NCBI RefSeq assembly: GCF_902833145.1
Contig: NZ_CADFEN010000006.1
Span: 186,001 to 250,000 of the forward strand
Length of the DNA: 64,000 bases
Origin: Burkholderia sp. BCC0506
GTDB lineage: Bacteria; Pseudomonadota; Gammaproteobacteria; Burkholderiales; Burkholderiaceae
Reading direction: 5' to 3'
Shown here: positions 1-64,000 of the stretch, piece after piece
Numbering within the stretch: position 1 is the stretch's first letter
Layout of the letters: each line of letters begins with the position of its first letter
Position numbers and translations under genes: made by a program
The notes under the pieces: generated by a model
Databases searched by the model: none
What the model saw: only the letters and a program-made list of their open reading frames with translations
Told to the model about the DNA's origin: nothing

Positions 1-536
1 TCCGCCGGCTAACCGATTTCTCGGCCGGCCGGCTCGTCCGGACCGGCGATCCGTTCGACCTGGCCATCGCCGGCGACGGTTTCTTCAGAGTACTGACCGA
101 TGCCGGCCCCGCATACACGCGTACCAGCTCGTTCCGGCGCGCGGCCGACGGGCGCCTCGTCACCCGCGCAGGCGGCTGGCCGCTGCAGGGCGCGCACGGC
201 GACATCGTCGTCAGCCTGGACGGCTGGCGGATCGAACCGGACGGCACCGTGCTCGATCACGGGATACCGACGTCCGTCATCCGCGTCGCGACGTTCGACA
301 CTCCGTCGCGCCTGCAGCCCGTCGCGAACGGACTGTACGTGCCGCGCGACACGACCGGTATGCGGGACGTCCCGCCCCGGCTCGCCCAAGGTTTCGCCGA
401 GACGTCCAACGTCAGCGCGGCCGACGACATGGTGCGGCTCATCGAGGCAATGCGTCGCGTCGAAACCGGACAAAAGCTCGTCCATGCGTACGACGACTTG
501 ATGGGCACCGTCCTGCAACGCCTCGGAGGCATGTGA
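1..536 (+). CDS. flgF: Flagellar basal-body rod protein FlgF (3' part)
   Basis: The frame is open from base 3 to the stop at 534-536, so the start codon lies left of the window. The visible protein carries the rod/hook-family middle region (DPFDLAIAGDGFF) and the conserved C-terminal helix block ending in VETGQKLVHAYDDLMG, as in FlgF and FlgG. It is called FlgF because a complete FlgG follows 1 bp after the stop, and flgF-flgG is the usual order. FlgF is a proximal rod subunit in the periplasm, exported by the flagellar type III apparatus. It is the first visible gene of an operon running to 15034. The alternative is another rod paralogue. Confidence 0.8.
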   Translation, partial: RRLTDFSAGRLVRTGDPFDLAIAGDGFFRVLTDAGPAYTRTSSFRRAADGRLVTRAGGWPLQGAHGDIVVSLDGWRIEPDGTVLDHGIPTSVIRVATFDTPSRLQPVANGLYVPRDTTGMRDVPPRLAQGFAETSNVSAADDMVRLIEAMRRVETGQKLVHAYDDLMGTVLQRLGGM

Positions 537-537
537 C

Positions 538-1314
538 ATGAACAACCTGTTCTACATCGGCGCAACCGGTCTCGCCGCACAACAGACCGCCGTCGATACG
601 ACCGCGCACAACATCGCCAACCTGAACACCCCGTCCTTCAAGCGCAGCGCCGTCACGTTTTCGACGCTGCTGACCTCGGGCTTCCTGCCCGCGCCTCGGC
701 AGGAAGCCGTCGCGGCGGGTGGCATCGCGACCGGCGCAGGGGTGACCGCATCGGCCCGGCCTGTGTTCTCGCCCGGCACGCTGCGGCAGACCGACGATAC
801 GTGGGATCTCGCGATCCGCGGCGAAGGCTTCGTCGAACTCGATGCGGCCGACGGCAACGTGACGCTGTGGCGCGGCGGGCGTCTGCGCGTCGGCGACGAC
901 GGCTATCTGCGCGCGTCGAACGGAATCCCGCTGAAAGCGGCGATCTCGGTGCCGCGCGACGCCGAGCGGCTCGAGATCGCGCCGGACGGCCAGGTGCTTG
1001 CCGTCATCCCGAATCAGGTCGCGCCGCTGGAGATCGGCCGGATCGAGATCGCACAGGCGACCGACCCTCGCGCGCTGCAGGCGCTCGGCGACGGAACCTA
1101 CCGGATCGCCGACGACGGCGTCGCCGTGATCCGCTCGCGCCCCGGCGAGGACAACGCAGGCACGCTCGCGCAGGGCTTCGGCGAAGCGTCGAACGTCGCG
1201 CTCGCGGACGAGCTCGCCGGTTTGATGCTCTACCAGCGCGCCTATGCCGCGAGTGCGAAACTCGTCCAGGCGGGCGACGAGTTGATGGCGATCGCGAATG
1301 GCCTGAAGCGATGA
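538..1314 (+). CDS. flgG: Flagellar distal rod protein FlgG
   Basis: This 258-aa protein is of normal FlgG length (about 260). The N-terminus has the family signature for rod and hook proteins (NIANLNTPSFKR, residues about 22-33). The middle has the DLAIRGEGF motif, and the C-terminal helix has LMLYQRAYAASAKLVQAGDE. FlgG builds the distal rod that crosses the periplasm and passes through the P and L rings made by the next two genes. The ATG lies 1 bp after the flgF stop, and the 3' end overlaps flgH by 4 bp, consistent with translational coupling. The sequence shows nothing missing. Confidence 0.92.
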   Translation: MNNLFYIGATGLAAQQTAVDTTAHNIANLNTPSFKRSAVTFSTLLTSGFLPAPRQEAVAAGGIATGAGVTASARPVFSPGTLRQTDDTWDLAIRGEGFVELDAADGNVTLWRGGRLRVGDDGYLRASNGIPLKAAISVPRDAERLEIAPDGQVLAVIPNQVAPLEIGRIEIAQATDPRALQALGDGTYRIADDGVAVIRSRPGEDNAGTLAQGFGEASNVALADELAGLMLYQRAYAASAKLVQAGDELMAIANGLKR

Positions 1315-1943
1315 GTCGGCTCTCACGCAAGTACCATCCGCACGGCGCGACGAAATATTCACGCCGCCTCGGGCCGGCCGCGGCGATCACCTGCGGCGTG
1401 CTGATGACGGCGCTCTCCAGCCGCGCCGACACGCTCTACCGCCCCGACGCGTTCCAACCGCTGATCGCCGACCGTCGCGCGACCACGATCGGCGACATCG
1501 TCACGATTCTCGTCTACGAACAATCGAGCGCGAGCCAGACGGCCGACACGTCGACGCGCGCCGGTTTCTCGGTCAACGGCAGTGTCTCGACGTTGTACGC
1601 CGGAAACAATCGCGCGCAGGTCGGTGCGGGGGACGACTATGGCGGCCGCGGACAGGTCCAGCGCAGCGGCCGCCTGCTCGCACAACTGAGCGCGTCCGTC
1701 GTCGACGTGCTGCCGAACGGCGACCTCGTCGTTGCAGGCGAGCAGCGCATCGACGTCAACGGCGAGAAGACCGGCATCCGTCTGAACGGGCGGGTACGCG
1801 CGATCGACATCGGCTCCGGCAATACGGTTCTGTCGACGCGGCTTGCCGACGCCCGGATCGACTACACGGGCGACGGCTTCGTCACCGACCGCACGAAACC
1901 CGGACTCATTCCCCGCTTTTTCGCGTGGCTCGGCCTATGGTGA
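1311..1943 (+). CDS. flgH: Flagellar L-ring protein FlgH
   Basis: This 210-aa protein has the FlgH body: LYRPDAFQPLIADRRA near the mature N-terminus, the GDIVTILVYE strand, and the hallmark C-terminal blocks NTVLSTRLADARIDYTGDG and RFFAWLGLW. FlgH forms the outer-membrane L ring around the rod. The start is the ATG at 1311, overlapping the flgG stop. An N-terminal hydrophobic segment (about residues 21-37) looks like a signal peptide ending near SSRA/DT. Canonical FlgH is a lipoprotein, but the only Cys here (in AITCG) has Thr before it and makes a poor lipobox, so this copy may not be lipidated. Confidence 0.9.
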   Translation: MSRLSRKYHPHGATKYSRRLGPAAAITCGVLMTALSSRADTLYRPDAFQPLIADRRATTIGDIVTILVYEQSSASQTADTSTRAGFSVNGSVSTLYAGNNRAQVGAGDDYGGRGQVQRSGRLLAQLSASVVDVLPNGDLVVAGEQRIDVNGEKTGIRLNGRVRAIDIGSGNTVLSTRLADARIDYTGDGFVTDRTKPGLIPRFFAWLGLW

Positions 1944-3085
1944 ACTGCCTCGAGACATGGCTGCGCCGCCTGTCGCTACCGCTCGCGCTTGCGCTGGTCG
2001 TGGCGAGCGCGCCGTCGGCGGTCGCGGGTGCGAATGCCGAGGTGCGGCTCAAGGATCTCGGCCGCTTCCTCGGCTGGCGCGACAACCAACTGGTCGGATA
2101 CGGCATCGTGACGGGCCTCGCCGGCTCCGGCGACTCGCCGCGCAACCAGGCAACCCGCCAGGCGCTTGCGAATCTGCTGTCGCAGTTCGACGTCGTCGTC
2201 GGACACGAGCAGATCCAGAGTCGCAACGTCGCGATGGTGATGGTGACGGCCGTGCTACCGCCGGTCGCCAATCCCGGCGACGCGCTCGACATCAACGTCA
2301 CGTCGACTGGCGACGCGCGCAGCCTCGCGGGCGGCACACTGATCATGGCCCCGCTACGCGGGCCGGATCGCCGCATCTATGCGCTCGCGCAAGGCCCGGT
2401 GTCGGTCGGCGGCTACCGGTACGACGCAAACGGCAACCTGAAGCTGAAGAATCATCCGACGGTCGGCATCGTACCGCGTGGCGGCACCGTCGAGGTAGCC
2501 GTACGCGCCGAGCTGATCGCGCAGGACGGCAAGCTTCGCTTCGTGCTTCGCGAGTCCGATTCGATCACCGCCCAGCGCATCGCGCAGCGCATCAACGGCA
2601 CCCTCGGGAGCCCGGCCGCGCGCGCAGTCGGCCCGGATACCGTCGAGATAGACGCGCCGGCCGACACGTTGGCGCTCATGCCGTTCATCGCTCGCGTCGA
2701 GGCGCTGACCGTCGAGCCGGATCAACGTTCGCGAGTCGTCGTCAACGAACGCACCGGCACGGTGGTCGCCGGCGGCGATACGCGAATCTCGCCTGTCACG
2801 ATTTCGCACGGCGATATCCGGGTGTCGGTCACGACCGAGTACTCGGCGTCGCAGCCGAACTTCGTCACGCTCGGCGGACGCGACGTGCGCAGTCTCGTGA
2901 TCGCCAACAGCGAGCTGTCGGTCGACGAAGCAGGCCAGGCCGTCGCCGTGTCGTTTCCACGCGGCACGGTCGGCGACCTCGTGCAAGCCCTCGCGAAGGC
3001 GCGCGTCGGCACCCGCGATGTCATCGCGATCCTGCAGGCCATCAAGGCCGCGGGCGCACTGTATGCGGAACTGGTCATTCAATGA
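1937..3085 (+). CDS. flgI: Flagellar P-ring protein FlgI
   Basis: This 382-aa protein, counted from the ATG at 1937 inside the ATGGTGA overlap with the flgH stop, begins with a clear Sec signal peptide (LPLALALVVASAPSAVAGA). It continues with the conserved RLKDLGRFLGWRDNQLVGYG and NVAMVMVTAVLPP blocks of FlgI. The C-terminus GDLVQALAKARVGTRDVIAI is also typical. FlgI polymerises around the rod in the periplasm next to the peptidoglycan. A GTG at 1925 is in frame, but the ATG fits the signal peptide and the overlap better. Length and motifs are normal, so the P and L rings appear to be kept in this system. Confidence 0.93.
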   Translation: MVNCLETWLRRLSLPLALALVVASAPSAVAGANAEVRLKDLGRFLGWRDNQLVGYGIVTGLAGSGDSPRNQATRQALANLLSQFDVVVGHEQIQSRNVAMVMVTAVLPPVANPGDALDINVTSTGDARSLAGGTLIMAPLRGPDRRIYALAQGPVSVGGYRYDANGNLKLKNHPTVGIVPRGGTVEVAVRAELIAQDGKLRFVLRESDSITAQRIAQRINGTLGSPAARAVGPDTVEIDAPADTLALMPFIARVEALTVEPDQRSRVVVNERTGTVVAGGDTRISPVTISHGDIRVSVTTEYSASQPNFVTLGGRDVRSLVIANSELSVDEAGQAVAVSFPRGTVGDLVQALAKARVGTRDVIAILQAIKAAGALYAELVIQ

Positions 3086-3099
3086 AGGAGGAGCAAGCG

Positions 3100-3453
3100 A
3101 TGTCGATGGATCTCGTCGCCGCGATCGCCGGCAAGGCGATGGACGGCCTGTATGCACGCTCTACCGCGCTCGCGCACAACGTCGCGAACGCCAATGCGAC
3201 AAGCTTCTCGCCGCTGCGCGTGACGTTCGAGGACGCGTTGGCCTCCGCCGCGGCCGTGCGGCCCGGCGAGACGGCCGCGGCACGGCTCGAGCGCATCGAA
3301 GCCGTCCGGCCGCACACCGTCGCGACCGCGGACGCGCTCCGGCTCGATCGCGAAATCGCCGACGCGTCGCAAACGTCGGCGCGCTACTCGGTGCTCGCGG
3401 GCGTCCTCGCCCGCTCGTTGCAGCTTCGACTGCTCTCGGTGCGGGGAAGCTGA
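3100..3453 (+). CDS. flgB: Flagellar rod protein FlgB
   Basis: This 117-aa protein starts at the ATG at 3100, 7-8 bp after a strong AAGGAGG ribosome-binding site. An ATG at 3082 that overlaps the flgI stop is less likely because it would place that site inside the gene. The N-terminal helix (ALAHNVANANATSFSPLRVTFEDAL) carries the HNxANAxT signature of the rod family. Length and the lack of a large insert fit FlgB rather than FlgC, F or G. FlgB forms the inner rod with FlgC. Finding flgB after flgI, and not at the head of the operon as in most genomes, is unusual. Confidence 0.78.
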   Translation: MSMDLVAAIAGKAMDGLYARSTALAHNVANANATSFSPLRVTFEDALASAAAVRPGETAAARLERIEAVRPHTVATADALRLDREIADASQTSARYSVLAGVLARSLQLRLLSVRGS

Positions 3454-3455
3454 AC

Positions 3456-3905
3456 ATGTCCGACACGATTTTCGCCATCGCGCGCTCCGGGCTCGACGTC
3501 GAGCGCCAGCGTCTCGAGCTCATCGCGCGGAACTTCGCCAATATTGGCGTCTCTGCCGCGCCCGGCGCCGCACCGTATCGGCCGTTACGACTCGTATCCG
3601 GCCCGCGAATCGAACCGGCGTTCCCGGAAACACTGCGACACGCGCCTGGCGCTGCCTTGCCCGGTCGGCCTGCCGGCACCCGCACGATCGCCATCGACTC
3701 GCTCGACATACCGCCACGTCTCGTGCGCGATGCCGCCCATCCGCATGCAGACGCACAGGGGATGGTCCGCTACCCCGGCCTCGACCATGCTGCCGAAATG
3801 GCGCTGCTCGTGCAGACACTGCGCACCTATGAAGCCAACGTCGTGATGTTCAACGCTGCGCGTTCGATGTATCTGCGCGCGCTCGACATCGGAGGCCAGT
3901 CGTGA
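3456..3905 (+). CDS. flgC: Flagellar rod protein FlgC
   Basis: This 149-aa protein matches FlgC in size (about 140) and layout. It has an N-terminal helix (IARSGLDVERQRLELIARNFAN) equivalent to the usual SAMxAQxxRLNxxANN block. A middle region contains MVRYPGLDHAAEMA, corresponding to the FlgC motif around YPNVN...EM, and the C-terminal helix is TYEANVVMFNAARSMYLRALDIG. It forms the proximal rod with FlgB. The gene starts 2 bp after the flgB stop, and its stop overlaps the GTG start of fliE. The N-terminal motif is more diverged than in canonical FlgC, which fits an old paralogue. Confidence 0.82.
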   Translation: MSDTIFAIARSGLDVERQRLELIARNFANIGVSAAPGAAPYRPLRLVSGPRIEPAFPETLRHAPGAALPGRPAGTRTIAIDSLDIPPRLVRDAAHPHADAQGMVRYPGLDHAAEMALLVQTLRTYEANVVMFNAARSMYLRALDIGGQS

Positions 3906-4192
3906 CACCGATCGACGCCATCGCCTGGCCTATGGACGCCCGTTCGCCGGCAGTCTCCTCCCCGCTCGCAACGGACAGCTTCGTGACGCAGCTGATGTCC
4001 GGCATGCAGCACGTCGACCGAGCGCTGCGTGCTGCCGAGGCAGCCAGCACTGCGTTCGCACTCGGCGACGAACAGCCGCCGCACCAGGTCGTACTGGCGC
4101 TCGAGGACGCACGTTTCAAGCTCCAGTTCGCGCTGAACGTACGCACGCGGCTCGTCGAGGGTTATCAGGAACTGATGCGGATGCAACTGTAA
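3902..4192 (+). CDS. fliE: Flagellar hook-basal body adaptor FliE
   Basis: This 96-aa protein starts with GTG at 3902 (GTGA overlap with the flgC stop). FliE proteins are about 100 aa with a conserved C-terminal helix, here VVLALEDARFKLQFALNVRTRLVEGYQELMRMQ, which matches the family pattern of LxxVRxKLVxAYxExMxMxV. FliE joins the MS ring (FliF) to the rod and is one of the first exported subunits. Its place between flgC and fliF fits. A start codon other than GTG would remove conserved positions or break the overlap. Confidence 0.88.
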   Translation: MTPIDAIAWPMDARSPAVSSPLATDSFVTQLMSGMQHVDRALRAAEAASTAFALGDEQPPHQVVLALEDARFKLQFALNVRTRLVEGYQELMRMQL

Positions 4193-4193
4193 G

Positions 4194-5681
4194 ATGAAGC
4201 GATCGATTTCTCGCGTCGGCGCCTATTTCCGGGCCGGCTCCCGCACGCGTCAATATGCGCTCGCCGGTGCGCTCACCACCGTGGTCGGCTGTGCCGGGCT
4301 CGCCGGCTGGCTGACCTTGCGTCCGTCGTATCAGGTCCTGGTCCGCGACCTGAAGCCGCAGGATGCCGCCGCCGTCGCCGCCCAGCTCGACAAGGAAAAG
4401 GTTCCGTTTCGCTATGACGAGCGAACCGCCTCGATCCTCGTGCCGGCGGACGATGCGCGTGCCGCGCGCGTCAAGCTGACGAGCGCCGATCTGCGCCTGC
4501 AGGGCGTGGTCGGATTCGAACTGTTCAATCAGAGCGATTTCGGCCTGACGGAATTTGCCCAGAAGGTGAACTACCAGCGCGCATTGCAAGGCGAACTCGC
4601 GCGCACGATCGCGACGCTCGATGCCATCGAGCTTGCGCGCGTCCATCTGAGTCTGCCCGAGACATCGCTGTTTCGCCGCGACCGCAACCGGCCGAAAGCC
4701 TCCGTCGCACTCTTCGTACGTGACGGCCATGCGCTCGAGCCCGACGTCGTCAAGGGAATCCAGCGGCTCGTGGCCGCGTCCGTGCCCGAGATGTCGGCCG
4801 CCGACGTCTCGGTGCTCGATCAGCGCGGCGCGTCTGCCGATGCGCGCGGCATCGACTTCGACGATCCGAAGTTCGCGTTGAAGAGTGCCGTCGAACAACG
4901 TTACGAACGCAAGATCCTCGCGCAAATCGCCACCATCGCCGGTACGGGCCGCGCGACGGTCAGTGTCGATGCGTCGCTCGATTTCGACCAGATCCGTACG
5001 ACCCGCGAGTCCGGCCTCACGCAGTCGACGGCCGCTGTCGGCAGCACGCCGGGAGAGTCGATACAGCGCGCCGCCGCCGGGTGGCCGAGCGCAGGCCTGC
5101 CTCCGCTGCCTGGCGCACAGACGGCACCGGCCGCACCGGAAGCCGCTCGCTCGGAGCGCAATGTCGAACAGATCGTCAGGAGCCCTGGGGCAATTCGCAA
5201 GCTGTCGGTCGGTATCGTGCTCGGCGGTGACATGGCGCCCGAGCGCACCGCGCGGCTGCGCGACATCGTGTCCGCGTCGATCGGCCTCGATCCCTCGCGT
5301 GGCGACACGCTCGCGGTCTATGTTTCCGACGCGGTAGCCGAGCCAACGCACGGACCGGCCGTGCCTCCCTCTGCACCGGCTTCGGGCACGGTCGCGCACG
5401 GCGAGAACGGCCCTGGCATGTCTCCCGCTTCCGCGCCGCAATCCGCGCAACGGCACCGGCTGCGCTTCGTCGGTCTCGACAACGCGCAGCCATACGTGCC
5501 GATCGCTGCGGGAGTGGCGCTCTGCATCGTCGTGGCGTGGGCCACGCGCCGCAGAATCGCCGGGCGACTTGCGCCCCCGCGGCGCCTGAGCGATATCCAG
5601 CGCGCCGAATACGCCGCACGCTTGCGGCGGCTGCTCGCCGAGCCCGGCAAGTCACCGGAGGATCGGCATGACGCACGCTAA
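4194..5681 (+). CDS. fliF: Flagellar MS-ring protein FliF
   Basis: This 495-aa protein is a little shorter than usual (about 530-580). It has an N-terminal membrane segment (ALAGALTTVVGCAGLAGWLTL, about residues 21-41) and the periplasmic ring-building domains, with YQVLVRDLKPQDAAAVAAQL and the FNQSDFGLTEFAQKVNYQRA block shared with SctJ lipoproteins. A second membrane segment (YVPIAAGVALCIVVAW, about 431-446) precedes a cytoplasmic tail of about 50 residues. In flagella this tail holds the FliG-binding helix. The 3' end overlaps the next gene by 14 bp. The linker before the second membrane segment is Pro/Ala-rich. Confidence 0.92.
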   Translation: MKRSISRVGAYFRAGSRTRQYALAGALTTVVGCAGLAGWLTLRPSYQVLVRDLKPQDAAAVAAQLDKEKVPFRYDERTASILVPADDARAARVKLTSADLRLQGVVGFELFNQSDFGLTEFAQKVNYQRALQGELARTIATLDAIELARVHLSLPETSLFRRDRNRPKASVALFVRDGHALEPDVVKGIQRLVAASVPEMSAADVSVLDQRGASADARGIDFDDPKFALKSAVEQRYERKILAQIATIAGTGRATVSVDASLDFDQIRTTRESGLTQSTAAVGSTPGESIQRAAAGWPSAGLPPLPGAQTAPAAPEAARSERNVEQIVRSPGAIRKLSVGIVLGGDMAPERTARLRDIVSASIGLDPSRGDTLAVYVSDAVAEPTHGPAVPPSAPASGTVAHGENGPGMSPASAPQSAQRHRLRFVGLDNAQPYVPIAAGVALCIVVAWATRRRIAGRLAPPRRLSDIQRAEYAARLRRLLAEPGKSPEDRHDAR

Positions 5682-6180
5682 TCGGGAACGTCGTCTGCGC
5701 CGCGCGATAGCAGAACTCGCCCGTTGCAGGATCGAGGACGTCGAGTCGATCTGGGCCATGTTGTCCGACGTCGAGCGCGAGCGGCTGCGGCCGCTGCTCG
5801 CCGACGCGTCGCAAGCCGTTGCCGGGCCCGCCATGTCGCCCGCAGTCGCCCCCGACACCGATGCCGACCGATGGGCGAGTCGCCTCGCCCACGCATGCGC
5901 GGTGCTGCCCATCGAGCTGGCGGTACGTCTCGCGGCCGAACTCGATGACGCCGAGCGCAGGCGCATGCTTACCTATCTGCCTGACGAGCGCCGACGCGCA
6001 CTCGCCAACCGCGTCGAAGTGCACCCGGCCGGATTCCGTATCTCGCCGCGAGCAGTCGGCGCGCTGCGCGTCGCCGTACTGGCGATCGATGCAACGACGG
6101 ATGCCGAGCCGCCTTCGCCCGCCTCGACGCCGCGCACCTTGCGCACCCGACTTCGCAACCTGGTGGGGGGGCGGCGATGA
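5668..6180 (+). CDS. Short FliG-position protein with one FliG-like repeat
   Basis: This 170-aa protein sits exactly where fliG normally lies, between fliF and fliH, overlapping both. Residues about 79-117 (from LPIELAVRLAAELDDAERR to ALANRVEV) follow the pattern of the FliG middle or armadillo repeat: (I/L)A, then LDxxxxxxML, then LPxExRxxVAxRI. An N-terminal helical part (residues 1-50) could correspond to the FliF-binding domain. A full FliG is about 330 aa. The second EHPQR-type repeat and the C-terminal torque-generating domain with its charged residues are absent. I infer a reduced FliG analogue, possibly a structural adaptor for the C ring. It could instead be an unrelated helical protein. 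Confidence 0.55.
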   Translation: MTHANRERRLRRAIAELARCRIEDVESIWAMLSDVERERLRPLLADASQAVAGPAMSPAVAPDTDADRWASRLAHACAVLPIELAVRLAAELDDAERRRMLTYLPDERRRALANRVEVHPAGFRISPRAVGALRVAVLAIDATTDAEPPSPASTPRTLRTRLRNLVGGRR

Positions 6181-6872
6181 ACGTCATCCTGAAAGCGCAT
6201 CGCGTACGACTCGAAGACGGCCGCAAGCGGCTAGCCGTGGCGGTAGCAAGCAAGTCTGGCCCGGACGCCCCTCCGTCGGCCGCTCCACCCGACGGGTGCG
6301 CAGCCGAAATCGTGGCGTTGAATGCACGACTCGCGGAATTCGAGGCGAGATGCGCCGCCCTCGACGACGAACGCGAGAAAGCTTACCGCCGAGGTGTCGA
6401 CGAAGGCCGTCGCGAGGCCGACGCAAGCGCGAAGCGCGACGACGACGCGCGCATCGACGCGTTGTCGCGCGGCGTGCACGATGCGCGAGCGTCGTTGCAG
6501 ACGCAGTTCGCGTCGCTCGAAAGCCTTGCGCTCGACGTCGCCCAAGTCGCGCTGGAGCGGATTCTCGGCGCGACCGAGCACTATCCCGCGCTCGTCGCGC
6601 AAACGATCCGGCATCACGTCGCACAAATGAAAACGGGCGTCGTACTGACCGTCGACGTGTCGCGCGCCGATTTTCCCGACGACGAATCGTTACGGCCGAT
6701 TTCCGCTGCCGCGCCCGAATCGATCGTCAACGCGCATCCGCACCTGCCTGCCGGCGCGTGCCGATTCGGACTCGCACCCGGTCGCGCTGAACTCGACCTT
6801 CCCGGGCAACTCGACCGCCTGATGACCCTCCTCCACCGACTCCGCGACGATGCCGATCCAGCCACCTGTTGA
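6177..6872 (+). CDS. fliH: FliH/SctL-type stator of the export ATPase
   Basis: This 231-aa protein has an acidic, Ala-rich coiled-coil-like stretch (residues about 40-110, including DEREKAYRRGVDEGRREAD with the GxxxG-like helix seen in FliH). A C-terminal domain follows (LALDVAQVALERILGATEHYPALV), matching the FliH/HrpE alignment region. FliH dimers hold the FliI ATPase at the C ring and inhibit it in the cytosol. The ATG at 6177 overlaps the previous stop by 4 bp, and the 3' end overlaps fliI by 23 bp. Position directly before fliI strongly supports the assignment, although sequence similarity by eye is moderate. Confidence 0.8.
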   Translation: MNVILKAHRVRLEDGRKRLAVAVASKSGPDAPPSAAPPDGCAAEIVALNARLAEFEARCAALDDEREKAYRRGVDEGRREADASAKRDDDARIDALSRGVHDARASLQTQFASLESLALDVAQVALERILGATEHYPALVAQTIRHHVAQMKTGVVLTVDVSRADFPDDESLRPISAAAPESIVNAHPHLPAGACRFGLAPGRAELDLPGQLDRLMTLLHRLRDDADPATC

Positions 6873-8181
6873 GCACGCGTACATCACGGCCATCCGCATG
6901 ACCGATCCGGTGCGGCGCACCGGCGTCGTGACGCGCGTGATGCCGACGTTCGTCGAAGCGGACGGTCCGGGCGCCCCGCTCGGATCGCTGTGCGCGATCG
7001 GCGGCGAACGACCCCAGCCGACGCTCGCGGAGATCGTCAACGTCGAACGCACGCGTGTCACGCTCGCCCCCTACACATCCCCCTCCGCCGTCCGGATCGG
7101 CGATGAAGTCGCGGCGCTGCAGGCCGAGGCGACGATCCCCGTCGGCGACGCGTACCTGGGCCGTGTCGTCGACCCGCTTGGCCGTCCGCTCGACGGTGCC
7201 GGGGCGCTCGACCATTGCGCGACGTCGTGGCCGCTTGCCGGCATCGCCACGCCGCCGCTCGCGCGGCAATCGCCCGAGCGCGTGCTCGAAACCGGCGTGC
7301 GTGCGCTCGACGTACTCCTGACGCTCGGCGTCGGCCAACGTGTCGGCCTGTTCGCGGGCAGCGGCGTCGGCAAGACGACGCTGCTCGGCGCGCTTGCCCG
7401 CGACGTCGCTGCCGACGTCCGCATCCTGTGTCTCGTCGGCGAACGCGGCCGCGAAGTCGAGGAGTGCTGGAACCGGACACTATCCGCCGAGCGCCGTGCG
7501 CGCACGACACTCGTCGTCGCAACCTCGGATCAGTCCGCCGCGCTGCGCGCCCGCAGCGTGCCGGCCGCGCTGTCGATCGCCGAATATTTCCGCTCGCGAG
7601 GTGCACACGTCCTGCTGATGATCGACTCCGTGACGCGTTACGCGCTTGCGCTGCGCGAAATCGGCCTGGCATCAGGCGAGCCGCCGACCGTGCGCGCCTA
7701 TACGCCCGGCGTGTTCGCGGCGCTGCCGAAGATCGTCGAACGTTGCGGCGCGTTGAAGAACGGTGGCGCGATCACCGCGCTGATGACCGTGCTGACGGAA
7801 ACCGACGAGATCGACGACCCCATGGCGGAAACGATGCGCTCGCTGCTGGACGGCCACATCGTCCTGAGCCGGGCCCTCGCCGAACAGGGGCATTTCCCGC
7901 CGATCGAGGTACCGAAAAGCGTGAGCCGGGTCAGCCGGTATGTCACGAGCGACGCGGAACGCGCGCTGGCCGCCGACGCGATTGCGCAACTCGCGCTGTA
8001 CGACGCGTCCAAGACGCTCGTCGAATCGGGACTCTACACGGCCGGCAGCCATCCGGCGCTCGATCGCGCGTTGCGTCTGCGCCCCGCGCTTGTCTCGTTC
8101 CTGCGTCAGGACGCCGACAGCCCGACCGGGCGCGAACAGGCGATCGCCAGGCTCGTGTCGCTACTGGAGGACGCCGTATGA
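6850..8181 (+). CDS. fliI: Type III export ATPase FliI
   Basis: This 443-aa protein has the F1-beta-like ATPase fold of FliI/SctN. It shows Walker A GLFAGSGVGKTTL (about residues 165-177), CLVGERGREVEE, Walker B VLLMIDSVTRYA (about 253-264), GEPPTVRAYTPGVFAALPKI and the C-terminal LSRALAEQGHFPPIEV block. It powers unfolding and delivery of export substrates at the cytoplasmic face. Catalytic motifs are intact, so the export function looks functional. An alternative ATG at 6898 would trim 16 residues and remove the overlap with fliH. Neither start has a strong ribosome-binding site. Confidence 0.93.
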   Translation: MPIQPPVEHAYITAIRMTDPVRRTGVVTRVMPTFVEADGPGAPLGSLCAIGGERPQPTLAEIVNVERTRVTLAPYTSPSAVRIGDEVAALQAEATIPVGDAYLGRVVDPLGRPLDGAGALDHCATSWPLAGIATPPLARQSPERVLETGVRALDVLLTLGVGQRVGLFAGSGVGKTTLLGALARDVAADVRILCLVGERGREVEECWNRTLSAERRARTTLVVATSDQSAALRARSVPAALSIAEYFRSRGAHVLLMIDSVTRYALALREIGLASGEPPTVRAYTPGVFAALPKIVERCGALKNGGAITALMTVLTETDEIDDPMAETMRSLLDGHIVLSRALAEQGHFPPIEVPKSVSRVSRYVTSDAERALAADAIAQLALYDASKTLVESGLYTAGSHPALDRALRLRPALVSFLRQDADSPTGREQAIARLVSLLEDAV

Positions 8182-8627
8182 CGCCCTCCGATCGCCTGTC
8201 CCTGGCGACACGGATCGCCGAACTCCGCGCGCTGCAATTGTCGCGTGAGCGCGTTGCGGCCCGAAAGCTGACCGCCGCCCGACACGCCGCGTGCCTGCTC
8301 GAACGCGACACGGCGAGCCGGCTGGAGGCTCTCGTACAAAGTGGCCGATCCGACGCCACGAGCGCCGCACTGTCGAGCGGCCTGCTGCTCAATCTCGCCG
8401 GTGCCGTCGACGCGATGCGCGCGACATGGCTGACGGCGGCGGAACACGCGTGCTCCGCCGCCGAACAGGTGGACACGCACCGTTCAGCGCTCGAGCGGCA
8501 GCAGCAGTGTGCCGACGCAGCCGATGCGCTGGTCTCGGCGGCACGCGCCGCCGCACGGCGCGCGCGCGCCAAGGCGAACGACGCGCAGCTCGAAGCGTGG
8601 CTGTCCACTCGGCGGAGAATCGCATGA
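8178..8627 (+). CDS. fliJ: FliJ-type export chaperone
   Basis: This 149-aa protein is almost wholly alpha-helical by composition, with Arg- and Ala-rich heptads in two long coiled-coil arms (about 10-60 and 85-145). It is the expected size for FliJ (about 147) and lies directly after fliI with a 4-bp overlap. FliJ resembles the gamma subunit of F-ATPases and links the FliI hexamer to FlhA. Sequence conservation in FliJ is always weak, so the call rests mainly on position, length and coiled-coil character. Confidence 0.72.
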   Translation: MTPSDRLSLATRIAELRALQLSRERVAARKLTAARHAACLLERDTASRLEALVQSGRSDATSAALSSGLLLNLAGAVDAMRATWLTAAEHACSAAEQVDTHRSALERQQQCADAADALVSAARAAARRARAKANDAQLEAWLSTRRRIA

Positions 8628-9355
8628 ACGCGTCACCGGCAACCACCCTCGGTTCATTCAACGGCCCCTCCGGCGACGCGACGATCCCGCCACGTCATCG
8701 AGACGGCGCACCCTCGGCATTCGCCCAGACCCTGCGTCGGCTCGAACGGGACATGTGGCAGGCTGCGGCGGCCGGACACACGCGATCGACGCCGGACCGA
8801 ACGGCCTCACCGCTAGCCGCGCGGCCGATCCTTCCCGCCATCGCCCCCGATCCTGCGCGATGCCGCTCGCCCGTCAGTGCGACGGCCTCGCAGTCGAGCA
8901 TCGACCATCGTGCGTCCGCGCGGCACGATGCAACCACGGCCGCCCCAGTAGCGCCCGGATCGGGCCAGCATCGGCAAGTGCGCCTCGGCGGTCGTGCGCC
9001 ATCGTCGTCCAACACGTTGGCGCCACCGCTACCCATTTCGAGCGCGCATGGCGCTCGTTCCGTCGCATCCATTGCCACGTCGCTGTCAGCGCCAGCGACA
9101 TCGCGCCCGCCGCATATTCACGCAGGCGATATCGCCCCTCGTCCCGCGTCCGGGCTGCACTACCGGCTCGGCGTGCTGACGGGTGAGGCCGGTCTCTCGA
9201 TCGCCGTACGCGCCGCCGGTATCGAAGACTCGATCCTCGCCCAGCGCGCCTTTGCCGAACTGCGTCGCCTCGGCGTGTCGGCCCCACGCCTCTTCATCAA
9301 CGGCAGGCTTTTCATCGAAACGCATCGACTCTCAGGAGAAACACATGGCGATTGA
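8624..9355 (+). CDS. fliK: FliK-position protein, low-complexity (possible hook-length control)
   Basis: This 243-aa protein is rich in Ala, Pro, Ser, Thr and Arg over residues 1-170 and looks unstructured. The last 65 or so residues are more ordered (LHYRLGVLTGEAGLSIAVRA, then AQRAFAELRRLGVSAPRLFI). FliK and SctP proteins share this layout: a disordered ruler followed by a C-terminal switch domain. The gene lies where fliK is found, between fliJ and flgD. The canonical FliK C-terminal motif around LxPxxLGxVEV is not visible, so function is inferred from position and architecture only. The 3' end overlaps flgD by 11 bp. Confidence 0.5.
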   Translation: MNASPATTLGSFNGPSGDATIPPRHRDGAPSAFAQTLRRLERDMWQAAAAGHTRSTPDRTASPLAARPILPAIAPDPARCRSPVSATASQSSIDHRASARHDATTAAPVAPGSGQHRQVRLGGRAPSSSNTLAPPLPISSAHGARSVASIATSLSAPATSRPPHIHAGDIAPRPASGLHYRLGVLTGEAGLSIAVRAAGIEDSILAQRAFAELRRLGVSAPRLFINGRLFIETHRLSGETHGD

Positions 9356-9752
9356 CTCCATCGGCCCCGTAACGGGCAACGCCGGGCAAGCGAGTCCGGT
9401 CGGACTCGACCTGCAGTCGCTGCTTCGGATCATCGTGACGCAGCTGACCTATCAGGATCCGCTGAAGCCGGTCGACAACTACGAATTCGTGTCGCAGCTC
9501 GCACAATTCACGTCGCTCGAGCAAAGTCGCCAGATCGCCGCCAAGATCGACGATCTGCTGTCCGTGCAATCGGCTACCCAGACGCTCGGTCTACTCGGAC
9601 GCAAGGTCGACATCCGCGGTGACTCGGGCACGATTACCGGCATCGTCAAGGGCCTGTCGTTCAAGGATGGCGAGCCGAAGCTCACGATCGAGAGCGAGAA
9701 CGGAAAGTTCCTCGCCGATGCGACCGTGTCGCAGATCCTGACCGTTCGCTGA
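9345..9752 (+). CDS. flgD: Flagellar hook-capping protein FlgD, short type
   Basis: This 135-aa protein starts at the ATG at 9345 behind a CAGGAGA ribosome-binding site. Residues about 21-60 carry the FlgD N-terminal signature (LLRIIVTQLTYQDPLKPVDN, then EFVSQLAQFTSLEQ). The remaining part (GLLGRKVDIRGDSGTITG, then VKGLSFKDGEPKLTI) is one small beta domain, as in the short FlgD of Gram-positive bacteria. Canonical beta-proteobacterial FlgD is about 220-250 aa with fibronectin- and tudor-like domains. FlgD caps the growing hook, so presence of flgD and flgE implies that a hook is made. Confidence 0.88.
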   Translation: MAIDSIGPVTGNAGQASPVGLDLQSLLRIIVTQLTYQDPLKPVDNYEFVSQLAQFTSLEQSRQIAAKIDDLLSVQSATQTLGLLGRKVDIRGDSGTITGIVKGLSFKDGEPKLTIESENGKFLADATVSQILTVR

Positions 9753-9759
9753 GGCGCCC

Positions 9760-10926
9760 ATGCTCGACAGTATCTATATCGGCATGAGCGGTCTCACTGC
9801 CTACTCGAAGGGCTTGCAGACCATCGGCAACAATGTCGCGAACCTGAACACGCCTGGCTTCAAATCGTCGGCGCCACGCTTTCAGGATCTGTATGACGGC
9901 CGCCCCACCGCGCGAGACGCGCAGCGATCCGGCAGCGGCGTCGCCTATGCACATGCGGCGCTGAATTTCAGGCAGGGCGAACTGCGCGGCAGCACGGGAC
10001 AGCTCGATCTCGCGATCGACGGCGAGGGCCTGCTCGCGCTGCGTGACGGTGAAACGATCCGCTATGCGCGCACCGGCCAGTTCCACGTTGCCGACGACGG
10101 CTTCGTGACCGAACGGACGAGCGGCCTGAGACTCGCCGCACTCGACCCGGCCGGCCCTCCCACGCCGATCTCGCTGGCGAACCGGCAGCTCGATCCGCCG
10201 CGCCCGACCCGCGTAGTCCGTTTCACCGACAACCTGTCGCCCGGCTCGACCGATTTTTCCGTGTCGAACATCGAAGTCTACGACGCGAACGGTGCAACGC
10301 ACGTGCTTAAAGTGTCCTTTGCACTGGAGGCCGGCGTGATGCCCGGACGCTGGAAGGTCACCGTCTCCGATCCCGACGGCACGCCGCTCCAGATCGGCGC
10401 GCTGCAGTTTCACGGCGGCATCCCCGAGCCCGGCCAGGACAAGATCGACGTCACACTGCCATCGTCGCGACTCACCGTGACGCTGGATTTTTCGGACGGC
10501 GTGACCGCGTTCTCCGCCGGCGCCACGTCGACCCTGCGGATGTCGCAACAGGACGGTTATGCGGCCGGGACGCTCGCGTCGATGAGCATCGACCGTGACG
10601 GACAGCTCGCGTTGCGGTATTCGAACGGCCAGACCGGCAAAGCCGGCGCCATCGCACTCGCCCGCTTCGCCGATCCGCGCTTGCTGGTCCCGCTCGGCGA
10701 GGGCCAGTTCGACGCATCGCGGCTCGCCCCTCCACGTTACGCGAAGAGCGGCGATCCGCTCGTCGGTCAGTTGCGCTCCGGTGCAATCGAGGCGTCCAAC
10801 GTCGATCTGTCCGGCGAATTCGGGCAGCTCATCCTGATTCAGCGCGGCTTCCAGGCCGCCTCGCAGGTCATCAGCACGTCGAACGAGATGATCATGCAGT
10901 TGTTCCAGATGCGGGGGCAGGGATGA
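9760..10926 (+). CDS. flgE: Flagellar hook protein FlgE
   Basis: This 388-aa protein has the family N-terminus (IGMSGLTAYSKGLQTIGNNVA with NLNTPGFKS), the LDLAIDGEGL motif and a large middle domain. The C-terminal helix is QLRSGAIEASNVDLSGEFGQ followed by LILIQRGFQAASQVISTSNE. This fits FlgE rather than FlgF or FlgG because of the length and the position after flgD. It polymerises outside the outer membrane into the hook. The gene begins 7 bp after flgD and overlaps the next gene by 4 bp. The length is normal, so a hook-like extension is likely. Confidence 0.92.
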   Translation: MLDSIYIGMSGLTAYSKGLQTIGNNVANLNTPGFKSSAPRFQDLYDGRPTARDAQRSGSGVAYAHAALNFRQGELRGSTGQLDLAIDGEGLLALRDGETIRYARTGQFHVADDGFVTERTSGLRLAALDPAGPPTPISLANRQLDPPRPTRVVRFTDNLSPGSTDFSVSNIEVYDANGATHVLKVSFALEAGVMPGRWKVTVSDPDGTPLQIGALQFHGGIPEPGQDKIDVTLPSSRLTVTLDFSDGVTAFSAGATSTLRMSQQDGYAAGTLASMSIDRDGQLALRYSNGQTGKAGAIALARFADPRLLVPLGEGQFDASRLAPPRYAKSGDPLVGQLRSGAIEASNVDLSGEFGQLILIQRGFQAASQVISTSNEMIMQLFQMRGQG

Positions 10927-11741
10927 CCGACGCGGTGTTCCGCTGGCGACCGCTCGCCGAACGCGATCTGGAGGAGGCCGGAACGCTGTCGGAACGCGCG
11001 GTTGCCCCCTGGCTGCACGCCTGGTGCGATGACGCGCCGCGCGTCGGCGACGTCGTGCGGATTGCACCGCCCGAGCCCCCGCCGTGGTCGTCTGCCGCGC
11101 ATGTCTGGTCGTGCGGGCCGCATCTGCAATGGGCAATCGAGCCACGAACGCTCGACCGGCTCGTTCGGCACGCGCTCGACCTGCCCGACGATTTTTCGGT
11201 CCCCTCTCCCGGTTACTGCGCCGACGTATTGCGCAGTTTCGGGAAATCGATGGCAGACGAAATGGCCGACGCGTTGCGCGCCATCTGCGGCGCCTCGCCC
11301 CCGGACGCGCAACGCCTGTCGCAACCCGACGCAGCGAAACCGAGCGTCTCGCGGTACGAAGGCGTGCATGTCCGCCTCTTGCTCGGGCCGAACGACGCGT
11401 GCCTGTCGATTGTCTTCACCGCGCCATTCTGGTGGACACAACACGTGCCCCGCCGCGTCGCCGCGACACCTCCCGCCACGCTGACATCGCGTTTGACTGC
11501 GCTCGAGTCGACCAGCACACGCATCCACGCCAGGCTTGGCACCGTGGCGCTACCCGTCGCCCAATTGCTCGATCTCATGCCTGGCGACGTCCTGGTGATC
11601 GCCGACCAGCTCGATCCGGTCATTTCCGTCGTCACTGGGCATGCTGGCCGGACCACGGTCGGCCTCGGCCGCCTCGGTCGTACCGACAGACGACTTTCCA
11701 TTCAACTGCAATCACTCGTCGAGCCCAAGGATCACCGATGA
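10923..11741 (+). CDS. C-ring protein with one SpoA domain, FliM/SctQ-like
   Basis: This 272-aa protein has a C-terminal SpoA (surface presentation of antigens) domain at residues about 190-268 (STRIHARLGTVALPVAQLLD, then LMPGDVLVIADQLDPVI). It lies directly before fliN with a 4-bp overlap, where fliM is expected. Real FliM is about 330 aa and begins with an (I/L)LSQxEIDALL motif that binds phosphorylated CheY. Here the N-terminus reads MTDAVFRWRPLAERDLEEAG and has no such motif. It therefore looks closer to SctQ of injectisomes, a sorting-platform subunit without a chemotaxis switch. The middle domain is too diverged to classify by eye. Confidence 0.72.
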   Translation: MTDAVFRWRPLAERDLEEAGTLSERAVAPWLHAWCDDAPRVGDVVRIAPPEPPPWSSAAHVWSCGPHLQWAIEPRTLDRLVRHALDLPDDFSVPSPGYCADVLRSFGKSMADEMADALRAICGASPPDAQRLSQPDAAKPSVSRYEGVHVRLLLGPNDACLSIVFTAPFWWTQHVPRRVAATPPATLTSRLTALESTSTRIHARLGTVALPVAQLLDLMPGDVLVIADQLDPVISVVTGHAGRTTVGLGRLGRTDRRLSIQLQSLVEPKDHR

Positions 11742-12073
11742 CCAGTCACGCCATTTCCGAACGCGCCGTCGTCATGCGTGTCGACCTTCCCGAGCGCGAA
11801 GCGGCCGAGACCACCGAAACACCGCTCGCCCCTGTCCGTCGCCTCGATCTCGTCGACGACGTCATCGTTTCGCTCGACGTGCATCTCGGTTCGGCCGACC
11901 TCTCCATCAAGGAGCTGATGGCGTTGCAGGCCGGCTCCCTCGTCACACTCGATCGACGTATCGACGACAGCGTCGACGTTCGACTCAACGAGCGGACGGT
12001 AGCTCGCGCCGAGATCGTCGCCGTTGGCGATCAGTTCGGCATCCGAATCGTCGAAATCGTCGAGGAACGCTGA
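11738..12073 (+). CDS. fliN: C-ring protein FliN
   Basis: This 111-aa protein consists of a short N-terminal tail and a SpoA domain (residues about 34-108). It shows the FliN pattern LDLVDDVIVSLDVHLGSADL, then SIKELMALQAGSLVTLDRRI, and the end block RTVARAEIVAVGDQFGIRI. FliN dimers form the lower C ring and help dock FliH. The start at 11738 overlaps the previous stop by 4 bp, and the stop abuts fliO directly. Length and motif agree with normal FliN (about 100-140 aa). Together with the preceding gene it should form a SpoA2-type complex. Confidence 0.9.
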   Translation: MTSHAISERAVVMRVDLPEREAAETTETPLAPVRRLDLVDDVIVSLDVHLGSADLSIKELMALQAGSLVTLDRRIDDSVDVRLNERTVARAEIVAVGDQFGIRIVEIVEER

Positions 12074-12472
12074 ATGTCGTCGTTCGATTCATCGCTGAAA
12101 CTGCTTCCGGCATCGGTTGCATCCGCGCCCGACACCCGTACCCGTACCGGAACGATCGATCCGATCGCGGTCTCGTCGATGCTCCGCGACGGCATCGACC
12201 CGTATCGGATCGGCGGTGCGCTCCTTCTCTGCGTCGTGCTCGGCACCGTCGTCATGCTGGCATTGCGCCGGTACGGGTTCGCCCGGCTCGGTGGAAGCGC
12301 CAGCCCGTCAACCAGGAAACGATTGACGATCGTCGAAACCGCACGTCTGGCGCCGCGCGCGACCCTCCATCTGATCGAATACGACAATCGGCGCGTGCTC
12401 GTCGTACTCCATGCGAACGGCGTCTCGCTGCTCGACGCGCACACGCGTCCGTCCTCGGAGACCGCATCATGA
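12074..12472 (+). CDS. fliO: Flagellar export gate assembly protein FliO
   Basis: This 132-aa protein has one membrane segment (IGGALLLCVVLGTVVMLALR, about 46-65) and then a soluble basic domain (RKRLTIVETARLAPRATLHL and VLVVLHANGVSLL). The latter fits the FliO pattern of a small beta-rich domain after a single helix. FliO assists assembly of FliP in the inner membrane. Position between fliN and fliP is canonical, and both junctions are coupled (0 bp to fliN, 4-bp overlap with fliP). FliO sequences vary widely, so the call leans on architecture and synteny. Confidence 0.82.
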   Translation: MSSFDSSLKLLPASVASAPDTRTRTGTIDPIAVSSMLRDGIDPYRIGGALLLCVVLGTVVMLALRRYGFARLGGSASPSTRKRLTIVETARLAPRATLHLIEYDNRRVLVVLHANGVSLLDAHTRPSSETAS

Positions 12473-13254
12473 CCGTGCGCCTCCTGCCCGGCGGGTGTCG
12501 GCTCTCCATGCCGTCACGTGCACCGGGCTTGCTGACGGTCGTTGTATTGCTCTGTGGCCTTGCCCTGCACGCGACCGCAGCTTCGGCCGCGTCGACATAT
12601 GACGCCCCTTTCGCGCTCGATCGCGGCGGCGCGTCGGAGGCCGTGCGCATCGCGGTACTGCTGACACTGCTCAGCATCGGGCCAGCGCTCGTCGTGTCGA
12701 TGACCGCGTTCATCCGGATCGTCATCGTGCTGTCGATGATCCGACATGCATTCGGCATGCCCGAAACCCCGCCGACACCCGTGCTGATCAGCCTCGCGCT
12801 GTTCCTGACCGCGTTCGTCATGATGCCCACGTTCGAAACCGTGCATCACGACGCACTGCAACCGTTCATGGACGGCCGCATCGCCGTCGATCGCGCGCTC
12901 GAGCTCGGCGCCGCGCCGTTGCGCGATTTCATGCTGCGGCAGGTGCGCGACGACGAGCTGCGACTGATGTACGAACTGTCGCGCAAGCCGCTGCCTGCTT
13001 CAGCCGACGAAGTCGGGCTGCTGCAGCTCACGCCGGCCTTCATCCTGAACGAGCTGCGCGTCGCGTTCCAGATCGGCTTCGTCGTGCTGCTGCCGTTCCT
13101 GCTGCTCGATCTCGTGGTATCGACCGTGCTGTTGTCGCTCGGCATGCTGATGGTGCCGCCCGCGACCATCTCGCTACCGCTCAAGATCCTGATGTTCGTG
13201 CTGATCGACGGCTGGGGGCTCGTGATGCGGGGCGTGCTCGGAGGATTCAGATGA
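12469..13254 (+). CDS. fliP: Flagellar export gate protein FliP
   Basis: This 261-aa protein has an N-terminal cleavable signal (about residues 1-41, ending ATAASAAS) and four membrane helices. It shows the FliP/SctR blocks LLTLLSIGPALVVSMTAFIR, MIRHAFGMPETPPTPVLISL, TPAFILNELRVAFQIGFVVL and LSLGMLMVPPATISLPLKIL. FliP forms the core of the export pore with FliQ and FliR. Those two genes do not follow here as they usually do. A sigma-factor gene comes next with a 4-bp overlap, so fliQ, fliR, flhA and flhB must lie elsewhere, most simply upstream of the window. Confidence 0.94.
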   Translation: MTVRLLPGGCRLSMPSRAPGLLTVVVLLCGLALHATAASAASTYDAPFALDRGGASEAVRIAVLLTLLSIGPALVVSMTAFIRIVIVLSMIRHAFGMPETPPTPVLISLALFLTAFVMMPTFETVHHDALQPFMDGRIAVDRALELGAAPLRDFMLRQVRDDELRLMYELSRKPLPASADEVGLLQLTPAFILNELRVAFQIGFVVLLPFLLLDLVVSTVLLSLGMLMVPPATISLPLKILMFVLIDGWGLVMRGVLGGFR

Positions 13255-14048
13255 CGCAGGCGGGCGCGTCGGGCCAGAGCACGCGATCGGCGGACGACAC
13301 GATCGCCGCTCCCGAAACGGAGTTGTGGCGGAAATGGGCCGCCGAGCGCAGCCCCAACGCTCGAGAAGCCGTATTTGCACATTACCTGCCTTATGCGCGC
13401 GCCATCGCCGCTCGGTTGTATGCGGGACGGCATCGCGACGACGTCGAGTTCAGGGACTTCGTTCAACTGGCCTGCATCGGCCTGCTCGAATCGATTGACC
13501 GCTTCGATCCTGCTCGCGGTGTGACGTTCGAAACGTTCTGCACGACGCGCGTGCGAGGCGAGATCCTGACCGGCGTCGAGAAGCTGACCGACGGGCAGGA
13601 ACAGATTTCGTTTTCGCGGCGCGTGCGCAGAGAGCGGGTCGCGTCACTGCAAGCCGACGGCGATCGAGCGGCACGCCAGGGCCGCGACGCGCTGCAGGCG
13701 CTCGGCACGCTGGCAGCCGGGCTGGCAATCGGATTCATGCTGGATGGAACCGGCCTCATCGTACCGCCGGCGGACGGCGTGCCCTCGGATGATCCGGCGC
13801 TACCCGGCGCGGCCTATCACGGCATTGCCTGGCGCCAGACGAAAACACGACTGGCTGCCGCGGTCCTGCATCTGCCTGAACGAACGCGCAAGATCATTCA
13901 GTATCACTATTTCCACGGTCTGGCATTCGAGCAGATCGCCGACATCCTCGGCGTCAGCAAAGGCCGAATCTCGCAATTGCATCGTGCCGCGTTGACGGAA
14001 TTGCGCGAGCGGCTCGGCGAAGCAGAGCACATGCATCTAATCGGATAG
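13251..14048 (+). CDS. fliA: FliA-type (sigma-28) RNA polymerase sigma factor
   Basis: This 265-aa protein has sigma region 2 (FVQLACIGLLESIDRFDPAR and VTFETFCTTRVRGEILTGVE, about residues 70-105) and a region 4 helix-turn-helix near the C-terminus (HLPERTRKIIQYHYFHGLAF and EQIADILGVSKGRISQLHRA, about 206-246). Region 3 is recognisable but diverged, with an Ala/Gly-rich insert at about 145-165. It directs RNA polymerase to late flagellar promoters in known systems. Being the co-transcribed last part of this cluster, it probably gives the system its own promoter set. No FlgM-like anti-sigma gene is visible in the window. Confidence 0.85.
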   Translation: MTQAGASGQSTRSADDTIAAPETELWRKWAAERSPNAREAVFAHYLPYARAIAARLYAGRHRDDVEFRDFVQLACIGLLESIDRFDPARGVTFETFCTTRVRGEILTGVEKLTDGQEQISFSRRVRRERVASLQADGDRAARQGRDALQALGTLAAGLAIGFMLDGTGLIVPPADGVPSDDPALPGAAYHGIAWRQTKTRLAAAVLHLPERTRKIIQYHYFHGLAFEQIADILGVSKGRISQLHRAALTELRERLGEAEHMHLIG

Positions 14049-14051
14049 GAG

Positions 14052-14627
14052 ATGTCGATGAATCGCAATGAATACCGCGCCGCGTTGTGCGACGACGATA
14101 CGATGAGCGAGATCGTTCGCATCGTCGACGGCCCGGACAGCGAAGCGCTTGAGGTCCTCAGTGCCTCGCTGACGCACTGGCCCGACGATCACCGGCTTTG
14201 GTTCCTGCGCGGATCGATCTACGCCGGGAATCAGCGTCGCGCCGAAGCACGCGTCGATTTCGCTCGAGCGATCGTGCTCGCCCCGGATTTCGCCATCGCG
14301 CACTTCATGTTGGGTCTCGTCGACTTGCTGGACGGGCACGTGCAGGATGCGACAGCCCACTGGGAGCCGCTCGACGACGCGCATTCCGGACGCGACGCGT
14401 TGCAGTTGTTCAAAACCGGCTTGCTCGCGCTGTGCGACGACCGATTCGATGTGGCGCTCGACTGGTTGAAACAAGGAATCGCGGTGAACGAGCGTTATCC
14501 AGGCATCAACGCTTACATGGAGAGCATTGTCGAGCAGATCGACGCTTTCAAGCCGGATACCATCGGCAGTGCAAAAGACGGCCATCTTCTGTTGGCTGGA
14601 TATCTGACGTCGCGCACGCGGCATTGA
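14052..14627 (+). CDS. TPR-repeat protein, possible export chaperone
   Basis: This 191-aa protein contains tetratricopeptide-like repeats in residues about 30-150. Examples are HRLWFLRGSIYAGNQRRAEA and VDFARAIVLAPDFAIAHFML, followed by LGLVDLLDGHVQDATAHWEP. Small TPR proteins of this size serve as class II chaperones (SycD/LcrH) for injectisome translocators. A similar role for a substrate of this export system is inference. The gene starts 3 bp after the sigma-factor stop behind ATAGGAGATG and is co-oriented with the next gene. No signal peptide is present, so it is cytosolic. Confidence 0.55.
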   Translation: MSMNRNEYRAALCDDDTMSEIVRIVDGPDSEALEVLSASLTHWPDDHRLWFLRGSIYAGNQRRAEARVDFARAIVLAPDFAIAHFMLGLVDLLDGHVQDATAHWEPLDDAHSGRDALQLFKTGLLALCDDRFDVALDWLKQGIAVNERYPGINAYMESIVEQIDAFKPDTIGSAKDGHLLLAGYLTSRTRH

Positions 14628-14644
14628 CGGCTATCGGAACGCTC

Positions 14645-15034
14645 ATGGATCCAGTTTCAACGCTCAATCAGGTACTGGCGCTGCTGCGGCAGCAAGTCGT
14701 CGACCGGACGCGACGTCAGGTAGGCGGCGAGGCCAGAGCGCTCGCGCGTGATAGCGCACCGGCTACCGCACGCACGGCCGATTCTGATTTGCGCACGCTA
14801 CTGCGCGAAAGAATCGACGCGCTGCGAATCGCCGGCGTCGACGATGAAGCTCAACTGGCATGTATGGCCATCGACACCGTACTGCGACATGAATTCGGCG
14901 CGACGCTCGGCAATGAGCCGGAGTTTCAGGAGATGACAGAGTGGGTATGGAAGGGGATGATGGGTGACGAGCACACGTCGGCGCTGCTCAGTGACGTGAT
15001 GCGTGGGCTCGGGTATAGGTCGGGAAAGCGGTGA
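14645..15034 (+). CDS. Unrecognised 129-aa protein ending the flagellum-like operon
   Basis: The ATG at 14645 lies 17 bp after the TPR gene. I do not recognise the family. The protein is helical and charged, without a signal peptide or membrane segment. Residues 1-30 contain NQVLALLRQQVVDRTRRQ. Residues about 75-125 are acidic with AIDTVLRHEFGATLGNEPEF and EWVWKGMMGDEH. As the last gene of the operon, after a sigma factor and a possible chaperone, it may be a secreted substrate, a regulator of export or a cytosolic factor. The sequence does not decide between these. Confidence 0.4.
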   Translation: MDPVSTLNQVLALLRQQVVDRTRRQVGGEARALARDSAPATARTADSDLRTLLRERIDALRIAGVDDEAQLACMAIDTVLRHEFGATLGNEPEFQEMTEWVWKGMMGDEHTSALLSDVMRGLGYRSGKR

Positions 15035-15060
15035 ATCGGGTATACACGTCGCACCTTCCG

Positions 15061-15501
15061 TTAACCCTTTGGCTTTGTTTCTTCGTGTATTGCAGCGTTT
15101 GAAGCAGTGCCGCGTACAGCAATCACCGCCCCTGGCAGCGTCCGGAACGCGATGCAATTTGCCTCGATCGACATACCGGAGCCGTCGCGATGATGCAGGT
15201 AGGAAAAAATCCCGCCCCCGACAAAGTGCAATGTATGGGATGTTGTCCGATGGACATGCGTGATCTCGTGCCGCAGAACCTGAGCGATGTCGTCGATCTG
15301 CACCTGCCGGATTTCTGGCATGGTCGCACTGATGGCGCCTGACTCGGAAACGAGGTATTTATCACCCGCGGGCCCCTCTACAACGTAGCTGCCGTTCGGA
15401 AAATCGATACGTTTGCCGCCGGGAATGTCGACTGAAGCCATGGCCGGCGCGATAGCCAGTCGGACGGGTTGCGGCGGCGGGTTCTGGTCGTCGTCTTGCA
15501 T
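15061..15501 (-). CDS. Unrecognised 146-aa protein at the edge of the Rhs island
   Basis: This small protein starts with an acidic, Pro-rich segment, then a beta-rich block (KRIDFPNGSYVVEGPAGDKY). A His-rich stretch follows (residues about 78-102) with HEITH and then HTLHFVGGG. HEITH formally matches the HExxH zinc-protease pattern, but no third ligand region or protease fold is evident, so I do not assign an enzyme. The ATG at 15501 has no strong ribosome-binding site. It lies downstream of a series of toxin-tip and immunity remnants on the same strand and may be part of one such module. It converges on the flagellum-like operon, with 26 bp between the stops. Confidence 0.4.
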   Translation of the reverse strand: MQDDDQNPPPQPVRLAIAPAMASVDIPGGKRIDFPNGSYVVEGPAGDKYLVSESGAISATMPEIRQVQIDDIAQVLRHEITHVHRTTSHTLHFVGGGIFSYLHHRDGSGMSIEANCIAFRTLPGAVIAVRGTASNAAIHEETKPKG

Positions 15502-15577
15502 TGGGTCAAATCGCGGAAATTATCAGGATAGAGACGGAAATACCGAGTGCCACCCTAACCTGCGCCCTCGCTCATGG

Positions 15578-15847
15578 TCAGATAAACAACGAATCCCACA
15601 GAATCCGTTTTGCATACAACCTGGCATCTTCCTCTGTATCGAAAAACGCAACTTCATATTGCTCAAGAACATCTTTCCATGAGTAAGCGCTGTCCTGCAG
15701 AGCCATCCCTACGTCCGCACGCAATCCAGACGCGAAAACATCATTATTTTTTACGTTTCCCAACAACAAAGAGATTGCATCTTCTTCAGACGTTTCCGCA
15801 GAGGATCCAAAGTAAGCTGCCAAAATGTGATCAACATATTCGTACAT
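15578..15847 (-). CDS. Immunity-like small acidic protein (orphan)
   Basis: This 89-aa acidic protein begins MYEYVDHILAAYFGSSAETS and continues with EEDAISLLLGNV and a C-terminal FFDTEEDARLYAKRILWD. The layout (short helix, AYFG, SEED-type acidic stretch, terminal Trp-containing helix) is like immunity proteins found beside Rhs and contact-dependent toxins. The family name is not certain. Its ATG overlaps the end of a decayed rhs fragment, the normal position of an immunity gene, yet almost no toxin sequence is left in front of it. Base composition is clearly more AT-rich than the neighbours, a common sign of transferred immunity modules. Confidence 0.5.
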   Translation of the reverse strand: MYEYVDHILAAYFGSSAETSEEDAISLLLGNVKNNDVFASGLRADVGMALQDSAYSWKDVLEQYEVAFFDTEEDARLYAKRILWDSLFI

Positions 15848-15980
15848 TTACTTCCCCGGATAAATGCGGGCGAAACAGCTCGCCTGGCAGCGGCGTTTTT
15901 TCAAGCGTGGTCACAATCCCCATGCTCGGCCCATACAGCGTCGGCGACAGGCTGTACGGCGTATGGCTGTTATCGACGAG
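15848..15980 (-). pseudogene. rhs 3'-end fragment B (displaced tip remnant)
   Basis: Bases 15870-15980 are a near copy of bases 17724-17834 inside the large rhs gene. Both are 111 bp, with only scattered substitutions. They encode the LVDNSHTPYSLSPTLYGPSM segment that precedes the toxin tip. The homology stops at about 15870, and only about a dozen unrelated residues remain before the stop at 15831-15833, which overlaps the next small immunity-like gene. I read this as the scar of a tip module whose toxin domain has been deleted while its immunity gene stayed. A short open frame of 66 codons (15831-16031) spans it but is unlikely to be a functional gene. Confidence 0.7.
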
Positions 15981-16015
15981 GTCAAGCGCATCCAGATCAA
16001 GCTGCATGAAGGTCT

Positions 16016-16560
16016 TCAAATAGGGTTGCACGACTTCCCCAAGCTACTGACAATCGCTTCCCGTGTGACAGGACCAACATTTCCTAACTGGCTTCGCCGC
16101 ACGTTGGCAACCGATGCCGCACGAGCCCTACCCGGCGCCCACAACGCATCAAGCGGCCCCGCTGTATCCGCCACCGCATACCCAGCGTTGCCCGTGGCCT
16201 GCATCGCTGCGTTCGTCATCAACCCACCCAGCGGCTGGGCGCCCTGCGTTTCCATGAACCACAGGAACGACGCATTATTGCCGGCCCGCTGTGCGGCGCG
16301 GCCATCCAGCGGTACCAGCTTCGGCGTGCCATCGAGTAGTGACAACGCCTGAGCCTTCAGCGCATCCCAGAACACTTGGTTCTGCGTCTGAGCTAGCGCC
16401 CCCAGACCAAGGACGTCTTCCCGATCGCTTGTCCCGGGTCATACGGCTTGAACGTGCTCGCCGTGTTGTGCACGTTCGTCACCTTATTCGGCACCATCAA
16501 CGCTTACCGAGCAAGTCCGTCCAGTAGCTGAATGCGCGTGCCTTGCCCCGTTGGCCGCCC
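16016..16560 (-). pseudogene. rhs 3'-end fragment A, mosaic with internal deletions
   Basis: Read on the minus strand, this region joins three non-adjacent pieces of the large rhs gene. The first (about 16513-16560) matches about 19236-19283. The second (about 16425-16497) matches about 18739-18808, which encodes the end of the LysM region. The third (about 16094-16423) matches about 17330-17650, the pre-tip segment with FWDALKA and LDGTPKLVPLDGRAAQRAG. It then runs into a short unique end (GNVGPVTREAIVSSLGKSCN) and stops at 16016. An open frame of 119 codons begins at 16375. The deletions and lack of a full toxin domain mark it as a decayed, displaced copy. Confidence 0.72.
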
Positions 16561-16564
16561 CCGA

Positions 16565-16888
16565 TCAGAGTTGCTCATGCCTCAGCAAGATAAAGCCATC
16601 TGCCTTTTGAGCAATTATCTCTTGCAAGTCCGCTGAACGCGACGTGTCATTGACATAGAACAGGACCGCATGCTCCGGATACGCTATCTCCACTGGTTCG
16701 TCATCAAACGGATCCACATTCCGCTTTAAAACAAAATGCTCACTCGCAACTTCTCCAAACTTGAAATAGCGGTCTCCATGATAAGAGCTACCATGAACCT
16801 CAAACTGAATATCGAGTGCAGCCTCTAGAATACTTTTGGCCTTATCCATATCGGCCGATGAGAAGCCGTAAAGATCATAGGTCGCCAT
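16565..16888 (-). CDS. Probable cognate immunity protein of the Rhs tip toxin
   Basis: This 107-aa protein starts 4 bp after the stop of the giant rhs gene on the same strand, the standard position of a cognate immunity gene. It has no signal peptide or membrane segment, so it should act in the cytosol. Visible stretches include DKAKSILEAALDIQFEVHGS, an acidic middle (NVDPFDDEPVEIAYPEHAVL) and QEIIAQKADGFILLRHEQ at the end. I do not recognise the family. GC content is much lower than in the rhs core, as is usual for swapped tip/immunity modules. Function as an antitoxin is inferred from position. Confidence 0.65.
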   Translation of the reverse strand: MATYDLYGFSSADMDKAKSILEAALDIQFEVHGSSYHGDRYFKFGEVASEHFVLKRNVDPFDDEPVEIAYPEHAVLFYVNDTSRSADLQEIIAQKADGFILLRHEQL

Positions 16889-16892
16889 ACGC

Positions 16893-19800
16893 TTAGTCCC
16901 TCAAATTAGGCAATGTAACACTCGGCGCTCGCTGAATAGCTGTAGCTGGTGAGTTGTAGATCATAAAATTGACGTCCCTCCCAGCCTGCTGACTTAACTG
17001 GTTGGCCAAGTCCCTCAAGCCTAACAACTGCAAGTCTCTCGCCGTAAGCGGCCCCGTACGAGTTCCTCCTGAACGTAAACCTACGCCCAACGTTTCAGCC
17101 CGCTTTAGCAACGACTGACTCGCAAGCCCAACGTCGAAATCGCTAACACGACCAACGTCAAAGGGTCGGCCCGTTCTGAAGCTCTTGCCGGTTATAGCAC
17201 TGCCTTGAAGTATCGGCTCAACATCACCATAACCGGCACGACCAAGACCAACGCGCACGGCGCTACCGAATTGAGAGAAGGATTCCAAATTTTCAAAGCC
17301 ATATGGAACTCCACCACCACGCCGCACACTCGCCACCGAAGCAGTACGAGCCCCAGCCGGCGCCCACAACGCATCAAGCGGTCCCGCCGTATCCGCCACC
17401 GTCACAGCATACCCAGCGTTGCCCGTGGCCTGCATCGCCGCATTCGCCATCAACCCGCCCAGCGGCTGGGTGCCCTGCGTCTCCATGAACCGCAGGAACG
17501 CCGCATTATCGCCGGCCCGTTGTGCGGCGCGGCCATCCAGTGGCACCAGCTTCGGCGTGCCATCTAGTAGTGACAACTTCGGAGCCTTCAGCGCATCCCA
17601 GAACACTGGGTTTTGCGTCTGAGCGGGCGTGCCCAGACCAAGGACGTCTTGGCGGCTGCCAACCGTGCCCGGCACAATCCCACCCGCTATCAACACGCCC
17701 GGCTGCTGCGCATTGAACTGCGCGCGAAACGGCTCGCCCGACAGCGGCGTTTTTTCATGCGCGGTCGCAATCCCCATGCTCGACCCGTACAGCGTCGACG
17801 ACAGGCTGTACGACGTATGGCTGTTATCGACGAGACCACCATACGGCCCATACAGCGCCGCATTGCCGCTGTACGGGGTCTCCGGCGCCACGAACCCGCT
17901 ACCAAGCCCGACCGGCAGTATCTGCTCGTTGACTCCGGCAATTGCCTGCTGCATGCGCAACGCAGCGAAATCCGTTTTCCCGAGACTGGCGGTCTGCACG
18001 TTGTCTACAACGAGGTTTCCGACGGTCGAAGCTATCGCGTCCATCGTAATCGCCCCAACATTGCGCCCCAGGCTTCCGCCCCGCACCACCGTACTCGCCG
18101 CACCCGCGGCCATTCCTGCTCCGAAGCCCCGTACCGCCGTATTGAACTCATCCGCCCTCAGCGCCGACGACGTCATCTCACGCCATGCATCGCCGTATTG
18201 CAGTTGACCGATGGCCTGAGTCGCCGCATATCCCACCCCCGACGCAATCGCACTGGCCGCCACGCCCTTCCAGTCGAAACTATGCTGCAACCCCGTCGCC
18301 ACGCCAATGCCCTGCGTCGCCACCGATCGTGCCGCGCCCAGCGTCACCGCCGTCTGCACGTTGTTCGCTACACCCAGCGCGCCACCCGCTCCCGCCGTCA
18401 CCGCGCCGCCTACCGCACCCAACGCGATGCCCTTCCAATCCAACCCGCTCTGCGCTCCGCCCGCGATCATCACCCCTTGCGCCGATGCTGCCCCCACCGC
18501 TCCGCCTACTGCTGCAGCACCCACCCCCGCCAAACCCGCCCCACCAGTCAGCGCCGTGCCGCCGGCCGACATCATCGCGCTGAACGACGCGCCCGCCGGC
18601 GCCGTCAACGCCCCCGCCGTGAATACCGTCGCCACCACCGCCACCACGATCGCAATCACCGGCAGGAACCCACCACACCCGCCACCACGACTCGGCGGCG
18701 GCGGATCCGGCAACGTCGGCTGCGTATTTCCGATCGCCTTGCCCGGATCGTACGGCTTGAACGTGCTCGCCGTGTTGTGCACGTTCGTTACCTTGTTCGG
18801 CACCGTCAGCAGCCGCCCCGCCTTCAGCTCGTCCGTGCTCTTCAGCCCGTTCGCGTCCGCCAGCACGTACCACAGCGTCTCATCTCCCCACAACGCCGAT
18901 GCAATCGACTTCAACGAATCGCCGTCCCGCACCGTCCACATTCCTGGACTCGTGCCCGGGTACACCCCGTTGATCGTCATGAAGCTTTCGTCGAAATCCG
19001 CCGTCCCCACCGGCGTGAACACCTTGTACTGACTATCGTTCCCTTTCTGCAGCTTGCCGGCCAGCTCCTTCACGTAGTCAACCTGATCAATTCCATCATT
19101 GCCCTGATTCCCGACCCGGTTGCCGTTCAGGTAGTAGTAGTTGTGCTTGCGATCCCCCGCCGCCCCGACGATCCTCCCGTCGCCATCTACCCGTACGTTG
19201 ACCAGTTCGTCCCGCCGCTGCACCTGCCCTCTCAGGTCCGTCCAGTACGTAAAGGCTCGTCCGTTGCCCGGCTGGTTTCCGCCGTCGTCGTACGTCGATT
19301 TCAGGTTGCCGTTGACGTCGTAGTTGAACCACGACGATGCCGGCCGCCATCCCGGTGCATTCGGATTCGTGCCTTGCGCGGTGATCTTCGATTGCTTCGC
19401 ACCGTCCCACCACTCGTATTCGTACACGAACGAGCTGCGGGTACCCTTCGCGTCGTCCGGCTTCACGTCCACCCTTGCGACCGTGCCGTCCGCCATCCGC
19501 GTATAGGTCGTCGCGTTGCCCGCCACCCGGTCTCGCTCCGACAACAGGATGCTGTCCGCATCCCATGAGCGCGTGACCTCCGACACGACCTGCCCGTTGT
19601 CCGGGCGTCGCTCCAGCACCCGGACTGCCCGCCCCAGCAGGTCATTGGTACGCTCCTGCGCCACCACGCCGTTGATGGACTGCGTCTCCAGGTAGCCGTT
19701 CGCATCGTACGTGTACCGCTCGGTGCGGCCGTCCTTCGCATAAACTGCCAGTATCCGCTCGCCCGCCGCGTTGTAGCCGAGCCGTAGGCCGTCGCCGTCG

Positions 19801-22800
19801 GCCGCGCCGGGCACGATCGACACGCTGACGTCGTTCGGATCGATCGGGCACTCGCCGGACAGGCTACCCATCGTTACCGTGAAGCGGTTCAGCGCGTCGT
19901 ATTCGTACCAGTAGTCCTGATTCTTCTCGTGATATCCGACCATGTCGGTATAGGTCGCGAGCATCCGCCGACGATTGCCGACTGCATCGTATTCATATGC
20001 GACCTGATACGCGTTGTCCTTGATCGACACCACGCGGTTCAGCGCATCGTATTCGACGACCGATTGCGCAAAGATGTACGAGTCCCCAAAGTTCGTGAAG
20101 TACTCTGCAGTCCGATTACCGTCGCCGTCGTATTCGTAAAGCGACTGTGTCTTCGTTGCGTTGTCGACGATCGAGCGCACCATCCCGTGCGAGTAATACA
20201 TGTAGTCCACGTCTTGCCCGCTCGAGCCGGTTTGCTTCGTCAGCAGGCCAGCCCAGTTGTACGCATACAGAAATACGCGACCGCCCAGATCCGTGTGCTT
20301 CGTCAAGCGCCCGAACAGATCTTTCTCGTCAACCATTGTCCGGCCGTTCGCGTCCGTGGTGGTCTTCACCCAACCGCCCGTCGCCGACGATCCCACGGAC
20401 CGCACGGTACTGGCCCAGCGATAGTCGTAGCGCACGTCTCGCCCTGCTGCACTGACGGTTCGGATAATTCGGCCCTCGCCGTCGTAGTAGGTCCGTTCGC
20501 GGCCGCCCAGCGCATCGATGCGGGCGATTCGGTTACCCGACGAGTCGTACTCGAAGCGCTCGATGCTGCGTCGACCATTCGCCAGTACCGGCCTCGCTAT
20601 TTCGATGAGGCGATTCCCGGCGTCGTACGCATACTCGGTTCTGCGATTCAACTCGTCCGTCGACGTGCGCAAATTGCCGAGGCCGTCGTACTGAAACACT
20701 TTGCTGTACCCCAGCGCGTCCCATGATTTCGCGATCGCAGGCTGCTGCTGCCCATAGTTCCATTGCCGGGTCGACAGGTTGCCGTTTGCATCCCGCGTGC
20801 CGACGAGATTACCGAGCAGGTCGTAGTAGAACTTCGTCTCCGGTGCAAGCTCGATCTGCGCGCCATTTGCCAATGTCACCCTGACGGTCGGCTCGCGCTT
20901 GAGCGTCAAGGCACCCATCGTGTTGTAGGACAGATAGGTCCAGTTGCCTCGGCCATCCCGTTCGGCAGACACCTCCTGGAACGCGTTGTGCGACTGCATC
21001 CGGTCGATCGTCATGTCCTTCGCGGTCTGCTCGATCACGCCGACGATGTCGACGTTCGTAATCGGATTGTTGCGCGTACCGGTCAGCAGGTAGCTCTGAC
21101 GCTCGACCAGGACATTGCCGCCGGCGTCCTTGGCCAGGTAGCGGTACTCGAATTCCGTGTGCGTCGGCAGCGCCGACGCGTCGAACAGAAAGCGCCCCTT
21201 GGCATCCCGCGTCAGCGTCACTTCGGCAAACGGACGATCGTAGGCCTGATCCTTCACCGTGGATTGACGGTAGTACAGCGTCATCGTATTGACGTTCGTC
21301 AGCGGCAAACCATCCGTTCCGGTCGGCTTGAACTCGAAGAGGCTCGGACGCTGGCTGCCCGTCAATGTGACCCGTGAAATGCCCGGCGTGCCGATGGTGA
21401 TGTCGCCGGCCCCCATCGCCAACGGCACGCCGGCTGAATCGTAGGCGGTATATTTGATCGCGTAGGTATACGAACCGGGCCGCGGTATCAGGCCGCTCGC
21501 CATCACATCCCACGCGAAATCGCCATTGCCGAGGCGCGTGATGCGCGAGTAGCGCGTCACGCCGTCCTGCACCCACGACACCATCAGGTAATCGGTGTCG
21601 GCGGGTTGCGAATGGAACACGATCGTCGACTTCAGATCGGCAAGGTAGTTGGTGGAAAGCGACGGCGCGCCGCTATCGGCCGGCAAGCCGACCGAGGCCA
21701 GCACGGCATCGAGCTTCTGGCCGGCTGCGTCGTACAGATCGAATTCCACGTCCCAGTTGCCGGGGCCGTATCCAGACAGGTCGATCGCAAACGCTCCGGT
21801 AACAGGATCGCGCACGACCGTGCGCGCTTCGTTCCAGGCGACGGTTCCCTGCTGCCGAACCTTCACGACGACGTGATCGGCCAGATGCAGTGCGGAATCG
21901 CGCGGTGAATAAAGGTTCAGCGTATGTGGGGACGTCCAGATGTAACTGCCCGATGCGTCCGCCAGGAAGCCTGGACGGCTGCTTTCCCGATCGCCGGGGA
22001 TCAGTTCGGACGTCACGGAAGCGTTTCCACCGGGTTCGATGTGAACGCGATAACCATCACGGCGCAGCAAAGTGCCGGTCGCACGCCCGTCACTGCCGTC
22101 CGAAACAGCCATGAAAACCATGTCGTAGTCGCCGGCGGGCAGACTGCCAGAGTCGACGCTGAACGAGTTGGGTTGACTGCCAGCGGCCTTCGGCAATTGC
22201 TGGAAACTCGAGTTTGAACCCGCCGGTCGATAGTAGAGTGCACCGCGAGCACCGTCCGGCAGTGAATGCTGCGCAACCGTCAGTTGATTGGTCGGGGTAT
22301 TCAGTCCGAAAAATGCTTCGCCGTCTTTCCTCTGCGTTAGGGCCATGTGGTCGTTAACGATGGTCCACATCGACACAGTTTGAGTAGTCAACCCAATCAG
22401 TTCAGGCGCACCGTTTCCGCTCTTCGGCTTTGCATAGAGCTCCAGCGTATATTTGAAGAACGCGTCATTTCTGAATCGCCCGAAGCCACGATTGATCTCG
22501 ATCGACGCCGAACCGCCGTCAGACGGCAATGCAGCCGTGAAATTGCCGGTTTCGGGTTTATAGTCGGAATTGCCAACCTGCCACGAAACGCGGGCCTCAA
22601 GGTCGTAAGCACCATACGCCCCCTTGAGATCCGGCAAGGCCATATCGAGCGACTTGACCGTAAATCCGATCGCTATCCAGCTCAACGATGTTGAAGCCCA
22701 GTTGAGCCCGACCATCGCGCCCGGAGGGAGCATCAACCTGCTCGTCGGAGCGCTCAGGTAGACGAGCGATTCTCCTGTTCTCGTCGACGTCAATTCCTGG

Positions 22801-25800
22801 CCAGAATTCGGCCACGTGAGCTTGACTTGCTGGTCCGTTGAACCGACCAAATCCGCGCCGCCATCACCGTTTTTAGGGGTGGCATAAATTTCCAGCTTGT
22901 ATTTGAACTGACTCGCGGCGCTAAGCCTACGGTCAAAGTCAAGCCCTAGAGGAATCTGCGTTAGCCCGCCTTTTGACGGGAGCATCGACGTCAGGCTGCC
23001 TGTCTGCGGAAAGCCACCATTACTGTCCGCTATCTCCCATGACACGCGCGCTTCCAGATTGAACTCGCCGGGGAGGTCTTGGAGCCTCAGGTCGATCGAC
23101 TCCACGGAAAAGCGCATACTCAGCGGCGACAAGTTCTGCGGCCGCCAATTCAGCGCGAGCGATACTGGCCCAAGGCCAGCCGTGCCGCTCCCGACAATCG
23201 TCCCGGACTCGCTAGGCTGCACCGGCCCCGCCACCGGCCGACTCTGCTTCTCGATCCACCCGCTGATACTCAACTGCGTATTCGCAAACACCCCGCCGTC
23301 GATCGGAATGTCGACCGGACTGAAACTGATGTGCGGCACGCTTCCCGATGTCTTCGGCTGGCGAACCTGGATGACCTGGTTACGCGCGTCGTAGCGCGTA
23401 AAGGTCTGCATCATGTCGGCCTTCTGCAGCAGCTTCTCGAGATCTTCCCCCGTCTCGATCGTGAGCCCGCGCAGGTCGGTCTGCATCGACTCGACCTTCA
23501 GCGTCGCATTGCCGTTACGATCGTGCAGGAACAGCCTCGACACCCCGTCACCAAAATTCGAGCGCACGACCCATCCGGCGTTGTTGTAGTCCGCATACTC
23601 CTGCCATTCGCCGTTCGGCCCGCCGCCACCGGTCCTTCGCGCGACGACCTCGCCGAACGCGTTGTAGTGCTGCTCCCGCAACACGCCGCTCTTCAGCACC
23701 GCTCCGCCTTGCGGATTGCGCGAACGCGTGATCCGCGACGTTTCGCGCTGCGCGGCGTCATAGGCAATCCCGGTTTCGTCGAGTTGCTGCCGCCCGTCCG
23801 CATCCGCGCGCAGATAGCTGACCAGCACCGTATTGCCCACCGCGTCGTAGCCGAACTGCGTCACCACACCGAGCGCGTTCGTCTTCGACGCGAGTCGGCC
23901 ACCCGCACCGTACACATAGGTCGTCACCTGATTCGCGTCGCCGTGCTTCGTCTCCTTGACGATCTGGTTCAGTCCGTCGTATTCGAACGAGATGCGGGAG
24001 CGCACCTGACGGTTCAGATGGTCGACGAACTGCGGCAGCATCTGGCTGGTCTGCCGGCCAAGGGCGTCGTACGTGAAATCGAACTGGCTCCCGTTCGCGT
24101 CCGTCTTGCGCAGCAGATGGCCTTCGCCGTCGTAGACGTAACGCGAAGTCGCATCGGCGAGCCGCTCCTCGAGCCACCCGTTCCCGTCGACCACCGCGTG
24201 ACGGACGCCCTGCCGCGTTTCGCTGGTCAGTCGTCCATTGCCGTCCCATGTATAGTGCGTGATCCGATCGTCGGCGCTCGTCGGCCAGTTCGCCGCGAGC
24301 GTCTCGGCCAGCGCCGAATTGGGCGCGATCGGATCGGGATAACGCGACGCAAAACGCGTTTCCGTCAGCACCCGCCCCTCGGCGTCCCGCTCCCAGCGAA
24401 TCCCGTAGCCGGCGCCATCGACCTCGAGCAGCTTGTTGCCCATTCGATCGTAGAAACTGAGCGTGCGGTTGCCGGCCGGATCGGTCTGCTCGATCAGGCG
24501 GCCCGCACCATCGTAGCGATAGCGCGTGACGAGATCGCTGCCGGACGTAATGAAATACTCGCCTCGCTGCGTTTCGCCGGCCGACGGATCGAAGTACCCG
24601 GTCGCCACGCCGAGCACCCGCGACTCGACCAGCCGGTTGTTCTCGTCGTAGCAATAGCGGGTCTCCCGAACGCGGCTCGCATCGATCGGCGCCGGCGGCT
24701 CCGCGCCATTCGTCGGCGCGACGGGATCACCGAACACCCGCGTCGCAATCCGGTTGCCCGCCGCGTCATAGGTCCACAGCGTCAGCGTGCCGGTCGCGCT
24801 CACCTCGGCAATTCTTCGATTCGCCGCGTCGTAGTACCAGGTAGTCGTGTTGCCGTTTGCATCGGCTTGCCGGACCAGATTGCCGCGCGCATCGTATGCG
24901 CGGGTCTCGAGCGGCTCCGTCGTGCGCGTCTCGCCGGACGCCGTGCGAATGGTCAACGCGTCGCCCGACTGGCGGATCAGGCGGCCGAGCGTGTCGTATT
25001 CGAAGCGCGTGGTGCGCTGCTCGGGTAATTCCCCTGCCTCGATCGTCGCGGTACGGTTGCCGGCTGCGTCGTACAGGTGAAAGTTCTGCACCGTGCGGTT
25101 TTTCGACGTGACAGGCAGGGTCTCGGATATCAGCAGGCCGCGGTTGTCGTACCCATACTGGAAGACTGCGCCGACCTTGTTCTGATAGAAGATGCGATCG
25201 CCGAATCCGTTGTACCCGTATGACTCGACGCCGCCTTCCGCATCGGTCGATTTCACCAGACGGTCGAGCTTGTCGTATTCGAGGAGCGTCACGGCGGCCG
25301 GCACGCTACCTTGCAACCGGGACAACACCGCGGAGGCCTCGCCGTTTGCGGCAAGCGCCGACCAATCGAGTGTCCCGCGCTCGAAGCGCGCGACGCGAAT
25401 CGGCTGCCCCGATGCACTATATTCGGTCCTGACAACCGCGCCATCCGGGTTGACCTGCGCAACGACACGGCCGAGGCCATCGTAAAACAGCTTTGCGGCG
25501 ACGCCCTTGGTCACGCGCTCGACCGCGTCGCCGAACGCGTCATAGGTCGTTCGATCCGCATCGCCGAGCGGATTCGTTTCCTCGGTCAATCGTCCGGCGG
25601 CATCGTAGCGATAATGGGTCGCGTACCGGTCGATCAACGCATTGCGCTGAGCAGCCGTCAGAGCGGCGGCCACGAGCGCGCGGTTCTGTTCATCCACGTA
25701 GCCGAGCGCCTTGCGCTGTGAGAGCGCCCAGTCGCTGTCGGATTCCGCGAGCTCGACGCCGCGCGGATCGATGCGAGCGATCACATTGCCGAACGCGTCG

Positions 25801-28800
25801 TATCGATAGTCAAACGTCGCAGCTTCCGCCGAACCGAAAGCGCGAACTTCGCGGGTCATACGCCCCGCCGCGTCGAACGTCGCGCGCGTCGACAGCTGCC
25901 GGTCCGTGCCAGCGGCAGCGATTGTCTCTACGGCACGGCCGAACGCGTCCAGCACGTAATGCGTTGCAACGCCCGCCGCGTCGACGACGGCCGTTATCCG
26001 GCCCGCACCGTCGTGACGATATTCCGTCACCGCCGTCGCAGCGACCGCCGGTTTGGCGGGTAGAAGTTTCTCGATCGGGCCGACCGGCATGCCGCGCTTC
26101 GCGTCCACCGCGTCGCCGTAGCGAACGATCTTCCGAAGCAACGTACCGTCGTATTCGTGGCGGGTAAGGTAGCCTTCCGCGTCGACGCTCTCCGTCACCC
26201 GGTCGGCACTGTCGTAGCGCCAGGTCGCGACGCGCGTGGAGATAAACCCCTTCTCCGTCCGCACCCAATCGAGCAGGTCTTTCTCGGTTGGCTCGCTGAA
26301 GCCGGCCATGACCAACCACGCGCTACGCCACGTATTGACGCGCTCGACGAGATTGCCGTTGGCGTCATAGCAATTTTGCGTCACATTACCCAGCGGATCG
26401 ATGACGAATGCAGCCCGGTTCGCGGCGTCATAGACCGTGCGCGTCACTCGGCTCTCGCTCCGCGAATCATGGACACCGAGACGCCGCAACTGGTCGGTAA
26501 TCGCGGTTTCGGTCGCGGGCTGCGCCGCATCGAACACCTTTCCATGTCGGGCGACCGATACCGTATTACCGTTCCCGTCGTAGCGGAATTCCGTCAACGC
26601 GCCGAGCGCATCGAACGTGTAGCGCACGCGCCCGTTGATGTCGTAGACGTGACGCGTCGTTCGGTCCCGGCCGGGTGAAGCCGCGATGCGCGATTCGAGA
26701 TCGCCGACCGACAGTACGCCGCCAGCATCGTCGAGCAATCCGGCATTCGGCGTCGCGTACTGGGTGCGCGCCACCACACGCCCTTCCGCATCGACACGGC
26801 TCAATACGACCGCCCCCGTCGGATCGATCTCGCAGATCCGGCGATTCTCCGCGTCGTAACCGTATCGCGTGACGCCACCGGCCGCATCGATCACCCGGAT
26901 CACGTTGCCGTTGCCGTCGTAGCGATACGCGGTCGCCAGCGCGAGCCCGTTCGGATCGACGATCGTGCGGACCAGGCGGCCCGCCGCATCGTATTCGTGA
27001 CGCGTCATACGCGCGCCCGCCGTACCCGCGCCGTCCGTCACGGTCAGCACTTTGCCTGCGCCGTCGTATGCGAACGTGGTGCGCAGGTTGAGCCGCCCCT
27101 CGCCGGCATCGGTGACGACAGCCGCCCTCCGCCCATTCAGGTCGTATTCGGTCACCACCACGGTGCCGGACGGCTCCGTCGTCCGGACCACGCTCCCCTT
27201 CGCGTCGTATGCGTAGCGCGTCACGAGATTCAGGCCATCCGGATCGAGCGTTCGCGTCAGTACGCGTCCCGCCGCATCGTACCGATAGGTCGTGCGCACG
27301 CCGCGACCATCCGTTGTCTCGATCAACTGGCCGACACGATCGTAACGCTGCCGAGTGACGCCGGCTGGCGTCGCCGCATCGATCTGACGGCCGTCTCGGT
27401 CATACGTCCATTTCGTCGCGGCGCCGCGCCCGTCGGTCACCGCGATGGTCTGGCCGAATTCGTCGTAGGTGGTCGTAGTCTCAACCCCGTCCGGCATCGA
27501 AACCGTAAGCTGACGCTTGTCGGGTGCGTACGCGTAGCGGGTCGTCGCGCCGGCGCGGTCGGTACGCGTCAGCACGTTGCCGAACGCGTCGTAGGTCATT
27601 CGTCCCTGTTTCCCGAGACCATCCGTCATCACGACCGTGTTGCCGTTGCGGTCGTATTCGCGGCGCCGGACGACGCCGTCCGCGTCGACGGTTTCGATCT
27701 CGCGCCCGAAGGCGTCATACACGGCGCGTGTGGCGAGATTCAGGCCGCCCGGATCGACGGTCGTCCGCACCGCCCGTCCAAGCCGATCGTAGTCGACCGC
27801 GCGGATCGACCGCCGGCCCGCCGACAGTTCCTGGCGCGTGGCGATCTCGTTTCCGAGCACGTCGTAGGTCCGCCACGTGACGAACGCCTCGGCATCGGTG
27901 CTCCACGCCACGCGGCCCGCCCGGTCATACCCGAACGTCGCGCGCGACACCCGATCGTCGCCGAGCGCGAAAACCGCCCGCCGTACAGCGTCTGTCAGGA
28001 CACCGCCGCTCAGCCGGTCGAGCGCATCGCGCTCCATACGCTTCGCGTAGGCGATCGTCTGCGTCAGATTGCCAAGTGCGTCGTAGCGCTGCTCGGCGAC
28101 TTCGCCGAGGGCATTGATCCGATGGGTTGCGCGTCCGGCCGCATCGTAGAAGTACAACGTGCGACGCCCTTGCGCGTCCGTCGACGCGGTGCGGCGACCG
28201 GCCGCATCGTATGCGTAGCGCTCGCCCCATGCTTGCCACACGGCATCGACCTGCGCCGCAGTCGGCTTGGCACCCAGCGTGGCGAGTGCCGCGGCGCCCT
28301 CTCCCGACAACTGCGCGCTCAACCGACCCTGTATATCGTAGCGATAGTGCCGCGTCCGATCGCCGGTCGTCTCGCTCGTCACGCGTCCTTCGCTGTCGTA
28401 CGTGTAGCGTGTCGCGGATGCCCCCAGCATCGTGCCGGTCGTCCGTTCGAGCAGGCGGCCCATCGCATCGTAGCGGTACGTGGTCCGTTCCTGTTTCGTC
28501 GATGCGGCCAGCCAGGACTTCACCGTCCCGGCGGCGTCGAGCACGTAGTTCTGGCTCTTTTCCAACCTGCCCGACGGGCGCCCGTTCGGTTTCGTGCCGG
28601 GTTGCGCGAACAATCGATGACCGAACATCGCGTTCTGGACCGTCGCGTCGTCCATGAACGAGCCGAAGATGAATTCGATACGATGATCCTCGTCCGGCAC
28701 GAGGTCCGCGATGTCGATCGCGTAGCGTTGCGCGGTCGTGGACATCACGTCCACCTTGCCGACGTCCCTGCCGTCGACACGGATCGTGAGCACCGCGCCG

Positions 28801-31508
28801 GTCAACTTCGGCCGCTCCAGCTTCGCGTCGAACGTCAGCCGCACGGTCTGCGCCGTGCGCAATGCGTCCGGGTCCACCCGTTCGCTGCGAACGCGCTGCG
28901 CCACGTTGCCGAACTCGTCGTACTCGTACTCGGTCGAGTGCCCTTCGCCGTCGATTTCCCTGCGCAGCAAGCCGCGCGCATCGTAGCTCGCCTGCTCTCG
29001 AATGTCGTTGGCGCTCTCGGGGGGACGGAAATCGAGTACGGATGTCGACGCACGCCTTGCGTCAGCAACGGCGGTCGCGTAGCGAATCGTCGCGATACGC
29101 CGGCTCGACATGTCGTACTGGTATTCAGTCAGATAGCCTTCGGCGTCGAGCTGCCCGCTCAACAGGCCGCCAGCGTCGTAAAAATAGCGCGTATTGCGGT
29201 CGGCCGACGACGCGGCCGGCGCGGCACCCGCGGTCGGATCGCCACCGCTCGTTCCGACGCGCGTCGCATATTGGACGGTCCGCAGCAGGCGGCCCGCATC
29301 ATCGTATCGATACTCGGTCAATGCGCCGTCACCGTTCACGCTGCGCGCCAGTCGGCCCGCGCCGTCGTACGCGCGCCATTCGACCTGATCGGCACCATGC
29401 AGCGTGGGACGCACGCGTGCGAGCACCGCAGCACCGGCAGAGCCGTCGGCATTCGCCAACTCGTCGAGATGCGCGGCAGCAAGCGGCGTCGCATAGCGAA
29501 TCGTGCGCGCGATCTGCCCCGCCGGCGTATAGACGTATTCGGTCAAGCCGCCCCCGGCGTCGATCTGCGCGATCTTGCGGCCGGCTGCATCATGCAGATA
29601 GTGCGTGCGCTGCCCGAGCGCATCGGTTTCCATGCGAAGCCTGCCGGCGGCGTCATAGCGGTAGCCGACCTGCGACAAAAGCACGTCCGCGGCGGATTCG
29701 ACGAGCGCCACCAGCTCACCTGCCGCGTTGAACGTCGACGTCCGCGTGAGGCCGCTGGAGAACGTGACGATGGTCTGGTGACGCGCGTCGTCATAACGAT
29801 AGAGCGTCAACGTGCCGTCGAAACGGCGCGCCGACAGCATTCGCCCGAGGCCGTCATAGGCGAACTGCTCAGCCTGCTGCTTGCCCGGCGCACCGATATG
29901 CCGTTGCAGCAAACGGCCGAACGGATCGTAGACGTAACGGGTCTGCGTCACTTCCCCGGCCCCTGCCCGCGCGTCGCCCGAGCCATCCTTCAGCAAGCGG
30001 CCGTAGCGTGTGATGCTCGCGACGTTGCCGCGAAAATCGTATGCCGTGTCGGTGCGGGTACCGGTGCTCTTGTCGACCAGGCCGGCGACCCAGCGGGTCA
30101 GCTCGGCCTCGCCGAACGCCGCTCCCTCATAGCCGGCACCCGCGTACGTCAGAACCGAAATCTGCTGACCGAATGCGTTGTAACGGTATTCGGTCACCCG
30201 TCGCTGTGGATCGACGACAAACCGGAGATGGCGTCGCGCGTCGTACACGTAGGTCGTGTTCGCATGTTCGTCGGCGCCCTTTCCGAGATGGGCAACCTCC
30301 TCGAGCAATTCGTTGTTCGCACCATAGCGCCACTCGACGACGCCGCCTGCCGCGTCACGCTGCCAGACACGATTGCCATTTGCATCGTAGCGGTATTCGA
30401 TGCCGCCGCCTGCCTCCTCCACCTTCACGACACTGCCGGCCGCATCGTAATGAAACCGCTGCACGCCGCCTGCGGGCGGCACGCTCTCGACGAGCCGGCC
30501 CTGAGCGTCGTATGCAAGCACGGTGGCCGCGCCGAACGGATCGGTGATCGTGGTCCTGCGGGCGTCGAGATCGTACGCGAGGCGCGTCACACGCGCGGTG
30601 CCCCCATCGGCGCGCTGGGCGACGCTCGCCACGCGATACTCGCCGCCCAGCAGCGCATAGGTGAAGGCCAGTTCGGCGCCGTCCGATTGCGTGATCGATG
30701 CAACCCGGTCGCTGTTGCCGTCGTAGCGGTAGGTCGTCGTGAAGGCCCGGCCATCCGCGATGCTGTTGTCGTCCGGCGAGAGATCGACGGTCACCGCCGA
30801 CAGACGGCCGGCCGCATCGTATCCGTAATGCACCGCGGTCGACGTGCGCTGGCTGCCGCTGTTGTCGGTGTAGACGGCGCGCAGACGCGCAAGCCGTCCA
30901 CTCGCATAATCGAGATAGGTCAGCTCGCCATTCGCAGTCCTGACACGACTCAGCAAACCCGCGCCGTCGTACGCATAATCGACCCGGTTGCCGTCGCTGT
31001 CGGTTGCCGAGATCAGGCGCCCGCCACGCACTGCGTCGTAGCACTCGGACAGACGCTTGCCGCCGTCCTGCCAGGCCCACTGCCGCAAGCCGGCATCGTA
31101 CGCGAGCGTCGCCCGCGCGCCGGTACCGCTCGTCGCGACATAGAGCCGCCGCTGCGCGTCGTAACCGTAGGTAATCGCCGAGCCGTCCCAATCGGTGCGC
31201 GTCACCGTGCTGCCGGCCTCGTTCAGCTTGCCAGCCAACTCGCCGACGGCACGCGCGCCACCCGGACGCCAGCCATCCGCGGCCACGCGCCCCTGGCTGT
31301 TGTACGCGCGATGGATCGCACCGTCCACGCCTCGCCCGATCAGCATCAGGTCGCGATCCTGAACCATCAGGTTGCCGTTCGCCGCATTCACGTAGACCTG
31401 CTCGCCAGCCTGGCCGAACGACGCCGTGCCAAGCTGACCGCGCGCTCCCAGACCCAATGCCGATGACGATTGCAAGCCCAACCCGTTGCCCGTGACGATC
31501 GCTACCAT
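16893..31508 (-). CDS. rhs: Giant Rhs/YD-repeat polymorphic toxin (4871 aa)
   Basis: The protein has no signal peptide. It begins with VTGNGLGLQSSSALGLGARG and an AANGNLMVQDRDLML block, then many YD repeats of the form YDxxGRLxxxxDxxGxxxxYxY (residues about 100-2720). A non-YD insert with beta-domain-like repeats covers about 2720-3480, after which YD repeats resume. A LysM domain (about 4189-4236, WTVRDGDSLKSIASALWGDE) and a Gly/Ala-rich hydrophobic segment (about 4275-4560) follow. The variable tip starts near VPYGFENLES (V4734), with G4769-S4770 and S4789-D-F-D4792 giving a nucleotidyltransferase-like GS...DxD pattern. YD shells encapsulate the tip toxin. No PAAR motif is visible at the N-terminus and no VgrG gene in the window, so the delivery route is unknown. 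The canonical DPxGL cleavage motif was not found. Confidence 0.9.
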   Translation of the reverse strand: MVAIVTGNGLGLQSSSALGLGARGQLGTASFGQAGEQVYVNAANGNLMVQDRDLMLIGRGVDGAIHRAYNSQGRVAADGWRPGGARAVGELAGKLNEAGSTVTRTDWDGSAITYGYDAQRRLYVATSGTGARATLAYDAGLRQWAWQDGGKRLSECYDAVRGGRLISATDSDGNRVDYAYDGAGLLSRVRTANGELTYLDYASGRLARLRAVYTDNSGSQRTSTAVHYGYDAAGRLSAVTVDLSPDDNSIADGRAFTTTYRYDGNSDRVASITQSDGAELAFTYALLGGEYRVASVAQRADGGTARVTRLAYDLDARRTTITDPFGAATVLAYDAQGRLVESVPPAGGVQRFHYDAAGSVVKVEEAGGGIEYRYDANGNRVWQRDAAGGVVEWRYGANNELLEEVAHLGKGADEHANTTYVYDARRHLRFVVDPQRRVTEYRYNAFGQQISVLTYAGAGYEGAAFGEAELTRWVAGLVDKSTGTRTDTAYDFRGNVASITRYGRLLKDGSGDARAGAGEVTQTRYVYDPFGRLLQRHIGAPGKQQAEQFAYDGLGRMLSARRFDGTLTLYRYDDARHQTIVTFSSGLTRTSTFNAAGELVALVESAADVLLSQVGYRYDAAGRLRMETDALGQRTHYLHDAAGRKIAQIDAGGGLTEYVYTPAGQIARTIRYATPLAAAHLDELANADGSAGAAVLARVRPTLHGADQVEWRAYDGAGRLARSVNGDGALTEYRYDDAGRLLRTVQYATRVGTSGGDPTAGAAPAASSADRNTRYFYDAGGLLSGQLDAEGYLTEYQYDMSSRRIATIRYATAVADARRASTSVLDFRPPESANDIREQASYDARGLLRREIDGEGHSTEYEYDEFGNVAQRVRSERVDPDALRTAQTVRLTFDAKLERPKLTGAVLTIRVDGRDVGKVDVMSTTAQRYAIDIADLVPDEDHRIEFIFGSFMDDATVQNAMFGHRLFAQPGTKPNGRPSGRLEKSQNYVLDAAGTVKSWLAASTKQERTTYRYDAMGRLLERTTGTMLGASATRYTYDSEGRVTSETTGDRTRHYRYDIQGRLSAQLSGEGAAALATLGAKPTAAQVDAVWQAWGERYAYDAAGRRTASTDAQGRRTLYFYDAAGRATHRINALGEVAEQRYDALGNLTQTIAYAKRMERDALDRLSGGVLTDAVRRAVFALGDDRVSRATFGYDRAGRVAWSTDAEAFVTWRTYDVLGNEIATRQELSAGRRSIRAVDYDRLGRAVRTTVDPGGLNLATRAVYDAFGREIETVDADGVVRRREYDRNGNTVVMTDGLGKQGRMTYDAFGNVLTRTDRAGATTRYAYAPDKRQLTVSMPDGVETTTTYDEFGQTIAVTDGRGAATKWTYDRDGRQIDAATPAGVTRQRYDRVGQLIETTDGRGVRTTYRYDAAGRVLTRTLDPDGLNLVTRYAYDAKGSVVRTTEPSGTVVVTEYDLNGRRAAVVTDAGEGRLNLRTTFAYDGAGKVLTVTDGAGTAGARMTRHEYDAAGRLVRTIVDPNGLALATAYRYDGNGNVIRVIDAAGGVTRYGYDAENRRICEIDPTGAVVLSRVDAEGRVVARTQYATPNAGLLDDAGGVLSVGDLESRIAASPGRDRTTRHVYDINGRVRYTFDALGALTEFRYDGNGNTVSVARHGKVFDAAQPATETAITDQLRRLGVHDSRSESRVTRTVYDAANRAAFVIDPLGNVTQNCYDANGNLVERVNTWRSAWLVMAGFSEPTEKDLLDWVRTEKGFISTRVATWRYDSADRVTESVDAEGYLTRHEYDGTLLRKIVRYGDAVDAKRGMPVGPIEKLLPAKPAVAATAVTEYRHDGAGRITAVVDAAGVATHYVLDAFGRAVETIAAAGTDRQLSTRATFDAAGRMTREVRAFGSAEAATFDYRYDAFGNVIARIDPRGVELAESDSDWALSQRKALGYVDEQNRALVAAALTAAQRNALIDRYATHYRYDAAGRLTEETNPLGDADRTTYDAFGDAVERVTKGVAAKLFYDGLGRVVAQVNPDGAVVRTEYSASGQPIRVARFERGTLDWSALAANGEASAVLSRLQGSVPAAVTLLEYDKLDRLVKSTDAEGGVESYGYNGFGDRIFYQNKVGAVFQYGYDNRGLLISETLPVTSKNRTVQNFHLYDAAGNRTATIEAGELPEQRTTRFEYDTLGRLIRQSGDALTIRTASGETRTTEPLETRAYDARGNLVRQADANGNTTTWYYDAANRRIAEVSATGTLTLWTYDAAGNRIATRVFGDPVAPTNGAEPPAPIDASRVRETRYCYDENNRLVESRVLGVATGYFDPSAGETQRGEYFITSGSDLVTRYRYDGAGRLIEQTDPAGNRTLSFYDRMGNKLLEVDGAGYGIRWERDAEGRVLTETRFASRYPDPIAPNSALAETLAANWPTSADDRITHYTWDGNGRLTSETRQGVRHAVVDGNGWLEERLADATSRYVYDGEGHLLRKTDANGSQFDFTYDALGRQTSQMLPQFVDHLNRQVRSRISFEYDGLNQIVKETKHGDANQVTTYVYGAGGRLASKTNALGVVTQFGYDAVGNTVLVSYLRADADGRQQLDETGIAYDAAQRETSRITRSRNPQGGAVLKSGVLREQHYNAFGEVVARRTGGGGPNGEWQEYADYNNAGWVVRSNFGDGVSRLFLHDRNGNATLKVESMQTDLRGLTIETGEDLEKLLQKADMMQTFTRYDARNQVIQVRQPKTSGSVPHISFSPVDIPIDGGVFANTQLSISGWIEKQSRPVAGPVQPSESGTIVGSGTAGLGPVSLALNWRPQNLSPLSMRFSVESIDLRLQDLPGEFNLEARVSWEIADSNGGFPQTGSLTSMLPSKGGLTQIPLGLDFDRRLSAASQFKYKLEIYATPKNGDGGADLVGSTDQQVKLTWPNSGQELTSTRTGESLVYLSAPTSRLMLPPGAMVGLNWASTSLSWIAIGFTVKSLDMALPDLKGAYGAYDLEARVSWQVGNSDYKPETGNFTAALPSDGGSASIEINRGFGRFRNDAFFKYTLELYAKPKSGNGAPELIGLTTQTVSMWTIVNDHMALTQRKDGEAFFGLNTPTNQLTVAQHSLPDGARGALYYRPAGSNSSFQQLPKAAGSQPNSFSVDSGSLPAGDYDMVFMAVSDGSDGRATGTLLRRDGYRVHIEPGGNASVTSELIPGDRESSRPGFLADASGSYIWTSPHTLNLYSPRDSALHLADHVVVKVRQQGTVAWNEARTVVRDPVTGAFAIDLSGYGPGNWDVEFDLYDAAGQKLDAVLASVGLPADSGAPSLSTNYLADLKSTIVFHSQPADTDYLMVSWVQDGVTRYSRITRLGNGDFAWDVMASGLIPRPGSYTYAIKYTAYDSAGVPLAMGAGDITIGTPGISRVTLTGSQRPSLFEFKPTGTDGLPLTNVNTMTLYYRQSTVKDQAYDRPFAEVTLTRDAKGRFLFDASALPTHTEFEYRYLAKDAGGNVLVERQSYLLTGTRNNPITNVDIVGVIEQTAKDMTIDRMQSHNAFQEVSAERDGRGNWTYLSYNTMGALTLKREPTVRVTLANGAQIELAPETKFYYDLLGNLVGTRDANGNLSTRQWNYGQQQPAIAKSWDALGYSKVFQYDGLGNLRTSTDELNRRTEYAYDAGNRLIEIARPVLANGRRSIERFEYDSSGNRIARIDALGGRERTYYDGEGRIIRTVSAAGRDVRYDYRWASTVRSVGSSATGGWVKTTTDANGRTMVDEKDLFGRLTKHTDLGGRVFLYAYNWAGLLTKQTGSSGQDVDYMYYSHGMVRSIVDNATKTQSLYEYDGDGNRTAEYFTNFGDSYIFAQSVVEYDALNRVVSIKDNAYQVAYEYDAVGNRRRMLATYTDMVGYHEKNQDYWYEYDALNRFTVTMGSLSGECPIDPNDVSVSIVPGAADGDGLRLGYNAAGERILAVYAKDGRTERYTYDANGYLETQSINGVVAQERTNDLLGRAVRVLERRPDNGQVVSEVTRSWDADSILLSERDRVAGNATTYTRMADGTVARVDVKPDDAKGTRSSFVYEYEWWDGAKQSKITAQGTNPNAPGWRPASSWFNYDVNGNLKSTYDDGGNQPGNGRAFTYWTDLRGQVQRRDELVNVRVDGDGRIVGAAGDRKHNYYYLNGNRVGNQGNDGIDQVDYVKELAGKLQKGNDSQYKVFTPVGTADFDESFMTINGVYPGTSPGMWTVRDGDSLKSIASALWGDETLWYVLADANGLKSTDELKAGRLLTVPNKVTNVHNTASTFKPYDPGKAIGNTQPTLPDPPPPSRGGGCGGFLPVIAIVVAVVATVFTAGALTAPAGASFSAMMSAGGTALTGGAGLAGVGAAAVGGAVGAASAQGVMIAGGAQSGLDWKGIALGAVGGAVTAGAGGALGVANNVQTAVTLGAARSVATQGIGVATGLQHSFDWKGVAASAIASGVGYAATQAIGQLQYGDAWREMTSSALRADEFNTAVRGFGAGMAAGAASTVVRGGSLGRNVGAITMDAIASTVGNLVVDNVQTASLGKTDFAALRMQQAIAGVNEQILPVGLGSGFVAPETPYSGNAALYGPYGGLVDNSHTSYSLSSTLYGSSMGIATAHEKTPLSGEPFRAQFNAQQPGVLIAGGIVPGTVGSRQDVLGLGTPAQTQNPVFWDALKAPKLSLLDGTPKLVPLDGRAAQRAGDNAAFLRFMETQGTQPLGGLMANAAMQATGNAGYAVTVADTAGPLDALWAPAGARTASVASVRRGGGVPYGFENLESFSQFGSAVRVGLGRAGYGDVEPILQGSAITGKSFRTGRPFDVGRVSDFDVGLASQSLLKRAETLGVGLRSGGTRTGPLTARDLQLLGLRDLANQLSQQAGRDVNFMIYNSPATAIQRAPSVTLPNLRD
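22285..22715 (-). repeat. Insert repeat unit 2 inside rhs
   Basis: This is the second copy of the unit of about 145 residues, with matching markers LEARVSWQVGNSD and FKYTLELYAKPKSGNGA placed about 450 bp from those of unit 1. It is followed by further beta-rich segments (RGALYYRPAG and similar) before YD repeats resume at about residue 3480. Confidence 0.6.
22735..23165 (-). repeat. Insert repeat unit 1 inside rhs
   Basis: This unit of about 145 residues lies in the non-YD insert of the Rhs protein. It contains the markers LEARVSWEIADSN and FKYKLEIYATPKNGDGG, and it is followed by a second unit with the same order of motifs. The two differ at many positions, so the duplication is old. The repeat resembles extracellular beta-sandwich domains in composition, but no family was recognised. 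Confidence 0.6.
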
Positions 31509-31878
31509 GGCGCCCCTCGATCTTGTTCGTGATGTAAATCGCGCACCATGGAAAACACGGCGTGCGTTGCGAACAGGTTGTCGAAGGATTTCGTTGACGG
31601 TTTAGCGGTCGGTGCGTCGATGGCGGCGCTCCAAACCGCCATCGTTACCAGACAAGACCGAACGGAGATGCACGCGAGTGCGGAATGATACGAATCTATA
31701 TCTTTTAGTTAAGCGAAATAATTTTGAGATGAAGATCGAACGCCGGAGCGGCGTGGTCAATACCCGAGTGCGCTGCTATGCTCGACCCCGACGCCGCATC
31801 CGCGCGTCGTTCAGCGCGCTGTTCATCGGATTTCGCTAGCGCCTCCTGCAACCCATCGATCGACAGGAATCCACGACG
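31509..31878. promoter_or_regulatory. Divergent intergenic region between rhs and a TPR gene
   Basis: This 370-bp gap separates the rhs start (minus strand) from the TPR gene start (plus strand). A part near 31690-31735 is AT-rich (TATCTTTTAGTTAAG) and is the best place for promoters, though no clear -35/-10 pair was assigned. A perfect 9-bp inverted repeat lies at 31618-31644 (CGATGGCGG, 9-bp loop, CCGCCATCG) with no T-tract, so it is an operator or RNA hairpin candidate rather than a terminator. No gene is convincing here. Confidence 0.4.
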
Positions 31879-33030
31879 ATGCCGCCTCGCCCCTCTTCCA
31901 ACACCCCATCTCCCGCAACGGCGGCGACGGCCCGCGTCGAGCGACTGCTTTCGTTCCTGGATGCCGACCCCGACAATCTCAATCTGCTGGCCGATGCGGC
32001 AAGCGCCGCATTCGACGCGAACGACTTCGCCCTGTGCGACGAACTGCTCGATCGCCACGCTGCCCGCGCGCCACTGCCACCCGCACTCGCTCACCAGCGC
32101 GGCCTGGCTGCCCTGTCGCAGCATCGGTTCGACGCCGCGCTACGCGCGTTCGCGCCGTTGCTCACGACACACGACGATCCGGCGATCCGCTACAACGCCG
32201 CGTACGCAACCGCGATGCTCGGCCGCTTCGACGAGGCCGTCAGCCTGCTCGACGACGCAACGCTGGCCAGCGTCCCCGGCGCGATTCCGCTGAAGCTGCG
32301 CGCGCTGCATCATCTGGGCCGGCTCGACGACGCGATCGCGTTAGGCCGGCGCCACATCGACCGCCCCGACGCCAGTCCCGAACTGTACGGCGCACTCGCC
32401 ACCGCCCTCTTCGATGCGGCGAGCGTGGACGACGCACGCCGTTGCGCGGAATTGGCCGGCGACACCGTCGACGGCCTCACCGTGCGCGGCCTGCTCGCGC
32501 TCGACGACGCGTCGGTCGACCCGGCACGCGAGCTGTTCCGGCGCGCGCTCGCGCTTGCCCCCGACAGCGCCCGCGCGACGCTCGGCCTGGGTCTCGTCGA
32601 ACTGTCCGCGCAGCAATTCCCAGTCGCCCGCGAATTGCTCGACCATGCGGCGAACACACTGAACGTCCATCCGGGCGCCTGGGTTGCCGCCGCGTGGGGC
32701 CATCTGTTCGACGGCGCTCCGGATGCCGCGCGCACCCGGTTCGAACGCGCGGCGGCGCTGGATCGCGGCTTCGCCGACGCGCACGGCGGCCTGGCGGTGG
32801 TCTGCGTCCACGAAGGCCGCATCGACGAAGCGAAACGCCACGCGGAAATTGCGCGACGGCTTGACGCCTCCTGCCTGTCCGCGGCCCTGGTCGACAGCAT
32901 GATCGCGACACGGACCGGAGACGAACGGAAAGCCGACGCGATCCGGCAGGCGGCACTCAACCGGCCGCTCGGCCCTGACGGCAGGACGCTCGCGCAAGCA
33001 CTGTCGATGCGCGCCGGGCGCGGCGCGTGA
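31879..33030 (+). CDS. TPR-repeat protein
   Basis: This 383-aa protein consists almost entirely of tetratricopeptide-like helix pairs. It has no signal peptide and no other domain. Typical blocks are HQRGLAALSQHRFDAALRAF, YNAAYATAMLGRFDEAVSLL, ARATLGLGLVELSAQQFPVA and AHGGLAVVCVHEGRIDEAKR. TPR proteins act as scaffolds for protein complexes. It is divergent from the giant rhs gene and 187 bp before an ABC-F gene. A role in Rhs folding or loading is possible from its position, but nothing in the sequence proves it. The start at 31879 gives a continuous TPR fold after an unstructured N-terminus of about 20 residues. Confidence 0.75.
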   Translation: MPPRPSSNTPSPATAATARVERLLSFLDADPDNLNLLADAASAAFDANDFALCDELLDRHAARAPLPPALAHQRGLAALSQHRFDAALRAFAPLLTTHDDPAIRYNAAYATAMLGRFDEAVSLLDDATLASVPGAIPLKLRALHHLGRLDDAIALGRRHIDRPDASPELYGALATALFDAASVDDARRCAELAGDTVDGLTVRGLLALDDASVDPARELFRRALALAPDSARATLGLGLVELSAQQFPVARELLDHAANTLNVHPGAWVAAAWGHLFDGAPDAARTRFERAAALDRGFADAHGGLAVVCVHEGRIDEAKRHAEIARRLDASCLSAALVDSMIATRTGDERKADAIRQAALNRPLGPDGRTLAQALSMRAGRGA

Positions 33031-33217
33031 CGTGGCGCGCAAGCGACAGCGTGCGCGCCGCTCGCTTGCGGCCCGCGCCTCGCGCTTGCTACACTGCGCG
33101 CCTATTCCTCATACCGGACGCCAGCCAAAGTGAACAACTAAGCCTTCCCGAAATGTTTTCGCCGCCCGTGCCACGCACGCCGCGCGCGAAGGTCTTCACG
33201 CATTTCTGGAGGTGCTG

Positions 33218-34864
<1,647 letters not shown>

Positions 34865-34871
34865 GTGAGGA

Positions 34872-35135
34872 TTACGATTGCTCGTCCGTCCGCGCATCGT
34901 CCGATGCGACGACAAACAACCGGGCAAAGAGACGCTCCGATTCGCGCAAGCCTTCATCGGTCAGGACGACGGATTTCGCTTTGTTGACCGGATCGCAGAT
35001 CAACCCGCGCTCGTGCAATCGATTCAACGCATGCCAATCGAAGCTTTTCCACGCGCGATTACCGTCGTGCAACGTCAGATGAAGAAGTGCGAGCACGGCG
35101 TCGTCGACGGCCCGCAGATCGATATTCGCCGCCAT
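34872..35135 (-). CDS. Small DUF6429-like protein
   Basis: This 87-aa protein starts at the ATG at 35135 behind GGGAGGG. It reads VDDAVLALLHLTLHDGNRAW, then FDWHALNRLHERGLI and KAKSVVLTDEGLRESERLFA. I recall this pattern from a widespread small-protein family (DUF6429), and the family name is from memory. It looks like a compact winged-helix-like fold, but no DNA-binding role is shown. It lies 25 bp upstream of no other gene on its strand and converges on the ABC-F gene with a 7-bp gap. A longer frame upstream lacks a suitable start and codon pattern. Confidence 0.7.
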   Translation of the reverse strand: MAANIDLRAVDDAVLALLHLTLHDGNRAWKSFDWHALNRLHERGLICDPVNKAKSVVLTDEGLRESERLFARLFVVASDDARTDEQS

Positions 35136-35160
35136 ATACCCTCCCTTCCCGCCGGCCGGA

Positions 35161-36945
35161 TCACGCGTCGAGCTTCGCGAGCAGCTTGATGAAGTTGCGC
35201 TTCGCACGGTAGCGCTGGCGAATGGCTTCGAGTTCCACGTCGAATATCGCCTGCTGGCGATCCGCGACCCGCAGCGCACGAATATCGCGCACGATACCGA
35301 ATGCCTCGTCGTATCGCGCACTGCCCGCGCCATGGTCGAGCGCGAACGGCAGATACCGGTGATACAACGCGATCGCATCGTCCGGATGCGTCTTCGCTCG
35401 CGCAGCGGCCATCGTCGGCCATACGAGGGTGTCGACCGGACCACCCTGAAATGCGTCCCATGCTGCGTCGTCGTCCCGCTCCGCGAGCAAAAGCTTCACC
35501 AGCTCCGTACGCGGCGGCGGCTCCCAGCGGCGTGCGCCGGTGCCGGGCCGCCCCGCCGTTTCCCGCTTGCGGGCCAGCGACTGCAGATGCGAGATTGCAC
35601 GCGCTTTAACGGCGGCGTCTCGTCCGGTCCGCTTTGCGACCTTCATCAATGCGCGAAATGCGTCGGCCGTCGGATGATGCGCGAAGCGTTGCCATGCGAG
35701 CTCGTCTGCCCGATCGAACGCGCGTCGGCGCACATGCTCTTCGATGCAGAAGCCCAGCAGGCGGTCGTCGTGCCGGTCCTTCAGCTCGCGCATCCCGCGT
35801 TCGGCCCATGCGAGCCCCTCGTCGAAACGCCGGTGCGCCGCACACAATTCCGCGATCTGCGCATACCGGTACGACGCCGACAGATCCTTCGACCAGATAC
35901 GTATCAGCGCGTCGACGTCGCCGTCGTGTTTCGCGAGCGTCTCCATGGCATGTTCCAGATTCAGGCGCATCGCGTCGTGCGTGTAGTCGTCGTCCCGGCC
36001 CGGCGGCAACGCCGGCAGTGCGGCCCAATGTGCCTCTACCTGTTCCCGATAACGGCTCAATCCCGCATCGCCCAGCGCCGGTGCGTACGCCGGCAGCACA
36101 TCGCGAAACGTATCCCATTGGCCTTCGGCCTGCAGACGAAACAGCCGGTCGGCCAGCTTCACCGGATCAGGCCGTGTCTGAATGCACGCATCGAGATGCA
36201 GAGCGGCCAGTTCGCCGATTCCGGGCGCGACGCTGCCGTCCGAGTCGTCGATCTGTTCGAGGCTCGCTTCCGCGTCGGCAATCGCCAGCTCTGCCAGCTC
36301 GACGACCTGCGCGGCATGGGCGCCCGCCAGTTGTCGGCGCAGCATGTCCGCGAGTTCAAGCAGCCCTTCTCCAAAAACGTGCGCTTCGTCCCAGCCAAGC
36401 GGCCGCGACACGCGGGCCATTTGCCGGACGGCGGTGCGCAGGCTCGCGATGTCGTCGGCATTCGCGGCACGTGCGTCGAACAACAGCCTGTCGCGCAACG
36501 ATCGGTCGCGCTCGGCCGCGTCGAGCAGCAAGCGGCGCAACGCGTGCTCGTCGAGCGTCTCCAGATGATCGCGAATCAGCTCCGCGTGCGTCTTGCGCTT
36601 GCGCCGCGGCCGCGCCGGCTCGGGCGCTTCGTCGTGAAAGACCGTTTCACCGCGGTTCTCCAGCCACGACAACGCGACCGCTACCGCGTGCTTGCAGAAT
36701 GCGCCGTCGTCACCGACCGGGCAATTGCACGCATAGTCCAGCGTGTCGTCGCCGCCCACCGCGAATACGACACGATAGCGATACGTGCCGCGCACGGTCG
36801 CCGACAGTTCGCCGTCGCGTTCGGTCAACCCCGAAACGGCACCGTCGTGATGGTAGGCCCGGCCGCGCTCGAAGGATTTCGGGTCGGCCAGCGTCCGGAT
36901 GGCCGACAGCGTGATGAGGTCGGAGAGAGTGACATTGCGTGGCAT
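35161..36945 (-). CDS. SWIM zinc-finger protein with helical-repeat C-terminus
   Basis: This 594-aa protein starts at the ATG at 36945 (MPRNVTLSDL). Upstream in-frame codons lack the family pattern. Residues 73-86 form a SWIM motif (C73-x-C75, then C84-x-H86 within YACNCPVGDDGAFCKHAV), a zinc site used in nucleic-acid or protein binding. The rest is alpha-helical, with repeats such as YAQIAELCAAHRRFDEGLAW and LIRIWSKDLSASY. Such proteins occur widely in bacteria without a firm role. The ABC-F, DUF6429 and SWIM genes are not obviously an operon. Confidence 0.82.
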   Translation of the reverse strand: MPRNVTLSDLITLSAIRTLADPKSFERGRAYHHDGAVSGLTERDGELSATVRGTYRYRVVFAVGGDDTLDYACNCPVGDDGAFCKHAVAVALSWLENRGETVFHDEAPEPARPRRKRKTHAELIRDHLETLDEHALRRLLLDAAERDRSLRDRLLFDARAANADDIASLRTAVRQMARVSRPLGWDEAHVFGEGLLELADMLRRQLAGAHAAQVVELAELAIADAEASLEQIDDSDGSVAPGIGELAALHLDACIQTRPDPVKLADRLFRLQAEGQWDTFRDVLPAYAPALGDAGLSRYREQVEAHWAALPALPPGRDDDYTHDAMRLNLEHAMETLAKHDGDVDALIRIWSKDLSASYRYAQIAELCAAHRRFDEGLAWAERGMRELKDRHDDRLLGFCIEEHVRRRAFDRADELAWQRFAHHPTADAFRALMKVAKRTGRDAAVKARAISHLQSLARKRETAGRPGTGARRWEPPPRTELVKLLLAERDDDAAWDAFQGGPVDTLVWPTMAAARAKTHPDDAIALYHRYLPFALDHGAGSARYDEAFGIVRDIRALRVADRQQAIFDVELEAIRQRYRAKRNFIKLLAKLDA

Positions 36946-37015
36946 GACTGATGAAGCGTATCGGGGCTGGATCGGAAATGATGAACAACCTGTTCCCACT
37001 CCGCAACCGGCAAAC

Positions 37016-38092
37016 TCAGGCCCGCGCGAAGCGAATCATCCCGTCGTCGCCCTGCTCGCGCACGAGTTCGCCCGCGAGCCACAGCAGGTTCAGGTGCGCG
37101 AGCGCCTCGCCGAGCGCGAACGTCATCTGGTGGATGTCGAGCTCGCGGCGGCGGAACATGATCGGCACGATGTCGGCGGCACTCATCGGCTGCTCCGCGC
37201 AGGCGACGCGCACTTCGGCCAGGCGCGCATCGTGGTGTTCGCGCAGCTGCGCGACACGCGTGCGCACGCCGCGGAACGGCTTGCCGTGCGACGGCAGCAC
37301 GAGCGTGCCGGGTGCCATCGTCTCGTAGCGGCCGAGCGATTCGAGGTACAGCGCAAGCGGGTTCGCTTCCGGCTCGAGGTCGAACACCGACACGTTGGTC
37401 GAAATGCGCGGCAGCACCATGTCGCCCGAAATCAGCACGCCGTCGGCTTCGCTGTGGAGCGCGCAATGTTCAGGCGAATGGCCGAAGCCGGTGACGACGC
37501 GCCACGTGCGCGCGCCGATCGTCACCGCGTCGCCGTCGCGCAGGCGCCGGTAGCGCGGCGGCACGGCCGGCACGAGATCCGAGTAGTAGCTGCGGCGGTT
37601 GCGCAGCTTGTCGAGCGCGGCCGGATCGGTCAGCCCGTGGCGCGCGAAGTGCTCGGCGGCAGCCGCGCCGCCGGCGTTCGACCCGTTGCCGGCCGCCATC
37701 AGGCAGCCGAACAGGTATTCGCCGAGCGTCATCCACAGCCGCACGTTCCAGCGGCCCTTGTCGCCGCCCTCGCACAGCCAGTTCGCCAGGCCGAAGTGAT
37801 CGGGGTGGCAGTGCGTGACGAGCACGCGCAGCACGGGCAAGCCGTCGAGCTGCGTGTCGAAGATCTGCTCCCAGTGCGTGCGGATCGCGTCCGACGCGAT
37901 CCCGCAATCGACGATCGTCCAGCCGGCCTGCCCGTCGATCTCGTCGCGCAGCAGCCAGAGATTGATGTGATCGAGCGAGAACGGCAGCGGCATGCGCAGC
38001 CAGCGCACGCCGGGCGCGACCTCGAACGTGTCGCCCACGGCGGGCAGCGTATCGGCGAAGGGGTAGTCGAGTTGGTGTTCCAGGGCGTTCAT
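37016..38092 (-). CDS. Metallo-beta-lactamase-fold hydrolase
   Basis: This 358-aa protein carries the metal-binding signature H94-C-H96-P-D98-H99 (VTHCHPDHFG), followed by downstream ligand regions GFGHSPEHCALHSE, VLISGDMVLP and LPSHGKPF. The C-terminal helical extension (residues about 270-358) resembles that of LACTB2 and glyoxalase-II-like hydrolases. The likely reaction is hydrolysis of a thioester or similar substrate, but the substrate is unknown. It has no signal peptide. The gene is divergent from aceK across about 300 bp. Confidence 0.85.
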   Translation of the reverse strand: MNALEHQLDYPFADTLPAVGDTFEVAPGVRWLRMPLPFSLDHINLWLLRDEIDGQAGWTIVDCGIASDAIRTHWEQIFDTQLDGLPVLRVLVTHCHPDHFGLANWLCEGGDKGRWNVRLWMTLGEYLFGCLMAAGNGSNAGGAAAAEHFARHGLTDPAALDKLRNRRSYYSDLVPAVPPRYRRLRDGDAVTIGARTWRVVTGFGHSPEHCALHSEADGVLISGDMVLPRISTNVSVFDLEPEANPLALYLESLGRYETMAPGTLVLPSHGKPFRGVRTRVAQLREHHDARLAEVRVACAEQPMSAADIVPIMFRRRELDIHQMTFALGEALAHLNLLWLAGELVREQGDDGMIRFARA

Positions 38093-38395
38093 CGGTGGGG
38101 CGTCTCGTCGTTATCGTGCGAATGCGCGCCGGCGGCAGGCCGCGGCGGGCGGTGCGTCGATTCTATCGCCGTCGCGCGAAACGCGTGACCGGCGCCCTGC
38201 CGCCCGCCAAAAAAGTTCGTGCCAGAATCGGTCCCGTACCCGTATCTTTACGCGAAGATGCACCGAACGGCGCCCAACGACGACCAACACGCCGATTGAA
38301 GACCGCTCGCGCCTCGCCGCGGAAGTCATTGAAACGCCGACTTGGGCGCTAAAATGGCGAGTGCTTACAGCCCCTCCCGAACGAGCCTGCACGCG
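38093..38395. promoter_or_regulatory. Divergent region between the MBL-fold gene and aceK
   Basis: This 303-bp gap has no convincing gene. A possible aceK promoter is TTGAAA at 38329-38334 with TAAAAT at 38350-38355. The 15-bp spacer is short, so confidence is low. If used, transcription would begin near 38362, which supports translation from 38396 rather than the in-frame ATG at 38354. Confidence 0.3.
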
Positions 38396-40213
38396 ATGAA
38401 TCACTTCCCCAAACTGCTGTCGTCGCAGATCGGTTTCGACGTCGCGCAGACGATGCTCGAATACTTCGATCGCCATTACCGGATCTTCCGCGAAGCGGCG
38501 GTCGACGCGAAGACGCTGTACGAGCGCGGCGACTGGCACGGGCTGCAGCGGCTCGCGCGCGAGCGGATCACGTCGTACGACGAGCGCGTGAAGGAATGCG
38601 TCGAGGTGCTGGAGGACGAATACGACGCGGAGAACATCGACGACGAAGTGTGGCAGCAGATCAAGCTGCACTACATCGGCCTGCTCACGTCGCACCGCCA
38701 GCCCGAGTGCGCGGAAACCTTCTTCAATTCGGTGTGCTGCAAGATCCTGCACCGCTCGTATTTCAACAACGATTTCATCTTCGTGCGCCCGGCGATCTCG
38801 ACCGAGTATCTGGAGAACGACGAGCCGGCCGCGAAACCGACGTACCGCGCGTACTATCCGGGCACCGACGGGCTCGCGGTCACGCTCGAGCGCATCGTCA
38901 CGAACTTCCAGCTCGAGCCGGCGTTCGAGGATCTCACGCGCGACATCGGCTGCGTGATGCAGGCGATCGACGACGAATTCGGCCACTTCGACGCAGCGCC
39001 GAATTTCCAGATCCACGTGCTGTCGTCGCTGTTCTTCCGCAACAAAAGCGCGTACATCATCGGCCGCATCATCAACGCCGACCGCGTGCTGCCGTTCGCG
39101 GTGCCGATCCGCCACGTGCGCCCGGGCCTGCTCGCGCTCGACACCGTGCTGCTGCGCCGCGAGCAACTGCAGATCATCTTCAGCTTCTCGCATTCGTACT
39201 TCCTCGTCGACATGGGCGTGCCGTCCGCGTACGTCGAGTTCCTGTGCACGATCATGCCGGGCAAGCCGAAGGCCGAGATCTACACGTCGGTGGGGCTGCA
39301 GAAGCAGGGCAAGAACCTGTTCTACCGCGACCTGCTGCACCACCTGTCGCATTCGAGCGACCGCTTCATCATCGCGCCCGGCATCAAGGGCCTCGTGATG
39401 CTCGTGTTCACGCTGCCGTCGTTCCCGTACGTGTTCAAGATCATCAAGGATCACTTCCCCCCGCCGAAGGAAACGACGCGCGCGCAGATCATGGAGAAGT
39501 ACCAGCTCGTGAAGCGCCACGACCGCCTCGGGCGGATGGCCGACACGCTCGAGTATTCGAGCGTCGCGCTGCCGCTCGCGCGGCTCGATCACGCGCTCGT
39601 GCGCGAACTCGAGAAGGAAGTGCCGTCGCTGCTCGAATACGAGGACGACAACCTCGTGATCAAGCACCTGTACATCGAGCGCCGGATGACGCCGCTGAAC
39701 CTGTACCTGCAGAACGGCAGCGACGCGGACGTCGAGCACGGCGTGAAGGAATACGGCAACGCGGTGAAGGAGTTGATGAAGGCGAACATCTTCCCCGGCG
39801 ACATGCTGTACAAGAACTTCGGCGTCACGCGCCACGGCCGCGTCGTGTTCTACGACTACGACGAGATCGAATACCTGACCGACTGCAACGTGCGGCGCGT
39901 GCCGCCGCCGCGCAACGAGGAAGACGAGCTGTCCGGCGAACCGTGGTATACCGTCGGCCCGCACGACATCTTTCCGGAAACCTACGGGCCGTTCCTGCTC
40001 GGCGACCCGCGCGTGCGCGACGTGTTCATGAAGCATCATGCGGACTTCTTCGATCCCGCGCTGTGGCAGGCGAGCAAGGACAAGCTGATGCAGGGCGAAC
40101 TGCCCGATTTCTATCCATACGACGCAGCCCTGCGCTTTTGCGTGCGCTACCCCGCGCGCTACGGCGAGACGGGCCGCGACGACGGCGCGGGCGACGCGCA
40201 GCGCGCCGCCTGA
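38396..40213 (+). CDS. aceK: Isocitrate dehydrogenase kinase/phosphatase AceK
   Basis: This 605-aa protein, starting [20 protein letters not shown], matches the usual length and N-terminus of AceK. It switches isocitrate dehydrogenase off and on by phosphorylation, sending carbon to the glyoxylate shunt during growth on acetate or fatty acids. Visible family blocks include [20 protein letters not shown] (nucleotide loop), [20 protein letters not shown] and the kinase-like [20 protein letters not shown] near residue 480. An ATG at 38354 would add 14 residues without family support. No isocitrate lyase gene lies in the window, so this is a stand-alone copy. Confidence 0.95.
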
Positions 40214-40268
40214 CGCCGGCGACACCGAAACCGATATCGACCGATTTCCGCCAACGGAAGCCACACCG

Positions 40269-41036
40269 ATGACTACCCAAGACAATCCGCTTTCACATCT
40301 GTTCGACAACAACGATGCCTGGGTCAAGCGCCAGCTCGCCGACGATCCCGATTTCTTCGCGCGGCTCGCCGACCAGCAGGCGCCGGAATATCTGTGGATC
40401 GGCTGCTCGGATTCGCGCGTGCCGGCGAACCAGATCATCGGCCTGCCGCCGGGCGAAGTGTTCGTGCATCGCAACATCGCGAACGTCGTCGTGCACAGCG
40501 ACCTGAACTGCCTGTCGGTGATCCAGTTCGCGGTCGACATCCTGCGCGTGAAGCACATCATGGTCGTCGGCCACTACGGCTGCTCGGGCGTGAACGCGGC
40601 GCTGCACAACCGCCGTGTCGGCCTCGCGGACAACTGGCTGCATCACGTGCAGGACGTGCGCGAGCGCCATGCGGCGCTGCTCGACGAATGGCCCGTCGGC
40701 GAAGCACGGTACCGCCGCCTGATCGAGCTGAATGCGATCGAACAGGTCGTCAACGTGTGCCGCACCACGATCGTCAACGACGCATGGGCACGCGGCCAGT
40801 CGCTCACCGTGCACGGGCTCGTGTACGGCGTGCACGACGGGCGGATGCGCAACCTCGGGATGTCCGTGTCGAACTTCGACGCGCTCGACGCAACCTACAA
40901 GCGCTGCGTGGCGGCGCTGACCGCACGCGGCCAGCACGCGCCCGACAACGACATGGTCGCGGCGGACGCCGCGCGGCTCGAAGGCGTCGCGCAGGCGGTC
41001 GCCGCCACGCTGAAGCCGTGCGACGACGCGCAGTAA
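40269..41036 (+). CDS. can: Beta-class carbonic anhydrase
   Basis: This 255-aa protein shows the full zinc site: C46-x-D48-x-R50 in WIGCSDSRV, H102 and C105 in GHYGCSG. It interconverts CO2 and bicarbonate in the cytosol and so supplies bicarbonate to carboxylases, which may matter for the biotin-dependent carboxylase further on. The RNLGMSVSNFDALD tail is typical of the Can/YadF subgroup. It begins 55 bp after aceK on the same strand and may be co-transcribed. All catalytic residues are present. Confidence 0.94.
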   Translation: MTTQDNPLSHLFDNNDAWVKRQLADDPDFFARLADQQAPEYLWIGCSDSRVPANQIIGLPPGEVFVHRNIANVVVHSDLNCLSVIQFAVDILRVKHIMVVGHYGCSGVNAALHNRRVGLADNWLHHVQDVRERHAALLDEWPVGEARYRRLIELNAIEQVVNVCRTTIVNDAWARGQSLTVHGLVYGVHDGRMRNLGMSVSNFDALDATYKRCVAALTARGQHAPDNDMVAADAARLEGVAQAVAATLKPCDDAQ

Positions 41037-41149
41037 TGCGCCAGTGACGCGCCAGCCGCCTGGCGGCGGCTGCCATGCGGACGCGGCACGCATCGGACGG
41101 ATCTGACACCGGCACTGCCTCGGCGGCGCCAACCAAAGGAGCGACGGGC

Positions 41150-41827
41150 ATGAAAACCGTATTGATCGTCGGCGCATCGCGCGGCCTCGGCCGCGAATTC
41201 GTCCGGCAATACCGGCGCGATGGCTGGAACGTGATCGCCACCGCGCGCGACGCGGCGTCGCTCGACGCGCTGCGCGCGCTCGGCGCGCAGGCGCATGCGC
41301 TCGACATCGCGCAGCCCGAACAGATCGCCGCGCTCGGCTGGAAGCTCGACGGCGAGCGGCTCGATGCGGCCGTGCTCGTGTCCGGCGTGTACGGGCCGCG
41401 CACCGAAGGCGTCGAGACGATCACCGCCGAGGATTTCGACGCGGTGATGCATACCAACGTGCGCGGGCCGATGCAGTTGCTGCCGATCCTGCTGCCGCTC
41501 GTCGAGGACGCGCGCGGCGTGCTGGCCGTCGTGTCGAGCCGGATGGGCAGCATCGCCGAGGCGACCGGTACGACCGGCTGGCTGTACCGCGCGAGCAAGG
41601 CCGCGCTGAACGACGCGTTGCGTATCGCCTCGCTGCAGACGCGCCATGCGGCGTGCATTTCGCTGCATCCCGGCTGGGTGCGCACCGACATGGGCGGCGC
41701 GCAGGCCGCGATCGATCCGGAAACGAGCGTGACCGGCATGCGTCGCGTCATCGCCGAATCCGGCTCGGACGTGTCGCAGGCGAATGGTCGGTTCTTCCAG
41801 TACGACGGCGTCGAGCTGAGCTGGTGA
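41150..41827 (+). CDS. Short-chain dehydrogenase/reductase
   Basis: This 225-aa protein starts at the ATG at 41150 after AAAGGAG. The upstream in-frame ATG at 41075 would add an unlikely low-complexity leader. It has the Rossmann cofactor motif TVLIVGASRGLGREFVRQY (GxxxGxG), a VVSSRMGS catalytic-Ser region and the YRASKAAL active site (Y-x-x-x-K). The LHPGWVRTDMGG motif follows as in the carbonyl-reductase-like SDRs. The substrate is unknown. It is cytosolic, with no sign of an operon beyond orientation. Confidence 0.88.
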   Translation: MKTVLIVGASRGLGREFVRQYRRDGWNVIATARDAASLDALRALGAQAHALDIAQPEQIAALGWKLDGERLDAAVLVSGVYGPRTEGVETITAEDFDAVMHTNVRGPMQLLPILLPLVEDARGVLAVVSSRMGSIAEATGTTGWLYRASKAALNDALRIASLQTRHAACISLHPGWVRTDMGGAQAAIDPETSVTGMRRVIAESGSDVSQANGRFFQYDGVELSW

Positions 41828-41865
41828 GCGCGCCGGTAACCGGACGTTGTTAATTCACATTTCGC

Positions 41866-42300
41866 ATGATTTTGAACCGACCCGACGCGTGCCCGTGCGG
41901 CGGCGCGTCCCCCGCGCCGGCCAGGACGCCGGCGCCACGCTATGCGGCCTGCTGCGGCCGCTTCATCGATGGCGGGCAAGCCGCCCCGACCGCACTCGAG
42001 TTGATGCGTTCGCGGTACAGCGCGTACGTGCTCGGCGCGACCGATTACCTGCGCGCGACGTGGGCCGCGCGCACCTGCCCGCCCGATCTCGACACCGACC
42101 CCACGGCGCCGGACGCGCCGCGCTGGCTCGGTCTCGCGGTCAAACGCCACGTGCCGCTCGACGACCGGCATGCGGAGGTCGAATTCGTGGCCCGCTACAA
42201 GGTCGGCGGACGCGCGTACCGGCTGCACGAGACGAGCCGCTTCGAGCGCGACGAGCAGGGATTCTGGCGCTATGTCGACGGTGAAGTAAGTGAACGCTGA
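41866..42300 (+). CDS. YchJ-like (UPF0225) protein
   Basis: This 144-aa protein has the YchJ layout. An N-terminal Cys cluster (ACPCGG and AACCGRFIDGG) is like a SEC-C metal-binding motif. The conserved ELMRSRYSAYVLGATDYLRA helix and a C-terminal beta part (VEFVARYKVGGRAYRLHETS) follow. The linker between the Cys pairs holds a Pro/Ala expansion (PAPARTPAP) that shorter homologues lack. Function is unknown. The gene begins 38 bp after the SDR gene. Confidence 0.85.
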   Translation: MILNRPDACPCGGASPAPARTPAPRYAACCGRFIDGGQAAPTALELMRSRYSAYVLGATDYLRATWAARTCPPDLDTDPTAPDAPRWLGLAVKRHVPLDDRHAEVEFVARYKVGGRAYRLHETSRFERDEQGFWRYVDGEVSER

Positions 42301-42406
42301 CAAATAGTTGCCGTGTCAGACGCCGGGTTATTCCCGCATTGCACAACCCGATTTTGTCGGGCTAGGATGACCTCGAATTGGTCATGTTGCATGGCAGGGC
42401 TTACGA

Positions 42407-43675
42407 ATGGCGTTCAGCAAGGTATTGGTGGGATGGATGGCGGCCTGTGCGCTGTCGGCCGCTCAGGCCGGTACGCTGCCGAGCGCCAATACGGGTGCGG
42501 GCGCCGCCGGGTCGCTCGCCCACGCCGAGCACTTCGACTACGCCGACTCGAACCTGCCGCAGGTCGCCGCCGACCTGAACGAACAGATTCTCCGCATTCC
42601 GGCCGACGCGTCGGGCGCCGTCACGCTCGAGGCCACGCTCTTCAAGCCGAACGGCCCCGGCCCGTTCCCGCTCGTCGTCTTCAACCACGGTAAAAATACC
42701 GGCGATCTCCATCAGCAGCCGCGCAGCCGGCCGCTCGCGTTCGCGCGCGAATTCGTGCGCCGCGGCTATGCGGTGATCGCGCCGAATCGCCAGGGCTTCG
42801 CCGGTTCGGACGGCACGTATCAGCAGGAAGGCTGCAACGTCGGCAAGAACGGCCTCGCGCAGGCCGCCGACGTCGATGCGACGGTGCGCTACATGTCGCG
42901 CCAGCCGTACGTCGATGCGTCGCGCATCGTCGTCGCCGGCACGTCGCATGGCGGGCTCGTGTCGGTCGCCTACGGCACCGAAGCCGCGGCGGGCGTGCGC
43001 GGCATCATCAACTTCTCCGGCGGACTGCGCCAGGACCTCTGCGACGGCTGGCAGCGCAACCTCGTCGACGCGTTCGACCAGTACGGCGCGCACACGGCCG
43101 TGCGGTCGCTGTGGCTGTACGGCGACAACGATTCGGTGTGGACGCCCGCGCTCGTCGCGCAAATGCACGATGCGTACGTGTCGCACGGCACGCAGGCGCA
43201 ATTCATCGATTTCGGCCGCTACAAGGACGACGCCCATCGGCTGATCGTCGACCGCGACGGCGTGCCCGTGTGGTGGCCGGCCGTGCACGCGTTCCTCGCC
43301 GAACTGAACCTGCCGACCGCGGTGCGCTATGCGGTCGTAAGCCCGCACGAGCCGAAGGCCAGCGGCTATGCGTCGATCGACGCGGTCAACGCGGTGCCGT
43401 ACGTCGACGAAGCCGGCCGCGAAGGCTATCGCCGCTTCCTGAACCAGCATCCGAGCCGCGCGTTCGCGGTGTCGTCGGAAGGCGCGTGGTCGTGGGCCGA
43501 AGGCGGCGACGATCCGATGGCGCTCGCGCTCGACAACTGCGCGAAGCAAGGCGCGGGCACGTGCCGGCTGTATGCGGTCAACGATCGCGTCGTGTGGAAC
43601 GACAACACGACGCAGACGGCCGACAACGGCGACGCCACCCGCGACACCGATACGCGCGCACTGGCTTCGCGCTGA
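42407..43675 (+). CDS. Exported alpha/beta hydrolase (dienelactone-hydrolase-like)
   Basis: This 422-aa protein begins with a signal peptide (KVLVGWMAACALSAAQA, cleavage near residue 22). An alpha/beta-hydrolase core follows with FPLVVFNHG, RGYAVIAPNRQGFAGSDGTY and the nucleophile elbow GTSHGG (Ser near residue 187). Candidate Asp and His lie in LYGDNDSVW and KDDAHRLI. It should act in the periplasm or outside the cell as an esterase or peptidase-like enzyme. The C-terminal part (after about 320) repeats parts of the style of the lid and has GYRRFLNQHPSRAFAVSSEG. The substrate is unknown. Confidence 0.82.
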   Translation: MAFSKVLVGWMAACALSAAQAGTLPSANTGAGAAGSLAHAEHFDYADSNLPQVAADLNEQILRIPADASGAVTLEATLFKPNGPGPFPLVVFNHGKNTGDLHQQPRSRPLAFAREFVRRGYAVIAPNRQGFAGSDGTYQQEGCNVGKNGLAQAADVDATVRYMSRQPYVDASRIVVAGTSHGGLVSVAYGTEAAAGVRGIINFSGGLRQDLCDGWQRNLVDAFDQYGAHTAVRSLWLYGDNDSVWTPALVAQMHDAYVSHGTQAQFIDFGRYKDDAHRLIVDRDGVPVWWPAVHAFLAELNLPTAVRYAVVSPHEPKASGYASIDAVNAVPYVDEAGREGYRRFLNQHPSRAFAVSSEGAWSWAEGGDDPMALALDNCAKQGAGTCRLYAVNDRVVWNDNTTQTADNGDATRDTDTRALASR

Positions 43676-44144
43676 CGACCGACGCGCGGCAGGTCGTACG
43701 CCGCACGCGCTGTTCCGCCTTTTCGCTTCCGTTGCCGTTCTCCCGATCGCACGCTTGTCGTGCGGCTCGTCGCATGCCGTTCGGCCAGCCTGATTGCGTG
43801 CCGATTCCCCCTGCCGTTCCACGACCATCCGTCGCGCACGACGCCCCGCCCGCCGGTAATGCGCTTCGTTCCCCGATTTTTCGCCCGCGCGCCGCGCGCC
43901 GCCCCACGATTTTTTCTGTCGGGGGGTGTCACTCGAACGTCGTCATCTGCACGCATTTCACCCGATCCGCCGCGTTCCGTTCCGAGCGCCCCCGAACTGC
44001 GCCGAACTCCCGCCCAGCAAGGCTGTGCGGCGTTTGTAACCGCTAGTGCAACGTCCGGCGGAACACGCTAATCTCTGCGCGTTTCGTATCCCGCCGCGCG
44101 GCGCCCGTCGATACCGCGCGGCCGTTTTACCCCCCGGAGTCGCC
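43676..44144. promoter_or_regulatory. Upstream region of the biotin operon
   Basis: This 469-bp stretch has no convincing gene. Short open frames show no coding pattern. A weak ribosome-binding site (CCGGAG, near 44134) precedes the TTG start of bioA. A half-match to a biotin-repressor site (TTGTAACC at about 44034) is present without the expected partner half. The promoter must lie here, but I cannot place it. Confidence 0.3.
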
Positions 44145-45487
44145 TTGAGTACGCCAGCCACCGACGACTGGGTCGCGCGCAGCCTGCGCGCGGTCTGGCA
44201 TCCCTGCACCCAGATGAAGCATCACGAGCGCCTGCCGCTCGTCCCCGTCGCGCGCGGCGCGGGCGTATGGTTGTACGACCGCGACGGCCGCCGCTACTTC
44301 GACGCGATCAGCTCGTGGTGGGTCAACCTGTTCGGCCATGCGAACCCGGACATCAACGCGGCGCTGAAGGACCAGCTCGACACGCTCGAGCACGCGATGC
44401 TCGCCGGCTGCACGCATGAACCCGCGATCGAGCTTGCCGAACGGCTGCACGCGCTCACCGCGCGCACGCTCGGCCACGCGTTCTTCGCGTCGGACGGCGC
44501 GTCGGCCGTCGAGATCGCGCTGAAGATGAGCTTCCACGCGTGGCGCAATCGTGGCCGCGCGAACAAACAGGAATTCGTCTGCGTCGCGAACAGCTATCAC
44601 GGCGAGACGATCGGCGCGCTCGGCGTGACCGACGTCGCGCTGTTCAAGGATGCGTACGACCCGCTGATCCGCCACGCGCACGTGGTCGCGTCGCCCGATG
44701 CGCGCGGCGCGCTGCCGGGCGAGACGGCCGCCGACGTCGCGGGCCGCGCGCTCGCGGACGTGCGGCGCCTGTTCGTCGAACGCGGCGACCGGATCGCCGC
44801 GCTGATCGTCGAGCCGCTCGTGCAGTGCGCGGCCGGCATGGCGATGCACGATCCGTCATACGTGCGCGGGCTGCGCGCGCTGTGCGACGAATTCGGCGTG
44901 CACCTGATCGCCGACGAGATCGCGGTCGGCTGCGGCCGCACAGGCACCTTCTTCGCGTGCGAGCAGGCCGGCGTCTGGCCCGATTTCATGTGCCTGTCGA
45001 AAGGGATCAGCGGCGGCTACCTGCCGCTGTCGCTGGTGCTCACGCGCGACGACGTGTTCGCGGCGTTCTACGACGACGACACGACGCGCGGCTTCCTGCA
45101 CTCGCATTCGTACACCGGCAACCCGCTCGCGTGCCGCGCGGCCGTCGCGACGCTCGACCTGTTCGCGCGCGACGACGTGCTCGCGCGCAACGCCCGCAAA
45201 TCGGCGACGCTGCGCGCGGCGCTCGCGCCGCTCGACGCGCATCCGCACGTGCGCCACCTGCGCGAGCGCGGCACGCTGTTCGCGTTCGACGTCGCGCTCG
45301 GCGACGACGCGGCGCGCGGCTTCTCGCGGCGCTTCTTCGAACACGCGCTGACGCGCGAACTGCTGCTGCGCCCGATCGGCACGACCGTGTACCTGATGCC
45401 GCCGTACGTGATGAGCGACGACGACATCGCATGGCTCGCGCAGCGCACGCGCGACACGCTCGACGCCACGCTGGAGGACCTCGGCCG

Positions 45488-45491
<4 letters not shown>
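44145..45491 (+). CDS. bioA: Adenosylmethionine-8-amino-7-oxononanoate aminotransferase
   Basis: This 448-aa class III aminotransferase converts KAPA to DAPA in biotin synthesis with SAM as amino donor. It starts at TTG 44145 ([20 protein letters not shown]). No ATG lies nearby in frame, and this start fits the family N-terminus ending in WHPCTQM. Markers are [29 protein letters not shown], the [15 protein letters not shown] block and the PLP-lysine region [15 protein letters not shown]. The stop overlaps bioF by 4 bp. In many enterobacteria bioA is divergent from bioBFCD, but here all bio genes are collinear. Confidence 0.95.
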
Positions 45492-46671
<1,180 letters not shown>

Positions 46672-46675
<4 letters not shown>

Positions 46676-47394
46676 CCACCGTCCCGCTCTCCGTCTTCGT
46701 CACCGGCACCGACACCGAAATCGGCAAGACCTTCGTGTCGGCCGCGATGCTGCACGGCTTCGCGCGGCACGGCCTGCGCGCGGCCGCACTGAAGCCGGTC
46801 GCGGCCGGCGCGTACGAACGCGACGGCGTCTGGCGCAACGAGGATGCGGACCAGCTCGATGCCGCCGCGAACGTCGTGCTGCCGCCCGAGCTGCGCACGC
46901 CGTTCCTGCTGAAAGCGCCGGCCGCGCCGCACATCGTCGCCGCGCAGGAAGGCGTGACGCTCGACCTCGACACGATCGTCGCGTGCCATCGCGAAGCGAT
47001 GACGCGCGCGGACGTCGTCGTCGTCGAAGGCGTCGGCGGCTTTCGCGTGCCGCTGAACGACACGCAGGACACCGCCGATCTCGCGGTCGCGCTCGGCCTG
47101 CCCGTCGTGCTCGTCGTCGGCGTGCGGCTCGGCTGCATCAGCCACGCACTGCTGACGGCCGACGCGATACGCCAGCGCGGCCTCACGCTCGCGGGCTGGG
47201 TCGCGAACCACGTCGACCCGGCCATGTCGTTCGCCGACGAGAACGTCGCGACGATCGGCGACTGGCTCGCGCGCGAGCACCGCGCGCCATTGCTCGGCCG
47301 CATCGCGCACATGACGCCGGCCGCCCCCGAATCCGCCGCGGCGATGCTCGACATCGCCGCGCTCGTCGAGTCGCTGCGCGCCGCGCGGCATTGA
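46672..47394 (+). CDS. bioD: Dethiobiotin synthetase
   Basis: This 240-aa ATP-dependent enzyme closes the ureido ring of dethiobiotin from DAPA and CO2. The P-loop [10 protein letters not shown] lies at residues 11-20, followed by the [10 protein letters not shown] substrate block, [15 protein letters not shown] and the [13 protein letters not shown] motif. It shows no unusual features. It starts at the ATG within the end of bioF, and bioB follows after 42 bp with its own ribosome-binding site. A carbonic anhydrase gene nearby could supply CO2/bicarbonate, but that link is only positional. Confidence 0.95.
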
Positions 47395-47436
47395 CCCCAC
47401 CGATCCCCCCAATCCCGCCCAGGACAGGAAAACGAA

Positions 47437-48456
47437 ATGACCCAAGCCCAGACCGCCGCCGTGCAACCCGACGCGATCCCCGTAGCGGCGCCGACGCCGC
47501 AGCGCTGGCGCGTCGCCGACGTCGTCGCGCTGTTCGAGCTGCCGTTCAACGACCTGATGTTCCGCGCGCAGCAGGTGCATCGCGAGCACTTCGACGCGAA
47601 CGCGGTGCAGCTGTCGACGCTGCTGTCGATCAAGACGGGCGGCTGCGAGGAAGATTGCGGCTACTGCTCGCAGTCGTCGCACCACGACACGGGCCTGAAG
47701 GCCGAGAAACTGATGGACGTCGACGCGGTGCTCGACGCCGCGCGCGCGGCCAAGGCGAACGGCGCGAGCCGCTTCTGCATGGGCGCCGCGTGGCGCAACC
47801 CGAAGGAGCGCCACATGCCGGCGCTGACCGAAATGGTGCGCGGCGTGAAGGAGCTCGGCCTCGAGACCTGCATGACGCTCGGCATGCTCGAGGACGAACA
47901 GGCGCAGCAGCTCGCCGACGCGGGCCTCGACTACTACAACCACAACCTCGACACGTCGCCGGAGTTCTACGGCCAGGTGATCTCGACGCGTACGTACCAG
48001 GACCGCCTCGACACGCTCGACCGCGTGCGCGACGCGGGCATCAACGTGTGCTGCGGCGGCATCATCGGGATGGGCGAATCGCGCCGCGAACGCGCGGGCC
48101 TGATCTCGCAGCTCGCGAACCTGAACCCGTATCCGGAATCGGTGCCGATCAACAACCTGGTCGCGATCGAAGGCACGCCGCTCGAAGGCACGGCGCCGCT
48201 GGACCCGTTCGAGTTCGTGCGCACCATCGCGGTCGCGCGCATCACGATGCCGAAGGCCGTCGTGCGCCTGTCGGCCGGCCGCGAGCAGCTCGACGACGCG
48301 ATGCAGGCGATGTGCTTCCTCGCCGGTGCGAACTCGATGTTCTACGGCGACCAGCTGCTGACGACGAGCAACCCGCAGACGCAGCGCGACCGTGCGCTGT
48401 TCGAGCGCCTCGGGATTCGCGCGAGCCAGGCCGACGCGCTGTCGGAAAACGCGTAA
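47437..48456 (+). CDS. bioB: Biotin synthase (radical SAM)
   Basis: This 339-aa protein inserts sulfur into dethiobiotin. The radical-SAM cysteines are C70, C74 and C77 ([16 protein letters not shown]). Further family blocks are [44 protein letters not shown]-like [40 protein letters not shown] and [15 protein letters not shown]. The N-terminus is about 25 residues longer than in E. coli and Ala/Pro-rich. It is the last gene of the operon and ends at a strong terminator. Confidence 0.96.
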
Positions 48457-48490
48457 GCGGTGACGGCCCGGGGGGCCGCGCCCGCCAATG

Positions 48491-48518
48491 AAAAAGCCGG
48501 GGCGCGCCCCGGCTTTTT
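48491..48518. terminator. Bidirectional rho-independent terminator after bioB
   Basis: This perfect palindrome has an A-tract, a GC-rich stem (GCCGGGGC/GCCCCGGC with a CG centre) and a T-tract. It lies between the bioB stop (48456) and the end of the convergent LysR gene (48537), so it can serve both directions. Confidence 0.93.
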
Positions 48519-48536
48519 CACGCCCGCGCGCACGGC

Positions 48537-49454
48537 TCAGGTCGCGCCGCCCAGTGCGCGCGGCTCCATGAATGTGTGCCGGAAATAGTCGCGCACCGCG
48601 TGCATCGCGGGACTCAGCTCGATGTTCTTGCGCCACGCGAGGCCGACGCTCATCGGCGGCACCGGGTCGCGCAGCACGATCGTCTCGATGCGCCGCCCTT
48701 CGAGCGACCACGGGCGATACACCATGTCGGACAGGATCGCGACACCGCTGCCGTTCGCGACCATGCTGCGCACCGCCTCGACCGACGAGGTGCGCAGGAT
48801 CACGTTCGGCCGGTACGGCGTCTCGTTCCAGTAACGCAGCGCGGTCTGCCCGGCCTCGTCCACCGTCAGCATCACGAACGGCTCGTGCGCGACCTCCGCG
48901 AACGTGACGCTCTCGCGCCGCAGCAGCGGATGATGCGCGCCGACCCACAGCCTGCGCACCGAATGGATCACCGGCTCCAGCACGAGCTCCGGATTCGACA
49001 CGTTCGACGTGAGCAGCACGGCCATGTCGTAGCGGCCCGCGATCAGCCCTTCCTCGATCGACTCGCGGTTCAGCTCGTGCAGGTGGATCGTCAGGCGCGG
49101 ATAGAGCGTATTGAGCCGCAGCACGTGATGCGGCAGGAAGTAGCCGAGCACCGTGTAGCTCGCGGCGATCGCGAGCGTGCCGGTCAGCGTGCTTTCGAGA
49201 TTCGGGATCCGCATCGCCTCGTCGACCGACGACAGGATCGTGTACGCGTGATTGAGAAAACGCCGCCCGGTATCGGTCAGCGTCACGCCCGCCGACGTGC
49301 GCACGAACAGCTGCGTGCCGAGACTGTCCTCCAGTTCCTTGATCGCGCTCGTCACGGCCGACTGCGAGATGGTGAGCTGGATCGCGGCCTGCGAGATCTG
49401 TCCGAGCTCGGCGGTCGCGACGAAGTACTTGAGCTGTCTGAGCGTCAGGGCCAT
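48537..49454 (-). CDS. LysR-type transcriptional regulator
   Basis: This 305-aa protein has an N-terminal winged helix-turn-helix (LRQLKYFVATAELGQISQAA and QSAVTSAIKELEDSLGTQLF, residues about 5-47). A substrate-binding domain of the periplasmic-binding-protein fold (residues about 90-300) follows, with MAVLLTSNVSNPELVLEP and ANGSGVAILSDMV. It is divergent from pxpA across 259 bp holding a perfect dyad, so it most likely controls the pxp/biotin-carboxylase operon and itself. The effector is unknown. 5-Oxoproline or a related amide is a guess from the neighbouring genes. Confidence 0.9.
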   Translation of the reverse strand: MALTLRQLKYFVATAELGQISQAAIQLTISQSAVTSAIKELEDSLGTQLFVRTSAGVTLTDTGRRFLNHAYTILSSVDEAMRIPNLESTLTGTLAIAASYTVLGYFLPHHVLRLNTLYPRLTIHLHELNRESIEEGLIAGRYDMAVLLTSNVSNPELVLEPVIHSVRRLWVGAHHPLLRRESVTFAEVAHEPFVMLTVDEAGQTALRYWNETPYRPNVILRTSSVEAVRSMVANGSGVAILSDMVYRPWSLEGRRIETIVLRDPVPPMSVGLAWRKNIELSPAMHAVRDYFRHTFMEPRALGGAT

Positions 49455-49606
49455 GCGCGGTGGAAAACTGATGGGGGCATGGCAACCATCATATCAACCG
49501 TCCGTTTCGCGGCAATCCGGGCCCGCCCGACCCGCGCGCATCCGCCTGCCGCGGCGCCGGGCGGCCGCTTCCGGCGATATCTGAAAAATCGATACGCTCG
49601 CATATA

Positions 49607-49622
49607 AAAATAGAACTATTTT
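49607..49622. promoter_or_regulatory. Candidate LysR operator (AAAATAG-AA-CTATTTT dyad)
   Basis: This perfect 7-bp inverted repeat is separated by 2 bp in an AT-rich patch between the LysR gene and pxpA, about 92 bp before pxpA. LysR regulators typically bind AT-rich interrupted dyads in such divergent regions. A second partial repeat (ATATCTGAAAAATCGATACG, from 49577) lies just upstream. The role is inferred from position and symmetry. Confidence 0.55.
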
Positions 49623-49713
49623 GACGCACCCCGCACGGCTAACCTGCGTTCAGCACGGTGTCGACACGCGCTGCGGCGCACGCGAAACCGGAGAACCTGG
49701 AGGAACGAACCGT

Positions 49714-50496
49714 ATGAGGAAGCACAGTGTCGACCTGAATTCGGACATGGGCGAAGGCTTCGGCCCGTGGACGATCGGCGACGGCGTCGACGAGCAGATC
49801 ATGCCGCTCATCAGCTCGGCGAACATCGCCACCGGTTTTCATGCCGGCGACCCGAACATCATGGCGCGCACGGTGCAGCTCGCGCGCGACGCCGGCGTCG
49901 GGATCGGCGCGCATCCGGGCTTTCGCGATCTGGCAGGCTTCGGTCGCCGCACGATCACCGAAACGCCGCAGGCGCTCGTCCACGACATCCTGTATCAGCT
50001 CGGCGCGCTGCGCGAGTTCGCGCGGCTCAACGGCGTGAGCCTGCAGCACGTCAAGCCGCACGGCGCGCTCTACATGCACGCGGCGGCCAACGAGGCGTTC
50101 TCGCGGCTGCTGATCGAGACGCTGCAGCGCGTCGATCCCGGCCTGTGGCTGTACTGCATGGAAGCGTCGGTCACGTATCGCGTGGCGAGGGAGTACGAAC
50201 AGCCGGTGATCCGCGAGTTCTACGCCGATCGCGACTACGACCGCAGCGGCTCCATCGTGTTCACGCGCCGCGTCGGGCGCCTCGACCCGCAGCAGGTGGC
50301 CGACAAGGTGCTGCGTGCGTGCATCGACGGCAAGGTGCGCACGATCGACGGCGACGACATCGACATCGATTTCGATTCGGTCTGCATCCACAGCGACACG
50401 CCCGGCGCGCTCGAACTCGTGCGCGAAACGCGCGACGCGCTGGTCCGCGAAGGCATCCGGACCGCCGGCCCGCAACCGCTCGCCGCTCATCACTGA
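49714..50496 (+). CDS. pxpA: 5-oxoprolinase subunit A (LamB/YcsF family)
   Basis: This 260-aa protein starts at the ATG at 49714 behind CTGGAGGAA. Its N-terminus [19 protein letters not shown] is the family hallmark, followed by [33 protein letters not shown] and [15 protein letters not shown]. PxpA works with PxpB and PxpC in ATP-dependent cleavage of 5-oxoproline to glutamate. It opens an operon of five genes plus a permease. An in-frame start at 49621 would add a low-quality leader and is rejected. Confidence 0.92.
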
Positions 50497-50518
50497 ACCC
50501 GATTCAAGGAGACGCAAG

Positions 50519-50761
50519 ATGGCATTGCACGACATCGTCAGCCCGCTGCCGGGCACGTTCTACCGACGCCCGTCGCCCGAGGCGGACTACTACGTCGCGG
50601 TGAATGCGACGGTCGCGGCCGGCGCGGTGGTCGGCCTCGTCGAAGTGATGAAGCAGTTCACCGAGATCGAAGCCGATGCGGCGGGCTGCGTCGTCGAGCT
50701 GCTCGTCGACGATGGCGAGCCGGTCGACGCCGGCCAGGTGCTGATGCGGATCGAGGGGTGA
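50519..50761 (+). CDS. Small biotin carboxyl-carrier protein (AccB-like)
   Basis: This 80-aa protein is just the biotinyl domain: SPLPGTFYRRPSPEADYYVA, then the biotin-attachment site EVMKQFTEIEAD with the acceptor lysine (about residue 45), then DGEPVDAGQVLMRIEG. The canonical motif is AMKM, and the V-M-K-Q variant is found in this class of stand-alone carrier next to pxp genes. It must be biotinylated by BirA. It sits between pxpA and a biotin carboxylase (4-bp gap), implying a biotin-dependent carboxylation linked to the 5-oxoprolinase genes. Confidence 0.85.
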   Translation: MALHDIVSPLPGTFYRRPSPEADYYVAVNATVAAGAVVGLVEVMKQFTEIEADAAGCVVELLVDDGEPVDAGQVLMRIEG

Positions 50762-50765
50762 TGCG

Positions 50766-52223
50766 ATGAAGCCGGCAAACGCCCCCGACACCTTCTATCG
50801 ACCGTCGCGGATCAAGACCGTGCTGGTCGCGAACCGCGGCGAAATCGCGGTGCGCGTGATCCGCGCGGCACGCGAGCTCGGCATGCGCGCGGTCGCCGTC
50901 GTCAGCGACGCGGACCGCGACAGCCTCGCCGCGCGCATGGCCGACGAAGCGATCCACATCGGGTCGTCGCATGCGGCGAAGAGTTATCTGAATCCGGCCG
51001 CGATCCTCGACGCCGCGCGGCAATGCGGCGCGGACGCGATCCATCCGGGCTACGGCTTCCTGTCCGAGAACGCGGCGTTCGCCGCGCAGGTCGAGGCGGC
51101 CGGGCTGATCTTCGTCGGCCCGGACGCGCACATAATCGCGACGATGGGCGACAAGGCCCGCGCACGCGAAACCGCGCGGCGTGCCAATGTGCCGACCGTG
51201 CCCGGCAGCGACGGTGTCGTGCAGTCGCTCGACGAGGCGCGGGAAGTCGCCGCGCGCATCGGCTATCCGATCATGATCAAGGCGGCCGCGGGCGGCGGCG
51301 GGCGCGGCATCCGCGTCGCGCACGACGCCGCGCAGCTCGACGCCGAACTGCCGCTCGCGCAGCGCGAGGCGCAGGCCGCGTTCGGCGACGGCGGCGTCTA
51401 TCTCGAACGCTTCATCGCGCGGGCGCGGCACATCGAGGTGCAGGTGCTCGGCGACGGCCGCGACGTCGTCCACCTGTTCGAGCGCGAATGCTCGCTGCAG
51501 CGGCGCCGCCAGAAGATCCTCGAGGAAGCGCCGTCGCCGTCGCTCACGCCGGCGCAGCGCGACGCGCTGTGCGCGTCGGCCACGCGGCTCGCGCGCGAGG
51601 TCGGCTACCGCAGCGCGGGCACGCTCGAATACCTGTTCGACGATGCGCGCGGCGAGTTCTACTTCATCGAGATGAACACGCGCATCCAGGTCGAGCATCC
51701 GGTGACCGAGGCGATCACCGGCATCGATCTCGTGCGCGAAACGCTGCGCATCGCCGACGGCGAGCCGCTGCGATTCGCGCAGGCCGACATCGCGATGCGC
51801 GGCGCCGCGCTCGAATGCCGGATCAACGCGGAAGATCCGCTGCAGGATTTCCGCCCGAATCCGGGCCGGATCGACACACTGGTGTGGCCGACCGGCCCCG
51901 GCGTGCGCGTCGATTCGCTGCTCTACCCGGGCTACGTCGTGCCGCCGTTCTACGATTCGCTGCTCGCGAAACTGATCGTGCACGACGAGAGCCGCGCGGC
52001 CGCATTGCGGCGTCTGTCTCGCGCGCTCGGCGAGCTGCAGGTCGGCGGCCTGAAGACCACCGCGCCGCTGCACGTCGCGCTGCTCGCGGACGACGACGTG
52101 CGCGCGGGCCGCTATCACACGAATTTTCTCGAAGCGTGGATGCCGTCATGGCGCGAGGCCGCGACGGCCGCCGCCCGGCAGCACGAAACCGCGGACGCCG
52201 CGCGCGTCGGGGAGGCCCTGTGA
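50766..52223 (+). CDS. Biotin carboxylase (AccC-like)
   Basis: This 485-aa protein has the biotin-carboxylase N-domain (VLVANRGEIAVRVIRAAREL), the ATP-grasp loop PIMIKAAAGGGGRGIRVAHD, CSLQRRRQKILEEAPSPSLT and the catalytic block YFIEMNTRIQVEHPVTEAIT. The C-terminal domain is NAEDPLQDFRPNPGRIDTLV. It charges the carrier protein just upstream using ATP and bicarbonate. No carboxyltransferase gene lies in the operon, so the acceptor is unclear. It is a second copy relative to the housekeeping acetyl-CoA carboxylase, which lies elsewhere (inference). The stop overlaps pxpB by 4 bp. Confidence 0.93.
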   Translation: MKPANAPDTFYRPSRIKTVLVANRGEIAVRVIRAARELGMRAVAVVSDADRDSLAARMADEAIHIGSSHAAKSYLNPAAILDAARQCGADAIHPGYGFLSENAAFAAQVEAAGLIFVGPDAHIIATMGDKARARETARRANVPTVPGSDGVVQSLDEAREVAARIGYPIMIKAAAGGGGRGIRVAHDAAQLDAELPLAQREAQAAFGDGGVYLERFIARARHIEVQVLGDGRDVVHLFERECSLQRRRQKILEEAPSPSLTPAQRDALCASATRLAREVGYRSAGTLEYLFDDARGEFYFIEMNTRIQVEHPVTEAITGIDLVRETLRIADGEPLRFAQADIAMRGAALECRINAEDPLQDFRPNPGRIDTLVWPTGPGVRVDSLLYPGYVVPPFYDSLLAKLIVHDESRAAALRRLSRALGELQVGGLKTTAPLHVALLADDDVRAGRYHTNFLEAWMPSWREAATAAARQHETADAARVGEAL

Positions 52224-53095
52224 CGACCCGTTATACGTTCGGCGGCGACGAGTTCGTGTTCGTCGAGATCAGCGAGGCGATGTCGCTCGACGCCTTCTTC
52301 AAGGGCACGGCGATCACGCGCGAACTGCAGCGGCGCGCGGTGCCGGGCATCACCGAGATCTGTCCGGCGAACGCGTCCTACCAGGTGCGCTACGACCCGG
52401 ACGTGATCGAGCCCGACACGCTCGTCACGCTGCTCAAGGCAATCGAGGCCAAGGTCGGCGACGCGCCGCTCGAACTCGATACCCGCATCGTCGAGGTGCC
52501 GGTGCTGTACAACGACCCGTGGACGCACGAGACGCTGATGCGGTTTCGCGAGCGTCACCAGGACCCGTCGTCGACCGACCTCGAATATGCGGCGCGGATC
52601 AACGGCAAGCGCGACGTCGACGACTTCATCGCCGCGCACTCGGGCTCGCCGTGGTTCGTGTCGATGGTCGGCTTCGTCGCCGGCCTGCCGTTCATGTACC
52701 AGATGGTCGAGCGCGAACGGCAGCTCGAAGTACCGAAATACCTGCGGCCGCGCACCGACACGCCGAAGCTGACGGTCGGCCACGGCGGCTGCTTCGGTTG
52801 CATCTACTCGGTGCGCGGCGCGGGCGGCTACCAGATGTTCGGCGTGACGCCGGCGCCGATCTTCGATCCCGCGCAGCGGCTCGACTACCTGCGCGATTTC
52901 ATGGTGTTCTTCCGGCCCGGCGACATCGTGAAGTTCCAGCCGATCGATCGCGACGCCTATGACGCCGCGGTGGCGGCCGTCGAAGCGGGTACCTTCTCGC
53001 TGCGCGTGCGCCCCGTGAAATTCTCGCTCGACGCGTTCCGGCGCGATCCCGATGCGGTCAACCGTTCTCTCGTCGAGGTGCTGCATGCCCGCTGA
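52220..53095 (+). CDS. pxpB: 5-oxoprolinase subunit B (allophanate-hydrolase-1/KipI-like)
   Basis: This 291-aa protein starts with GTG at 52220 (GTGA overlap with the carboxylase stop). It has the family blocks ITEICPANASYQVRYDPDVI, VPVLYNDPWTHETLMRF, a SPWFVSMVGFVAGLPFM core and MFGVTPAPIFDPAQRLDYL. It is longer than E. coli PxpB (about 218 aa), with an N-terminal extension similar to homologues from soil bacteria. It pairs with PxpC, and its 3' end overlaps pxpC by 11 bp. It acts in the cytosol. Confidence 0.9.
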   Translation: MTTRYTFGGDEFVFVEISEAMSLDAFFKGTAITRELQRRAVPGITEICPANASYQVRYDPDVIEPDTLVTLLKAIEAKVGDAPLELDTRIVEVPVLYNDPWTHETLMRFRERHQDPSSTDLEYAARINGKRDVDDFIAAHSGSPWFVSMVGFVAGLPFMYQMVERERQLEVPKYLRPRTDTPKLTVGHGGCFGCIYSVRGAGGYQMFGVTPAPIFDPAQRLDYLRDFMVFFRPGDIVKFQPIDRDAYDAAVAAVEAGTFSLRVRPVKFSLDAFRRDPDAVNRSLVEVLHAR

Positions 53096-54080
53096 CGCGC
53101 ACAACCTGATCGAGGTCGTGAAACCCGGCCTCGCGACGTCGGTCCAGGATACGGGCCGGCAAGGCTACTACCACGTCGGCATCCCGCCGTCGGGCTCGCT
53201 CGACCAGTACGCGTCGCGCGCGGCGAACCTGCTGGTCGGCAATCCGGAACAGGCGGCCGTGCTCGAATGCACGCTGCTCGGCCCGGAACTGCTGTTCCAT
53301 GCGGACGCGCTGGTCGCCGTCACGGGCGCCGAGATGACCCCGAAGATCGACGGCGTCGGGCAGCGCTGCAACGTCGCGCTGTGGATTCGCGCGGGCAGCG
53401 TGCTGTCGTTCGCCTACGTGAAGGGCGGCGCCCGCGCGTACCTGGCCGTCGCGGGTGGCATCGACGTGCCGGTCGTGCTCGGCAGCCGCTCGACCTACAC
53501 GCTCGGCGCGATCGGCGGCCACGCGGGCCGGCGCCTGCAGAAAGGCGACCGTTTGCCGATCGGCGCGGCGCGCGGCACGCTTCGCGAAGGGCGCGAACTG
53601 CCGGCGTCGGTCAGCCGGCCGCTGGACAGCCAAGTCGAACTGCGCGTGCTGCCGGGGCTGTACCACTACCGGCTCACCGACGCGTCGGCGCACACGTTCT
53701 TCGATGACGAATGGACGGTCGCGCCCGAGGCGGACCGCATCGGCTACCGCTACAAGAACGGCCGGCCGCTGCAGTTCCGGCCGCGCGAGCAGCCGTTCGG
53801 CGCCGGGGCCGATCCGTCGAACATCGTCGACGCGTGCTATCCGATCGGATCGATCCAGGTGCCGGCCGGGGTCGAGCCGATCATCCTGCATCGCGATGCG
53901 GTGTCGGGCGGCGGCTACGCGACGATCGGCACGGTCATCAGCGCCGACATGGACCTGATCGGCCAGATGCAGCCGAACCATCGCGCGCGCTTCGTGCGCG
54001 TGACGATGGCCGACGCGCTCGCCGCGCGCCGCGAGTATCAGCGGCGCCTCGCGCTGCTGCGCGCCGTACTGAAGGACTGA
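53085..54080 (+). CDS. pxpC: 5-oxoprolinase subunit C (allophanate-hydrolase-2-like)
   Basis: This 331-aa protein starts at the ATG at 53085 (MPADAHNLIEVVKPGLATSV). Its family markers are VQDTGRQGYYHVGIPPSGSL, LLVGNPEQAAVLECTLLGPE, YLAVAGGIDVPVVLGSRSTY and ASNIVD-like DPSNIVDACYPIGSIQVP. With PxpB it forms the carboxylase-like part of the three-subunit 5-oxoprolinase. An in-frame codon at 53052 overlaps pxpB more deeply and has no family support. Length is normal. Confidence 0.92.
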   Translation: MPADAHNLIEVVKPGLATSVQDTGRQGYYHVGIPPSGSLDQYASRAANLLVGNPEQAAVLECTLLGPELLFHADALVAVTGAEMTPKIDGVGQRCNVALWIRAGSVLSFAYVKGGARAYLAVAGGIDVPVVLGSRSTYTLGAIGGHAGRRLQKGDRLPIGAARGTLREGRELPASVSRPLDSQVELRVLPGLYHYRLTDASAHTFFDDEWTVAPEADRIGYRYKNGRPLQFRPREQPFGAGADPSNIVDACYPIGSIQVPAGVEPIILHRDAVSGGGYATIGTVISADMDLIGQMQPNHRARFVRVTMADALAARREYQRRLALLRAVLKD

Positions 54081-54301
54081 GCGCCACGCGCCCGGCCGCC
54101 GCGCCGGGCGCCGTGCGCCGCCCTCCGCTTTCATCCTTCGCTTCCGTTTCCCGTCCGTGCGGCCGCGCGCGGCACGGCGGGGACGCTTGCGCGCCGTTTT
54201 CGCCGGACCGGTTGCCCGCCCCGACGTCGGGGCAACCCCGCGGATCGCATGTGCCGCGGCCCAGACGTCGTCCGCTGTTTTGCTCATCGAGGAGCACGCT
54301 C

Positions 54302-55657
54302 ATGGCCAACCTGGCTCAGGCCCGCACCGACGAGGATCTCGACCTGTCGACGCTCGCCATTCCCGATCACGCACGCATGCCGCCCTTTTCGCTGACGATG
54401 GCGTGGTGGGCCGTCTGCAGCGCGGTGTTCTATATCGTCGTCGGCGCGACGCTCGCACTCACCTACGGCGCGCGCAACGCGCTGATCGGGATGGCACTGT
54501 CGGTCGTCTCGTACGGCATCGTCAATTCGATCATCAGCCGCTACGCGATCCGTACCGGCCTGTCGGTCGCGCTGTTCTCGCGCGTGCTGTTCGGCAGCGC
54601 GGGCGCGGCGCTCGCGACGCTGATCTTCTTCGCGACGGCGATCTACTACGCGGTGTTCGAGGGCTCGGTGATCGCGGTCGCCGCGCATCACCAGTTTCCG
54701 GCGCTCGACTACAAGTGGGCCGCGCTGATCGTCGTCTGCTACAGCGTGCCGCTCGTGTTCGGCAGCGTGCAGCACTGGCTCGACAAGTTCAACGGCGTGC
54801 TGCTGCCGTTCTACCTGTTCGGGTTGCTCGCGGCGGTCGGGCTCGCGACGGCCGAGTACGGCTATCACGCCGAGTGGCTCGATTTGGGGCCGGCGGGCGG
54901 CGCCCCGGCCGGCGGCTGGTGGCAGTGCTTCGTCTACTACATGGGCGTATGGGTGCTGATGATGTTCACGTTCGACTACGCGCGCTTCGGCCGCAAGGCC
55001 GACGCCCGCTATCACGGCCGCTTCAACTTCGGGATGCCGTTCTACCTCGTCACGTTCCTCGTCAACGGCGCGGCCGGCATCTATCTCGTCAGCACGATTC
55101 CCGGGCTCGGCACGCTGTCGGAAGTGTCGGTCGTGCTCGCGCTGCTGAAGCTGATGGGCGTGTGGGGGCTGCTGTTCGTGTGGGTCACGCAGTCGCGCAT
55201 CAATACCGCGAACTACTACCTCGCGACCGTCAACATGCAGGCGTTCTTCCAGAAGGTCGCGGGGCTGCGCGCGCCGAAATTCGTGTGGGCGGTCGTGGTC
55301 GGCGCGGTCGTCTATGCGCTGATGATGGCCGACATCTTCTCGCGGATTCTGCAAGCGCTCGCGTACCAGGGCATCTTCGTCGTCGCGTGGGTCGGCGTCG
55401 CGCTCGCGCACATCCTGTCGGCGCGCTACGGGCAGCTCGTCGGCGACGACGTCGAATGCCGCGACGCGCACGTGCCGGTGTTCAATCCGGGCGGCCTGAC
55501 CGCGTGGTTCGCGGGCGCGTTCGCGGGGCTCGCGCTGAACCAGGCGACCGGGTTCGCCGCGTCGCTGTCGGCGCCGGCCACCTTCGTCGTGTCGTGGCTC
55601 GTCTATCGCGCGCTGCTCGGCACCGCGAAGCGGACCTGGTTCGTGCGCAACACGTGA
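54302..55657 (+). CDS. NCS1-type (cytosine/purine permease-like) transporter
   Basis: This 451-aa membrane protein has about 12 hydrophobic helices. Examples are MAWWAVCSAVFYIVVGATLA, GAAGIYLVSTIPGLG and LKLMGVWGLLFVWVTQ. The core FTFDYARFGRKADARYHGRF resembles the cytoplasmic loop of the NCS1/CodB permeases. It begins 221 bp after pxpC on the same strand behind CGAGGAG and probably imports the substrate of the pxp operon, such as 5-oxoproline or an amide. The stop is 24 bp from the end of the convergent next gene. Confidence 0.82.
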   Translation: MANLAQARTDEDLDLSTLAIPDHARMPPFSLTMAWWAVCSAVFYIVVGATLALTYGARNALIGMALSVVSYGIVNSIISRYAIRTGLSVALFSRVLFGSAGAALATLIFFATAIYYAVFEGSVIAVAAHHQFPALDYKWAALIVVCYSVPLVFGSVQHWLDKFNGVLLPFYLFGLLAAVGLATAEYGYHAEWLDLGPAGGAPAGGWWQCFVYYMGVWVLMMFTFDYARFGRKADARYHGRFNFGMPFYLVTFLVNGAAGIYLVSTIPGLGTLSEVSVVLALLKLMGVWGLLFVWVTQSRINTANYYLATVNMQAFFQKVAGLRAPKFVWAVVVGAVVYALMMADIFSRILQALAYQGIFVVAWVGVALAHILSARYGQLVGDDVECRDAHVPVFNPGGLTAWFAGAFAGLALNQATGFAASLSAPATFVVSWLVYRALLGTAKRTWFVRNT

Positions 55658-55681
55658 CGCGCCGCGGCTCGGGCGCCGGCC

Positions 55682-56761
55682 CTAGCCGATCGTCTGCACC
55701 GGATGGCCCTGCGCGTCGCGGATCACCGTCGGCTCGACCCGCCAGCGCACGCCGTCGAGCCCGTCGATCGCATACTCGCCGGCGCGCGGCTTCAGCGTGC
55801 GCGCCAGCGCCTGCACCGTCGCGTCGGAGAGCCGCAGCGTCAGCGTGCCGTCTTCGTCGCTCACGCCGTTCGCGTCGCCGCGCACGAACCGCACCGCGCC
55901 GTCGTGACCGACGAGGCGAAACGGCCGGTCGAACGGCAGCCGCAGCGGCAGTAGCGTGACGAGTTCGTCGACCTGCCGCGCGCCGACGGTGATCTCGATC
56001 ACCGGCGCGCGCAGCAGCCGCTTGCGGGTGCCCCAGCCGAGCACGTCGGTGAACAGGTAACCGCTCGCCGAGCCGTCGCGCTGCGTGCCCGCGTCGACCT
56101 GCTCGCGCACGTCCGCGCGTTCGAGCAGCGACGCGCGGCCGAGATCGGTCACCCACAGCGGCATGTGCGGCAGCAGCGTGTCGAGCAGCGCCCGCGTGCG
56201 CCAGCGCTTCGCGGCGCGTTCCTCGTCGAGCGTCAGCCCGACGACCTGCAGGAACGCGAGACGGCCGTGCGGCGTGTCGATCGCCGGCAACTCCGGATCG
56301 AACGCGAAGCCCATCGAGCAGAGCGCCGTATCGGTATCGAGCGCGATCGGGCCGTTGGCCGTCATCCAGTGGCCGTCGTCGAACGCGTTGCCGCTCTGGA
56401 ACACGTAGCGCGCGAGATTCTGCAGGAAGCTGAAGACCCAGCGCGGCGGCTCGTCGTCGCCAGCCACGCACGCGACGCGCATCGTCAGCTCGAAGCCGAA
56501 GCCGCTGACGGCCGGATCGTCCGACTCCTTCGCATACAGCTCGCTCAGCCCGTACGTGACGAAATGCCAGTGCGGCACGGGTGCCGCGCGCCGCCACACG
56601 CTGATCCCGTCGAGCGGATCGGGGCCGCCGAGCCGCCACTTGACCAACGTGCCGTAGTGCTTCGGCTCCTGGCCCGGATAAAGGCGCGCGAGCGCGGCGT
56701 CGATCGCGTCCCAGCCGGGCGCGGCATCGTCGTCCGCGCCGTCGTGCGTGGCGTCCGTCAT
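55682..56761 (-). CDS. Suppressor-of-fused domain protein
   Basis: This 359-aa protein starts at the ATG at 56761 (MTDATHDGADDDAAPGWDAI). It contains the SUFU-like domain in residues about 15-200: LYPGQEPKHYGTLVKWRLGG, PVPHWHFVTYGLSELYAKES, SGFGFELTMRV and WVFSFLQNLARYVFQSGNAF. In animals the fold regulates Hedgehog signalling, while bacterial copies are commonly immunity-type or unknown proteins. The C-terminal part (about 240-359) holds RLPFDRPFRLVGHDGAVRFV and a run of beta segments. No toxin gene lies beside it. Whether it is an immunity factor cannot be judged here. Confidence 0.82.
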   Translation of the reverse strand: MTDATHDGADDDAAPGWDAIDAALARLYPGQEPKHYGTLVKWRLGGPDPLDGISVWRRAAPVPHWHFVTYGLSELYAKESDDPAVSGFGFELTMRVACVAGDDEPPRWVFSFLQNLARYVFQSGNAFDDGHWMTANGPIALDTDTALCSMGFAFDPELPAIDTPHGRLAFLQVVGLTLDEERAAKRWRTRALLDTLLPHMPLWVTDLGRASLLERADVREQVDAGTQRDGSASGYLFTDVLGWGTRKRLLRAPVIEITVGARQVDELVTLLPLRLPFDRPFRLVGHDGAVRFVRGDANGVSDEDGTLTLRLSDATVQALARTLKPRAGEYAIDGLDGVRWRVEPTVIRDAQGHPVQTIG

Positions 56762-56822
56762 GTGGCCCGCTCTCCCCGATGATGTCGTGTCGTGTTTGTG
56801 TCGTGCGGTGTCGGAACGTACG

Positions 56823-57548
56823 TCACACGTGCGACGCCGCGCCGTCGAGCGCCGCGCGCACGCGTTCGACGCGCTGCGCGTCGACGGGCGCCAGCACCTC
56901 GCCGCGCGGCCGCACGCCCGAGCCGAAATGCACCGCGCGCACGCCGGTGGCGCGCACGAAATCGCCGACCGCGTCGATCGTGAGCCCGGAGCCTGCCAGC
57001 ACCGTGCAGGTCGTGCCCGCCGACTGCCGCACGAGCCGCGTGATCGTCGCGACCGCATCGAGCACCGACGGATGGCCGCCCGACGTCAGCACGGACGTGA
57101 CGGCCGGCACGCGCAGCAAGGCGTCGAACGCGGCGTTCAGGTCGCGCGCGACGTCGAATGCGCGGTGGAACGTGAGCGCGCGCCCGTCCGCAGCGGCAGC
57201 AATGCGGGCCAGCGCGCCGAGATCGACGTCGCCGTGCGCATCGAGCGCACCAAACACGACGCCGTTCGCGCCGGCCGCGACGGCCGCGCGCACGTCGCGC
57301 TCGATCACGCGCAGGTCGTCGGCGTCATAGACGAACGAGCGGCTGTGCGGACGCACGATCACGTTGACGGGAATCGGCACCGCGGCCACGACGGCCTCGA
57401 TCAGGCCGACGCTCGGCGTCAGCCCGCCTTCGGTGATCGCGGTCACGAGTTCGAGGCGGTCGGCGCCCGCGCGGGCGGCAACCTTCGCATCGCCGACGGT
57501 CGTGGCGATCACTTCGAGGAGAACGGAAGAAGCGGCGTGTCGGTTCAT
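56823..57548 (-). CDS. cutC: CutC family protein
   Basis: This 241-aa TIM-barrel-like protein has the CutC markers LLEVIATTVGDAKVAARAGA, RLELVTAITEGGLTPSVGLI, VNVIVRPHSRSFVYDADDL, GVVFGALDAHGDVD, LTFHRAFDVARDLNAAFDAL and LTSGGHPSVLDAV. It is named for copper homeostasis in E. coli, though the direct role is disputed. Length and motifs are normal. It is on the minus strand, 61 bp from the SUFU gene start, and could be co-transcribed with it. Confidence 0.92.
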   Translation of the reverse strand: MNRHAASSVLLEVIATTVGDAKVAARAGADRLELVTAITEGGLTPSVGLIEAVVAAVPIPVNVIVRPHSRSFVYDADDLRVIERDVRAAVAAGANGVVFGALDAHGDVDLGALARIAAAADGRALTFHRAFDVARDLNAAFDALLRVPAVTSVLTSGGHPSVLDAVATITRLVRQSAGTTCTVLAGSGLTIDAVGDFVRATGVRAVHFGSGVRPRGEVLAPVDAQRVERVRAALDGAASHV

Positions 57549-57644
57549 GGGCGGCCCGCGAATCGTCTGGACAATTCGCGCATCCTAGCCGAGCCGCGTG
57601 ACGGACGCCAGCGTGCCGGCGGCCGCGTATTTCAGCCCAGTACG

Positions 57645-57899
57645 TCAGCCGCGCCGCATGAGCCAGACGCCTGCTTCGGGCACGAAGCGGAACATCCGCG
57701 CGTTGGAGTACGCGCCCTGCTGCTGCATCACGTCGACGATCGCCGGCATGAGCACGAGCATCGCCCAGCCGATCATCCCGAACGCGGCCGTCGCGCCCGC
57801 CTGGCCGACTTTCATGAACGCGGCCATCTGCGCGGCGACCACGCAGAAGCCGGCGACCGAGACCAGCACGATCGCCAGCACGTTGCGCACGACGCTCAC
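57645..57899 (-). CDS. Small two-helix membrane protein
   Basis: This 84-aa protein starts with GTG at 57899, overlapping the stop of the gene upstream on the minus strand by 4 bp. It has two hydrophobic helices (VLAIVLVSVAGFCVVAAQMA and AAFGMIGWAMLVLMPAIV). The C-terminus is short and basic. I do not recognise a family. Coupling to the next gene, another membrane protein, suggests they work together or form one complex. Confidence 0.6.
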   Translation of the reverse strand: MSVVRNVLAIVLVSVAGFCVVAAQMAAFMKVGQAGATAAFGMIGWAMLVLMPAIVDVMQQQGAYSNARMFRFVPEAGVWLMRRG

Positions 57900-58282
57900 G
57901 CGAGCGCCTGCCGGAAATACGCAGTCGCGGGGCGTCGGAACAGCAGGTAGATGAACAGCGCGAACAGCAGGAAACCGGGGATCAGCGCCACGAACAGCGA
58001 CTTCGGCATGTTGACGAACGAAAATGCGAAGCCGAACGCGGACGTCGCGATGTACGCGTTGCGCGACCACTCGCGCCCCTTGAGGATCGCGAAGCCGATC
58101 ACGACGTTCGCGGCTTCGACGATCACGCTGATGCCGAGCGTGGCCCAGACGGGCAGCAGGTAATGCGACAACAGCGCCTGGGTGGTCGGCATGCCGATCG
58201 AGAACGGCGTATAGACGCAGGTGATCGCGTTGGTCACGATGATGATCCACGCGAGGATGGTCAGCGAAACCGGTCGTTTCAT
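57896..58282 (-). CDS. Membrane protein with about four helices
   Basis: This 128-aa protein starts at the ATG at 58282 (MKRPVSLTILAWIIIVTNAI) behind AAAAAAGGAAAA. It has about four hydrophobic segments, for example YLLPVWATLGISVIVEAANV and PGFLLFALFIYLLFRRPA. A short basic stretch (LKGREWSRNAY) lies between two of them. I do not recognise a firm family. It is translationally coupled to the 84-aa membrane protein. A longer in-frame reading upstream has no family support. Confidence 0.65.
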   Translation of the reverse strand: MKRPVSLTILAWIIIVTNAITCVYTPFSIGMPTTQALLSHYLLPVWATLGISVIVEAANVVIGFAILKGREWSRNAYIATSAFGFAFSFVNMPKSLFVALIPGFLLFALFIYLLFRRPATAYFRQALA

Positions 58283-58433
58283 GGTGTTTTCCTTTTTTAT
58301 TCGCCGCCATGGTGGCCCCCCGGACGGCGCGAGCGCGGTCACGACGGCCGCGCTCGCGCATTGTCGGGGAAGCGCGCGGCGAACGCAAAGGCTGCCTCCG
58401 CGCCGCCGCTCGCCGCATCCGGGCCGTGTGCCG

Positions 58434-59720
58434 CTACGCCGCTTGCGCGTCCTCGTCGGTCCAGTCGATATCGCCGCACAGCACGCGCTGCGCATCGCCG
58501 ACCCGCACGGCCACCGACAGCGTCACGCACGGCTGCGCCTCGTTGATCGACAGGTACGGCCGCGTGACCTGCACGCGCCCCGGTTCGGCGATCGCCGAGC
58601 GGAAATACGGCCGGCGCAGCCAGTTCGCGCCCTGCGCGTCCGCCAGCGGCGAAAAACGCGCCTCGGCGAGCGCGCGATCGGCGCGCAGCACGACGTTGCG
58701 GCCCGACTGCCGGCCCTGCGCATCGAGCAGGAAGCAGCGCGCGGCCGCATCGAGCGCGAGGAAATTCCAGCACACCTCGTCGAGCGGCTCGCCGGCCGCG
58801 AGGCGCTCGGCCGCCCGCTCGAACGCGCGCAGGTACGGTGCGAGCCGCTGCGTGTCGCGCCGCTCGCGCGCTTCGGTCTGCTGACGAAAGCGCTCGGTCA
58901 GCTCGCCGATGCAGCCGGTCGCCGTCGCGCTGTCGGGCAGCCCCGGCGCCGGGCGGCCGAAGTAGTAGCCCTGCACGAAATCGGCCTCGCACGACAGCGC
59001 GATCTGCGCCTCGTGCTCGGTCTCGATTCCTTCGACGAGCACGAGCTTGCCGGCCTCGTGCAGCAGCGTCACGAGCCCGTGCAGGATCGCGGTGAGCCCG
59101 GTGCGGTGCGCCGCGTGCGACAGCATGATCCGGTCGAGCTTCACGATGTCCGGATTGAGCTGCCAGATCCGTTCGAGGTTCGAGTGGCCCGCGCCGAAAT
59201 CGTCGAGCGCGATCAGGAAGCCGTGCGTGCGGAATTCGCGGACGGCCTCCGCGAGCCGTTCGACGTCTTCCGCGCGCTGTTCGAGCACTTCGAGCACGAT
59301 GCGCCGCGGCGGCATGCCGAGCCGCTTCAGGTTCGCGAGCAGCGCGGCCGCCTGGAACGGGTCGGTGAGCACGCCCGGATGGACGTTGAGAAACAGCCAC
59401 TCGCGCTCGGCGCCGAGCAGCGCGAAGTTCTCCAGATGCAGCGCCTGCGCGAGCCGGTCGAGCTGCAGCAGTTCGTCCCGGCGCGCGGCTTCGCCGAACA
59501 CGTCGAGCGGCGACACGGGGCGGTCGAGCGCATCGTGCGCGCGCAGCAGCGCCTCGTAGCCCACCGCACGCTGGTGCGACAGGCTGAATATCGGCTGGAA
59601 CACGGTCGTGAGCGTCAGGTCGCGGTGCTGCGTCGCCAGCCGTTCGAAGCCGGAGCTCATCTCCCGCTCGAACCGGTACGGCGACGCGGCGGCCGGACGC
59701 TCCTGTTGCACGATCGTCAT
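58434..59720 (-). CDS. EAL-domain c-di-GMP phosphodiesterase with C-terminal sensor-like domain
   Basis: This 428-aa protein starts at the ATG at 59720 behind AGGAGGAAGG. An N-terminal EAL domain (residues about 35-275) keeps the key motifs: E-A-L at 56-58 (GYEALLRA), LFLNVHP, RIVLEVLEQ, LIALDDFGAGHSNLERIW, DIVKLDR, VLVEGIET and VQGYYFGRPAPGL. These residues bind metal and c-di-GMP, so activity is likely. The C-terminal part (about 300-428, with RRPYFRSAIAEPGRVQVTRP and LCGDIDW) looks like a Cache-type ligand domain, unusual after rather than before EAL. No membrane segment is seen, so it is cytosolic. Confidence 0.87.
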   Translation of the reverse strand: MTIVQQERPAAASPYRFEREMSSGFERLATQHRDLTLTTVFQPIFSLSHQRAVGYEALLRAHDALDRPVSPLDVFGEAARRDELLQLDRLAQALHLENFALLGAEREWLFLNVHPGVLTDPFQAAALLANLKRLGMPPRRIVLEVLEQRAEDVERLAEAVREFRTHGFLIALDDFGAGHSNLERIWQLNPDIVKLDRIMLSHAAHRTGLTAILHGLVTLLHEAGKLVLVEGIETEHEAQIALSCEADFVQGYYFGRPAPGLPDSATATGCIGELTERFRQQTEARERRDTQRLAPYLRAFERAAERLAAGEPLDEVCWNFLALDAAARCFLLDAQGRQSGRNVVLRADRALAEARFSPLADAQGANWLRRPYFRSAIAEPGRVQVTRPYLSINEAQPCVTLSVAVRVGDAQRVLCGDIDWTDEDAQAA

Positions 59721-60019
59721 GCCTTCCTCCTGGTGATGCAGTCGAACGCGACGTCCGGCGAAACGGACGACGAACGGGACGGCGCGCGCAATGTCATGGT
59801 TGGACCCTCGGTTGCCCGGCGCGGAGCCGGGCGGCTGCTCTCCATCAAGCAAGCTCCGTGCAAGGTGCGCAACACCCATGCGCCATGCGGCGCGCCGGGC
59901 AGCCGCACCACCGTGGCGCGCCGCCGGCGCACCATATCCGTGCGCACGCACCGGCCGCTCGAGCGCATCCGTCGCGTCGTCACGCTACACTCCGTACGAT
60001 CGTTTCATTCCCCGTATCG
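59721..60019. other. Divergent intergenic region, EAL gene to antiporter gene
   Basis: This 299-bp gap has no convincing gene. It must hold promoters for both genes. No clear -35/-10 pair was assigned. The antiporter start at 60020 has only a weak upstream ribosome-binding site. Confidence 0.3.
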
Positions 60020-61687
60020 ATGGAAATCGTTTTCACAGTCCTCATTCTGCTGCTGACCGTCGCGCTGTCCGGCGCGGTCACGCGCCTCCTGCCGTTGCAA
60101 CTGCCGCTGCCGCTGATGCAGATCGCGTTCGGCGCGATGCTCGCGTGGCCGAAGCTGAACCTGCACGTCACGTTCGATCCCGAGATCTTCATGCTGCTGT
60201 TCATTCCGCCGCTGCTGTTCGCGGACGGCTGGCGGATTCCGAAGCGCGAGCTCTACCTGCAGCGCCGCGCGATCCTGATGCTCGCGTTCGGGCTCGTGTT
60301 CATGACGGTACTCGCAGTGGGCTACTTCGCCCACTGGCTGATTCCCGAGTTGCCGCTGCCGATCGCGTTCGCGCTCGCGGCCGTGCTGTCGCCGACCGAT
60401 GCGGTCGCGCTGTCGGGCATCGCCGGCAAGGGTCGCATCCCGCCGCAACTGATGCACATCCTCGAAGGCGAGGCGCTGATGAACGACGCGTCGGGCCTCG
60501 TCGCGCTGAAGTTCGCGATCGCGGCCGCGCTGACGGGCGTGTTCTCGCTGCGCGCCGCGTCCGTCACGTTCGTGATCGTCGCGGCCGGCGGGCTCGCGAC
60601 GGGCGCGATCGTGTCCTGGCTGTTCAGCGCGCTGTCGACACGCTTCCTGAACGCCGAACAGGAAGGCGACCCGGCGCCCGGCATCGTGATGACGCTGCTG
60701 GTGCCGTTCGCGGCCTATCTGTTCGCCGAGCACCTCGACCTGTCGGGCGTGCTCGCGGCCGTGTCGGCCGGGATGATGATGAATTACACGAGCTTCTCGC
60801 GCAAAAGCACCGTCGCGTCGCGCGTGCGCGCCGAAAGCACGTGGGCGATGATCGAGTTCGTGTTCAACGGCATGGTGTTCATCATGCTCGGGCTGCAGTT
60901 GCCGCACATCATCGGCCGCGCGCTCGTCGACGCGCACCATACGAGCGACGCGCTGGTCGGCCGCATGATCTTCAACGTATGCGCGATGATGCTCGCGCTC
61001 TATGCGATCCGCTTCCTGTGGGTGTGGCTGCTGCGCTGGTTCGCGAGCCGCCGCGCGGCGCGCCACGGCCTCGCCGGCACGATGGCCGGCGTGCGCACGA
61101 TCGCGGTGATGACGGTCGGCGGCGTGCGCGGCGCGGTCACGCTCGCCGGCGTGCTGTCGATCCCGGTCGCGCTGTCCGACGGCGCGCCGCTGCCGGGGCG
61201 CGACACCGCGATCTTCATCGCGTCGGCCGTGATCCTCGGCTCGCTGATCGTCGCGGTGATCGGCCTGCCGCTGCTGCTGCGCGGCGTGCGCTCGACGCGC
61301 AACCCGCTCGGCGACGAGGAGCGCATCGCACGCTCGGCCGCCGCGCAGGCCGCGATCCGCGCGATCGATTCGTCGCACGACGCGATTTCGGCCGATCTCG
61401 ACGAATCGGGCGCCGCGCGCTGCGCGGACATCTCCGCGCGCGTGATGGACCAGTATCGCCGCCGGCTGGCCGCGCTGGCCGACGACGGCCCCACGCCGCG
61501 CGCGGAAGCGAAGCAGGCCGAAACGATGGAGTTGCAGATGCGGATCGCGGCCGTGCGCGCGGAACGCTCGGCGCTGTACCGGCTGCGCACCGACAGCAAG
61601 ATTTCCGACGAAACGCTGACGAAGCTGCTTCGCGAGATCGACCTGTCGGAAACCGCGCTGTCGACGCGCAAGAAGGGCATTCTCTGA
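60020..61687 (+). CDS. CPA1-family Na+/H+ antiporter
   Basis: This 555-aa protein starts at the ATG at 60020 (MEIVFTVLILLLTVALSGAV), the first in-frame ATG that leaves an intact first helix. It has about 12 membrane helices with the CPA1 motifs AAVLSPTDAVALSGIAGKG and ILEGEALMNDASGLV (the ND ion-binding pair), and VGGVRGAVTLAGVLSIPVA. A cytoplasmic C-terminal tail (residues about 425-555) is helical and charged, and may sense pH or ions. It exchanges protons for Na+ or K+ across the inner membrane. The exact ion preference is unknown. It ends 39 bp before a terminator. Confidence 0.9.
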   Translation: MEIVFTVLILLLTVALSGAVTRLLPLQLPLPLMQIAFGAMLAWPKLNLHVTFDPEIFMLLFIPPLLFADGWRIPKRELYLQRRAILMLAFGLVFMTVLAVGYFAHWLIPELPLPIAFALAAVLSPTDAVALSGIAGKGRIPPQLMHILEGEALMNDASGLVALKFAIAAALTGVFSLRAASVTFVIVAAGGLATGAIVSWLFSALSTRFLNAEQEGDPAPGIVMTLLVPFAAYLFAEHLDLSGVLAAVSAGMMMNYTSFSRKSTVASRVRAESTWAMIEFVFNGMVFIMLGLQLPHIIGRALVDAHHTSDALVGRMIFNVCAMMLALYAIRFLWVWLLRWFASRRAARHGLAGTMAGVRTIAVMTVGGVRGAVTLAGVLSIPVALSDGAPLPGRDTAIFIASAVILGSLIVAVIGLPLLLRGVRSTRNPLGDEERIARSAAAQAAIRAIDSSHDAISADLDESGAARCADISARVMDQYRRRLAALADDGPTPRAEAKQAETMELQMRIAAVRAERSALYRLRTDSKISDETLTKLLREIDLSETALSTRKKGIL

Positions 61688-61726
61688 CCGGCCGGCCGCG
61701 GCTCGCGCGCAGCCGCCGAGCAGCAT

Positions 61727-61758
61727 AAAAAACGGCGACGCACGAGCGTCGCCGTTTT
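61727..61758. terminator. Bidirectional rho-independent terminator
   Basis: An A-tract, a 9-bp stem (CGGCGACGC/GCGTCGCCG) with an ACGA loop and a T-tract lie between the antiporter stop (61687) and the end of the convergent oxidoreductase gene (61778). Confidence 0.93.
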
Positions 61759-61777
61759 CAGTCCGCCCGCCGCGGCG

Positions 61778-64000
61778 TTACTTCGCGACGACGACCGGAA
61801 TCCCCTTCAGCATCCCCGCGCCCTTCATCTCGTCGAGCGCGTGCTGCACGGCCGCGCTCGTCGCCGCGTCGATGCCGAGCTGCAGCGCGAGCTCGCGCTC
61901 CGCGCGCTTCACGCCGGCCAGGTTGCGCACCTTCACGTGACCGAAGCCGCGCACGCGGGCGTGCAGGTCGGCCAGTTGCACGACCTGCGCCGCATTGCCG
62001 GGCGTCATCGCGGCGAACGCGCGCGTGAGCGTGGTCTCGTAGTCGTCGGCGAGCGCACGCTCCATCTTGCGCTCGACCGTGCGGCCGAACGGATCGAGCC
62101 ACGTGCCGCGCAGGCTGCGCACGCGCGCCAGCATGCCGAGCACCGGCCACATCCACTGGCCGAACACGCGCTTCTTCGGCGTGCCGCCGTCGCGGCCGGC
62201 CTTCGCGACCGTCGGCGGCGCCAGGTTGAACTTCACGCGGTACGCCTGCCCCGGCACGCCTTCGAACTGCGCTTCGAGCGCGGTGCGGAACGCGTCGTCC
62301 GTGTACAGCCGCGCGACTTCGTATTCGTCCTTCACCGCGAGCAGCCGGTAGAACGTCGTCGCGACCGCGCGCGTCAGCGTATCGTCGCCCTTCGCGCGCG
62401 CCGCACTCACCAGCGCCCGGTAGCGCTCGACGTAGCGCGCGCCGCCGTATGCGTCGAGACGCGCTTCGCGATCGGCGATCAGCTCGGCGAGCGTCTCCGG
62501 CGCGGCGTGCGCGGCCACCGCATGACGCGCGTTCCACAACGCGTCGAGGCCCGCCGCGTCGCCGGCCGCCATCCGGCCGATCGAGAACGCGAGCTTGTTC
62601 ATCGGCACCGCGACGTTGTTCAGTTCGATCGCGCGCATCATCGCGGCGAGCGACACCGGCACGAGGCCGAGCTGCCACGCGTAGCCGAGCATCAGGATGT
62701 TCGCGCCGATCGAATCGCCGAGGAACTTCGCGGCGAGCGCCTGCGCGTCGCAGCTCGACAGGTAGCCGTCGCCGGCCGCGTGATGCATCTTCTCGAGCAA
62801 TGCGTCCGCATGCAGGTTCGCGTCGGGGTTCTGCACGAACGACGCGTTCGGGATCCGGTGCGTGTTGACGACGATCCGCGTGCGCGCGTGACGCACCGTC
62901 TGCAGCGCTTCGGCGCTCGCCCCGACGACCATGTCGCACGCGAGCAGCACGTCGGCCTGCTGCGTGTCGATGCGCACCTGGTTCAGCCAGCGGTCGCTCG
63001 ACGCGATCCGCACGAACGACAGCACGGAGCCGCCCTTCTGCGCGAAGCCCATGAAGTCGAGCACCGACGCGCTCTTGCCTTCGAGGTGCGCGGCCATGCT
63101 GATCAGCGCGCCGACCGTCACGACGCCGGTGCCGCCGACGCCCGTCACGAGCAGGTCGAACGGCGCCGCGTCCAGGTGCGTCGCCGGCACCGGCAGCGCG
63201 TCGACGCGCGCGGCGAGCGCCGCTTCGTCGAATGCCGCGCCGGCCGCCTTCTTCAGCGCCGCGCCTTCGACCGTCACGAAGCTCGGGCAGAAGCCGTTCA
63301 CGCACGAATAATCCTTGTTGCACGACGACTGATCGATGCGGCGCTTGCGGCCGAGCGGCGTCTCGAGCGGCTCGACCGACAGGCAGTTCGACTGCACGCC
63401 GCAGTCGCCGCAGCCTTCGCACACCGCGTCGTTGATGAACAGGCGCTTGTCCGGGTCGGGGAATTCGCCTTTCTTGCGGCGGCGGCGCTTCTCGGCCGCG
63501 CAGGTCTGGTCGTAGATCAGCACGGTGACGCCCGGCGTCTCGCGCAATTCGCGCTGCACCGTGTCGAGTTCGCTGCGGTGATGGAACGTCGTGCCGGTCG
63601 GGAACTGGCCGTGGTGACCGTCGTACTTCTCCGGCTCGTCGGACACGACGACGAAGCGCGACACGCCCTCCGCCTCGACCTGCCGCGCGATCTGCGGCAC
63701 CGAGATGCTGCCGTCGACCGGCTGGCCGCCCGTCATCGCGACCGCGTCGTTGTAGAGGATCTTGTACGTGATGTTCGCTTTCGCGGCGACCGCCTGGCGG
63801 ATCGCGAGGATGCCCGAGTGGAAGTAGGTGCCGTCGCCGAGGTTCTGGAACACGTGCTTCGTGTTCGTGAACATCGCGTGCGCGGCCCAGTCGACGCCCT
63901 CGCCGCCCATCTGGATCAGCCCGGTGGTGTCGCGCTCCATCCACGACGCCATGAAGTGGCAACCGATGCCGGCCTGCGCGATCGAGCCTTCCGGCACCTT
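61778..64000 (-). CDS. Indolepyruvate ferredoxin oxidoreductase, C-terminal part
   Basis: The frame is open at the window end, so the 5' part is missing and 741 codons are visible. The protein has the end of the thiamine-diphosphate domain (CHFMASWMERDTTGLIQMGG), then ferredoxin-like cysteines (CEGCGDCGVQSNC and CNKDYSCVNGFCPS). The gamma-type domain (VTGVGGTGVVTVGALISMAA) and a C-terminal domain (NLAPPTVAK) follow. The fused alpha/beta/gamma type of about 1200 aa is common in beta-proteobacteria and oxidises indolepyruvate and other aryl pyruvates to acyl-CoA. The visible part is intact. It ends next to a bidirectional terminator. Confidence 0.9.
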   Translation of the reverse strand, partial: KVPEGSIAQAGIGCHFMASWMERDTTGLIQMGGEGVDWAAHAMFTNTKHVFQNLGDGTYFHSGILAIRQAVAAKANITYKILYNDAVAMTGGQPVDGSISVPQIARQVEAEGVSRFVVVSDEPEKYDGHHGQFPTGTTFHHRSELDTVQRELRETPGVTVLIYDQTCAAEKRRRRKKGEFPDPDKRLFINDAVCEGCGDCGVQSNCLSVEPLETPLGRKRRIDQSSCNKDYSCVNGFCPSFVTVEGAALKKAAGAAFDEAALAARVDALPVPATHLDAAPFDLLVTGVGGTGVVTVGALISMAAHLEGKSASVLDFMGFAQKGGSVLSFVRIASSDRWLNQVRIDTQQADVLLACDMVVGASAEALQTVRHARTRIVVNTHRIPNASFVQNPDANLHADALLEKMHHAAGDGYLSSCDAQALAAKFLGDSIGANILMLGYAWQLGLVPVSLAAMMRAIELNNVAVPMNKLAFSIGRMAAGDAAGLDALWNARHAVAAHAAPETLAELIADREARLDAYGGARYVERYRALVSAARAKGDDTLTRAVATTFYRLLAVKDEYEVARLYTDDAFRTALEAQFEGVPGQAYRVKFNLAPPTVAKAGRDGGTPKKRVFGQWMWPVLGMLARVRSLRGTWLDPFGRTVERKMERALADDYETTLTRAFAAMTPGNAAQVVQLADLHARVRGFGHVKVRNLAGVKRAERELALQLGIDAATSAAVQHALDEMKGAGMLKGIPVVVAK

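What the first reader, a model, noticed from the sequence alone, without database searches (positions are those of the whole stretch)
1..15034. Divergent second flagellum-like operon with its own sigma factor and several motility parts missing
Seen: twenty-two coupled genes from flgF to a sigma-factor/TPR/129-aa block, in an order not matching the standard Burkholderia flg and fli operons. Within the window there is no filament, filament cap, stator, chemotaxis or anti-sigma gene, and after the 129-aa gene comes an Rhs island, so nothing more follows downstream. The FliG-, FliM- and FlgH-position proteins are reduced or altered. Known: FliG torque domain and FliM CheY-binding motif are needed for rotation and switching. 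Inference: this may be a hook-bearing export machine rather than a motile flagellum, or a half-decayed lateral flagellum. The left part of the operon is unseen.
Basis: partly seen in the sequence, partly recalled or inferred. Interest (0 to 1): 0.8.

Follow-up and report, generated by a model that had tools for sequence, protein, structure and literature searches.

The report
Filamentless flagellum linked to Rhs toxins
Beside its normal flagellum, this bacterium carries genes for a stripped-down second one with no filament or motor genes, and in nearly all the genomes examined that carry such genes a giant toxin-like protein comes with them, so it is probably a protein-export weapon rather than a swimming device.

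Summary
The 22 window genes are real. With fliQ, fliR, flhB and flhA just left of base 1 they form a 26-gene cluster: flagellar export gate, rod, rings, hook and an own FliA-like sigma factor. Searches found no flagellin, filament cap or stator gene, and the FliG-position protein lacks the torque domain. The neighbouring Rhs island is not incidental. In 398 genomes of the GTDB family, this FlgE type occurs in 16 (15 complete clusters, one disrupted copy) and this Rhs subfamily in 15: exactly the 15 complete ones, always beside the cluster. In 369 genomes of the class, the four best genomes of each search coincide. Of 39 named alpha-, beta- and gammaproteobacterial genomes with the system, 35 have the Rhs N-terminus; 5 controls have none. 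Most Rhs genes carry a sigma-28-spaced promoter, and Rhs and FliI diverge together. Best reading: a flagellum-derived secretion system that exports giant Rhs proteins through a bare hook. Export is inferred, not shown. 'Half-decayed flagellum' is unlikely, since the same parts are missing throughout a clade that keeps the other genes.

The parts
1..536 (+). flgF-like rod gene (starts at -168, left of the window)
538..1314 (+). flgG distal rod
   Evidence: Flg_bbr_C, LlgE_F_G_D1, Flg_bb_rod
1311..1943 (+). flgH L-ring
   Evidence: PF02107, 155.9 bits
1925..3085 (+). flgI P-ring (start may be 1937)
   Evidence: PF02119, 370.5 bits
3100..3453 (+). flgB proximal rod
3456..3905 (+). flgC proximal rod
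3902..4192 (+). fliE
   Evidence: PF02049, 67.9 bits
4194..5681 (+). fliF MS-ring, 495 aa
   Evidence: TIGR00206, 192.5 bits over cut-off 129.75
5668..6180 (+). short FliG-like protein without a FliG_C (torque) domain
6177..6872 (+). fliH (by position and HMM within the system)
6850..8181 (+). fliI export ATPase
8178..8627 (+). fliJ (by position)
8624..9355 (+). fliK hook-length protein (by position)
   Evidence: no Pfam hit
9345..9752 (+). flgD hook cap
   Evidence: PF03963
9760..10926 (+). flgE hook protein, marker of the system
10923..11741 (+). FliM/SctQ-like C-ring protein, only the C-terminal FliMN_C domain recognised
11738..12073 (+). fliN
12074..12472 (+). fliO
   Evidence: PF04347
12469..13254 (+). 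fliP (start uncertain)
   Evidence: TIGR01103, 245.6 over cut-off 217.45
13251..14048 (+). FliA/WhiG-like sigma factor
14052..14627 (+). small TPR protein, conserved in the locus; possible export chaperone (inference)
14645..15034 (+). X129, conserved helical protein without a known family; possible chaperone or anti-sigma factor (inference)
16893..31508 (-). giant Rhs/YD-repeat protein, 4871 aa, LysM domain, variable C-terminus; proposed exported substrate
31374..31508 (-). conserved N-terminal 45 residues of Rhs, candidate export signal
31575..31605 (-). sigma-28-spaced promoter of Rhs, CTAAAC-N17-GACAACCT
16565..16888 (-). 107-aa ORF directly after Rhs, candidate immunity gene (by position only)
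16016..16375 (-). orphan Rhs C-terminal fragment, 86% identical to Rhs residues 4635-4730

Best explanation
The cluster encodes a flagellar type III secretion machine cut down to export gate, ATPase, rings, rod and hook. It has no filament gene and its FliG lacks the torque domain. It assembles a bare hook; FliK and FlhB then switch specificity. The locus's own FliA-like sigma factor (or the cell's FliA) switches on the neighbouring giant Rhs gene from a sigma-28-type promoter, so Rhs takes the regulatory and export slot that flagellin has in a motile flagellum. The Rhs protein leaves unfolded, led by its conserved N-terminal ~45 residues and helped by the TPR protein and/or X129. Outside it refolds and delivers its variable C-terminal domain, most likely in competition with other bacteria. 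Shown: gene content, the missing parts, linkage, co-divergence, promoter motif. Inferred: assembly of a hook, export of Rhs, which sigma factor is used, chaperone roles, target.
For: Linkage, family: FlgE of this type in 16 of 398 genomes (>=406 bits; next 210); Rhs N-terminus in 15 of the same 398, all within the 16. The sixteenth, G269, is a disrupted copy. In 15 of 15 the Rhs lies beside the cluster: 11 downstream, 4 upstream. Class: of 369 genomes the four best for this FlgE (>=303 bits; next 225) are the four best for the Rhs N-terminus. Named genomes: 35 of 39 with the system have it, 0 of 5 controls. Promoter: 19 of 26 Rhs genes score >=11 of 14 against 0.47% of 3000 random windows; in 20 whole genomes the strict motif occurs 7 times, 5 just before Rhs, 1 about 950 nt before a second Rhs gene, 1 before a flagellin; reversed control 0. 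Rhs and FliI identities correlate over 21 loci, r=0.80, 0 of 5000 permutations as high. FlhB autocleavage motif NPTH in 13 of 15. In 19 genomes no FliG_C or flagellin match lies in the locus. G666, where FlgE and Rhs N-terminus lie on one contig, has neither anywhere in its draft assembly, so a motile flagellum seems not to be needed.
Against: No experiment. The N-terminal signal is not demonstrably flagellin-like (z 0.9). In the class search the Rhs side separates poorly: the fourth genome, G702, scores 87 bits and the fifth, G501, 82; seven genomes have weaker Rhs N-termini (34-82 bits) without this FlgE. Four of 39 named system genomes have no Rhs hit, and two of the 35 rest on partial matches (G772 at a contig end; G794 in a 92-aa frame, not confirmed). 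Of the 35, 20 were placed on the operon's contig, 7 tested were on other contigs and 8 were not tested. The strict promoter motif stands before Rhs in only 5 of the 15 carriers searched, and 7 of 26 Rhs genes have no good match. The motif was derived from the same genes. Export of a ~4900-residue protein through a ~2 nm channel would be very slow. A T6SS TssM gene lies in 2 of the 16 long loci.
Confidence: 0.75

Rival explanations
1. Half-decayed lateral flagellum: a motile flagellum that has lost filament and motor genes by drift.
For: Missing fliC, fliD, motAB and torque domain; flgE is split into two frames in G076; G269 is a disrupted copy; no flgA in the window.
Against: 23 of 26 gene families found in all 15 complete clusters of the family; the same parts missing in named loci of three classes; fliF-to-fliH space under 1000 nt in 54 of 55 loci, so FliG is short nearly everywhere; one clade, 0.967 support; linkage to Rhs.
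Confidence: 0.03
2. The hook-basal body borrows filament and stators from the canonical flagellum and is motile.
For: The own genome has a canonical flagellum.
Against: No FliG_C in the locus; the FliM-like protein shows only FliMN_C; G666 has this FlgE without any FliG_C or flagellin hit (draft of 550 contigs, 97% complete).
Confidence: 0.02
3. Rhs is a T6SS or other-route effector and sits beside the cluster because both travel as one island; the hook machine exports something else.
For: Rhs proteins are known T6SS effectors (PMC6993521 passage); TssM in 2 of the 16 long loci, G028 and G342; patchy distribution suggests transfer; weaker Rhs relatives exist without the machine.
Against: No PAAR in the Pfam scan of the whole Rhs; the strict promoter motif recurs before a flagellin; the Rhs changes side while linkage stays; co-divergence. 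TssM absence in the other loci is weak evidence: one query, and the 41 named loci reach only 10 kb from flgE.
Confidence: 0.1
4. Rhs is the external appendage itself: a fibre or adhesin that caps or replaces the filament on the hook, not a released toxin.
For: Sigma-28-type promoter as before a flagellin; LysM domain could bind cell walls; no filament gene found.
Against: C-terminus is variable and followed by an orphan C-terminal fragment, as in polymorphic toxins.
Confidence: 0.1

Closest known systems
Bacterial flagellum hook-basal body
   Same: Export gate, ATPase complex, MS, P and L rings, rod, hook, hook cap, FliA-type sigma factor
   Different: No filament or stator gene found; FliG without torque domain; FliM-like protein reduced; linked Rhs gene
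Non-flagellar T3SS (injectisome; PMC3459982, passages read)
   Same: Flagellum-derived export machine without motility parts; FliM-position protein matches SctQ as well as FliM
   Different: L/P rings (FlgH, FlgI) and no secretin seen; rod and hook in place of needle; FliP and FliF pass the flagellar, not the SctR/SctJ cut-offs
Buchnera hook-basal bodies (named in a PMC3459982 passage)
   Same: Basal body retained without motility, proposed to secrete
   Different: There a reduced flagellar locus of a non-motile endosymbiont; here a separate clade, mostly beside a canonical flagellum, with its own sigma factor and a linked candidate substrate
flag-2 lateral flagella of Enterobacterales (PMC6993521, passages read)
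   Same: Second flagellar locus; authors suggest secretion; one strain has an Rhs gene as cargo
   Different: 77.87% of flag-2 strains appear to encode the full flagellar complement; Rhs there is sporadic cargo, here found in 15 of 15 complete family clusters
Lateral flagellum of the same genus (G020, G040 read; G013, G051 by FliF only)
   Same: Second flagellar locus
   Different: G020 has fliC, fliD, fliS, motAB and a 324-aa FliG; FliF 32-35% identical to the window's
Rhs polymorphic toxins of T6SS
   Same: RHS repeats, variable C-terminus, orphan C-terminal fragment
   Different: No PAAR; own conserved N-terminus; sigma-28-type promoter; flagellar partner

Membership tests
Motile bacterial flagellum | Flagellar export gate and ATPase (FlhAB, FliPQR, FliHI) | tested here: met
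Motile bacterial flagellum | Rod, P/L rings and hook | tested here: met
   (flgB, flgC by similarity to lateral-flagellum genes and position)
Motile bacterial flagellum | FliG with C-terminal torque domain | tested here: not met
   PF01706 rings in 18 of 19 genomes but never in this locus
Motile bacterial flagellum | Filament (flagellin) encoded with the system | tested here: not met
   PF00669 rings in 18 of 19 genomes but never in this locus; 0 of 57 loci by phmmer
Motile bacterial flagellum | Stator MotA/MotB in the locus | tested here: not met
   0 of 57 loci by phmmer with one lateral-type MotA and MotB query; the only positive control is the query's own locus, and named loci reach only 10 kb
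Motile bacterial flagellum | FliM with middle domain and CheY motif | tested here: inconclusive
   Only FliMN_C found; NCBIfam fliM and SctQ match equally weakly
Non-flagellar T3SS (injectisome) | Secretin ring | tested here: inconclusive
   No unassigned gene of secretin size in the operon; outer ring genes are flgH and flgI. No secretin model was run
Non-flagellar T3SS (injectisome) | Core proteins of the SctR/SctJ type | tested here: not met
   FliP and FliF exceed flagellar cut-offs and fall below SctR/SctJ cut-offs; FliI is below both FliI and SctN cut-offs
Non-flagellar T3SS (injectisome) | Falls in the injectisome clade | tested here: inconclusive
   Trees were rooted on one injectisome
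Rhs polymorphic toxins | RHS/YD repeats | tested here: met
   PF05593, 28 stretches
Rhs polymorphic toxins | Conserved body with exchangeable C-terminus and orphan C-terminal fragment | tested here: met
   Alignment with G049 ends at residue 4766 of 4871; orphan at 16016-16375
Rhs polymorphic toxins | PAAR domain (T6SS type) | tested here: not met
   No PAAR at E 0.01 in the whole protein
Rhs polymorphic toxins | Toxic activity and immunity | not testable with these tools
   No experiment
FliA (sigma-28) sigma factors | Regions 2 and 4, FliA/WhiG family | tested here: inconclusive
   Sigma70 r2 and r4 above Pfam cut-off; FliA_WhiG 106.5 bits, below its cut-off 189.6

The most novel reading that the evidence does not exclude
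A further class of type III machine, beside flagellum and injectisome: a second, independent conversion of the flagellum into a dedicated delivery system, spread through alpha-, beta- and gammaproteobacteria. It uses a bare hook as its outer conduit and has put a giant Rhs toxin in the place of flagellin, under the same kind of late promoter.
Probability: 0.55. Interest if true: 0.95.

Novelty: new variant of a known kind. Interest (0 to 1): 0.9.

Why it matters
Abby and Rocha (PMC3459982, passages read) write that flagellar T3SS have probably been exapted for secretion on multiple occasions, but that the injectisome lineage arose only once. A clade with a linked, co-diverging candidate substrate makes the question of a second conversion testable. 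It would also explain how a group of Rhs proteins without a PAAR domain leaves the cell, and it means that loci of this type annotated as second flagella are probably not for motility.

Tried and rejected
Flagellin-like N-terminus of Rhs: it looks similar by eye, but an ungapped comparison with column shuffles gave z 0.9 (201 of 1000 shuffles as high); dropped.

Other proteins carrying the same N-terminal 45 residues: hits in 40 of 45 genomes; most lie in frames of thousands of residues like Rhs. Shorter frames (39-1534 aa) exist, several at contig edges; they were not followed up, and no clear non-Rhs cargo was established.

X129: AlphaFold model of moderate confidence (pLDDT 76.6), no fold match (best E 3.7). 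The absence of a match is not evidence of a new fold.

Sigma-54 or sigma-28 site before fliQ: none by simple pattern. Plasmid collection by megablast: no match. FliI-only tree: the system is monophyletic but with support 0.42; the eight-gene tree gives 0.967, with only 14 other loci, the own canonical flagellum by 3 of 8 genes. Rows dropped: G076's split flgE was left out of alignment A3; Rhs matches under 100 bits were left out of the promoter count and; G269, L179, L196, L202 and L205 were left out of the eight-gene tree.

Papers: ten searches listed no paper whose title or abstract start describes this linkage; the library lacks most subscription journals and all bioRxiv. Papers opened (passages only): PMC6993521, PMC3482391, PMC3459982. 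All other titles were seen only in search listings.

Recalled, not from a call: the sigma-28 consensus spacing, the role of NPTH in FlhB, SctQ and TPR chaperones of T3SS, PAAR as T6SS tip, channel width, names of core genes read by eye.
Full report
What is there. The window lies at G000:C6:186001-250000 in a 7.29 Mb genome of 45 contigs. Reading left of base 1 adds fliQ (-4346), fliR, flhB, flhA and the start of flgF; further left lie an ABC-transporter gene and core genes such as argS and metH (named by eye). The complete cluster therefore has 26 genes, from fliQ to the 129-aa gene. The cell also has a canonical flagellum (fliF, fliG, fliI at C6:374-380 kb) and an injectisome on contig C7.

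What is missing. The FliG-position protein (170 aa) has no FliG_C domain. Its AlphaFold model (pLDDT 80.1) matches solved FliG proteins best, the top rows in the middle domain. A genome-wide search for FliG_C in 19 genomes with this FlgE found it in 18, never in this locus. The same holds for flagellin. The genome that lacks both, G666, is a 550-contig draft of 97% completeness in which I saw only FlgE and the Rhs N-terminus. In 54 of 55 loci the space from the end of fliF to the fliH match (or fliI frame) is under 1000 nt, too small for a full FliG of 331 aa. FliC, FliD, FliS, MotA, MotB and full-length FliG queries gave no hit in 57 loci (16 long, 41 named). As controls each query taken from a control locus found itself; FliG, FliS and FliC queries also found the other flagellum's copy, FliD, MotA and MotB only themselves, so sensitivity to distant FliD and stators is not proven. 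The 41 named loci reach only 10 kb either side of flgE.

How widespread. Within the genus, FliF of this type was found in 5 of 65 genomes (G000, G028, G035, G049 and the more distant G027). Within the family, the FlgE profile separates cleanly: 16 of 398 genomes score 406 bits or more (G076 in two frames), the next 210. One of the 16, G269, is a disrupted copy: nothing of the operon before fliH, no fliN or fliO match, and fliP-sigma-TPR-X129 inverted on a 26.5 kb contig; whether this is decay or assembly is open. In the other 15, 23 of the 26 gene families are found by profile in every cluster; the FliG-like, FliJ and FliK profiles find only the nine closest. In the class, 4 of 369 score 303 or more and the next 225. 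A capped scan of 84,980 named species kept the best 80 loci of 592; by gene content and order I count 41 as this system (L178-L215, L217, L221, L225), of which L179 and L202 lie on the contigs of G269 and G183 by length. Of the 41, 24 have matches to all three of sigma, TPR and X129. Names include Burkholderia, Caballeronia, Luteibacter, Sphingomonas, Novosphingobium, Roseateles, Variovorax, Achromobacter, Cupriavidus, Chromobacterium, Dyella, Lysobacter and Kangiella. An eight-gene tree of 66 loci keeps all 52 system members together with 0.967 support, apart from the own canonical flagellum, two lateral Burkholderia flagella, ten non-proteobacterial flagella and the injectisome used as root. 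Few proteobacterial flagella are in that tree.

The Rhs partner. Next to the window's cluster lies an Rhs protein of 4871 aa (16893-31508, minus strand) with 28 RHS stretches and a LysM domain. A profile of its first 160 residues was run on the same 398 family genomes: 15 have it, exactly the 15 with a complete cluster. By the hypergeometric formula 15 of 15 falling within 16 of 398 is about 3e-26, though genomes are related and the figure is not a true probability. In all 15 the Rhs lies beside the cluster: 11 downstream of sigma by 2.9-13.7 kb and 4 upstream of fliQ by 1.4-1.5 kb. In the FliI tree the upstream and downstream arrangements are interleaved, so linkage survived rearrangement. 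In the class search the four genomes with this FlgE are the four best for the Rhs N-terminus, each with a match on the FlgE contig (in G702 a 47-residue piece at the contig end). The Rhs side separates less well: G702 scores 87 bits and the next genome, G501, 82; seven genomes have weaker Rhs N-termini (34-82 bits) and no such FlgE. In 39 named genomes with the system, 35 have the Rhs N-terminus; 5 controls have none. Two of the 35 are partial matches (G772, G794). The four without are L179 (as G269), L193, L211 and L214. Several genomes carry more than one copy. Over 21 loci, Rhs and FliI identities correlate with r 0.80, with 0 of 5000 permutations as high.

Promoter. Upstream of most Rhs genes is a match to CTAAAC-N17-GAYAACYT, which has the spacing of sigma-28 promoters (recalled). 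Of 26 Rhs genes (second copies included), 19 score at least 11 of 14; random 200-nt windows do so in 0.47%. The motif was read off these genes, so that count is partly circular; the whole-genome search is the better test. In 20 genomes (15 with Rhs, 5 without) the strict pattern occurs 7 times and its reversed control 0 times. Five lie directly before Rhs (5 of 15 carriers), including the window's at 31575-31605. One lies about 950 nt before a second Rhs gene in G183. One lies about 125 nt before the Flagellin_N match in G168 (flagellin place). In G183's main locus a 13 of 14 match lies before two Hint-like genes that precede Rhs.

Mechanism. Shown: genes for a machine with gate, rod, rings and hook but no torque domain or filament gene found; FlhB's NPTH cleavage motif in 13 of 15 (not in G027 and G176), so a hook-to-late switch is plausible; a late-type promoter on many Rhs genes; linkage and co-divergence. 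Inferred: that Rhs is the late substrate, that its conserved N-terminus (13 of its first 38 positions invariant among nine sequences, against 18 of the next 122, where some rows end early) is the export signal, that TPR or X129 is its chaperone, and that X129 might instead be an anti-sigma factor. The variable C-terminus (alignment with G049 stops at residue 4766 of 4871) and the orphan C-terminal fragment fit a polymorphic toxin, most likely against other bacteria.

Known or new. Flagellar export of non-flagellar proteins and a general idea of repeated exaptation are in print (PMC3459982, PMC6993521; passages read). Ten paper searches listed no report of this clade or its Rhs link (calls under tried and rejected). 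By membership it fails as a motile flagellum (FliG_C, flagellin) and its core is not of injectisome type (the secretin test is inconclusive); it works like a secretion system built on a hook-basal body. I file it as a new variant of the T3SS kind and give the bolder reading, an independent class, a probability of 0.55.

Noticed in passing
window 15061-16375 (-): Small ORFs after the Rhs 3' end; 16016-16375 is 86% identical to Rhs residues 4635-4730, an orphan C-terminal fragment. This stretch has lower G+C (about 0.57-0.59).
   Followed up: partly
window 31879-33030 (+): A 383-aa TPR protein divergent from Rhs; large TPR-looking genes, by eye, lie beside the Rhs or the operon in G028, G183 and G266.
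   Followed up: partly
G183 locus (oriented locus coordinates 24348-25898), G266 25162-25896: Hint-like (by eye) proteins of about 210-245 aa directly before Rhs, behind the same promoter motif in G183; the one scanned has no Pfam hit.
   Followed up: partly
L148-L154, L157 (G405, G430, G493, G501, G576, G683, G709): Seven small genomes of the class (1.0-2.6 Mb) with large Rhs-like frames whose N-terminus resembles this one weakly but without the flagellar type; how these leave the cell is open.
   Followed up: no
G028 and G342 loci: A T6SS TssM gene near the operon/Rhs in 2 of the 16 long loci.
   Followed up: partly
L011, G000:C7:324620-336256 (-): A 3878-aa ORF and an asparagine-synthetase-like ORF sit inside the injectisome gene cluster (names by eye).
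   Followed up: no
L052-L055 (G020, G040): A true lateral flagellum in other species of the genus: fliC, fliD, fliS, motAB and a 324-aa fliG in G020; motAB and fliG in the part of G040 that was read.
   Followed up: partly
   Followed up: partly
G076:C45:382860-384042: flgE is split into two overlapping frames in this genome; sequencing error or frameshift not resolved.
   Followed up: no
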